Origin: Bugulina stolonifera
Taxonomy: Eukaryota > Bryozoa > Gymnolaemata > Cheilostomatida > Bugulidae
Reading direction: 5' to 3'
DNA length: 64,000 nucleotides
Assembly: GCA_935421135.1 (NCBI GenBank)
Contig: OW285187.1
Span: 5,394,001-5,458,000 of the forward strand
The notes beneath the pieces are model-generated. The model saw only the letters and a program-made list of their open reading frames with translations. It searched no databases and was not told the origin of the DNA. Position numbers and translations under genes: made by a program. Positions 1-64,000 of the stretch are shown one piece after another; the first letter of the stretch is position 1, and the number at the start of each line of letters is the position of its first letter.

Positions 1-1308
1 ATTAAAACATATTAGACTTGGACTTGTGCTATAACGCCTGTAGCTATTACGTGAATTTGTATAAAAAATGTTTTCGCACATTTATTCCCAGGTTATTCCA
101 AAATTTTCCATTTAGTAACAGGATTTTAAAACGCAATCTCGGAGGTTTCGTGGTTTTGTGGTGAATAATCTTCACTTTAAGTACTTTGGTAAAACTACAG
201 ATTGGTTACATGACGGCACTTCTAAGTCAAGGAAATAGTACAATGATTATATTATACATTATATTATTACTGAATAGTATTTCTACTACATGCAAATGTC
301 AGCCACTATGTATGTAGACTCACCTTCCTTCACTCTATATAAGCCACTATGTAGCCTCCCCTCCCCTCACTCCATGTAAGCCTTCCTTCACTCAATTTCT
401 TTTTATTTTACTGGACTGCTGACGATTCAATATTAGGTTTGGACAACGACTTAAGTTATCACTGAAGATTAAAGAGTTAACAACAATTTCATAAAAATTT
501 TAGTCAATAACATTAGTTAGCGTATCTGGGTAGGCTATAGTGTACACATAAAGACAGCGTCAGTCACTAAACTTCGACATGCCAGTTAGTTGGCCTGGCT
601 ACAAAGACTAGGTTTAATTTCAGCCTGTCAAGTTGTCAAGAAATATCCAGTCAATAAGGAAAGCCTATTCTATTACAAATAAGGGGAATAGCTATTCATT
701 GTTCTGTTTCGGATTACCTAATCACTAAAAGGTGCTGCGATGCCCTGTTGTTGGTATCTCATGGCCCAGAATGAGGGCTAAACAGAGCAAACAGTCCCTC
801 ATGTGACTGTCTTCACTCTTCTGATTTTTACACAGTAACATAATTACATGTAGTAATAATTATATTAGTCTGCTATTGTTGCATGGTAGTTATCTACTCA
901 TGCCATTTTTCTAGAGAGAGTGGACAACTTCAAGAAAAACAACTACATTGCAAGAGCCATATTGTTTTTGTCATTGCATATGAGATATGACTACAATATT
1001 CAATTATGAGTATGATAACTTAATGCTTGCATTTTTTCATTAGTATCTTCATATTGTGACGAAGTGATCTCAGCCTCTTTCTTATGCATTTGAATTCCCC
1101 TACACCATGCAGAAGTCAAAATCCTACACTATTAAGCCTGTTAAAGGTTTCTCGGTATATTGAAAAGGCCCAAGGTTTGTACACAGATTACCTACGACTA
1201 GCAAGCAATGTAGAGCAGTTACCTAGCCTTAGCAGTCCATGAGCCTCAACGGCCTCAAGCTTGGTGTTATGCGCTAACTAGTTCTTGCACCAGCAGAACT
1301 CCAGAATG

Positions 1309-1410
1309 TAAGTATATAAGTATACATGTAAGTATATAAGTATACATGTAAGTATATAAGTATACATGTAAGTATATAAGTATACATGTAAGTATATAAG
1401 TATACAATGT
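1309..1410. repeat. 20-bp minisatellite
   Basis: About five tandem copies of a 20-bp unit containing AAGTATATAAGTATACATGT. The unit is close to self-complementary (GTATAC, ACATGT), as in the many other TACATGTA-type repeats of this genome. Confidence 0.9.
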
Positions 1411-3857
1411 AAGTATACTTAATGATCCGTACTGCTTGAGAGTATAAGAGTGACTGCATTGATAACAATATTTTGGTCTCTTTTATATTGGTAAAGAACA
1501 AAGAAGACGACCAGCTATTCCCAGCGGTCTTCCGGACGACGACTACTACTATCACATTAAAAAAATGGACGACCCACGCTAAGAGCCGTCCTCTACTATA
1601 TGCATGTAAGTCTGAATGCATAAGCCGTTACTGTAATTGCTTTACATTCAAAACAGCCTTATGATATAATATAAAGCGACGATATATGATATAATAAAGC
1701 GACGACCTTAAGGATCGGCGAGACATGAACGGACCGAGGGTTGTCCATTACAATATGTGGTGCATTAACTGTGCGCTATCCACAGTCAAACAATTACAAT
1801 ATTATAATTAGACTATTATTAACAAGTATGCATGTTTAAGGCCTTACCATTCAAAAGTGAAAAACTTAGAAATCAAGCTAACATTCTAATCATATAAAGC
1901 AGTAGGCCTATGTGTCGACGTCATCATATATGTATTTACTATTTTATTAAGATACAAGTGAGGGTGAAGATTGTAGAACTAGATAGAGGGTGGCTAGGTA
2001 AGGTGGAAGTACTGGTAATTCAAAAAGTTGTGGTGTGTTTTAAATTTTAATGAATATAAATGAATATTTATGGGTATTTTCCATTCTACAAACTATGCTG
2101 TTTGCTCTACCTTGTCTATACATTTGATTTTTGTGAATAATATATATGTGAGTATGAGTAACTATGATATACATTTATGGGGTCCATGTGCTATATACAT
2201 GTATAAGAATAGTTTTCACTACCCAGCAACTATCTACCCACCTGTCATGTAGCCGGCTTTGTATTATTTGCTCTGAGAGCAAGTGAGAAGGAAGTAAAAA
2301 TATTAGTACAGTCATTTCGATTAGCCAGTTATCTTGCATTGTGTTATGCTAGAATGCACAATCATGTCATTCTACACTACACTGTAAGCAAAGTGGTACC
2401 ACTTTGACTGTAAGTAGCCTCTTGTTTAGGAGTCTACAGTATGACACATGAATGGCCTGAAAATAGTTGCATTGGAAGAACCACTAGCGAGAACCTGTCT
2501 AGCAATTGCGAAGGGCCATCTGAAGAGTACTAGGAGGAACCACATATTGAACGTGGAATATAGTAGAAGTTTCCTCCATTAGAGTCTATCAAAGGTAAAG
2601 TGTGCCTCACCTCACCTACATGTACATGTATATAAAGTTCAAGTGTATCACCACCAGTGTGGCTGTTAGCATTGTGTTAGTTTATCACTATTTTCTCACA
2701 AGTTTTGATTACTTACATGTATCATTGGGCGGTCTCTCCTGTCTTCCTTCATCACACAATGATCCCTATAAACAGGTAATAATTTTCACCACCATGTTAC
2801 ACTAAAAATTGCAGGAATCGTATATTCATAACATGTTATTGTTATTATGCATGTATGGAAGCTTTGTCTTAGAACACTGTACACACTATGCTTTATCAGT
2901 ATAGAATTGAACCATTGTATTAATAATCAATAATAACTAATCACCCAACTAAACTGTCTTGCATTTGATTGATACAATAACTTGATAACAAGTAGTGTTT
3001 GAATCCAATGCAGACGTGTATTCAATCTACTCTACTTATCTGGAATCTTGTTGGAATAACTAGCCTAGAGCTTGTACTTATCTGCTTACATGTACATACC
3101 TACATGTACTTACCTACATACCTACTTACCCACGTACTTACCGTGAACAGGAAGGTCAGAGAGGTACCTGGTCTTGTGTATATTAGCACTTATTAATGAG
3201 CTGTAAGTTTGAGGAATCTACTGGAGTCTGCAATAAGTTACCTGATGGTAATGGGACGGTGATCTGGGCTTTAGGGTTACAATGTGAATTCACAATAGTG
3301 CAGTGTTTATGCACTCTACTGGAAGTACTTGCCCAATTTATCACTACTACTACTCAAGTTGTATCATATTTGTTGACTTAGTAAAAGTTTACATGTGTCT
3401 GTAATCTTTGGCATAGTTATAGTAGGGAGGGTCATAGCCAAGCTGTAAAGCATCCGTATTTACAGTTATGATCCATTTATATAGTGTACGTATATAATAG
3501 TAGTGCTGATATTATTGCCTATACAATATTATAGTGAATGTATATTAAACAAACTTTAAAGTGTAAAACACTCGCAGTTAGACTAGTAATCAATTGATTA
3601 CTGCTAGTTGGAAATTCCAAGAGAAAATTTATGTGATTTCCCAATAAAATCCTGGAAACTTACCACAGCAGAGCTAACTGATGCATAACCTGACTTCCAG
3701 CCTGGCTAGTAAATGTAATTGGATACTGAATTGTATCACACCAAGTCCATTAATTTGTATATTATGTATTACAACAATAACTCTACCACTCCTGTGGGGG
3801 TAAGTGCTGCATAACCTAACTGGAGGGGTTGTTATATACTTATATACCCTTACCTGC

Positions 3858-4606
3858 TTACATACATGTAGAGGTACATGTAGGTGCATGTAGACAGATG
3901 TAGGTACATGTAGGCGCATGTAGGTGCATATAGGTACATGTAGGTACATGTACATGTTGGCGCGTGTAGGTACATGTACATGTAGGTACACGTAGGTACA
4001 CGTAGGTACACATAGGTACACGTACATGTAGGTACATGTAGGCGCATGTAGGTACACGTAGGTACACATAGGTGCATGTTGGCACGTGTAGGTACATGTA
4101 AGTACACGTAGGTACACGTAGGCGCATGTAGGTACATGTAGGTACACGTAGGTGCATGTAGGCGTATGTAGGTACACGTATGTACACGTAGGTACACGTA
4201 GGTACACGTAGGTGCACGTAGGTGCATATAGGTACATGTAGGTACACGTAGGTACATGTAGGCGCATGTAGACGCATGTAGGTACACGTAGGTACACGTA
4301 GGTGCATGTAGGCGTATGTAGGTACACGTATGTACACGTAGGTACACGTAGGTACACGTAGGTGCACGTAGGTGCATATAGGTACATGTAGGTACACGTA
4401 GGTACATGTAGGCGCATGTAGACGCATGTAGGTACACGTAGGTACACGTAGGTGCATGTAGGCGCATGTAGGTACACGTAGGTACACGTAGGTGCATGTT
4501 GGCACGTGTAGGTACGCGTAGGTACGCGTAGGTACGCGTAGGTACGCGTAGGTACGCGTAGGTACGCGTAGGTACGCGTAGGTACACGTAGGTACATACA
4601 TGTATG
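3858..4606. repeat. 10-bp minisatellite (TACATGTAGG/TACACGTAGG)
   Basis: About 75 tandem copies of a ~10-bp unit alternating GGTACATGTA, GGTACACGTA, GGCGCATGTA and GGTACGCGTA. A higher-order block of about 180 bp is duplicated (about 4105-4280 and 4285-4460). Long open frames on the minus strand are repeat translations, not genes. Confidence 0.92.
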
Positions 4607-4734
4607 AACAGGACTACATGCTGTACTGTGGTCATGCTCTGGACTCTTACTCACACGCTCTAGTAATATAATATATTGTTGTAACTGTTTCACCATTCCT
4701 CATATACATTACAGGTGAAAGCACATGCTAGATC

Positions 4735-7700
4735 ATGCTATTGATGATTACAGCAATCCTCATCACCTTACACCTGTGCATGGTCACTACTGCTGACCTA
4801 CCTAAGCAACCAGAGAGACAGTAAGTTGGGCTTTACTCAAGGTTCCCGCTTTAACATAAAACAAACCCAGGCTTGTAAAAGTCAATCTATATATTATTAT
4901 CAAGTATTAACTACAATGTAACTTCAGGGTTTTATCTAAAACTAGTAATACATGTAATTGGAGTTAGACCTTCCGAACTTGAGATATTGCTGAAAACGTA
5001 GGGAAATTCTGAAAGAACAATCAGACCCTAGTTACTAAACACGACCAAAATATGAACATTTGTACTGCTGTAAAATTAGTCACATCATCATAGAAGCTTA
5101 CCCTATCACCACTATAATTAGTGAATGATTAACTGACTTTAAATAAATAATTATCTTGGCATCAAACATGATCTGACACTATTGTAGAATCTACGTGTGC
5201 TCAGGAGATGTGGCTAGTTATACCAATAAATACTGTGAGGAGAAAGGGGATGTAGTTGGGTGTTACTATGACAGCCATCGGTCCCAGTTCCACAGTTGCG
5301 GACAAAAATTCAATGGTTCTTCAGTATCATTTGAAACGACTCAAGCAGCCAAACTGCTGTGTCCTAGTAAGTTGTCTTTCGAACTATTCCATACAGTTTA
5401 TTTGCTACTCAAGTCTCAACTCAATTCTTGTCGTAAGTAATGTGAAGGATAAGTTGCCTTCTCCATTTACCCTTGGGGAACTTAGTTACCAAATAAAGAA
5501 CTAGTGCTATTATATCTGCTCCACGACCACTACTGAATCTAGCAGAGGCAGGCCTAGAATCATGTGCCGTCTTTTCACTTCTGTAAGTGTAGTAGACTCA
5601 GAAATGTCTGTAATAATTCAATAAGGGTAATTAACAATGGAATGACGAGCTATGTAGGTGAGCTCTTGATGTAGTGGCCATGATATTAATATAGTCATAG
5701 AGTTTTCTGCACGCTTGACACAACTCCATGGTTGTAGGAAGGCCTGAATGAATGTGGTTGAGAGTTGAGAGTGGTACAACATTGTAATAGACCACCAAAA
5801 CAGGGAGGCATAAATTTGTACTAAATCCGGAACAAGAGTCGTCATATATGTTATAATGTAGCGAGTACTTTGCGAATGTTCACTAAATGAGAGTTGTCTT
5901 CTCTTCATTTTGCAAGTTGTCCGCTCTTACCCCGAACCACAATATATAGACGTCTCCCAGCACGGATATAGTAACTGGTAACTCCTGAAACAGGGACACC
6001 TTTTTTGTTATAAAGGTTGTTATAAATTCCAAGTATTGCACATTGGGGTTTTCAAAGAATTAATGCATATTAAATATATTATACTGGATACAATTTACTG
6101 TATAATCCTGGACAAATCCCAAATCCAACATATTACTTCTTGGAAGTTCCCAAGTGAATTGTTACTCTGAAATTTCCAGCAAACACATGTAGGGGTGCCT
6201 GCTGGGTATGGGTACAGCTAACAGCTAATTATGTCACTTGTTCATATGCATGTATAATAACTTCTACCGATGTGCCAAATCCCACGGACAACTCAAATCA
6301 CTGTCTAAACTAAAATCCATTGTAGACCTGCACCTAAATTTAGCCCTAGACCTCCGGTACAAGGCACTAGAAAATGTGAAGCGGGTTAGTAGAGTCCGTC
6401 TACTCGAATACTTTGACCCATATCCAACTGTCTGTATATTGTCTTTCATTTTAGTCACAAACAGCACCACTCTGCTCCCGTCAACCTTTCTAGAGGTTTA
6501 TTGTGTCAATGTATCTACAACAACAACTACAACTACTGAACCACCGACAACTATGGAGCCCACGATAACCATGGAACCAGCAAGCAAGAATATATCTGAT
6601 GACTCAGCCAACAAGAATATTATCACTAAGAAACCTGTGTCTGTGAAAGAAAAGCAGACTGGCCATGGCTATGGCATATATGCCTGTTAGTATCATGTTT
6701 TCTACATGTTGTGTTATACATGTATTTGTATGCGTTATCATTGTATCAATTGACTAGGAATGGCTAGCAGCTGCATCTCACACTGTACTATTATGATAGT
6801 AGGCAACCCCAAATTAGAATTGTAGCAACATATAACATGACTGTGTAATTGGAAAGGGAAAAGTCTCCATCTTGCACACATAATGTACAATGTACATACT
6901 ACTTATCCTGGGCATTAATAGTAATTTGGAGTTGTGCTCTCTGTGTAAGGAAAGGACCACTTCATATTATAAGCCAGTAATAAATTGTTAGAGCACAAAT
7001 TGGCTAATTAAATTAACCTACTCTTGCTACCTGACTAGTTACTAGTTTTCAGCAAGTTTTTATGTTACCTGCATAGATGTGAATCTGAGAAGACACATCT
7101 CATCAGAGTCCATTATGATCTACATGTACGTTATAAATTATGTGTTATGTGTATGTTTACCTTTTCCCTTTCAGTCATAGGAGTGGTGGTGGTAGTTTGT
7201 GTCATCAGTATAGTGTGTCTAGTTAGACATTTCTACAAGAAACATAAAGGTGAGTCTTGCTAGCAGTCAGTTGTAAATAGTTACAACTGAATTTCCTTAC
7301 TGAAAGTGAACACCTTGTAAATGTACACACATGCCTAAAAATCTGTGATTTTGTACGCATCAAATCAAACTCGCCAATGTTTTTTATACACCTAGAGATT
7401 TTTTGCCAAATGCATAAAAATTATTGTCTAATTTTTTAAGATGAGAAAATTGTATGAAAAGCATGAAATCTATACAAAGTATTTCAATTAATGCAGGAGA
7501 AGGTTAATATTTTTTGGTTTCGCTGGTTTTTTTAAGAAAGCAGTTACCTTGGAGATATGATATAGATTTTGCCAAAAAGGCATAACATAGCATACTAATA
7601 CATGTAGTAGCCTACAAGTTACTTGGCTGACAAAAGAGTGTGATTAAATTAGAAATTTTATAGAGAACTGAGTTTAGGGGGAATGGTAGAAAAACCAGAG

Positions 7701-9089
7701 AACTTAATATTTGAATTTCCTGTGTAATAACCATTAACAAGTGCAGCGATTAGTCAATTGATTGTAAATAACATGAATATTAAATATATGATTCTATAAC
7801 AGCTGGTCAAAGATCAAACCAGGGAATAGGTCAAAGATCAAACCGGGGAATAGGTCAAAGTGAAACTGACCCCTTACACGACAACGCTGATTCCTCCAGT
7901 ACTAATGGTGAGTATTTAATACAGTCAAGCAGCACACAACACCTTCCTATTGGTACTTACACTTAGTATTGCTTCTCATCGTTATTCAAGCTTTTATAAT
8001 CATCTTGTTACTTTGTGTATGATTTGATTTTTGTTCCTATTTCAATTTCTAATTATCAATATGCCATCATTACCAAGTACAGTCACTGCACTGATAAGGT
8101 GTCAAGTGCTAAAACACTACACTGTATTATGCAGATTGGGTACATACACGTATATATGAATGTGTTGTAAATTGTAGTGTCATAATTTTTTAGCCCATGC
8201 TCAAGCTGAAGATGGTGGTAGCGCTAAAGGTAAATATTATATTATTATGTTTCCTATCTCTAACTGGGAGATTAAGCTGTTGAGAGGAGTCTCTGGTGGT
8301 ATTTTGTATCTTGGGCACAAAATCTTAAATATCTTTCTGCTTACAATGGGAGATTTCATTCTGAAGAATATTCCCGAGAGAAGCACTGCGTTCAATTATT
8401 AGCTACGTGCAAACTAGTAATAAAAATAAAAAGAATCGTAACTCCAACATTGGGATTATTATTGTCCAATTTTTTATCCCATATTATCTGCTTGTCGAAG
8501 GAGGATTTAATGGGATAAAATGTTATGTTGTAGAAGAAGACACACGGGTCTAACCTTACAAACTTCCAAAGATTACCTGCAGCGTTGTAGACATACCTTA
8601 CAACTCTGAGGAACAGCACACCCTAGCATTATATGTATGTCCAATGACAATATTATATATACACACACAGTCAAGTATCTCAGCCTGCAGAGCATTCCCC
8701 CTGGTAATCTTGTCTGTAGCTGTACATCAAGCTAGCATAAAATGCATGCACATTGTTACGATATACAATTAATATCATGCACACAGTCACATATATTGTA
8801 TGTATACATTGTACATGTATATATGTACAGTACATAGTCATGACATTGACCTACATGCAGACCAACTAGCTGGCTGTTAGTATCAACTGTGATGGAACCA
8901 TGACGTTTACATATCTGTATTGCACATTTATCTTTTTACTGTATTAATAATAAAGCAGAAATTACTTAGGTAATAATACATTAAGTATGCAGAACTACAT
9001 CTATAATCCGAGTTGTACATTTTCTTTCTCTAGTTTATTATTTTATCATTCCTGTTACAAAACCATTTAGGACCAAAGTTGTGAGATAA
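4735..9089 (+). CDS. Small type I membrane glycoprotein, spliced, function unknown
   Basis: Predicted exons are 4735-4820, 5188-5366, 6455-6685, 7175-7249, 7803-7907, 8194-8229 and 9034-9089. All have GT-AG borders and one continuous frame, giving 255 aa. Visible in the protein are an N-terminal signal peptide (about 20 hydrophobic residues), a short Cys-rich extracellular domain with at least seven Cys (exons 2-3), a Thr-rich mucin-like stalk (exon 3, TTTTTTT followed by EPPTTMEP), one transmembrane helix (exon 4, run of Val/Ile/Cys followed by RHFYKKHK as stop-transfer) and a short polar tail with a repeated GQRSN motif. I do not recognise the ectodomain family. The plan resembles a cell-surface receptor or adhesion protein. 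The last two exons are the least certain; an AATAAA overlaps the end of the final exon. Confidence 0.6.
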
Positions 9090-11180
9090 TAAATAATATT
9101 TAATGAATAATGAATGATAAGAAAAAGTGTCACACTGTATATCCAGTATATCCTACAGATCTACACTATTTGTTTCTAACTAACAGTAAGTTGTCAGTTA
9201 CACTGTGAAGATATTACTCAACATTCAAAAAATAAAAAAACTAAAAACATAAAATATGATACAAATTAGTGGAGCATGACAAATCCCAAACCCCCTTTGA
9301 TGCTCTCAAGTTTAACGGTGCAATTCATCTGGTTTTTGGAAGTGTTTCATCTCTGCATTGCATTACACAAATAGACTGTTTACACAAGCCGTTGTCAAGT
9401 AGAGTCTCTGATTGGCCAGTAGAACGCCAATAGTAATAGTGGATCTGGGCACAAGGTAGCACACCACTTAGGGATCAATAGTTTTTGGCTAGAGTGTCCC
9501 ATCTTTCCTTCTACTATCTTTGGCCACCCTTGACAGGTGGTACATTATGGTCATTTTTTGAGGCACATTATTATGCCCACAATATAAAGAAATGGTTAGT
9601 TGTATGGCATGTACATTACATAACTTTGTAGATGAGAAGCTATGGGGTGTGGTCATACTATTCATATAATATTGCTATTAAATGTAAATATTTTTGCTCC
9701 ACCAGCTTAGAAAAACTCGTGGTTGGGGTGTACCCCCCCCCCTTCCCCCTCCTGGTGTGCTGTTGTCTTGCACTCATGCATAACCTCGTGTAAGTTTGAG
9801 TTTGCTATGCATTTGTGGAAAAGTAGGATTTGTATTATTAGTTTTTTCTCATAATTGGCTGAGTTTAGCAGCGTCCTCTATCTCTATGCATTTTTGGTAC
9901 TACGCTCCTGCTTATTCTACTTCACTTTTTATCAAAACTTCCTGTCTTTAGAGAATATTATGGAAACCTAAATTACAACTTCCATCATCTGTAATCATAT
10001 TAGTAATATTTCCTAAGAACCTGCTATTATATGTCATTTCCTGTGGATGATCCAGAGATACATGACACATACACTTAATGCAGCCCACAGAATGTCAGCA
10101 ATCCCCTTATATTAGAAATTAGCCACCACTAATGCCTGTCTAACAGCTTTTATTTTCCTGTTTGTGAAACAACCCTCCGTACAAATCCTTTAATCCCGAG
10201 TTAATGTTTGTCTGAAGAACCTCAAGGGTCGAAAGCAGGGGTTCCCAACTTGGGGTACATGTACTCCTTAGGGTACTTTTCAGAAATCTAGGGGATACAT
10301 GTACATGTTATCAACTTTTTAATTACAGACCATCAAGCTATTGATACTCAGTCTTCAATGCATAAACATGTTGGAGTTGACCTAAGCCAGTGAGAAAGTC
10401 ATAAAAACCTACAATCTATGAAAGTTATAATACTTACTTATCATTAAATAATTTAATAAATAAACTTTTTATATAACACTGCATTTACATTTACCTGTAT
10501 TTAGCTGTTTACATGACACATGCACACACACACTGAATATGAATCAAATTAAGCCAACGTTATCGAATATCCTTGATTCAACTCAGTTTTACTAACGAGT
10601 ACATTGTTTGCCACATGACTGGTCTAAAGCATTCAGTGTGCCTTCATACCAGTGTTAAAATCTCTTATCTATTCTGTGTTTCAGCAGTAAAGGTGTAAAG
10701 GTACTCCTCTAGCACGAACATACTGTGTGGTGCATGGTATCACATCAATACACTTATAATGTTAGAAACCATATTACGTTTTACAAATTTATATTTATCT
10801 ATCTGAAGTGGTGTACTGCTGCGTATGACAACATATAATGTGTACATGACATAATTAGTGTGATTTATGTAGCATCCCTTCATCATAATATCAGTAAAAT
10901 CAAGTAAACACTCTCCATAAGTCAACAGAGCTTACCTAATGGGCATCCTCTACGTACCGATCCCTTGGATTTAACTCATTAGTGAAATTGTGAAATACAC
11001 TTGTAATGTCCACAAGTTGAAAATCGTTCCAAGTTTTTGTTGGATGACGCAGATGCAGTGGTAAATAACCCACTTTAGATCTCTCTCCTCCTGCTTACCT
11101 ACCTAATGACCCTAATCTTTATAGATTATACCCACTTGATCTACATACAGGTACGTGTGACATCATATTATCATCGTGTC
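9090..11180. other. Intergenic region, mostly unassigned
   Basis: No gene seen. It contains A-rich stretches near 9225, a C-run near 9730 and, at about 10236, CAGGGGTTCCCAACT followed by GGGGTACATGTACTCC. That resembles the terminal sequence of hAT-type short elements, but I could not find the matching far end. Confidence 0.5.
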
Positions 11181-11181
11181 C

Positions 11182-11189
11182 TATATAAG
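11182..11189 (+). promoter_or_regulatory. TATA box of cellulase A
   Basis: TATATAAG lies about 45 bp upstream of the ATG at 11230, the spacing expected for a short 5' leader. Confidence 0.6.
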
Positions 11190-11229
11190 TAGACGTTACA
11201 ACTGAGATCTTCACTCTGTTACATTCATC

Positions 11230-19325
<8,096 letters not shown>

Positions 19326-20699
19326 TAAAGAAGAACTATAAGACATCTCACGCTGCCATGATGTGACCCCATCACTCCAGAGTCGCTCTCTCATGCAAAG
19401 CTCTAGAAACATCATAAATTATTAATAAGGTTTACAGATGAATAACTATTATGGCGCTGGATTCATAGCTGCATGATGACTTACCCTACTTATATGTAAA
19501 ACTTATTCTGCCTATTGGTAGAGTCCCACATGCACATGTATGTGTGCATAGTTTGTTCAATGTTTTATTAATATGAGTAATTTCATTTTTTATCAGCCTT
19601 ACAAGTCCATTTTGAAGCTTGTTTAAACTTATTTAGAAAAATACAATTTCAGACAATTATACATGATTATACATCTGTTGTAATATTCAAAGAGTGTCAT
19701 TTTATATAAACAAATTTATAGATGGATGTGTATTCAAGAAACCAATAATGTCGTTAGCCTAAGTTCGAAGCGCTCTCATTCTCATCCCACGTTCTGCAGT
19801 CATTGAAACATTGACTAATACATACCGGCGTTCTTTAGTACCTATACATTTCTTTGCTAAATACTCTATAGTATTAGCAAAAGCAGCCACATGCAGTTGT
19901 TAGAGCACAGATCTTCTGACTATGCAATCCAGAATCATGAGTCTCAACAGGTCAAGGCCACCACCTGTTGTGTTAGAAAAGGTTTTTTACCTCAACTTTT
20001 GTTCCTTAGCACCAATTTTGCAAGCATACTCGTAAATAAGAGGTAAAATAGATAGTAAAATAAAAACTGTACTCTAAGATATATTACCTTAGGACAATGT
20101 AAACGATGGTGCCTCGCCCTAGGTCATGAATTGTAGAATACTATACGAATGTTGTGAAATAGGAGCAGTGAAATTGAGTCTGCACATTTGAGATAGGGTT
20201 AGTTCTTTGCCATAACTGAAGTTGGGGAGAGGTATTTCTTTATTTTCAGATAAAGCATTCATAAATAATAAATCAAACATTATTCTACTTCTGCACCTAA
20301 GTGGACAGTAGTCCACCGACATTGCCTAAACAGCTTTTTATTCAAAAGTTATTTGTCACTTCTATGGCAATGCTGGTGCAGCAGTACTAAATAGACAGTA
20401 TCTTGTTAGTTTTACAGTGTAAGTAGATCACTGGGAAGCTGTAGGTGAGACATGTGGGGAGGGGATTGTACAGACACATTTACTCCAAATAAAAGATGTA
20501 ATTATTATTCCCCAACTAGACATGTAGCATATCCATCATTGAATGAGAATAATATATAGTTATGTGGGAAACCTGAGGTAAGGTGACACCCAGTTCATAA
20601 AAGACGCATTGAACAATAGCAAAAAATACTCTTAGCTTGTTTTCATATTATCAGGTGAATTTATGTCATCATTATTTGTGTGCGCATTTACCTACATTG
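19326..20699. other. Intergenic region between cellulase A and Polinton element 1
   Basis: AT-rich and without a supported gene. The last six bases before the element (AACATC, ending at 20705) form the left target-site duplication. Confidence 0.6.
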
Positions 20700-20705
20700 A
20701 ACATC

Positions 20706-21425
20706 AGTAGTATAGTCAGTGCACTTCTAGACAGACACGCACTCATTGACCCCTGTTTTCAACCAATCACAAGCCGGTATTTCCGATTTCAACCAATCAC
20801 AGAAGAGCACAAAAATTTTGCACACGACCTTGCCAAGGTCACCCCAAAATCCCCCCTTCTGATTGGTCGAAAAAACATTTGCACACTTGACCCCGAACCC
20901 GGCCACGACCCCTTCCCTTCCTCCTTCCCACCCTCCTCCCCTCCCCCTCCCCCACCTCCCACTCCTCCCTCCTCCCCGCCACCGCCCTCGTCCCGTCCGC
21001 GCCACCGCCGTCGCCGCCGCCGCCACCGCCGCCCTCACCACCGCCGCCGCCGCCACCACCACCGCCCTCACCACCGTCGCCGCCACCGCCGCCACCGCCA
21101 CCACCGCCACCACCACCACCGCCGCCACCACCACCACCGCCACCGCCGCCGCCGCCGCCACCACCACCACCACCGCCGCCGCCGCCGCCGCCGCCATCAC
21201 CGTCATCACCGCCACCCCTCCTCCACCGCCGCCCACCCTCCCCACCCCGCAACCCCCACTCACCCGAACGACCAATCGTTTGAGGCGGTCAAGCCGCGTC
21301 CGCCCACGTTGCGTGCGGCGCCGACCGTACACGTGGAGGCGACGCCGGTGCCCCGTATCCACCGGGCCAAGCGACTAGGCAGCGGCCCGCCGCCCATTCC
21401 GAGTTCCACTGGGGTGGGACTATAA
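20706..21425 (+). repeat. Left TIR of element 1 (720 bp)
   Basis: Inverted copy of 30807-31529, differing by one 3-bp triplet plus scattered bases. The outer part has inverted and direct CCAAT boxes (about 20765, 20795, 20860, 21270). The middle is a long (CCN)n pyrimidine-rich tract, and the inner part is GC-rich. The long open frames across it (poly-Gly, His/Arg, Pro/Thr/Ala) arise from the triplet tract and are not convincing genes. Confidence 0.95.
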
Positions 21426-21450
21426 TGTAATATATTAAATTGTTTAGCCT

Positions 21451-21690
21451 CCCTATAAAAATATATAGTAGTAGGGTGTGAGTTATTTTTTAGCTTGATA
21501 GCATTTTATACAATAAACACTTCACAATTGCTGCCAATTACTCCATTTAACACTAACCTTATGTTCTACTTGTTGACATCTCTGATCAGGCACTGACTAG
21601 TAGGTAGCTGTCTCTGTTTACTCTCACTCTGTTGACTAGAGGCTGATTGTTCATACTGCTAGAGTGAGAAACTTATACCTTAAATAGTAG
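21451..21690 (-). promoter_or_regulatory. Vestigial polymerase promoter, leader exon and intron in element 1
   Basis: Closely matches the polymerase leader of element 2 (40613-40860). A minus-strand TATA-like CTATTTAAGG (21678-21687) is followed by a leader containing ATGTCAACAAGT, a donor AAG/GTTAGT at 21558/21557 and an acceptor TTTTTATAG at about 21453. Here the acceptor runs into about 26 bp and then the TIR, so nothing is left to express. The leader frame also meets a stop before the donor. Confidence 0.75.
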
Positions 21691-21722
21691 TATTCAGTGG
21701 GCGGAGTCTAACCATTTCCCCA

Positions 21723-22420
21723 CCCCGATGTGAATCCGAAGCCTCCCGATGTGAATCCGAAGCCTCCCGATGCACCCCGATGTGAATCCGAAGCCTCCCG
21801 ATGCACCCCGATGTGAATCCGAAGCCTCCCGATGCACCCCGATGTGAATCCGAAGCCTCCCGATGCACCCCGATGTGAATCCGAAGCCTCCCGATGCATC
21901 CCGATGTGATTCCGAAGCTTCCCGATGCATCCCGATGTGATTCCGAAGCTTCCCGATGCATCCCGATGTGAACCCGAAGCTTCCCGATGCATCCCGATGT
22001 GATTCCGAAGCTTCCCGATGCATCCCGATGCATCCCGATGTGATTCCGAAGCTTCCCGATGCATCCCGATGTGTCAATTCACATCGGGATGCATCGGGAT
22101 GCATCGGGAAGCTTCGGAATCACATCGGGATGCATCGGGAAGCTTCGGAATCACATCGGGATGCATCGGGAAGCTTCGGAATCACATCGGGATGCATCGG
22201 GAAGCTTCGGATTCACATCGGGATGCATCGGGAAGCTTCGGAATCACATCGGGATGCATCGGGAAGCTTCGGAATCACATCGGGATGCATCGGGAAGCTT
22301 CGGATTCACATCGGGATGCATCGGGAAGCTTCGGAATCACATCGGGATGCATCGGAAGGCTTCGGATTCACATCGGGATGCATCGGGAGGCTTCGGATTC
22401 ACATCGGGTCACATTGGGAT
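21723..22420. repeat. Large palindromic satellite of element 1 (31-bp units)
   Basis: Two opposed arms of about 350 bp, each about 11 copies of a 31-bp unit containing GCATCGGGAAGCTTCGGA and ATCACATCGGG, meet at about 22076 around the 6-nt spacer TCAATT. Every unit contains the self-complementary AAGCTT and ATGCAT. The outer left units carry CCTCCC/CACCCC variants. TATA promoters point away on both sides. ORFs across it with a 31-residue period are artefacts (three units are 93 bp). Confidence 0.95.
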
Positions 22421-22458
22421 TGGATAAAAAAAGGGAGGAGTCAAGAAATGAGCAGTTG

Positions 22459-22465
22459 TATAAAG
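22459..22465 (+). promoter_or_regulatory. TATA box of the small plus-strand gene, element 1
   Basis: TATAAAG about 89 bp upstream of the ATG at 22548, conserved at the same place in element 2 (41750). Confidence 0.65.
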
Positions 22466-22547
22466 GGAGAGTGGGATCACAGTCTCAGCATTCAAAGTTC
22501 ACCACATCACTACTGTACAGCTACACTACTACAATAGTACATTATCA

Positions 22548-22808
22548 ATGGATACTGACAACATAGTACAAAACCAAGAAGAGTTATTTGCGGGCTTAAC
22601 GGACTCACAAATGGATGGAATTATTGAGGAAGAAGAGTGCAGTCAGAAGAGGAAAGAAGAGGTGGATGCGTTAAAAGAGGCACGGAAGAAGGGGAAAATA
22701 ATAGGAGTGGGGAGTCCTGCCCGAAAGGATCTTTCTAACATGGTGGACTCTCCGTCCTCCCCGGAGCGGGCCTCGGATAGGGGCGAGACCACAACAACCC
22801 ATGGATGA
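22548..22808 (+). pseudogene. Small acidic protein gene, 3'-truncated copy in element 1
   Basis: 86 aa starting MDTDNIVQNQEELF, nearly identical to the first 84 residues of the 111-aa gene in element 2. The reading frame then leaves the shared sequence and stops within two codons. No family is recognised. The shared part is acidic, then Lys/Arg-rich (residues 30-50), then Ser/Pro-rich. It runs opposite to the capsid block and sits right beside the palindromic satellite, so a regulatory or DNA-associated role is possible but unproven. Its 3' end lies inside a 124-bp tandem duplication. Confidence 0.55.
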
Positions 22809-22989
22809 GTATTATTCCAAGATAGAAAAGATGCAGCTTTCTTCAGTAGTATTGTTTTATTACGAGGTGGACTCTCCATCCTCCCCGGAGCGGGCCTCGG
22901 ATAGGGGCGAGACCACAACAACCCATGGATGAGTATTATTCCAAGATAGAAAAGATGCAGCTTTCTTCAGTAGTATTGTTTTATTACGA
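22742..22989. repeat. 124-bp tandem duplication
   Basis: 22742-22865 is repeated with one or two differences at 22866-22989. It begins GGTGGACTCTCC and ends TTTTATTACGA. It includes the last codons and the stop of the truncated small gene. Confidence 0.92.
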
Positions 22990-23152
22990 AGATAAATAGA
23001 GAAAAAATAAAAGAATCAAGCAGAAATCTAAAAAGCAAAGAAAAAAAAAAAGAATGCAGGTAAGATAAAAACTATTGGTCTCTTTTTTTTTTTTTTTTTT
23101 TTTAGTTATAGTAGTATAAAAACGAATTATAAGTAAGGTGAAGTATTTCTCT
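22990..23152. other. Non-coding gap with poly-T tract
   Basis: AT-rich, with a run of about 21 T near 23083-23103. It probably holds the 3' end of the convergent small gene and of the protease gene. Confidence 0.5.
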
Positions 23153-23680
23153 CTAGTCAAAGTGAAAAGGTGAAAAAAGCATAATATTGTTTACATGCGT
23201 TGTGAGTGGGAAAGTATTATTTCTTTTATTATAGTATAAACGTTGTAATAGAGCTCTTATAGAATGATCTCGAACTCTTCCTTCTACTCTGCTTAGCCGT
23301 GTAATTATTCCCTCCATACTCCACCCTCGAGCTCGAAGGAGACAGAACAAGATGCAGTAGTCTCCACACACGTTAGTACTCTCTTCTTGTAGACACTCTC
23401 CATTCCATACTATTGGTATTCCCCATTGTTGTAACATCTTACCCACATCAGGATAAATAGAAGGGGGGAGACCATAGGAGTCGAAATACTCTATTTCTTT
23501 TCCATTCGAAAAAACAGAGATCCAATGCTCGCCACTTTTCTCACTTGTTTGAGTGTTGAAAACAAAAGATCCAGATGGGGAGAAGGAGTCTAAGAAGTGA
23601 TCCCTTGGCATAACCCCTCTAAAGGAGGTTGATGAGAGTTTATCATCAGATAGAATATTCGAGATTGAGAATGTATCCAT
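23153..23680 (-). CDS. PRO: Adenain-like cysteine protease (maturation protease)
   Basis: 175 aa with the adenovirus/Polinton protease signature. His52 lies in GEHWISV, the acidic residue Asp67 in EYFDSYGLPP, the oxyanion-hole Gln98 seven residues before the nucleophile, and Cys105 in NVCGDYC. Enzymes of this family cleave capsid and core precursors during virion maturation. It lies six bases downstream of the major capsid gene on the same strand, as is common in Polintons. Length fits the family and no break is visible. Confidence 0.93.
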   Translation of the reverse strand: MDTFSISNILSDDKLSSTSFRGVMPRDHFLDSFSPSGSFVFNTQTSEKSGEHWISVFSNGKEIEYFDSYGLPPSIYPDVGKMLQQWGIPIVWNGECLQEESTNVCGDYCILFCLLRARGWSMEGIITRLSRVEGRVRDHSIRALLQRLYYNKRNNTFPLTTHVNNIMLFSPFHFD

Positions 23681-23686
23681 TTTTTT

Positions 23687-25033
23687 TTACATCATCCCGG
23701 CTACCATAGATACTTCGTGATTTGCATTCAAGTAGATAATGTCATCTTTTTCTTCGTATACAAACAGTCCAAGTGTATTTTGAGTTTGATTAGCAAATGC
23801 TAGATTAATAGATAGACTCCCATTTGATAACAAGTGAAAGTTGTCATCACACAAATCTCCTGAAATGTCAAAGGCGTAGAGAGCAGCGCAGGACTTGTAT
23901 TTGCTAGGGGAGATCTCATTCCCTGTGTCAGCATCGGATGTATTTGTGACAGTGAACAAATTCATGAATTCACGAGCAAACTTTCCACTTGCAAAATTTG
24001 GTTCATATCTTCGGGTCACCGGTGTTCCATCAATTAGTAATTCTAATGAACTTAGATTGTTATGTCCAAATTTGAAGGGATTTTGCTTATACGTTCCACT
24101 CTTTGCAGTATGGTTGACTAGTCCGACAAAGACTCTGTTTGGCTTCTGTCCCGCTTGATCAAAGTTTACTCTCACTGACTGGTGTCCAGCAGGGATGACA
24201 TGGAAATGAGTTTTTATTCGGTCAATTGGTAGTTTTATAGACTCTTGTTGCACAACCCAAACATCCATTTGTGCTTTTTGTAAGGCCGGATTGGCTTGTA
24301 CACGTCGAATCCACAATTCTGTCTTAGTTATAGAAATCTTCGCCCCTCCTGCAGGGTTGTCTGTTTCTGCTAAGAGGGCCATTTGTGGAATAGCACGTTG
24401 TAGAGTAAGGCGAGAGCGAACTCCTGGTGGAATAAGTCTTCCTTGAGAAAACATACTCAACCTAGGTCTCCCATAGAAGCTCATCTCTTTACTTGTGGCT
24501 ATAAGTTTCTTTCTTTTTTCAACCACTTCGGGAGGTATACCATCATAGTCTTCTCCAGTTCCTTCATCCTCCATCCACCCACTCCCAACTTTCATATATG
24601 TGCTCTTAGCATCTTTACCATAGTTTAGGAGATTCTCGACATAAGCTCTATGTCCATAGTTTGGTTCATACTCAACATCTTGCCCGGCCAGTTGAACAGT
24701 GGCAGAAGAAAAGAGACTGTGCATAAAATTGTCCCCTGGAACAACCTTTAGTTGTTCTTCCGCAGGTAGTACGCTTCCATCAGCCTTGCTCACCTTTACT
24801 GTGGTGTGTAAGTAAGACCTTGATAGATCTGTGTAGAGTTCGTCTGCGGGCGGGATGTTAAATTCAATAGTGCCATCAGGGGAGTCCGTAACAGGAGCCA
24901 AAGGTACCCACTCACCTCTGAGCACGCTAGTATGAGTTGGCGGAGTGGCAAATAAGTCAAAACTGGAGTCAACCGTGTCTGGAGAGTCTTCAGAAACCTT
25001 GGAGAGAGAGATGGCTCGATGTGTGACGGACAT
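23687..25033 (-). CDS. MCP: Polinton major capsid protein (double jelly-roll)
   Basis: 448 aa. The N-terminal region (SSFDLFATPPTHTSV, then EFNIPPADELYTDLS about residues 57-71) is the conserved start of the Polinton/adintovirus major capsid family, often annotated in animal genomes as F54H12.2-like. Family members form double jelly-roll trimers that tile an icosahedral shell. The frame is intact with no introns. A TATA-like stretch (ATATATAA, about 25117-25128) precedes it. It is followed by the protease and preceded by the basic core-like protein, matching a normal Polinton morphogenesis block. Confidence 0.92.
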   Translation of the reverse strand: MSVTHRAISLSKVSEDSPDTVDSSFDLFATPPTHTSVLRGEWVPLAPVTDSPDGTIEFNIPPADELYTDLSRSYLHTTVKVSKADGSVLPAEEQLKVVPGDNFMHSLFSSATVQLAGQDVEYEPNYGHRAYVENLLNYGKDAKSTYMKVGSGWMEDEGTGEDYDGIPPEVVEKRKKLIATSKEMSFYGRPRLSMFSQGRLIPPGVRSRLTLQRAIPQMALLAETDNPAGGAKISITKTELWIRRVQANPALQKAQMDVWVVQQESIKLPIDRIKTHFHVIPAGHQSVRVNFDQAGQKPNRVFVGLVNHTAKSGTYKQNPFKFGHNNLSSLELLIDGTPVTRRYEPNFASGKFAREFMNLFTVTNTSDADTGNEISPSKYKSCAALYAFDISGDLCDDNFHLLSNGSLSINLAFANQTQNTLGLFVYEEKDDIIYLNANHEVSMVAGMM

Positions 25034-25116
25034 GTTCGATAGTGTGAGAGTTGTTCCATCTAGTACTTGCTCCTACAGTCGCTTGTCTAAGAGTGGGGAG
25101 TGGTGAGTCTAGGTGT

Positions 25117-25128
25117 GGATTATATATT
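25117..25128 (-). promoter_or_regulatory. TATA-like box upstream of the capsid gene
   Basis: On the minus strand AAATATATAATCC lies about 85-95 bp before the major capsid ATG. It suggests the capsid-protease pair has its own promoter. Confidence 0.45.
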
Positions 25129-25138
25129 TATCTTTCAT

Positions 25139-25549
25139 TTAGTCAAAAACTGTTTTTCTTCCTTTACGCTTTTTCTTTGTAGACTTTTGACTAACTCGTG
25201 CACGTTTGGCAGGTGGTTCACGTAATTCATCTTCTACATCACCTAGAAGATCCCCACCAGCTTCACGAAAACGTTTTGCTGCAGAGGATTTGAAGTTCTC
25301 TCCCTTGATTACATCTCCCAGAACCGAAGCTCCAGTAGTCAATAGCTTTTTCCCAATAGTTTTGGCACCATTCTTTAGCATGGGAAGGACCCCTCGGGCC
25401 AGTCCAGAAAAGAGTGAGCCGATCCCATTACCCGTCATAATAGGTTTTCCCCTGTACACACTCATTCCCTCTCCCACCTGGTTTGCATAATAGTCTTCAT
25501 ACATCTCACCTGACTCATCAGGAAAATATGGAACTATGCGAGGGGCCAT
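25139..25549 (-). CDS. Small basic virion/core-like protein of Polintons
   Basis: 136 aa if started at MAPRIV, which leaves one base between its ATG and the minor-capsid stop; an upstream ATG adds five residues. The layout is typical of a small conserved Polinton protein: an acidic/aromatic N-terminus, then YRGKPIMTGNGIGSLFSGL (Gly-rich, hydrophobic), a KNGAKTIGKKLLTTGASVLGD segment, a GENFKSSAAKRFREAGGDLL motif and a very basic tail (KSTKKKRKGRK). Related proteins have been compared with adenovirus core/pX-like proteins; that link is tentative. It may bind DNA or the inner capsid. Confidence 0.7.
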   Translation of the reverse strand: MAPRIVPYFPDESGEMYEDYYANQVGEGMSVYRGKPIMTGNGIGSLFSGLARGVLPMLKNGAKTIGKKLLTTGASVLGDVIKGENFKSSAAKRFREAGGDLLGDVEDELREPPAKRARVSQKSTKKKRKGRKTVFD

Positions 25550-25550
25550 G

Positions 25551-26297
25551 TTATTTCTCTCCACGCGGTCTGAAACGAACCGTCAGCACAACCTTTCCAC
25601 TGCGAAATGAGACCCTTTCTCCATCATCACGTCTTATATCTACCTCGATGAGGTCTGTGCTTGTATTAGACACTGGAGAGTATTGAACATTCGAAAACTC
25701 AAAGAAAACGGTGCTATTTCTTTCACTCTCTGTTATAGGAACTGTGCGAAGTAGGGGGACTAGACTATCTCCAACATGTCTTGGTGAGACTACGGAGGAG
25801 TAGACATAGAGGGATGTGAAACCAGCATTGATGTCTGGAGGGTTTTGACTCCTGTTGATTTCCGCAGCATATTCTACATCAGGTTCGAATCCCAACACCC
25901 ACGCAACATCACGTGACATCATGACAGAGTGTTCCTGTTCTCTCAACATGAGGAAGGTTTCATTCCGTAGACTATCATAGTAAAAGCTCACTACTTTTTC
26001 TAAGTCGTAGTTTATTAGTATTCTATTGATCTCACTCAAAAGTTCACCCATGGAAGCATACCTTCCACTCCTGATTTCACATTTTCGTTTGACTCCATCT
26101 TTTGTATTCGTAACCACTACATAGCCATCTTCCACATTTCTCCAGGATGCAGGGTACTGAATGTCAAGTAACCCAACCTCCCACTGTGATGAGTGAAGCT
26201 TCAATGTCTTGGCTAGCTTCGTAATGAAGTGAGCATTGGTGTTTGTGTCACTCCCACCGATGCGTACATTTGAGGTAAGTGTGACATTGAAGGCCAT
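25551..26297 (-). CDS. mCP: Polinton minor capsid (penton-like) protein
   Basis: 248 aa. It begins MAFNVTLTSNVRIGGSDTNTNAHFITKL and contains WEVGLLDIQYPASW and VAWVLGF, the pattern of the Polinton minor capsid protein, a single jelly-roll thought to form the fivefold vertices. Intact and intronless. A minus-strand TATA box (GTATAAATT, 26332-26340) precedes it by about 40 bp. Its position between integrase and the core-like/major capsid genes fits the family's usual gene cluster. Confidence 0.88.
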   Translation of the reverse strand: MAFNVTLTSNVRIGGSDTNTNAHFITKLAKTLKLHSSQWEVGLLDIQYPASWRNVEDGYVVVTNTKDGVKRKCEIRSGRYASMGELLSEINRILINYDLEKVVSFYYDSLRNETFLMLREQEHSVMMSRDVAWVLGFEPDVEYAAEINRSQNPPDINAGFTSLYVYSSVVSPRHVGDSLVPLLRTVPITESERNSTVFFEFSNVQYSPVSNTSTDLIEVDIRRDDGERVSFRSGKVVLTVRFRPRGEK

Positions 26298-26331
26298 CTT
26301 TGAGAGTGAGCAAAACTGAACTTACATATCG

Positions 26332-26340
26332 AATTTATAC
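26332..26340 (-). promoter_or_regulatory. TATA box upstream of the minor capsid gene
   Basis: GTATAAATT about 35-43 bp before the ATG on the minus strand. Confidence 0.5.
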
Positions 26341-26351
26341 TACCTTTGGTC

Positions 26352-27422
26352 TTACACAAACTGACTAGAATCTATCCAACTATTAAATGAAGAGGGATAA
26401 CCACTCCATTTCACGAAACTCTCTTCTTTTCCTCTCCTTCTCCGTTTACGTATGACTTTCTCAACTCTAAAGATTTCAGGTAGGTTAACATGTTGCAATT
26501 CTTGTGCATAGAATGTTCCATCTACTCCTTCTTTGTTTAGGTCTTCCAGTGTATAGACAGGAGGTGAGGTATGTGCCTTGACTGCTTTTATGGTGAATAT
26601 CTCGGTTGACCAGTTTGGTGTGAACCCTCGCTCAAAGCTACTACGAGCCATCGAAATCCGAACATGATCACCTGGTGAGTATTTTACTCTTGTTTTCTTT
26701 AACCATCGTTTAGGTGAGAACTCATTTAACCGAACCCAAACCTCTTCTTGATTATCGTAATCAACCTCAATAGGTTTCATTCCAATTGACCTATTAAAAC
26801 TGTTGTTATATCCTTGGACTAGGTCTTCTACATCTTCTAAGTAGCGTCCATCCCCTCTATAAGTGAGTAGACGATGAATTTTCCCTCTCAATGTTCTATT
26901 AAAGCGTTCAACAAGAGCAGCCTTGATGATCTCATTCTCAGAGGTGAAATGGCTAACTCCATACTTCTTTAGCACTTCACTCACCCTTCTGTTTAGGAAC
27001 TCCTTACCTTTATCAGTTTGTATTTGTCTAAAGCTTTCATTTTCGAATAGAGAGATGAGTGCATTGGACACTTCCAGACCAGACTTGGAATGAAGAGGAA
27101 AGACCCATGCTTTCCGTGAGAAGGCATCTATGCAGGTGAGCAAAAATGTTACTCCATCATTTGAGTCCTTGTGCGCACGCACATCCACGAGATCTGCCTG
27201 GAGTTGTTCACCAATCCCACTCACAAACGTTTTTCTCCTTGTAAACTTCATTCTAATCGGGCGATGAAGAGTGTATGCGTCTTGACTTCTCAACCACTTC
27301 TCAACATCATTCTCATTAATACCAGGAGGAGAAGCTAAAACTAACTTTCTCTTTCCTCCAAAAGATGGTGGTTGAGGAGGGGAGAAGTAAATATCACGTA
27401 GACCTTCATCTATATCATCCAT
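26352..27422 (-). CDS. INT: Polinton retrovirus-like integrase with chromodomain
   Basis: 356 aa. AYTLHRPIRMKF (about 49-60) is the conserved segment before the catalytic core. The DDE triad is visible as Asp77 (QADLVD), Asp137 (QTDKGKEF) and Glu172 (VERFNRTLRGK), with about 34 residues between the last two. A C-terminal chromodomain (about 318-356: FRVEKVI, then FVKWSGYPSSFNSWI) could bind modified histones and bias insertion. Family members join element ends to host DNA with 6-bp duplications, as seen on both complete elements here. Intact and intronless. It overlaps the start-distal end of the next gene by 13 bp. Confidence 0.94.
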   Translation of the reverse strand: MDDIDEGLRDIYFSPPQPPSFGGKRKLVLASPPGINENDVEKWLRSQDAYTLHRPIRMKFTRRKTFVSGIGEQLQADLVDVRAHKDSNDGVTFLLTCIDAFSRKAWVFPLHSKSGLEVSNALISLFENESFRQIQTDKGKEFLNRRVSEVLKKYGVSHFTSENEIIKAALVERFNRTLRGKIHRLLTYRGDGRYLEDVEDLVQGYNNSFNRSIGMKPIEVDYDNQEEVWVRLNEFSPKRWLKKTRVKYSPGDHVRISMARSSFERGFTPNWSTEIFTIKAVKAHTSPPVYTLEDLNKEGVDGTFYAQELQHVNLPEIFRVEKVIRKRRRRGKEESFVKWSGYPSSFNSWIDSSQFV

Positions 27423-27994
27423 CTTTCTGTTTTACTATTGCTTGCAAGAGGGGTTTTAGGAAGCTTTCGCCTAGACCTAGTTTTGATAGGACTTCTATTT
27501 TCACCCTTCCCACTCCAACGTGCGCCAGCTTCTGACCTCTCTGGTTTTGTTTCTCTCCTATATGGGTGTGGTAGTGGTGACCTTGAGCCACTTCGCCTCT
27601 TTTCATCATCTCTTTTTTTCTCTCGCCCTCGCTCTTGTGCTTCTTCTTCTCTTTGTCTCCATGTATGCATTTCATTAAACCTAGTGTTAATTCCCTCTAA
27701 TGTATTATACAACTCCTGCTGCGGATGGCGTGATCTCTCCAACTCTTTTAGGAACTTATTCATTTTATGAGCATGTTGCTCTAGCTGAGAGTAGATGTCT
27801 GTATCAGAGTTTTTGAGGTTAGATATTACATCTTTTCTGCTTTTTTCTGCCAGGAGTAGATCCCCATTTGTAGAGAGTGAGGGTAGATGCTCTCCTTCTT
27901 TTTTGTTGTTTCTACTATTCATTGATTCATATGTATGTTTATCCATAAGAAGATACTTTTTAGAAAACTTGAGACTCATTTCACCTTCGTCCAC
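27410..27994 (-). CDS. Charged coiled-coil-like protein of element 1, function unknown
   Basis: 194 aa, highly charged. The middle (about 85-150) is Glu/Arg/Lys-rich with EEAQERGREKKRDDEKRR, suggesting a helix or coiled coil. The C-terminal third is basic with Arg/Ser and Pro. It overlaps the integrase start by 13 bp and the preceding 132-aa gene by 14 bp, so it fits a tightly packed co-directional block. No family recognised. Confidence 0.6.
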   Translation of the reverse strand: MDEGEMSLKFSKKYLLMDKHTYESMNSRNNKKEGEHLPSLSTNGDLLLAEKSRKDVISNLKNSDTDIYSQLEQHAHKMNKFLKELERSRHPQQELYNTLEGINTRFNEMHTWRQREEEAQERGREKKRDDEKRRSGSRSPLPHPYRRETKPERSEAGARWSGKGENRSPIKTRSRRKLPKTPLASNSKTERWMI

Positions 27995-28379
27995 CGCCTA
28001 ATCCACCAAGCACACCTCCGAGTAAACTTGCCAATGGCTTCAAAAGAAGACCTAAAAATCCGCCACGTTGTAGGATTAACTTTTTCTGCCTCACACTAGT
28101 ACGAGAGTTGGTGAGATCCTCAATGGCCCTTCTATGTCGACGTAGAGAGTTCAACTGAGCGGTAGTTAGATGAACATTACCTAATAATACATTTCTAGCA
28201 CACTCAACAAGAGCGAGTATAAGGTCTTTGTTAGCCTCAGCAATGGTTGAATCTCTGATGGTTGCAGATGCTTTCGTCAGTGCATATATACTCAAGGCAT
28301 TCCTCCTCAACCTTGGAGAATACTCGGGTGAATTAATGTATCTCATGCTTGATGATGGATGCGCTCTCTTCGAGTCCAA
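27981..28379 (-). CDS. Conserved small Polinton protein with Gly-rich hydrophobic tail
   Basis: 132 aa. The central HLTTAQLNSLRRHRRAIEDL and QKKLILQRGGFLGLLL are typical of a small protein found beside the ATPase in many Polintons. The N-terminus is basic, and the C-terminus (about 107-132) is hydrophobic and Gly-rich (SLLGGVLGGLGGG), reminiscent of membrane-active virion peptides. Such a role is inference only. No break seen. Confidence 0.7.
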   Translation of the reverse strand: MDSKRAHPSSSMRYINSPEYSPRLRRNALSIYALTKASATIRDSTIAEANKDLILALVECARNVLLGNVHLTTAQLNSLRRHRRAIEDLTNSRTSVRQKKLILQRGGFLGLLLKPLASLLGGVLGGLGGGRR

Positions 28380-28411
28380 GACAGTTTATGGAGAGAGTAG
28401 AGATGTGAATG

Positions 28412-29071
28412 CTACTTATATTCCAGGGTATTCGGGATATATACAGTCATGGGAGAGTGCTCAGAAGCAAAATTACCGATCAGTCTAGCCCACTCCGGGG
28501 TTTCCTGGCGAAGATTCAAGAATAGAAAAGAGTGTGGCTTACGTGTAGCATCACTAAAAGCTTCTTGAACAGCTCTTGTACTCTGAGGAAAAGCCTGCTT
28601 TGCAAGATTGGTAACAGACATTCCGTCTCTGGGGTTCTTGAACAAGAAAAAGTACTGCGAGTTTATTGACACTGTTCTATTATCTTTCGGGAAAAGGTTC
28701 TGTAGTAAGAAAAAGACGCTTATGTTCAGGTGGTGACTGAACTTTGTAAAGATTGCATTAGTAGTCTCTTTCCCCCCGACTTCACCCATCAAGTCATCAA
28801 TGATGAGCCAGCGATTCTTCCCATCACGCTCTATATCCATTTCTACATCAATGAGTCCTGAATGAAACCTTACTTTATCCTTGTAATCCTCAAAGCGGCG
28901 TTGCCAAACTCCATAGCAGTAAATGATTTCAACAGGAGTGGGTGAAGCAATTTCATCAACTCTCCTAATAAGACTAAAAAGTAGTTCCGTTTTTCCACTC
29001 CCTGTTGGACCACAGACTAGAGCTGTGAAGGGACTCTGCAAGCGAAGATCGATTTCTTGGTGTGGACGCAT
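28412..29071 (-). CDS. ATP: FtsK/HerA-type genome-packaging ATPase
   Basis: 219 aa. Walker A GPTGSGKT lies at 21-28 after FTALVC, and Walker B WLIIDD is near 88-93. The length and N-terminal position of Walker A fit the Polinton/adenovirus IVa2-like packaging ATPases that pump DNA into preformed capsids. Intact, intronless and in the usual neighbourhood of small virion genes. Its first 98 bp overlap the tail of an upstream frame on the same strand. Confidence 0.92.
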   Translation of the reverse strand: MRPHQEIDLRLQSPFTALVCGPTGSGKTELLFSLIRRVDEIASPTPVEIIYCYGVWQRRFEDYKDKVRFHSGLIDVEMDIERDGKNRWLIIDDLMGEVGGKETTNAIFTKFSHHLNISVFFLLQNLFPKDNRTVSINSQYFFLFKNPRDGMSVTNLAKQAFPQSTRAVQEAFSDATRKPHSFLFLNLRQETPEWARLIGNFASEHSPMTVYIPNTLEYK

Positions 29072-29381
29072 GCTGATCCAGTTGAGTAGCTAATAGAGTT
29101 GTGTTTGTTTTTAAAAAGTGTCCTTGCTTAAGTACTCCTTTGTCTTTGCCATTGGGTGGTTCCCTATCACTTAGATATGTGTAAACTGATGGTGATAAAG
29201 ATGAGCAAGAAAGTATAAATAGTATTATGATTATGTAGAATGTGAACTTCTTTCTTTTGTTGCTTCTCTCTCCTATTTGCTCCCTTCCCTCTTCAGCAGA
29301 GATAGCTACTACTTCATCTAAGAGACCATCAGCCACATCTTCATAATTCTCATTTCTACATACTACCTCTTGCTTTGACAT
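28974..29381 (-). CDS. Putative single-pass membrane protein of element 1
   Basis: 135 aa. The N-terminus is acidic, followed by KRKKFTFYIIIILFILSC, a basic cluster then a transmembrane helix at about 44-60, then a polar region. The last ~30 residues overlap the ATPase start in another frame and look unconstrained, so the functional part may end earlier. No family recognised. A polyadenylation-like AATAAA and a weak TATA-like GTATAGAT lie just upstream. Confidence 0.5.
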   Translation of the reverse strand: MSKQEVVCRNENYEDVADGLLDEVVAISAEEGREQIGERSNKRKKFTFYIIIILFILSCSSLSPSVYTYLSDREPPNGKDKGVLKQGHFLKTNTTLLATQLDQHASTPRNRSSLAESLHSSSLWSNREWKNGTTF

Positions 29382-29421
29382 CTTGCCCTTGTTTGAGAGA
29401 ACGATTGGAATCTATACACTT

Positions 29422-30750
29422 TTATTCATCATTACTTTCTCCTGTTGGAACCCACTGTGGCAGTTTACTATCTTCCCCTTCTGCTTTTGCATCATTATCA
29501 TCTAGTTTGTTAGCCAGGTGGGGAATTATGTGATCAATAATTGATACACTATCCATTTTTTCTTCTTCTTCTTCTTTTTGCAAACGCTCGATTTCCATCA
29601 TTAACCTCTCTTTTTCCATTCTTTCCTCTGTTAACTTTTTTTCTAAGAAGGCAATGCGATTTGTTCTTCTCTCTTTTCTTGCATCAATTCTCTGTTGCAT
29701 CTCTAGTGCTTCTTTCCACCCCAGTGCTCCTGCCAATTCCACTTTCTTTAGTGCCAATTCTTGTTCTATCTTTCTAATCTCTTGTTCCCTTTTGTCACAC
29801 ATTTCAACCTCTTCTTTAGTTTCTACATGAGTTTGCTCTTCTATCATAATCTGCTTATTCTCTCCTGTAGAAGTCTCTCTCACTTCCACCCTAGCTTCTC
29901 CTGGTGAAGGGCTTCTTATCTCCTCTAACCCGTTTTTGGATGAATCTAGTTCTCCAATGTCACACATTTCAACCTCTTCTATCATAACCTGGTTAGTCTC
30001 TCCTGTAGAAGTCTCTCTCACCTCTAATCTAGCATCTCCTGGTGAAGGACTTCTTATCACCTCTAACCCATTTTTGGATGGATCTAGTTCTCCAAACAAT
30101 CGCCCTGCATATAGCGTATTACCTCTACTAAGAATTAAACCAGGGATGCTTTCTTCATTGTAACTCCTCTTCGCTCGCGATTTCTCCTTCCCATCCTCAA
30201 AGCGACATCTTCTTGCCCCATCCTTTAATATGTTCAATACTCTATGATAGAGTTCATTCTTTGAACCTTCCCCACCAGGTTCATTATCCAGATATAGTAA
30301 GAAGTGAGTGTTAAAAGTGGCCTCCGCTCCCACACCAGTTTCATCCCAGTTTCTATCTTCAATAATCTTCTCAACCTCCACTCTACACCAGGTTGACAAC
30401 TCTGCATTCCTAAGAAGGAGTAAGGGAGAAGAAACGGATGCGTTTTTTGTTTCTACCATAGATGAAAATCTTGACCTAGCTCCTGTTAAGTCTTCATAAC
30501 AAAGTGCCATTTTCCTCAACTTTTCCTCTCCTATCTTAAAAGGGATATTCATAGAGAGTGAAAGTGTTCTAAAATAGATGGCAAGCTCTACCACTAAGGA
30601 ATTATGAGCGAGTCTGTCAACCCAATACCACATCCATGGACTATTCGTTTCTTCGATATTACTTTTGATCATATATTCCCATACAGACTTCGGGAGGACT
30701 TCCTTTAAAAGTACATATCTCCCCGCTGCTCCTTTGGTGAGAAAAGACAT
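29422..30750 (-). CDS. Unknown 442-aa protein next to right TIR, with internal duplication and coiled coil
   Basis: Residues 1-190 look globular (tryptophan-rich WMWYWVDRL near 38-46). Residues about 220-310 contain two copies of a ~40-residue segment (SKNGLE, IRSPSPG, EVRETSTGE). About 320-410 is a strongly predicted coiled coil (Glu/Lys/Arg/Leu-rich, EKERLMMEIERLQKEEEEEK). I do not recognise the family. It is the most promoter-proximal gene of the minus-strand block, and its TATA box (TATAAAAG, 30804-30811) straddles the inner TIR border. It could be structural or regulatory. Confidence 0.7.
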   Translation of the reverse strand: MSFLTKGAAGRYVLLKEVLPKSVWEYMIKSNIEETNSPWMWYWVDRLAHNSLVVELAIYFRTLSLSMNIPFKIGEEKLRKMALCYEDLTGARSRFSSMVETKNASVSSPLLLLRNAELSTWCRVEVEKIIEDRNWDETGVGAEATFNTHFLLYLDNEPGGEGSKNELYHRVLNILKDGARRCRFEDGKEKSRAKRSYNEESIPGLILSRGNTLYAGRLFGELDPSKNGLEVIRSPSPGDARLEVRETSTGETNQVMIEEVEMCDIGELDSSKNGLEEIRSPSPGEARVEVRETSTGENKQIMIEEQTHVETKEEVEMCDKREQEIRKIEQELALKKVELAGALGWKEALEMQQRIDARKERRTNRIAFLEKKLTEERMEKERLMMEIERLQKEEEEEKMDSVSIIDHIIPHLANKLDDNDAKAEGEDSKLPQWVPTGESNDE

Positions 30751-30803
30751 GTTTGCTATGACTAAGTCTTCTTTGTATTAATACTATCATCAGTCAAACT
30801 TAT

Positions 30804-30811
30804 CTTTTATA
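30804..30811 (-). promoter_or_regulatory. TATA box of the 442-aa gene
   Basis: TATAAAAG on the minus strand, about 55 bp before the ATG at 30750, overlapping the inner end of the right TIR. Confidence 0.6.
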
Positions 30812-31529
30812 GTCCCACCCCAGTGGAACTCGGAATGGGCGGCGGGCCGCTGCCTAGTCGCTTGGCCCGGTGGATACGGGGCACCGGCGTCGCCTCCACG
30901 TGTACGGTCGGCGCCGCACGCAACGTGGGCGGACGCGGCTTGACCGCCTCAAACGATTGGTCGTTCGGGTGAGTGGGGGTTGCGGGGTGGGGAGGGTGGG
31001 CGGCGGTGGAGGAGGGGTGGCGGTGATGACGGTGATGGCGGCGGCGGCGGCGGCGGCGGTGGTGGTGGTGGTGGCGGCGGCGGCGGCGGTGGCGGTGGTG
31101 GTGGTGGCGGCGGTGGTGGTGGTGGCGGTGGTGGCGGCGGCGGCGGTGGCGGCGACGGTGGTGAGGGCGGTGGTGGTGGCGGCGGCGGCGGCGGTGGTGA
31201 GGGCGGCGGTGGCGGCGGCGGCGACGGCGGTGGCGCGGACGGGACGAGGGCGGTGGCGGGGAGGAGGGAGGAGTGGGAGGTGGGGGAGGGGGAGGGGAGG
31301 AGGGTGGGAAGGAGGAAGGGAAGGGGTCGTGGCCGGGTTCGGGGTCAAGTGTGCAAATGTTTTTTCGACCAATCAGAAGGGGGGATTTTGGGGTGACCTT
31401 GGCAAGGTCGTGTGCAAAATTTTTGTGCTCTTCTGTGATTGGTTGAAATCGGAAATACCGGCTTGTGATTGGTTGAAAACAGGGGTCAATGAGTGCGTGT
31501 CTGTCTAGAAGTGCACTGACTATACTACT
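30807..31529 (-). repeat. Right TIR of element 1 (723 bp)
   Basis: Inverted match to 20706-21425, one triplet longer. It is followed directly by the target duplication AACATC (31530-31535). Confidence 0.95.
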
Positions 31530-31535
31530 AACATC

Positions 31536-32723
31536 ATTCACGTGTAAAGAAAGCTGTGTCACAATTTGGGGCTCCATTATCCCATCCCCTTCTTTCGCAA
31601 ATCGGAGGAACTCGGTCTTTTACAAGCACAGCCTTGGAATTTTCCTGCACTTACGTCTAACAAACCTACGGTGTATACATGTGTATGTAAAAGAGTTCAT
31701 TGCATCAGTGTAAATCTTTGTTGAAAATTAGTGAATCATTGACCTTGGGATGAATAAGTAGGTGGATTACTAATGTACACATTCTACTCTGCCCAACTAA
31801 CCCAAAGCAGGAGAGGAGGCTAGCTTTGCAGTCTCCTGGGTGTGACACCATCTAATACTTTCTATCATCCAATCACAAGCAGGCTAGAACTCCATCAACC
31901 AATTAAATTGTGGTAGTTATCCAGCATTCAAACAGTACTAGATACTGAATGAGATTACAACAAGACTGGATTATAGGAAGCTAGAAGTGGTTATGGTGGT
32001 GCATGACATCAACTATGTGTACAGTATGTATGTCAGCCTATTAAATGCTACCTGTATCTATTGATAATATACCCAGTTACATCGTGGTAACCTGATGAGA
32101 GCACCTGAGAGCACCAGTAGCACTAGAGTATTTGTATTGAAAATGGCCTAAAAGTAATGAATCAGGCCGTGAATTACTCAACAAAAACGAAATATACATG
32201 TAAGTCGGGTGCTTTTTTAAAAGTATTCATATCATAAATTTAAATGTACATGTACATTGTATAATATGTATATATACGTTTATGATATAACTAATGTTTA
32301 CAATATACAGTGCACATACAAGTATAACATACAAGTACATGTACATGTAAATGAATTAAATATACAATGTACATAAAATAGAGTATATGATTTGCAGTGG
32401 GTATGACGGAATGCTTCAACGGGAAAGTTCAAGCAAAAGCTACATATTTTCATTCAAGTAGTGTCCAGACCAGAAGTACATGTAGATATGAGGATATGTA
32501 CATGTATATACATGTGCATGCATCGAGGACAAATAGACATGTGATTATGCCCACGTGTATTGAAGGCATGTAGACATATAAACAAGCATAGATGTACATT
32601 GTGCATACAGACTTGTAGATAGCAATAAACATGCTGCTGAGGTCTGTCTTTAATAACACATAATGTAGTCTACATGTACATTGGTTTCAGCACTATCTAC
32701 CCGCCAGAATGTTCTATACTATG
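31536..32723. other. Host intergenic region
   Basis: No gene supported. It contains several TACATGTA-rich stretches (about 32200-32360 and 32480-32600). Confidence 0.55.
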
Positions 32724-34362
32724 TCATGGGACCTGACCATATCTAAAACAGTGTTTCTGAGTGACAGTATTGGGTTTTGAGTTTAGAGCATTTGGTAGCA
32801 GTGTCACATTGTATGCATATATATTAATTACATAATATGATGGTATGTCTTCATCCTCAGATATGTAATCTGAAGAGTCAGACTCTTGCTCCGGAGAATT
32901 GCTGGTGCTGGTAGATAAGCTGGTGGATGGGATAGGTTCCAAGCTTGTGGTTGTAGCAACTTTGTCACTGAAAAGTTTAGTGCATATGGTCAAATCACAT
33001 CTCTAGAAGAGACTGATTGTTGTGATATTAATATAGAAATAGAAACTTACATGTTACAGGTAGTGGCAACACTACGCTTTTTTGGATAGCGCAAGTACTT
33101 CCTTGTTTGGACGCCCACAGTCCTGCCAGGAAGAGCAGGATTTGGTAGGGTTGATGGGAGCCGTCTAGATCGGGGACTGGGAATGAAGGTGACGGGTTTA
33201 TACTTCATTTCTGGTGGTTTACTACAAAACAGTGTTACTGATATGAAGCAGTGCTTGTTGTTTGAATAAGAACAAGACAATTTTCAAATGCATACTAGTT
33301 GATATACAACACCAGAATCATTAGTGTGGTCTCCAAAAGATATAAATAAACATTAGCCTACCTGGTAGAGCTTCGAGATATTAATCTTCGTTCACGACTA
33401 GATATTGCAGCAGGCTCGGCCACTGCTACCACTGATGGCACAGCAGTTTTTTCCAACCATAGTCTAAGTATAAAAATGAAATAGATATATCACTGAAATC
33501 ATGCATGGTCATAGAATTCAATAAAATACAACACTACTTATGTGAACTAATCTTGTATAAATAACTTGAAATCAAACTCACTTTGTGCAAAATCCAGCTT
33601 CTACTTGATAAAAATTGGTGAAATCGGTGGGGAGAAAGTGGTCAGCACAGACTCGTGACCTCTTATCTGGGGTGAAGTCTGGTCTCTACAATGTAAATCC
33701 ACAGATTAAACATCCAGCAATTATTTTATAGGATTTCTCTATTCGTGTTCTTTTCTAGGCTATTTTGTTGAGTTACAAGATAGAAGAAATGTAATAAGCA
33801 TTTTGTCAGTTGACAGAAAATTGTGAGGCCTATACAATGTATATTTAAAAGTTGAAACATAAGATAAGTATGTTATAAATATTATATTTGTATCAAGCTA
33901 AATATGATGTTTCTTACTGATGATATTTTTGCTATAACCAAATAACAAACGTATATTATGACAAAATACATACTACCAGGCTTCCCTCAGTATCATTTAT
34001 TAAAAATATCCTAACAACAGCACACGCTTGTATCATGATATCCCATAGCCATATGATATGATAATTTATAATGCAATATTCCACTGTGAGTCACTGTATT
34101 ATTATTATAATTATTATTATGTTATCCATATTCATTGCTAGTGTTGGTTAATGAAGTGGTAGCCCATTTGGAATTTTTTCATTCATCTTCACGTAAACAT
34201 ATGCCATACATTTATAGTAAAAGCACTGCTTACCTTGTTAATCCTGATAAATCTTTTCCATGCATTAAATAGGGAGGGGTCCTTTGGGAATTGAAAACAC
34301 CTCTCAAAATTAGTGCAGTCCTCTACCTCACAACATCTAATATCACGTCTATTGTTAGCCAT
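32724..34362 (-). CDS. THAP-domain zinc-finger protein
   Basis: Five exons on the minus strand: 34234-34362, 33582-33685, 33362-33463, 33051-33221 and 32724-32967. All have GT-AG borders and one frame, giving 249 aa. The N-terminal THAP (C2CH) domain spans exons 1-3: Cys11-x4-Cys16, then FQFPKDPSLFNAWKRF, then Cys56-x2-His59 in VCADHF, and a TAVPSV motif matching the family's AVPTIF box. THAP domains bind specific DNA and occur in transcription regulators and P-element-type transposases. The rest is low-complexity, with an acidic Ser-rich stretch (SPEQESDSSDYISEDEDI), and has no transposase core, so a host regulator or domesticated gene is likely. It lies between two Polintons but outside both. 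Confidence 0.82.
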
Positions 34363-35526
34363 TGTTACAATAATCTAGTAAGTCAGTGAAATTAGAAAGA
34401 ACGGGAAAATATGAAATTATGTGATTTTATGTTTATTTGGGAAATAACTGTAAAGAACAAGTTGCAGTAATTGTACAGCTATACACATATAAATAATATG
34501 ACAAAATAAGCACAAAATATTTGCGTGCCTGTATGAAGTCTAGGCTAAGCAATAATTACATGTATGTGTTCTGGATGTCTATTGGCTATGGCAGACCCAA
34601 TCAGAGCTGCGCGGGATATATTAAATACCATAGCTAATATATTGTATTCTTTTATGATTTATTCAGAGTCTGTGGATAATAGCCCATCAATAATTTGCTA
34701 ATAGCTACTTGATACCTAAGGCTACATCTTAGTGGAATATAATTGGATATTTTACCATAGAAGAAAATATATGCCAAGGTGAATGCTACTATAACTACTA
34801 GTACTAGCGGAGCACGCTGACCAAAAGCGACCTGGCAGCACCGTAAGGGGGTCAAAGGTCACGCCATTGTTTCTCATCTAGCCAAGTTTATGCGAGCGTT
34901 TTTTAGCATGGTCATGTTTGAAGAGCAGTATCTCTGGACACAATGAACCTACAAAGACAAACAATAGCTCAAATTGAAGCTTAACAGCTGTAGATTGCAA
35001 ATACACAGTCATACATTGGTTTCCTTAATGCTTTAAAGAAATACATCAACTGATGTTCATTGCACTACCGACCAATGCCCTATAAATTATTGCAGATCTT
35101 ACATGTGAAACACGATGGCATTGTTCAAACCTTGAACCCAACACATATTCCTGAGTAGAGATCAAATGCCTAACTTCCCTTTGTGCCCAACCTAAAGATA
35201 TATTATGAGTTGATAAGAGTGAGAACACAATACACTAGTACAATATGCAATTTATTGTGTATACGAATAGCAATCAGGTAAGGGCAAGGAGTGGATAAAT
35301 TGCTTTAAAAGAGTAATAATTCATACACCCATGCACTTATTATACATGTACATAAAATGCAGGTACGGTACATGTCTGTACATTGCACAGATCCTTCGTA
35401 TATACTAATGTGTGAGATTATGTGATATTTGTTTCAAATGAGTGCTACTTTTTAAACTGAACTGTAAACTTGAAACTTCTATTCGGCCCTAATACAGCCC
35501 TACAATACGTTAATGCAAACAATAGC
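34363..35526. other. Host intergenic region upstream of element 2
   Basis: No gene supported. The last six bases (AATAGC, 35521-35526) are the left target-site duplication of element 2. Confidence 0.6.
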
Positions 35527-36476
35527 AGTAGTATAGTCAGTGCAGATCTACACAGACACCCGGCCCTTTCCGCGTCGTATTAGCCCTAGATCCAAAAACT
35601 CCCCGGGCGGACGACCACCCCACCCGTCCTCTCGCCCCTCCTCTCCCCTAAACCTCACTCTATGTGCAAAGCCCTAGAACCTACTCCCCCCCATCGCGGG
35701 TGGGGTTTCAAAAACCTCATCGGCTGTTCCGCGGAACCCAGTCTAAAGAGCAAACCCCTCGCCCCGTCCCACGGCTCGGGCGAGGGGGCGCGCGCGTACG
35801 CGCGCGCCCCCCCGCCCCGCGAACCCCACCCGTCCTCCCTCCACCCGTCCCCGCCCCTCCCCACCCCTCCCCACCCCAAACCCCTCCGCCTCGCCCTCCG
35901 CCTCGCGGCGGTTCTCGTTCGCGAGTCCAGCCGTGGCCCCACGCCGCCCTCCCCCCGCCCATCCCCCGCCCCTCCCCCGCCCTCCCGCCCCAACGACCCG
36001 TCGCGACCCTCGCGGGCGGACCGTCGGCTGGAGTAGGGTGAAGCGAAGGAAAATACGGGTTAGAGTAATGATAGGCTACACCCGTGCGGAGTGCCCGTGC
36101 AGAGTTTACGACGCTGACTATACTACTATAAAAAACTTACCGAGTGGTGGTGGTGGTGCTTCCGGATGATTTCTTCGCCGGGGACTGTTGAGACTGAACT
36201 GGTCGGGGTGACACCGCACTCGCGCGCTCCTCCGTTCGAGCGCCCCCGGACCTTCGATGAAAGACTCGCGTCTTAACCCTCATTTTCCCCGGACCCTCCC
36301 CTAGGGAAATCGCCCGTCCCCGTGACGAGCGGCGAGAGAAAGTGAAGGCGGTGGCTCTTCCGCGCTTCAAATCGTAGACTTCGCGAGGAGGTTAGCCGAC
36401 GACATCATCGCTCGGAGGGGTAGAAATAGAAATAGATAAACGGGATAGATGGACGCTTGTCTTCTCATCGCCATCG

Positions 36477-36526
<50 letters not shown>

Positions 36527-36615
36527 CAAATAGACCCGCCTCTACGATGATGTCGTTGACTCGCCACCAATTTCTTTGACCACCGCGTCCACTTTCCCCC
36601 GGGTAGCAAACTCCG
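35527..36615 (+). repeat. Left TIR of element 2 (1089 bp)
   Basis: Inverted match to 42100-43188 with about one visible mismatch. The outer ~36 bp resemble the element 1/3 termini (same first 18 bp, then TCTA and ACAGACAC). The rest is unrelated GC-rich sequence containing a 28-nt alternating CG palindrome (35784-35811) and an ATC/GAT triplet run (about 36474-36522). The innermost part is a promoterless copy of the 3' portion of the small acidic gene. Confidence 0.95.
35784..35811. other. 28-nt perfect palindrome in left TIR, potential Z-DNA/cruciform
   Basis: A perfect inverted repeat made of a G-run, CGCGCG, the central TA at 35797/35798, CGCGCG and a C-run. The mirror copy is at 42904-42931. 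Confidence 0.85.
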
Positions 36616-36961
36616 ATAGGGAGAGAGCGCATCGTGCGCGTGCGATGTCACCCCCCACCTACGAATGAAGACAATAGAAGAAATGTGAACTGATAAGGGG
36701 TGAGTATGAGCGGAAGCTGCGCTAGTATCGTCTACCCCTTTGGTTTGGAGAGGTAAATGGTTTTTAATGTATTAGCTAGTGTTTTATTGCTCGGTTTTAA
36801 GGCTACAACCGGTAAACCCTCCGTTTTGAGGACGGAGACCCCTTACAATAGAGAGTGAATGTGAAAAAAATTATACGGGTATATGTACAAGGGTTATGAT
36901 GCACTGTTCGTTTACTCTCCAATTTATCGAATGAAGTAGTCTCATCTCCGAGAAATCAGTA
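36616..36961. other. Non-coding gap after the polymerase stop
   Basis: No gene seen. It should hold the 3' UTR and polyadenylation region of the minus-strand polymerase gene. Confidence 0.5.
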
Positions 36962-39900
36962 CTAGCATTCTATAGGACTCGTACTCACCCCGTCTTCTGC
37001 AACCTTCCGCTTACCATAGAAGTAGGTGAGTCCGGTCTTTAGCTGGGTGTAGCTATACGTTTGGTTTCCTCTTCTGATAAAACCCCGATTGTCCCCTCTC
37101 ACCGACTCCCCTGTCCTGAGCACGGAGAGGAACTTCTCTTTGGTTAGGGCGTTTCCTCTTTTGTTTAGTCCTTTGCTGCTATACTTGCTATCACCATCAG
37201 CGGACCAGCAAAAGTATGTTTTTGAGTTGAGCGCGATGACCCCCTCCCCCCGAAACTCCTCCTTAAACAGGCCGGGGGTTCGTGTTTCGTATCGTTGCAC
37301 CTTCTCACAACATTCCCTCATCTCCCACTCTTGGCCAAGCACCTTGGTCGTGATAAAGTCTTCCTTGTGCCTATCGCAGAAGGGTCTGGGAAACCATCTA
37401 CCATATTCTCTGTAGAACTCTTCTTTTTTATCTTTTCGGATGACCTCATCTATACTACGAGCACTCAGAGCCATGTAAGCGCTATCCGTGTCCATTTCTA
37501 CGTACTCAAAGTCCTCTCTGCTGACGAATCTGTGAAAATAAAACGGACGGGTTGTAGGGGGGGGGGGGGGGGGGGTTGGGGTTGACACCAAAGAATAAAT
37601 AGAGAAGGATTTGATAAAATCTTTGTATAGTCTAGTGCTACTTACCTATCCATAAAGTCGTAGTAGAATTCTAGCATTCTCAACTTGGCTCTCTGGAGGA
37701 TAACGAATCCTACGACAGATGGAACATCCATTCGAATCTAAAAGAAAGAAAGAGAGAGAGAGAGTTTACCCTACCACTCAGAAAAAGTTTCGTCAAATCA
37801 AGAATCAAAATAAAAAAAAAAAGATTGTCAACACTTGCCTTTTTCTTGTGAAGCTCTATCTCAAAGTAGTTTTCATCAACTTCGTTTAGACTAGAAAAGT
37901 GCCTACTCCTCACTTTGACAGCCGCCTCCTCTACTGTCTCCACATACTTGACAGTCTTATGTTTCTCTTTATTTGTTATGGTCTTTCCGTAGGCTGAATT
38001 CCCAACGAGCTTGCTGGTGCTGGCCAAGAGGGCCAGGTCGGGGTTCACATCCCCACCTCTTCTTGCGTCTGAGACCGAAGAACCAAAGTCTTTGTAGATG
38101 GCTCGTGGGATAAAGTGAACAAACTGATAGATCCTGGTAATTATCAAACCTTGATCTAGATACCATCTAGCCAGATCGGAGAGTAGTGTGATTCGCTCGC
38201 CAAAAAGACTCCCCACGAGCATTCGCTGAGGTCTCTTCAAGAATCCGTTCTGTTCGGCAAAAGCGCGCATGTGTTCGCTAAGGTGTTCTCTTCCCACGTT
38301 TATATTCTTGAAAATAGGTGCCATCTCAGAGAACTTCGCTTTTAGCTCTTCGGGTACGGAAATGTCACACTCCACTAAACCATAGTACTCTCCACTACGA
38401 ATGTTATTGATTATCTTATCGAGGTTGACGTAACCCCTCTCCGGATAGAGAGAAGAAAAGAAGATGGCGAGAAATGTCCTAACTTCTACATCCGAACGAA
38501 CTCGCGCTTCCCACTCACACTGCCGAGTGGTGATGAGCTTATAGCCTAGAGCCTTGATGTAATCTTCTTTCCTTGCAGTGTCCACCCGGAGCTCTTCATT
38601 CGTCATGTTTCTGACACCTTTTCCGTTCCCTCCTAGCTCGCACTCGTGCCCATGCCAGTAGCAACCGTGGAATTGGTACACCGTCCGACTCTGTTCGCTA
38701 TAACCATCCACTGGTAGGTTGTGACAGCCTATCCTCATTTCTCCTCCATTCTGTTGGTGAAGGATGACCTCTCCTCTCTTCCACGATTGGAACTCTAACC
38801 AACCATGCGCAACTTTGCTGAACTTTTTAATAGGTTCTAGAGCAAAGCCTCGGCTCTCTAGCCTCCGCCTGGGATAACCCGTAGGCATATTCCCCATCAT
38901 ACAGTATAGGTAGAGGGCGTTGGCATCAACTCCCAGAATGGACCTACAGGGTTTTGCGGATGTGCCATACATCTTCTCTCGAATAGAGGTCACTCCAACT
39001 TCATGATGTCTGTGAAAGATAATGCTTGGCCCTCCCACGAGGTTATCGCGAAGAGTATGGTACAGACTTTTGCTCTCCTCATCGAACAGACATATGGGTT
39101 GCGAGTTGCAAAGTTCGTCTCGGAGAGACATTAACCTATGCAGCGGAAGAGCGGCTTGTGGAGGAGAGTAGCCATAAGGTCGGGCCTCCACCTCCATAAA
39201 CAACCATCTGATAGCCAAGCCTGGAAGCGAGATTGCGGATTTCAACATGTCAATACCCTTTTGTCGATAGATAGAGCTCTGACGTGCAATGGCCTCGATG
39301 AATGGGGCCACATCGAGGTTGTTGTACCAGATGAGAAAATCCCTGAACGTTTCCATGTTCTCTCTTTCCCACACGACCTGACAGTGGTGATAATCTTGCT
39401 CGCTCAATTCTTGCTGAGTCAGCGAGTTGAAAAAACTCTCTCGGGGAGGGAGTCCATAATAATCCAACCTTCTCAGGGAATCTACCCAGTCGTAAGGAAA
39501 GAATCCCTTACTCTCTGACACGCCAAATGCCTTCAAGTATTTGGAGTAGTTGAAGCCCGGTGCGATAAAGTTGCATATGTCAAGGAACCTAAACATACAT
39601 CATGGCCAAACATCTAAAGAAACACAATTTGTCTGGGTAGGGACGGGCACCTCCTCTGGCCCAAAAGTCTACATCTAGTGCTATCACATGTCGGTTGTTA
39701 AGTATGTAGTCTGGGAGTTTGCTCACTACACCGCCCACCTTGCCAATCTCTAGGAGTTTATAGATGTAGAATGTCAGATTCGCAATGTGACGTAAAGCCC
39801 AAGCGGTATTCGGTCTCCTTTGTGCTGACCTCTCTCTCAAGTCGAGCTCCTGCACAGATTCGCAAAACTCTCTCATCTCATTCTCTGCTCTGATCAGTCT

Positions 39901-40568
39901 TGGCTTGGGGAAGAACGCGGCATTGTTGCTTGATGAGTGAAAGTAGCGCAACTCTCCACTGGTCTTATGCTCGAGGATGACTCCAGCGCTACAGTTAATC
40001 TTCACAGTACAAGGTACTCTCTTCCACATCGCTCTCAATTTAGTCCACACCTCTTCATCTCCTTCATCTTCACATTCCCCTCTCCACACTCGAACGTTGA
40101 GAATGTCTTCTACAGGACGAGAGTGTATTGTGGACCTGATCGAGCTCCAATAGCGGGCTAGTAGCACCCCCATCTCATCCCCCTCTTCAGCTGTTGGAGG
40201 TTTGGACCAGAAAACATCATCAAACTTCTCTGCATCCCCCTCATCTTTTTCCGCCTTGGCCTCGCTATGAAATCGTCTCATGTGATGACCTAGCTTTCTC
40301 CTCCCATCAAAACATCCACCACAAACCGGGCACTTGTGTGGGTGAGCCTGTGCATGCATTCTCTTCGTGTGCCTGTCTAGAGAAAACGCTGTTTTGAGAA
40401 CCAGACCGCATAGTTGACAAGTGTGCTCGGCCTGACGAGAGCTCTCCCCCCCTATAAAAATACAAAATAGTAGGGTGTAAGTTATTCTTTTACCTCATAC
40501 TACTATTAGCAATCCACAATTGTTACCAACTACCTCATTTAGCACTAACCTTTTTTACTTGTTGACAT
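36962..40568 (-). CDS. POLB: Polinton protein-primed family B DNA polymerase, exonuclease region deleted
   Basis: Predicted exons (minus): 40550-40568 (start ATGTCAACAAGT), 39589-40451, 37839-39596, 37646-37737 and 36962-37529. The N-terminus has two C2H2 zinc fingers (CQLCGLVLK, CPVCGGCFDG) and LCFFRCLAMM, a conserved Polinton polymerase segment. The next piece starts at FLDICNFIAPGFNYSKYL, which belongs at the end of the 3'-5' exonuclease domain, so the intervening part with the first acidic exonuclease motifs is missing, and the frame shifts at the junction (about 39589-39600). Downstream the polymerase core is complete: GVDANALYLY (motif A), LVGNSAYGKTI (motif B), VEMDTDSAY (motif C) and a normal C-terminus. 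One intron (37738-37838) uses a GC donor. As it stands it is probably non-functional or lacks proofreading. Confidence 0.88.
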
Positions 40569-40785
40569 CTCTGATCAGGTGCTGACTAGTAGGTAGGTGT
40601 CTCTGTTTAGTCTCCCTATAAAAAATATATAGTAGTAGGGTGTAAGTTAATTTTTTTTGTTTTTGGCTCAATAGCGTTATATACAATAGACACTTCACAA
40701 TTGCTGCCGATTACCCTATTTAGCACTAACCTTATGTTGTACTTGTTGACATCTCTGATCAGGTGCTGACTAGTAGGTAGCTGTC
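40447..40785 (-). repeat. Tandem duplication of the polymerase leader exon and intron
   Basis: Two similar ~160-bp copies, each with TCCCTATAAAAA on the plus strand (minus-strand acceptor TTTTTATAG), an intron containing ACACCCTACTA, and a leader with ATGTCAACAAGT before AAG/GTTAGT. The promoter-proximal copy has a stop before its donor (40731). The second copy (exon 40550-40615) reads through its donor in frame into the zinc-finger exon, so it supplies the usable start. Confidence 0.75.
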
Positions 40786-40851
40786 TCTGTTTACTCTCAC
40801 TCTGTTGACCAGAGGCTGATTGTTCATACTGCTAGAGTGAGAAACTCATAC

Positions 40852-40860
40852 CTTAAATAG
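40852..40860 (-). promoter_or_regulatory. TATA-like box of the polymerase gene
   Basis: CTATTTAAGG on the minus strand, between the palindromic satellite and the leader exon, identical in element 1 at 21678-21687. Confidence 0.6.
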
Positions 40861-40920
40861 TAGTATTCAGTGGGCGGAGTCTAACCATTTCCCCACCCTT
40901 GGCAATACCACCCCGATGTG

Positions 40921-41710
40921 AATCCGATGCATCCCGATGTGAATCCGAAGCTTCCCGATGCATCCCGATGTGATTCCGAAGCTTCCCGATGCATCCCGAT
41001 GTGAATCCGAAGCTTCCCGATGCATCCCGATGTGAATCCGAAGCTTCCCGATGCATCCCGATGTGATTCCGAAGCTTCCCGATGCATCCCGATGTGAATC
41101 CGAAGCTTCCCGATGCATCCCGATGTGATTCCGAAGCTTCCCGATGCATCCCGATGTGAATCCGAAGCTTCCCGATGCATCCCGATGTGATTCCGAAGCT
41201 TCCCGATGCATCCCGATGCATCCCGATGCACCCCGATGTGAATTGACACATCGGGACACATCGGGATGCATCGGGAAGCTTCGGAATCACATCGGGATGC
41301 ATCGGGAAGCTTCGGAATCACATCGGGATGCATCGGGAAGCTTCGGAATCACATCGGGATGCATCGGGAAGCTTCGGATTCACATCGGGATGCATCGGGA
41401 AGCTTCGGAATCACATCGGGATGCATCGGGATGCATCGGGAAGCTTCGGAATCACATCGGGATGCATCGGGAAGCTTCGGAATCACATCGGGATGCATCG
41501 GGAAGCTTCGGATTCACATCGGGATGCATCGGGAAGCTTCGGAATCACATCGGGATGCATCGGGATGCATCGGGAAGCTTCGGAATCACATCGGGATGCA
41601 TCGGGAAGCTTCGGATTCACATCGGGATGCATCGGGAAGCTTCGGAATCACATCGGGATGCATCGGGAAGCTTCGGATTCACATCGGGATGCATCGGGAC
41701 ACATTGGGAT
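40921..41710. repeat. Large palindromic satellite of element 2 (31-bp units)
   Basis: Same 31-bp unit as in element 1. Left arm about 320 bp, right arm about 460 bp, meeting at about 41243 around the 6-nt spacer AATTGA, which is the reverse complement of the element 1 spacer. Promoters point outward on both sides. Arm lengths differ from element 1, so units have been gained or lost. Confidence 0.95.
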
Positions 41711-41749
41711 TGGATATTAAAAAGGGAGGAGTCAAGAAATGAGCAGATG

Positions 41750-41756
41750 TATAAAG
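41750..41756 (+). promoter_or_regulatory. TATA box of the small acidic gene, element 2
   Basis: TATAAAG 82 bp before the ATG at 41838, in sequence shared with element 1. Confidence 0.65.
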
Positions 41757-41837
41757 GGAGAGTGGATCACAGTCTCAGCATTCAAAGTTCAGCACATCAC
41801 TACTGTACAGGAACACTACTACAATAGTACATTATCA

Positions 41838-42173
41838 ATGGATACTGACAACATAGTCCAGAACCAAGAAGAGTTATTTGCGGGCTTAACGGACTCACAA
41901 ATGGATGGAATTATTGAAGAAGAAGAGTGCAGTCAGAAGAGGAAAGAAGAGGTGGATGCGTTAAAAGAGGCACGGAAGAAGGGGAAAATAATAGGAGTGG
42001 GGAGTCTTGCCCGAAAGGATCTTTCTAACATGGCGGACTCTCCGTCCTCCCCGGAGCGGGCCTCGGATAGGGGCGAGACCACAACAACCAAGAAGAGGAC
42101 GGAGTTTGCTACCCGGGGGAAAGTGGACGCGGTGGTCAAAGAAATTGGTGGCGAGTCAACGACATCATCGTAG
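41838..42173 (+). CDS. Small acidic/basic protein gene of the control module, function unknown
   Basis: 111 aa starting at MDTDNIVQNQEELF. An upstream in-frame ATG at 41739 lies before the TATA box and is unlikely to be used. Composition: acidic N-terminal ~32 residues, a Lys/Arg-rich helix (EVDALKEARKKGK), a Ser/Pro segment (ADSPSSPERAS) and a final basic region. The last ~25 codons lie inside the right TIR, so only this copy, not its mirror in the left TIR, has a promoter. The gene may be spliced further downstream; I see no certain donor. No family recognised. Confidence 0.6.
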   Translation: MDTDNIVQNQEELFAGLTDSQMDGIIEEEECSQKRKEEVDALKEARKKGKIIGVGSLARKDLSNMADSPSSPERASDRGETTTTKKRTEFATRGKVDAVVKEIGGESTTSS

Positions 42174-42188
42174 AGGCGGGTCTATTTG

Positions 42189-42238
<50 letters not shown>

Positions 42239-43188
42239 CGATGGCGATGAGAAGACAAGCGTCCATCTATCCCGTTTATCTATTTCTATTTCTACCCCTC
42301 CGAGCGATGATGTCGTCGGCTAACCTCCTCGCGAAGTCTACGATTTGAAGCGCGGAAGAGCCACCGCCTTCACTTTCTCTCGCCGCTCGTCACGGGGACG
42401 GGCGATTTCCCTAGGGGAGGGTCCGGGGAAAATGAGGGTTAAGACGCGAGTCTTTCATCGAAGGTCCGGGGGCGCTCGAACGGAGGAGCGCGCGAGTGCG
42501 GTGTCACCCCGACCAGTTCAGTCTCAACAGTCCCCGGCGAAGAAATCATCCGGAAGCACCACCACCACCACTCGGTAAGTTTTTTATAGTAGTATAGTCA
42601 GCGTCGTAAACTCTGCACGGGCACTCCGCACGGGTGTAGCCTATCATTACTCTAACCCGTATTTTCCTTCGCTTCACCCTACTCCAGCCGACGGTCAGCC
42701 CGCGAGGGTCGCGACGGGTCGTTGGGGCGGGAGGGCGGGGGAGGGGCGGGGGATGGGCGGGGGGAGGGCGGCGTGGGGCCACGGCTGGACTCGCGAACGA
42801 GAACCGCCGCGAGGCGGAGGGCGAGGCGGAGGGGTTTGGGGTGGGGAGGGGTGGGGAGGGGCGGGGACGGGTGGAGGGAGGACGGGTGGGGTTCGCGGGG
42901 CGGGGGGGCGCGCGCGTACGCGCGCGCCCCCTCGCCCGAGCCGTGGGACGGGGCGAGGGGTTTGCTCTTTAGACTGGGTTCCGCGGAACAGCCGATGAGG
43001 TTTTTGAAACCCCACCCGCGATGGGGGGGAGTAGGTTCTAGGGCTTTGCACATAGAGTGAGGTTTAGGGGAGAGGAGGGGCGAGAGGACGGGTGGGGTGG
43101 TCGTCCGCCCGGGGAGTTTTTGGATCTAGGGCTAATACGACGCGGAAAGGGCCGGGTGTCTGTGTAGATCTGCACTGACTATACTACT
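42100..43188 (-). repeat. Right TIR of element 2 (1089 bp)
   Basis: Mirror of 35527-36615. It ends at the target duplication AATAGC (43189-43194), only 63 bp before the cellulase B start codon. A GAT-triplet run lies at about 42192-42240. The GC-rich open frames across it (Arg/Gly- and Pro-rich) mirror those in the left TIR and look non-coding. Confidence 0.95.
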
Positions 43189-43251
43189 AATAGCACAACA
43201 TCTATAATAATATTACACCTTCATCGATTTGATTCATTCAGTATCGTGACC

Positions 43252-51854
<8,603 letters not shown>

Positions 51855-54137
51855 AGATACAGCTGGATTTAACCGGATTCTGCTCATATAGAAGTTACTG
51901 CAGACGCAATCATATCCATGTTTATCCTCAGCAGCCTAATTAACCTACGTACATACCTTTGTAAATTTTCAAGCTTATAAATTTTCTATCATAAAGAAAC
52001 CTATTTTTATTTGCTGTGAATTTATCGGTCATTATCCTTACCAATTTTGGAAAGTGCAACTGTTCATGTCCCTTTAGTAGTTTTTTAACGGAAGACTACT
52101 AGATTATTTAATGCATGTAGTGTAACTATTCTGGTTTGGAAAATACAGATTTTGCTTTCTCAGTGATTCCAATAGAGTTCTTCCTTCTAGGTACAGTAGT
52201 GGACAAATTTGGATAACTTTAGTAAAGTTCACAGACTATCTCAATGTTCTCCTCTTCTGCTTCTGATTCTTCAATGAGAGTGAAACTAACATTTGAACCC
52301 AATAATAAAGTTATTCTTTTTTATGCAAGAAATTTGTCTGTTGAGCAGTCTTGTACAGTTGGCTCTGAGCATGCCTACTGCTGGTGTAATGGCAATATGT
52401 TCTGTTCACTGTGTTAAGCGATTAAGTGCCGTAGAGGTCCAAGTTCAAACCCCGGCTGGTGTTTTAATAGGTGTGAAACAAGTCTCTGACTGCTTAAAAG
52501 ACAAATTATTTGCATAAAATTCATGATATACATGTATATATGAAATGGCCAAACCCCCTAATATTCTATAATTATTTTTCTACATGTATTTATTTTAGAG
52601 CCTAGTACACAGGTAGCCACTGGCAAATCTCACATGATGCTTTAAACTTGGTTCCCACTTAACTGGGTAGTAATCTACTACTATACAAAAGTCTGTTCAT
52701 AATACACTGTCTCTTCCAGTCCCAGTTAGTTTAGGTGATATGTGAATACAGCAACTTTTGTAGCAGTCTTCATAGCAATGCATTCATCCTAAACCTGCAT
52801 TGTCATCGCAATATAATATAACACAACACAACTCAACACAACGCAATACAATACTATTTAATGTACATGTATGTATGCTGCATAATTATACATGTACATA
52901 TATACATGTAGACTTTTAGGCTACAATATTATACAGTGTAACATCAAAACAGACTTGCTGTTCATGTATATTACATTGGGAAGCTTTGGAAAATTAATCC
53001 TACATAATTTTTTCCCAACTCACTTTACTAATCATTTGGCACCTATTATAGATAGCATTGCTTGCATCATTCACTGTTAGCTAGAAGTTGTTCCCCTTTG
53101 CTGTTATTCTGGAAAAGAATGAAAAACTCCGAAAATAAAATATGTGAAGTTGTATCATGATTGGCTGTAACTCTCTAACTACTGTTTTTAACCCTCGTGT
53201 GCACTGATAGTTTTACATTGTTTCTGGTTCATGCTTCCACAGTTTTTCTTTTCCCACGGCATACAGTACAGCGTTAATGAACTGAGAAAATGTTAGACTA
53301 ACAAACACGGCTAAAAATATGATCTGATAGCATGAGCTCCATACACTCTAAAGGTGTGACTAAGTGAGAGGTCTTGAGCTTTGATGGGCCAGCTCAGTTG
53401 TGGGCTCCAAGGGCTAAGAGCAGTGCCAGTTAATCAGTCAAAAACAGAATTCTGTATTAGAACAACTGTATCTAGTTTTAACCAATTATAGAATGGCTGA
53501 GGGCTGCCAGGAGCCGATAATACCAACATGTCAACAAATACTGTTATGTTTGGCCATAAAACGAGGCTCCATCATCCTAATGCGGAGCAAACAGCCTCTT
53601 ATGTAGCCACACCTTCATGAATCATCACCGAATCAACGATGTTCAACTAATAGCTATAACGAGTATATGATTCCGGCTTTGATACCAGATAGAACAAAAA
53701 ATCAAATTTCTCACATTAATGGCCCTTGTTTGGAGCTATGTACACCCATTTGTAGATTCACCCACACAATTTAACTCAAATACCGATTAGCTTTTTTGAC
53801 GTAACGTCACATCTACCACTTTTTGTAAATTAATTGCGGAGGCAATTAAATTATTATAACTCAAAGGGGATCTAACTTGATGCATTATGAAGATGAATGT
53901 ATACAATGAGAAGGACTAAGGATGAATAAACAATTTTGCTACTTACAATACCAGCTATGGTAAACAACTTGATATTACTCAAAAATCAGAATATTGTACA
54001 AGCACAATATTACACTTGCACCCATAATTTCAACATTGTTGTATACAATAAAGCTTATATAACATCCTCATTGCTAGTGCAACTGCTGACAACATCTGTC
54101 TATGACTACTTGCAACTACCTGCTATTCAGCGTCAAT
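51855..54137. other. Intergenic region between cellulase B and gene C
   Basis: No supported gene. A possible degenerate tRNA-derived piece lies near 52370-52470 (B-box-like AAGTTCAAACCCC). A CAACACAA-type simple repeat is near 52810-52852. A TATA-like TTATATAA at about 54055 probably serves gene C. Confidence 0.5.
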
Positions 54138-57100
54138 ATGTCGGCTGGACGGATACTTCTGGTTACCGCACTAGTCTGTCTCGCTGCTGCTTTCTGTGGG
54201 AATGTTGTGGGAGGTGAGGAGGTGGTGGGTAATATATCTGCCAAAGAGATATATGGAGTGGATGTTTTTTTCAAGTTTGAAATAGAAGCTGACCGAGACA
54301 TATCTGCGACAGATCCCGTTCTCATGATTCTTATCTTTGATGGCTCTGTTACTGAACTCACTGTACGTATTGGTTCTGCTGATTCTGTGTGTTTTATTAT
54401 TTTATATTTTATGTATCAAGGCGAGTTTGATTATGCAAGCATTTGATGGCAGATTTTTCTCTCTTTCAAAGGTTACTCTTTAGGCCTAATTGTACTCTGT
54501 ACACTACAGAAGTAGTAGTCTATTAGAGTGAAAGCTTCCTGGCTGAAATATTTGCACAGATCTAATTTAAATAGATTTGTCCGTGGCACAGTTCTACTAT
54601 ATTGATATAAGTTTATCCTGGATCAACTATATTATTTTATTGCTACAATGTATATTGCATTGCTTAGAATAACTGGTTGAAACCTACTGAGTTCAAAAAT
54701 GTCTGTGTAGTGGTAGGGGAAGATATTTGAAACACAAAGAAATTCAATTAAACTCAAGTTGCAATTTTGGCAATTAGTTTTATATATACGCTCACTGTTA
54801 CTTGATACGAGTAACATACGTAATGCGTTATGTGTGGCGTGTCATACGTAATACCGCGCATGTAAGAGATGTAATATGTCACGTGATATGCATTGCCCAA
54901 TGGCTACATGCGACATATTACATGTACATTGTAATAGATATGCTAGTTGATTTGATAAATATGACATGCTACATAAGTACAATGTAATACCTGATATGTC
55001 ACGTGTAATCAACATCCTGTTACCTACTTACGTGACTAATTATGTGTCACGCACCACATGTAACTACCATATGATATGTATATGCTTCTGTATGTCTATT
55101 ATACCAGATGTTCTCCTATACCATTCGCTGGTCGAATGTTAATCAAACAGAATTTCGTGTAAGCGCCAATACGTTGAAAGCCATAACAAAGGGGGAGGTT
55201 ATATATCACGAAGGCTATGGACAGTAAGTTAGTTTTCCCACTTTTGCAGTTAAAGTACATTTGGTAATGTGATGTTGTACATCTGGTAAGGTGATGTTAT
55301 TCACCTGGTAATGTGGTGTTATACACCTGGTAATGTGGTGTTATACACCTGGTAATGTGGTGCTATACACCTGGTTATGTGATGTTATACACCTGGTAAT
55401 GTGATGTTATACACCTGGTAATGTGATGTTATACACCTGGTAATGTGATGTTATACACCTGGTAATGTGATGTTATACACCTGGTAATGTGGTGCTATAC
55501 ACCTGGTTATGTGATGTTATACACCTGGTAATGTGGTGCTATACACCTGGTTATGTGATGTTATACACCTGGTAATGTGATGTTATACACCTGGTAATGT
55601 GATGTTATACACCTGGTAATGTGATGTTATACACCTGGTAATATGATGTTATACACCTGGTAATGAGATGTTATACACCTGGTAATGTGATGTTATACAC
55701 CTGGTAATGTGATGTTATACACCTGGTACAACTGTATACAATCTGAAACTCTGCATTCCGAAGTTTTTTCCTTGCAGATGGACTCATGCTCACCCACCAG
55801 GTGGAATTATTAAGTGGCTTCCTCCACCAACAACCACAACACCAGAACCAACAACCACAACACCTGAACCAACAACAACCACAACACCTGAACCAACAAC
55901 AACTACAACACTAGAACCAACAACAACCACAATGCCAGAACCAACAACAACCACAACACTTGAACCAACAACCACAACACCAGAACCAACAACAACTACA
56001 ACACCTGAACCAACAACTACAACACCTGAACCAACAGCGACTACAACACCTGAACTAACAACAACCACAACACCTAAACCAACAACAACCACAACACCTG
56101 AACCAACAACAACCACAACACCTGAGCCAACAACCACAACACCAGAACCAACAACAACCACAACACCTGAACCAACAACTACAACACCTGAACCAACAAC
56201 TACAACACCTGATCCAACAACAACCACAACACCAGAACCAACAACTACAACACCTGAACCAACAACAACTACAACACCTGAACCAACAACTACAACACCT
56301 GAACCAACAACAACTACAACACCTGAACCAACAACAACCACAACATCTGAACAAACAACAACCACAGCACTAGAACCAACAACTACAACACCAGAACCAA
56401 CAACAACTACAACACCAGAACCAACAACAACCACAACATCTGAACAAACAACAACAACAACACTAGAACACACTACAACCACAACACCCACGCCTTCAGA
56501 TTGTGAGGTGTGTTGTCATACATAAAATAACCGTCATTGCTGTTCTTATGAAAACTGCGATGTGAAAATGCTGATGGAATTGAGTTGGGGAGGAGTTTAT
56601 TGAGCAGTGTTCTGCCACATTTCAAGTACAACCACCACCAACTCACAACTCTTTATCACATGTAGTAATTCTAGAGTGTGACACATGGTACCAAGTATTA
56701 CTGTACTACTGTATATTACTGTATTATATTACTGTATTATATGACTGTATTACAGCGTTACTTTGTTACTGTATTACTACATTTAAATCTGACTGTCTTC
56801 ACCATAGCATTCCTCGCATGTGATTACACCTATAGAAATATAATGTTTAGGGGCAGCAGGTGGAGTGTGAACCACTAACAGCAGTTTATAACAGGACGTT
56901 TGTTAGGTACAGAGGTGTGTTTAACGTCACCGTACCATGTGACATCACTGCATGGACCGCAACTATCTTCTTTAACCACAAGATTACATACATTCATGTA
57001 AGTGACAGGACACTATTTACTATTGAGTTTAAACGTAATGATAATATGCATTGTAAATATTACGAATGATATATTCCATGTAATGCAGTGGGAAGACAAT

Positions 57101-57852
57101 ACAACAATTAACATTACATGGTATAATAACACTTGATATAGCACATTTTACATGTACATCAACCCACATCCTTGTTCAGGTATGGAGTAGTGGTGAGGTG
57201 GTGAAAGTCCCAGATCAAAAGACGGTTCACATCTTGTATGCCCACTGGAACCGAGAGAAGAAAGCTGGTGACTTTCTGGAGATAAACTTTGTTGTCAGGT
57301 AAGCATAAAATATTGTTTTATAAAACAGGCTGCTACCAGCATAATGGCATAGTGTGCAGCCAGGTAGTGCAGTAGAAGTCAATGTTACTAATGTGACTTC
57401 CTGACGAGAAAATGCTTTCAAATAGACTGCTGTTTAGTAGAATTAGCAAGGCTCTTTTAGCAACCACATTTTCATGTATTTGTATGTTTAAGAAACCCTA
57501 TAACAACATTTGTATCCCGCAAACTGGATTTACTTATACAGTGAGAAGTTATTCCCCCTTGAAAAATATATGGGCTGAGAAGCTAAATAATGTAATTATT
57601 ATTAAATTAGTTTGACATAAAATTATCAAATTGGTCAGAGAAAAACATTACCAACACAATCTAACATTATGGCTTGACTTGTGTAGCCTAGGTTATATAC
57701 TAAATGCAATACTGCTGGAAAACCTTATGCCAGATAGGCCAATTAGTGTTTATCAATCTTCTGTAATTAATAGACATGGCTTCAGAGAGCCTGATGGACC
57801 CGAGCCTTGCATTATGATGAACTACACAACCACCCCCACCACCACCACCTAG
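54138..57852 (+). CDS. Secreted carbohydrate-binding protein: cellulase paralog without GH9 domain (gene C)
   Basis: Six exons: 54138-54362, 55108-55223, 55778-56507, 56860-56997, 57180-57298 and 57774-57852, giving 468 aa. Exon lengths and phases parallel the first six exons of cellulase B (exon 2 is 116 nt as in cellulase A; exon 5 is 119 nt as in cellulase B). The protein has a signal peptide, a CBM2-like first domain (exons 1-2), a linker of about 230 residues built from TTTPEP-type repeats (exon 3) and a second CBM-like domain (exons 4-6; AWTATIFFNH, GPEPC), then a short Thr tail and stop. The catalytic exons of A and B are absent. It probably binds cellulose or another beta-glucan. N-glycosylation-type NVT/NRT sites and the linker suggest heavy glycosylation. 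Confidence 0.85.
55262..55732. repeat. 22-bp minisatellite in intron 2 of gene C
   Basis: About 21 copies of a 22-bp unit containing ACACCTGGTAATGTGATG. The second intron of cellulase A also carries a 22-bp array, but with unrelated sequence. Confidence 0.93.
55826..56480 (+). repeat. Coding minisatellite of the gene C linker
   Basis: Tandem CCAACAACAACCACAACACC-type units in exon 3 encode the PTTTTTPE-type linker. The opposite strand is open too (Val/Gly-rich) but only as a shadow. Confidence 0.9.
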
Positions 57853-58122
57853 AGAGACTCCTGGCTACTTGTGTACTCCACTGACTCTATACATTTGCAT
57901 AGACTCAGCTATAAATATAATAGGTATCAGTTTTTCACTAGGCAAAACATTGAATCTAATAGACGGAGCATTGCGTTATAATTTGCTATGCACGCGTTTA
58001 CAAATATCCATAATAGTACAACATGTGAACATTATACTCGTACTATGAGCTATGTACTTATACATGTATACCCAATAAGTTTTGATAATGATGGTATGTC
58101 TTGATCACATCTAATACACATG
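57853..58122. other. Gap between gene C and element 3
   Basis: 270 bp without a gene. CACATG (58117-58122) is the expected left target-site duplication of element 3; the matching copy lies beyond the window. Confidence 0.5.
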
Positions 58123-58493
58123 AGTAGTATAGTCAGTGCACTTCTAGACAGACACGCACTCATTGACCCCTGTTTTCAACCAATCACAAGCCGGTATTTC
58201 CGATTTCAACCAATCACAGAAGAGCACAAAAATTTTGCACACGACCTTGCCAAGGTCACCCCAAAATCCCCCCTTCTGATTGGTCGAAAAAACATTTGCA
58301 CACTTGACCCCGAACCCGGCCACGACCCCTTCCCTTCCTCCTTCCCACCCTCCTCCCCTCCCCCTCCCCCACCTCCCACTCCTCCCTCCTCCCCGCCACC
58401 GCCCTCGTCCCGTCCGCGCCACCGCCGTCGCCGCCGCCGCCACCGCCGCCCTCACCACCGCCGCCGCCGCCGCCACCACCACCGCCCTCACCA

Positions 58494-58524
<31 letters not shown>

Positions 58525-58811
58525 CGCCACCACCACCACCGCCGCCACCACCACCACCGCCACCGCCGCCGCCGCCGCCACCACCACCACCGCCGCCGCC
58601 GCCGCCGCCGCCGCCATCACCGTCATCACCGCCACCCCTCCTCCACCGCCGCCCACCCTCCCCACCCCGCAACCCCCACTCACCCGAACGACCAATCGTT
58701 TGAGGCGGTCAAGCCGCGTCCGCCCACGTTGCGTGCGGCGCCGACCGTACACGTGGAGGCGACGCCGGTGCCCCGTATCCACCGGGCCAAGCGACTAGGC
58801 AGCGGCCCGCC
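58123..58811 (+). repeat. Left TIR of element 3
   Basis: About 690 bp nearly identical to 20706-21395 (outer CCAAT boxes, CCN tract). It diverges from element 1 after CGGCCCGCCGC. Whether the following 80 bp also belong to the TIR cannot be judged without the right end. Confidence 0.9.
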
Positions 58812-58893
58812 GCTTCTCCCGAGCCCTCCACTCGAAAAGCTTGTGATCTAAACGAGCGAATTCGGCTGCGCTTCTTCGCCTATAACTCTCATT

Positions 58894-58964
58894 AGCGATA
58901 AGAAGAAGTACTACGGAAGGCTTGGTTTCAGCGATAAGAAGAAGTACTACGGAAGGCTTGGTTT
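58894..58964. repeat. 35-bp direct duplication
   Basis: Two adjacent copies of a 35-bp unit containing AGCGATAAGAAGAAGTACTA and GGAAGGCTTGGTT. Confidence 0.9.
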
Positions 58965-59039
58965 ATGATGTGCATTGCATTGTTAATAAAGAAATGTGTA
59001 AAGTCTCGGCTATAAATATACTGATGGGAAGAAGGGTTG

Positions 59040-59790
59040 TTTCTATAATATATATATACATAATGCATTAAATAAACTTTTCACAATGGTGACAATAGAA
59101 TGAATAAAAGATTGTGTACACGTGTTAAAACACAATTGAAAGAATAAAAGACACATATTTAAAAGAGTATGTCATATCTGTTATTAGCAAGGAAGTCTGT
59201 GTGCATGTGTTAAGACAGTGTATATTATACATTAGATAAAATTTTCACAATAGTAGCAATAGAATAAATAAAAGGTTGTGTGCATGTGTTAAGTCAGCAT
59301 TATGTAATATATTAAATAAACTTTTTACAATAGTAGCAATAGAATAAATAAAAGATTGAGTGTATGTGTTAAGTCAGCATTATGTAATACATTAAATACA
59401 CTTTTTACAACACTAGCAATAGAATGAATAAAAAAAGCTACATATGTAAAGGAGTATGTCATAGCTATTGTTAGCAAGAAAAGTCTGTGTACATGTGTTA
59501 AGGGCAGCATATATAATACATTAAATAAACTTTTCACAATAGTAGCAATAGAATAAATAGAGATTGTGTACACATGTTGAAATATCATTATAATATGATT
59601 TAAACACAATTGAAAGAATAAAAGACACATATGTAAAGGAGTATGTCATAGCTATTATAGCAAGAGACAGCTGTGTGCATGTGTTAAGTCAGCACATATA
59701 ATACATTAAACAAACTTTTTACAAAAGTAGCAATAGAATGTATAAAAGGATGTGTATAAGTGTTAGAATACCATTATATAATAATTTAAA
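59040..59790. repeat. Diverged tandem repeats in element 3
   Basis: Several imperfect repeats of a ~100-300-bp pattern: ATACATTAAATAAAC, TTTTCACAATAGTAGCAATA, GAATAAATAAAAG, TGTGTGCATGTGTTAAG. There is no coding potential beyond chance. Confidence 0.75.
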
Positions 59791-59908
59791 AAATAATTTA
59801 AAAAAATCCTCACTGATTTGATATCACATAAAAGTAAATGCAGAGGGAATGAGACACTACAGAGAGAGAGAGTGGGAGAAAGAGAGTGGGAGAAAAAAGA
59901 AAAGATGA

Positions 59909-62900
59909 TTAGAGCTTTTCTTCACTGACTCGAAGGTAAGCTTCAGCTTGTGCTATTACCTCTCTGTGATACCCATTCTTCTTGAGATGAAAAATGGCAG
60001 AGCGGTAATACTCAACTGCTCCAGAGAAAAAAGATGGGGGGAGTCTGCTTCGATCAACTAGTTCACTGACAGTCTCCTCTTCTATGGGGGTAATAGTGGT
60101 GGGGGTATTAAGATTGAGTTCAGACGAACAAGGAGATTGCGAGCTAAGTAGCTCTCTTCCAAAAGAAAGAGAGGGTGAAGCTAAAGAAAAGGAAGAAGTG
60201 GTAGTAGTAGAAGTAGTAATAAAAGTAGGTATTGAAAGACTAGTAATTGTATTATTAGACCTTCCAAGAGAAAAAGAGGGTGAATCTAAGAAAAAGAGTG
60301 GAGCAGGTGAAGAGGTGGGAGTAGAAGTAGGTATCGAAACAGTGGTAACTGTATCATCAAATCTTTCAGGAGAATGAGAGGGTGAATGTGAAGAAAAGAG
60401 TGGGGGAAAAGAAGCAGTAGAAGGAGTGGTAGTAATGGTAGTAGTAATAGTAGTAGTTGTAAGAGAAGAAGTAGAGGTGGTAATGTCTCCATTAGTAAGA
60501 GAGTTACTGATGGAAGAAGCATCTGAATCAAAATGATGGTGAGAAGGGAGAGGAAATTGTGAAGAGCACACCCCAGACTTTACAGATCTTTCAGGAGAAT
60601 GAGAGGGTGAATGTGAAGAAAAGAGTGGAGGAAAAGAAGTAGTAGAAGGAGTAGTAGTAATAGTAGTAGTTGTAAGAGAAGAAGTAGAGATGGAAATGTC
60701 TCCATTAGTAAGAGAGTTACTGATGGAAGAAGCATCTGAATCAAAATGAGGGTGAGAAGGGAGAGGAAATTGTGAAGAGCACACCCCAGACTTTAAAGAG
60801 AATGGAGTAGTAGACATCCCCTTAAAGAAGGGAGGGTATACTACCCCACCATCAGTTGTTGGAGTGTATGCGGGGATGAGTATTTTGGAAGGTGGAGAGT
60901 GACCAGTGACCCTTTGCAAAAAGGATATGGTCTTTTTTAGTGAATAGATATCTGTTAGAAAGCGTGTGTTGAATGAGATGTGTCGGTGACAGGGCTTTCC
61001 ATCAATATGATGATTAGATGGAAAGTTGTAGTGTCTATTCATCCCCTCATCATCTACTGTTATGTGATAGCAAAAACAGATTCGGAGCAAAAAATGCTGT
61101 TGAATGTGGACACCTCGTCGGTGCCCAACATTCTTATTGCATAAAAAACAGGGGTCATCCGATTCAAATGGCTTTGTTAGTGACATCTCCAGTCTTCTTT
61201 TTGTCTCATCACTAACAAAGACATAGAATCTTAGACCCCCCTTACATATCGACTTTGCTCTGAGTCCTAAAAAAGAAAGAAAATAACAAGAATAAGTGAG
61301 AGAGAACATATGACTTACTTGTAAATCAGAAAAAAAAAAAAAAAAAGATTCTAAATCTACAAATAGATACTAAATCATTCTTACCTATCTCGAAGCCATC
61401 TACTCCCCCACATTGTTCAAATAAAGCAATCTCTTCTTCCCCTAGTTCTGTTTCTTTTTCATTCTATAATGTAAATAAAATGTGCAGTGACTAATTAACA
61501 AACTACATTAACATAGCTATTTGTAATATATGGTTTTTGAAGAATTTGATGAAAAAACTGGCACTCTAAGTACTAAGCAAGTCTACTAAAGCCTGTCTAT
61601 TTACTCACATAAAGAGAAATACATCATCAACATAAGAAAACCAGTTGTAATTTATGTTATATTTTTTCACATAAGAAAAGAAAAAAAAAGTGTCTTATTG
61701 ATAAAAATAATACATAAGAAAGAAAGTGCAATACTTATAATAAAAATATCACTAATCTTTAACATCTTAGACATGGTAAGAGACTTATAGAATTAGAGAA
61801 AATCATACTATGACTAATTAACATCTGGTTTTAAAAAGGAAGTAGTCTCTTTTGACATTCTAGACATGGTAAGAGGCTTATAGTATAAAAAAGTACATCA
61901 TCATTATGTGTAACTAACATGTACTTCTGCAGAAATGTCAGTAATCTCCTTTGACATCTTAGAAACCCAACACCATAGTGGATTGAAGGTGTAATGCATG
62001 TGTGAACAAATAAGATAATAGACTAACCATTTCTGGAGATGGGATTCTTTTCCTCGAGATTCGTCTTCTGTCTTCCGAGTCGTACGTAATCATATACTTC
62101 GTACCTTTTTTTGATGTTTTAATTTTTCTTATATATTTCTTTCTTTGATATTTAGATGTAGAAGCCTGTAAGTATATGTAGAGTAATAAACATATACCAA
62201 AGCATAAGTCAAGTAAACGGAACTACTAATGCAACATAGTTACTAAACAAAGAAAATAAGAATGAATAAAAATATATAGGAAACATGAGCATAGTGGTAG
62301 TGTACAAGTCAAGTATACAAAAATACTAATCCCTATAGTTATTGAGCAAGAGAATAAGAATACTGATAACAACTACTTTTAGAATGAATAGCATAGGCAA
62401 GTTAAATAACAAGTAATAATATATACTAAAGCCTTAACTGTGTGGATAAAACCACCAACTCACCATAGTCACTGGGGAATAGAAACAAGAACAGATAAAC
62501 AGAACATGTGTTAGCAAGAATTAATTTCGAAGTGAATAATCAGTATAAGACAGAAAAAAAACCAAAAATACCACCCCTTACTTTTTATGTGTTTTTCAAC
62601 CAATTGAGTCTTTCTGATGGTAAGCTCCTCCCAAACAGAGAGATAAATTACTCTTGTGTTAGTGCAGATCTATTTATTAGAATTAATCAGTTAGTCTTTT
62701 TAGCTTCAAGTTCATCCTAAGTAGTGTAATAAATCACTTTGGTGTAGACCTATTTATTAGAATTATTCAGTTAATCTTTTTAGCAACAAGTTCATCCCAA
62801 GTAGTGTAATAAATCATTTTAGTGCAGACCTATTCATTAGAATTATCCAGTTAATCTTTTTAGCAGCAAGTCCACCCCAAGTATTGTGATAGGCCACTTT

Positions 62901-63617
62901 AGTACAGTATAGTCTTGGATGTAGAGTATAGGCTACACTTGATAATATACTTCTTTGCTAGGATGTACAAGTATAGTCAGTACAAGTGGTAATAAACTGT
63001 TTTGATACTTATTACCCTACTAGTGGTATAACTACTCATATTGAAAATAAATCTCACCACTTATAAAGTTTCTAAGCTATGGTCACACTAATTGTAGTAT
63101 AGACAGAGCAGATCTCTACACACATGCTTTCATGTTGAGAATCAAAACAGTTTAATATATAAGCTTACAAAGTTTCTAAGCCCTGGACATACCAAAGGAG
63201 AATTATACCACTACTAAAATATAATTAGCCCCAATGTTAACTCAAATGAGTAAGTTCATATTAAAATACATATTAAAATAGCTAGGATGTACTAGTATAG
63301 CCAGTACAAGTGGTAATAAACTGTTTTGATACTTATTACACTACTAGTGGTATAACTACTCATATTGAAAAAAATCTCACCACATATAAAGCTTCTAAGC
63401 TCCGGTCACAATAATTGTAGTATAGACAGATCAGATCTCTACATACTTGCTCTCATGTTGAGAATCAAAACAGTTTAATACATAAGCTTACAAAGTTTCT
63501 AAGCTCTAGTCATACCAAGGGAGTATTATATCACTACTAAAATAGAATTAGTCCCAATGTTAACTCAAATGAGTAAATTCATACTAAAATACATATTAAA
63601 ATAAGTTTACTCACCAT
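59909..63617 (-). CDS. Unrecognised spliced gene of element 3 (about 525 aa)
   Basis: Predicted exons (minus): start ATG at 63615-63617 directly followed by the donor GTGAGT, then 62028-62165, 61385-61463 and 59909-61266. All have GT-AG borders and consistent phases. An alternative ATG/GTGAGT exists at 62464-62466. The protein has a basic N-terminal region (KYQRKKYIRKIKTSKKG), a possible zinc-binding segment (CFLCNKNVGHRRGVHIQQH, with more Cys/His after it), a long Ser/Thr/Pro-rich middle containing a ~75-residue tandem duplication (GVCSSQFPLPSH, FPPLFSSHSPSHSPER) and a helical C-terminus (EYYRSAIFHLKKNGYHREVI). I do not recognise the family. It occupies the position the polymerase has in element 2. 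Confidence 0.62.
62655..62925. repeat. ~118-bp tandem repeat, about 2.5 copies
   Basis: Units contain GTGCAGATCTATTTATTAGA, CAGTTAATCTTTTTAGCA and AAGTAGTGTAATAAATCA. It lies within a predicted intron of the element 3 gene. Confidence 0.8.
62955..63610. repeat. ~330-bp tandem repeat, two copies
   Basis: 62965-63275 is repeated at about 63295-63610 (AGTACAAGTGGTAATAAACT, GTTGAGAATCAAAACAG, TTAACTCAAATGAGTAA). Each copy contains a degenerate version of the element terminus (TTGTAGTATAGACAG, then CAGATCTCTACA). Confidence 0.85.
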
Positions 63618-63725
63618 ATTAATTGTTGAGTGATGTTTATTCAGAGAAATTAGTAAATATCCACAGAGTTGCAAGTCTTTACTAGGTGGTTGAGTGGTAA
63701 TGATAAAAATCCTCTCTCACGCTTG

Positions 63726-63732
63726 CTTTTAT
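63726..63732 (-). promoter_or_regulatory. TATA-like box of the element 3 gene
   Basis: ATAAAAG on the minus strand about 110 bp before the ATG at 63617, between the gene and the satellite, as in element 2. Confidence 0.5.
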
Positions 63733-63784
63733 GGAAATCTCTGTCCAATCAGAAGTGATTTGCCTTTTTTTAGTCTGATTTATT

Positions 63785-64000
63785 GCATCCCGATGTGATT
63801 CGATGTAACCCGATGTAACCCGATGTAACCCGATGTAACCCGATGTAACCCGATGTAACCCGATGTAACCCGATGTGTTTTCGACCTCCCCCGATGTGTT
63901 TTCGACCTCCCCCGATGTGATTCGATGTGTCTCGATGTGTTTTCGACCTCCCCCGATGTGATTCGATGTGTCCCGATGTGTTTTCGACCTTCCCCGATGT
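63785..64000. repeat. Satellite of element 3 (CCCGATGTAA/CCCGATGTGTTTTCGACC units)
   Basis: Begins GCATCCCGATGTGATT, like the left arms in elements 1 and 2. It then has seven 10-bp CCCGATGTAA units and longer CCCGATGTGTTTTCGACCTC units, running to the window end. The core CCCGATGTG is shared with the 31-bp satellites. Whether it forms a palindrome cannot be seen here. Confidence 0.85.

What the first reader, a model, noticed from the sequence alone, without database searches (positions are those of the whole stretch)
20706..43188. A divided Polinton: capsid/integrase genes on one unit, polymerase on another
Element 1 has integrase, ATPase, protease and capsid genes but no polymerase. Element 2 has the polymerase but none of the others. 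Each is bounded by its own long TIRs and a perfect 6-bp target duplication (AACATC; AATAGC), so both moved as finished units. They share the terminal 18 bp and a ~1.4-kb control module, and their gene contents are complementary. Autonomous Polintons normally carry both sets on one molecule. This looks like a two-component system in which each unit supplies what the other lacks, comparable in logic to a multipartite virus. The alternative is two independent deletion derivatives of a full element elsewhere.
Basis: partly seen in the sequence, partly recalled or inferred. Interest (0 to 1): 0.92.

Follow-up and report, generated by a model that had tools for sequence, protein, structure and literature searches.

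The report
A Polinton split across three units
In this eukaryotic genome a virus-like mobile element (a Polinton) has its genes divided over three kinds of separately inserted DNA unit, each present in an estimated hundred or more copies, so the unit with the capsid and integrase genes and the unit with the polymerase gene likely depend on each other, as the segments of a multipartite virus do.

Summary
In detail: E1 (20706-31529) and E2 (35527-43188) each have long TIRs, a perfect 6-bp target duplication and complementary genes. The genome (235 Mb, 27 contigs) supports the bold reading and extends it. Capsid and integrase 40-mers and the ATPase-p7 junction occur 198, 199 and 197 times; the polymerase 40-mer 273 times. 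None of 22 elements read (five only in part) carries both sets. All nine capsid-polymerase neighbours under 20 kb among the exact matches listed on C1-C4 are separated by termini. A third unit (estimated 127-145 copies) starts in this window at 58123: E1-type TIRs, an ankyrin gene, no Polinton core gene found. Copies compared within a class or subclass are 98.9-100% identical. The polymerase is under purifying selection (dN/dS 0.15-0.16). Integrase-less units share the capsid unit's target-site signature, and a gene-less palindromic derivative reached about 39 copies. A one-piece sibling in the same genome (3 pairs of ends, one read) has the polymerase between ATPase and p7, where class A lacks it. 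Correction: the window's E2 is itself defective (1070-bp frameshifting deletion in the polymerase, second gene lost); intact sister copies exist. Replication and packaging in trans are inferred, not shown.

The parts
20700..20705 (.). E1 target duplication AACATC, left
   Evidence: sequence
31530..31535 (.). E1 target duplication AACATC, right
   Evidence: sequence
20706..31529 (-). E1: class A unit (capsid + integrase), 10,824 bp
   Evidence: 198 hits of its MCP 40-mer in the genome
20706..21425 (+). E1 left TIR (A/C type)
   Evidence: 99.4% to right TIR
30807..31529 (-). E1 right TIR (A/C type)
21441..22799 (.). module shared with class B: 31-bp tandem repeats plus the start of a shared acidic ORF
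   Evidence: 89-90% to 40604-42089; ORF 96% to class B over 112 aa in 3 of the 4 other class A copies, 91% over 101 aa in the fourth
23153..23680 (-). adenain-like protease (PRO)
   Evidence: PF00770 12.8 bits, below cut-off; 36% to the U1 protein, itself below cut-off
23687..25033 (-). major capsid protein, predicted double jelly-roll
   Evidence: Foldseek to PBCV-1 Vp54 1.2e-17, also Sputnik and mavirus MCP
25139..25549 (-). p3, unknown
   Evidence: 44% to U1
25551..26297 (-). likely minor capsid protein (mCP, by position)
   Evidence: 35% to U1 ORF in the same order; no Pfam
26352..27422 (-). integrase (rve + chromodomain)
   Evidence: PF00665 2e-11, PF00385 1.2e-6; best PDB match 7z0h, an integrase, 1.8e-6
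27410..27979 (-). p6, coiled-coil-like, unknown
   Evidence: weak Pfam only
27981..28346 (-). p7, unknown
   Evidence: 45% to U1
28350..28405 (.). ATPase-p7 junction; the polymerase sits between these genes in the one-piece sibling
   Evidence: 197 hits; U1 order
28412..29071 (-). A32-type packaging ATPase
   Evidence: PF04665 1.3e-6
28974..29381 (-). p9, unknown
   Evidence: ORF, 99% in 4 of 4 other class A copies
29422..30750 (-). p10, unknown
   Evidence: ORF, 99-100% in 4 of 4 other class A copies, broken in L015 and cut by the fetch in L028
35521..35526 (.). E2 target duplication AATAGC, left
43189..43194 (.). E2 target duplication AATAGC, right
35527..43188 (-). E2: defective class B unit (polymerase), 7,662 bp
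   Evidence: nine sisters of 9.3-9.8 kb
35527..36615 (+). E2 left end; TIR proper is 543-544 bp in the five sisters measured
42100..43188 (-). E2 right end, an inverted copy of the left end that replaces the OB-protein side
36962..37591 (-). PolB 3' piece with the DTDS motif, set off by an intron-like gap
   Evidence: 50-54% to U1; translation; motif name recalled
37710..39596 (-). PolB middle piece
   Evidence: PF03175 2.7e-6
39592..40494 (-). PolB N-terminal piece (C2H2-like fingers); 1,070-bp deletion at 39593|39594
40604..42089 (.). shared module in E2
41739..42173 (+). acidic ORF (191-aa open stretch in L027), cut short in E2
58117..58122 (.). target duplication CACATG, left, of the third element
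58123..64000 (+). class C unit (cargo), 9,514 bp, runs past the window end to G000:C1:5461636
58123..58813 (+). class C left TIR, E1 type
   Evidence: 99.1-99.7% to the E1 TIRs
59909..61309 (-). class C gene X466, function unknown
   Evidence: 98.9-99.9% among 6 of 6 class C copies; no Pfam over cut-off

Best explanation
This is a Polinton-lineage family whose genes are divided over three kinds of separately inserted unit in the same genome (A: capsid, ATPase, integrase and a likely protease; B: a family B DNA polymerase plus a predicted single-strand-DNA-binding protein; C: cargo genes), and these units are likely replicated, inserted and packaged in trans by one another's proteins. Shown: each class is multicopy, the copies compared are near-identical, every element read at both ends has a matching target duplication, all end in the same 18 bp, the integrase 40-mer count matches the capsid count, and A/C-type and B-type ends share one target-site signature. 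Inferred: B's polymerase primes on the shared termini and copies all units, A's integrase inserts all, and A's capsid and ATPase package all. Also inferred: the split arose from a one-piece ancestor with the gene order of the sibling U1, by loss of the polymerase from between ATPase and p7.
For: Counts (40-56-mers, up to 3 mismatches; backwards controls 0): MCP 198, INT 199, ATPase-p7 junction 197, POL 273, X466 253 hits, at most two per element in the list, so about 127-145 elements. 0 of 22 elements carry both sets (L015, L020, L022, L028 and L026 were cut at 10 kb). Among the exact matches listed on C1-C4 (65 MCP, 96 POL), 9 of 9 MCP-POL neighbours under 20 kb have a terminus between the genes. 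TSDs match in 19 of 19 elements with both ends read. Identity: A 99.5-99.9%, B1 99.8-100%, B2 99.3-99.95%, C 98.9-100%. POL exon 1 is open in 7 of 9 class B copies outside the window; dN/dS 0.151-0.162 between B1 and B2, both polymerase-only as far as read. Target signature: Y-R at positions 3-4 of the TSD in 26 of 29 A/C-type and 28 of 32 B-type ends against 27.6% in host flank. Gene-less palindromic derivative in about 39 copies (two read), two others with A-type ends by coordinates. One-piece sibling U1.
Against: No expression, replication or virion data. Polymerase-less integrated relatives are in print and may replicate another way (PMC10120064, passages read), so A may not need B. A and B TIRs are alike only over about 33 bp. 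The stricter A-Y-R-T target form is met by 17 of 29 A/C-type and 12 of 32 B-type ends (p 0.13). C could be a hitch-hiker rather than a segment. U1, whose right end shares 11 bp and left end 8 bp with this family, could act as helper, though only 3 pairs of its ends exist. U1 (33-54% identical proteins) is a sibling, not the ancestor. Neighbour distances cover only exact matches listed on C1-C4; the genome-wide statement rests on the junction count. The closest metagenomic polymerases (50-55%) have unknown context.
Confidence: 0.8

Rival explanations
1. A alone is a polymerase-less Polinton-like virus that uses another polymerase (host or U1), and B, C and the palindromes are hitch-hikers that use A's integrase.
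For: Polymerase-less integrated relatives are reported (PMC10120064). Gene-less derivatives are indeed amplified here. A has its own near-complete morphogenesis set.
Against: B's polymerase stays under purifying selection, dN/dS 0.15-0.16 with 109-119 synonymous changes against the three B2 copies with the full frame, while on a unit that lacks integrase and capsid; B also keeps a predicted ssDNA-binding gene (dN/dS 0.17-0.20, 6-9 synonymous changes). The sibling U1 has the polymerase.
Confidence: 0.12
2. Both halves are independent deletion derivatives of a full-length element elsewhere in the genome, mobilised by it.
For: Deletion derivatives do occur: the window's E2 and the palindromes. 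U1 shares 11 bp (right) and 8 bp (left) of the termini.
Against: No full-length element of this family was found (197 junctions; 9 of 9 neighbours separate). U1 has only 3 pairs of ends and 33-54% protein identity. The genes of both halves are intact in many of the copies read, and the polymerase is selected.
Confidence: 0.06
3. Assembly artefact: a larger element collapsed or cut in two.
Against: 19 of 19 elements with both ends read have their own matching 6-bp TSD at different sites. Size classes are tight on chromosome-scale contigs.
Confidence: 0.01

Closest known systems
Polinton / Maverick (polintoviruses, adintoviruses)
   Same: Retroviral-type integrase with chromodomain, family B polymerase, double jelly-roll capsid by predicted fold, A32 ATPase, adenain-like protease (weak), long TIRs, 6-bp TSD; same order of the shared genes as the one-piece sibling U1
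   Different: Genes are split over separately inserted units with shared termini; no one-piece member of this family was found
Bidnaviridae (Bombyx mori bidensovirus)
   Same: Bipartite DNA virus with a Polinton-derived PolB and conserved segment ends; segments in separate capsids (PMC4061559, passages read)
   Different: ssDNA, parvovirus-type capsid, PolB and main capsid gene on the same segment; not known as a genome-integrated multicopy element (recalled)
Acheta domesticus segmented densovirus
   Same: Bipartite form of a virus kind that is otherwise one-piece (PMC10267136, abstract in a search listing)
   Different: Parvovirus; no integrase or polymerase unit (recalled)
Polydnaviruses
   Same: Units integrated in the host genome, with IkB-like ankyrin genes among them (PMC3757122, PMC3210807: abstracts in a listing)
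   Different: Domesticated by wasps, circular packaged segments, genes for particles not carried in the particle (recalled); here each unit read has its own TIRs and target duplication
Tripartite ICEs of Mesorhizobium
   Same: A mobile element kept as three separate chromosomal regions (PMC5882170, abstract in a listing; PMC6431247, passage)
   Different: Bacterial; the three regions recombine into one circle before transfer
Autonomous / non-autonomous transposon pairs
   Same: Mobilisation in trans through shared termini
   Different: Here dependence looks reciprocal: each of A and B lacks an essential function that the other carries

Membership tests
Polinton lineage | retroviral-type (rve) integrase | tested here: met
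   PF00665 44.5 bits over cut-off 32.6; found only on class A
Polinton lineage | protein-primed-type family B polymerase | tested here: met
   PF03175 27.1 bits over cut-off 25.8; 37% to U1 polymerase over 1,162 aa; protein priming itself not testable
Polinton lineage | double jelly-roll major capsid protein | tested here: met
   model pLDDT 69, pTM 0.74; Foldseek 1.2e-17 to PBCV-1 Vp54, also mavirus MCP
Polinton lineage | A32-type packaging ATPase | tested here: met
   PF04665 28.5 bits over cut-off 22.8
Polinton lineage | adenain-like protease | tested here: inconclusive
   PF00770 12.8 bits, below 21.3
Polinton lineage | minor (penton) capsid protein | tested here: inconclusive
   ORF in the U1 position, 35% identity; no Pfam
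Polinton lineage | long TIRs and 6-bp target duplication | tested here: met
   matching TSD in 19 of 19 elements with both ends read
autonomous one-piece Polinton | all core genes on one molecule | tested here: not met
   0 of 22 elements; 197 ATPase-p7 junctions
multipartite (segmented) virus | essential genes on different molecules with shared ends | tested here: met
   met for the integrated units, free molecules not seen
multipartite (segmented) virus | segments replicated and packaged by shared proteins | not testable with these tools
   indirect only: shared target signature, amplified gene-less derivative
Bidnaviridae | parvovirus-type single jelly-roll capsid with PolB | tested here: not met
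   capsid model is double jelly-roll
Polydnavirus | host-domesticated packaging genes outside the segments | tested here: not met
   capsid genes lie on mobile units with TIRs and TSDs

The most novel reading that the evidence does not exclude
The first multipartite polintovirus: a three-segment (A capsid/integrase, B polymerase/SSB, C ankyrin cargo) integrating double-stranded DNA virus of about 10 kb per segment, whose segments are replicated from one shared 18-bp origin, packaged in the same kind of capsid and inserted independently, complete with palindromic defective genomes.
Probability: 0.5. Interest if true: 0.97.

Novelty: new variant of a known kind. Interest (0 to 1): 0.92.

Why it matters
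Polintons are placed near the root of many eukaryotic DNA viruses, and whether they are transposons or viruses is debated. A stable division into interdependent units would show how a one-piece DNA element becomes multipartite, with the one-piece sibling, the divided form and defective derivatives side by side in one genome. It also makes a hard question testable: which proteins act in trans, and whether separately inserted units travel together in particles.

Tried and rejected
First-stage reading of E2 as a finished unit: rejected.

A suspected fourth class (B-type TIRs, no listed POL, 7.6-8.3 kb) turned out, in the one member read, to be a gene-less palindromic derivative.

A possible difference in target sites between A/C and B (8 of 11 against 4 of 12 with ACA/TGT in the first set, p 0.10) was not reproduced in a fresh set (9 of 20 against 8 of 20); the Y-R signature held in both sets. 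Dropped before the count: two of three A copies with identical flanks. Not in that count: the ends of eight elements read at neighbour pairs; by my reading all eight fit Y-R. The class C cargo was searched exon by exon, not joined; one of three exons matched ankyrin chains only weakly (0.0035).

Literature searches for a divided Polinton, judged from listed titles and starts of abstracts: 30 of 140 listed; 20 of 31; 2 of 2; 16 of 16; 12 of 13; 1 of 1; none seen. Only open-licence PMC papers are held.

Limits of the lists: pattern searches list 100 places, exact matches first (seen, where mismatched places come last), so copies with 1-3 mismatches are in the totals but not in the neighbour analysis.


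Full report
Observation. E1 (20706-31529) and E2 (35527-43188) are as described: long TIRs, perfect 6-bp target duplications (AACATC; AATAGC), the same 18-bp terminus, 30 of the first 33 bp alike, and a shared ~1.4-kb module at 89-90%. E1 carries integrase, ATPase, capsid and protease-like genes; E2 carries polymerase pieces only. The capsid assignment was too weak by sequence (Pfam 11.5 bits), but the predicted fold is a double jelly-roll (Foldseek 1.2e-17 to PBCV-1 Vp54; Sputnik and mavirus MCP also match).

The genome. The window lies at G000:C1:5394001-5458000 in a 235-Mb, 27-contig eukaryotic assembly. The 18-bp terminus occurs 678 + 693 times, the pattern read backwards never. In the first 100 listed places, paired termini give size clusters near 9.6 kb and 10.7 kb, with others from 2.8 to 15 kb. 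I read 20 of these elements, which with E1 and E2 makes 22; four further A loci and L026 were cut at 10 kb. They fall into three coding classes: A, capsid set with E1-type TIRs, 5; B, polymerase with E2-type TIRs, 10; C, a third kind with E1-type TIRs, 6, of which one (L009) starts in this window at 58123. One more (L018) is a rearranged B-type element without genes. None of the 22 has both the capsid set and the polymerase in what was read.

Counts. With up to 3 mismatches and backwards controls of 0: MCP 82 + 116 = 198, INT 84 + 115 = 199, POL 129 + 144 = 273 (broken copies such as E2 are included), class C ORF 130 + 123 = 253 hits. The class C 40-mer is usually present twice per element: 98 listed exact hits lie in 56 elements on C1-C4, so 253 hits stand for about 127-145 elements, an estimate. 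TIR 33-mers with up to 2 mismatches: A/C type 363 + 365, B type 345 + 346.

Is there a one-piece form? Among the exact matches listed, 65 MCP and 96 POL places lie on C1-C4; places with mismatches are counted in the totals but not listed. Nine MCP-POL neighbours lie within 20 kb, and in nine of nine a terminus lies between the genes. Genome-wide, the ATPase-p7 junction occurs 197 times, against 198 MCP. That matters because of a one-piece sibling in the same genome, U1 (C1:22072416-22089691, 17.3 kb; ends AGTAGTATGG and AGTAGTATAG; TSD GCAGTG on both sides). U1 has PRO, MCP, p3, mCP, INT, p7, polymerase and ATPase relatives in one element, with 33-54% identical proteins, and its polymerase lies between ATPase and p7. 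U1-type ends occur in 3 pairs, of which I read one. A second, more distant one-piece lineage (L031/L004/L032) is also present.

Recent and selected. A copies are 99.5-99.9% identical over up to 7.6 kb, B1 copies 99.8-100%, B2 copies 99.3-99.95%, C copies 98.9-100%. The two B subfamilies differ at 95.2-95.6% identity; between them POL exon 1 has dN/dS 0.15-0.16 (109-119 synonymous and 65-76 nonsynonymous changes for the three B2 copies with the full frame). Because the copies read of both subfamilies are polymerase-only, the polymerase was most likely kept working after it was on its own unit. Polymerase exon 1 is open in 7 of 9 class B copies outside the window, MCP in 4 of 5 A copies, INT in 5 of 5.

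Trans insertion. The integrase was found only on A, yet B is inserted with the same site choice: pyrimidine-purine at positions 3-4 of the TSD in 26 of 29 A/C-type and 28 of 32 B-type ends, against 27.6% in host flank; A/C against B p = 1.0 (two of three A copies with identical flanks were dropped first). The stricter A-Y-R-T form is met by 17 of 29 and 12 of 32 (p 0.13). An apparent difference in an earlier small set was not reproduced. A gene-less palindromic derivative reached about 39 copies (78 junction matches; two copies read, L018 and L045). By coordinates, two further copies have A-type instead of B-type TIRs. So units without any gene move, and A- and B-type ends appear to serve the same body.

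The window's E2. Against sister copies, E2 lost 1,070 bp of polymerase (a frameshift), and its right side, with the OB-protein gene, was replaced by an inverted copy of the left end. The lost stretch covers the conserved columns D479/E481, which I read as the exonuclease site from recall. E2 is a defective class B element. The argument for division therefore rests on the genome, not on the two window elements.

Mechanism. I commit to a divided Polinton: B copies all units from the shared termini, A inserts and packages them, and C rides as cargo or accessory segment. Shown: the division, the copy numbers, the shared ends, the shared site choice, selection on the polymerase. Inferred: replication and packaging in trans, and mutual need. 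The strongest rival is that A replicates without B; polymerase-less integrated relatives are in print (PMC10120064, passages read). Selection on B's polymerase weighs against B being a mere passenger but does not show that A needs it.

Known systems. Bidnaviruses are bipartite with a Polinton-derived PolB (PMC4061559, passages read) but have parvovirus-type capsids. Tripartite ICEs are a bacterial analogue (abstract). My searches showed no divided Polinton among the rows listed (open-licence PMC only).

Noticed in passing
G000:C1:17537468-17546033 and C3:2413203-2421575: By coordinates, two palindromic bodies that normally carry B-type TIRs here carry A-type TIRs: ends seem to have been exchanged between classes. 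Not read.
   Followed up: partly
G000:C1:14200014, 14298523, 14359530: Three class A copies with identical flanks and TSD, so host segmental duplication rather than three insertions; copy counts include such cases.
   Followed up: partly
G000:C1:14505550-14505589: Two termini head to head with only 4 bp between them: a 40-bp terminus palindrome 1.4 kb from a full element.
   Followed up: no
G000:C1:26262243-26279407: A 17.2-kb element with A/C-type TIRs, integrase and ATPase-p7 junction; no MCP or POL 40-mer among the exact matches listed there (mismatched ones are not listed). Probably a nested insertion; worth reading as a one-piece candidate.
   Followed up: no
L031, L004, L032 (C1:4277966-4293138): A second, distant one-piece Polinton lineage in the same genome (TIR 579 bp, 96%; 25-29% protein identity where matched).
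   Followed up: partly
L009 1084-1760 against L045 2088-6138: Class C and the palindromic derivative share non-coding tandem repeats at 75-85%, a further trace of exchange between classes.
   Followed up: no
G000:C4:17194250-17204351 and 17207359: A B-type element and the neighbouring A-type end 3 kb away have the same flanking hexamer ATCACA; chance or a linked event.
   Followed up: partly
window 55932-56522: ORF with a cornifin (SPRR) match, E 1.7e-13, likely a low-complexity repeat.
   Followed up: no
P0129: The class B OB protein is found 100% identical in another source (lgn) on a 1,086-bp contig, so another data set of the host may exist.
   Followed up: no
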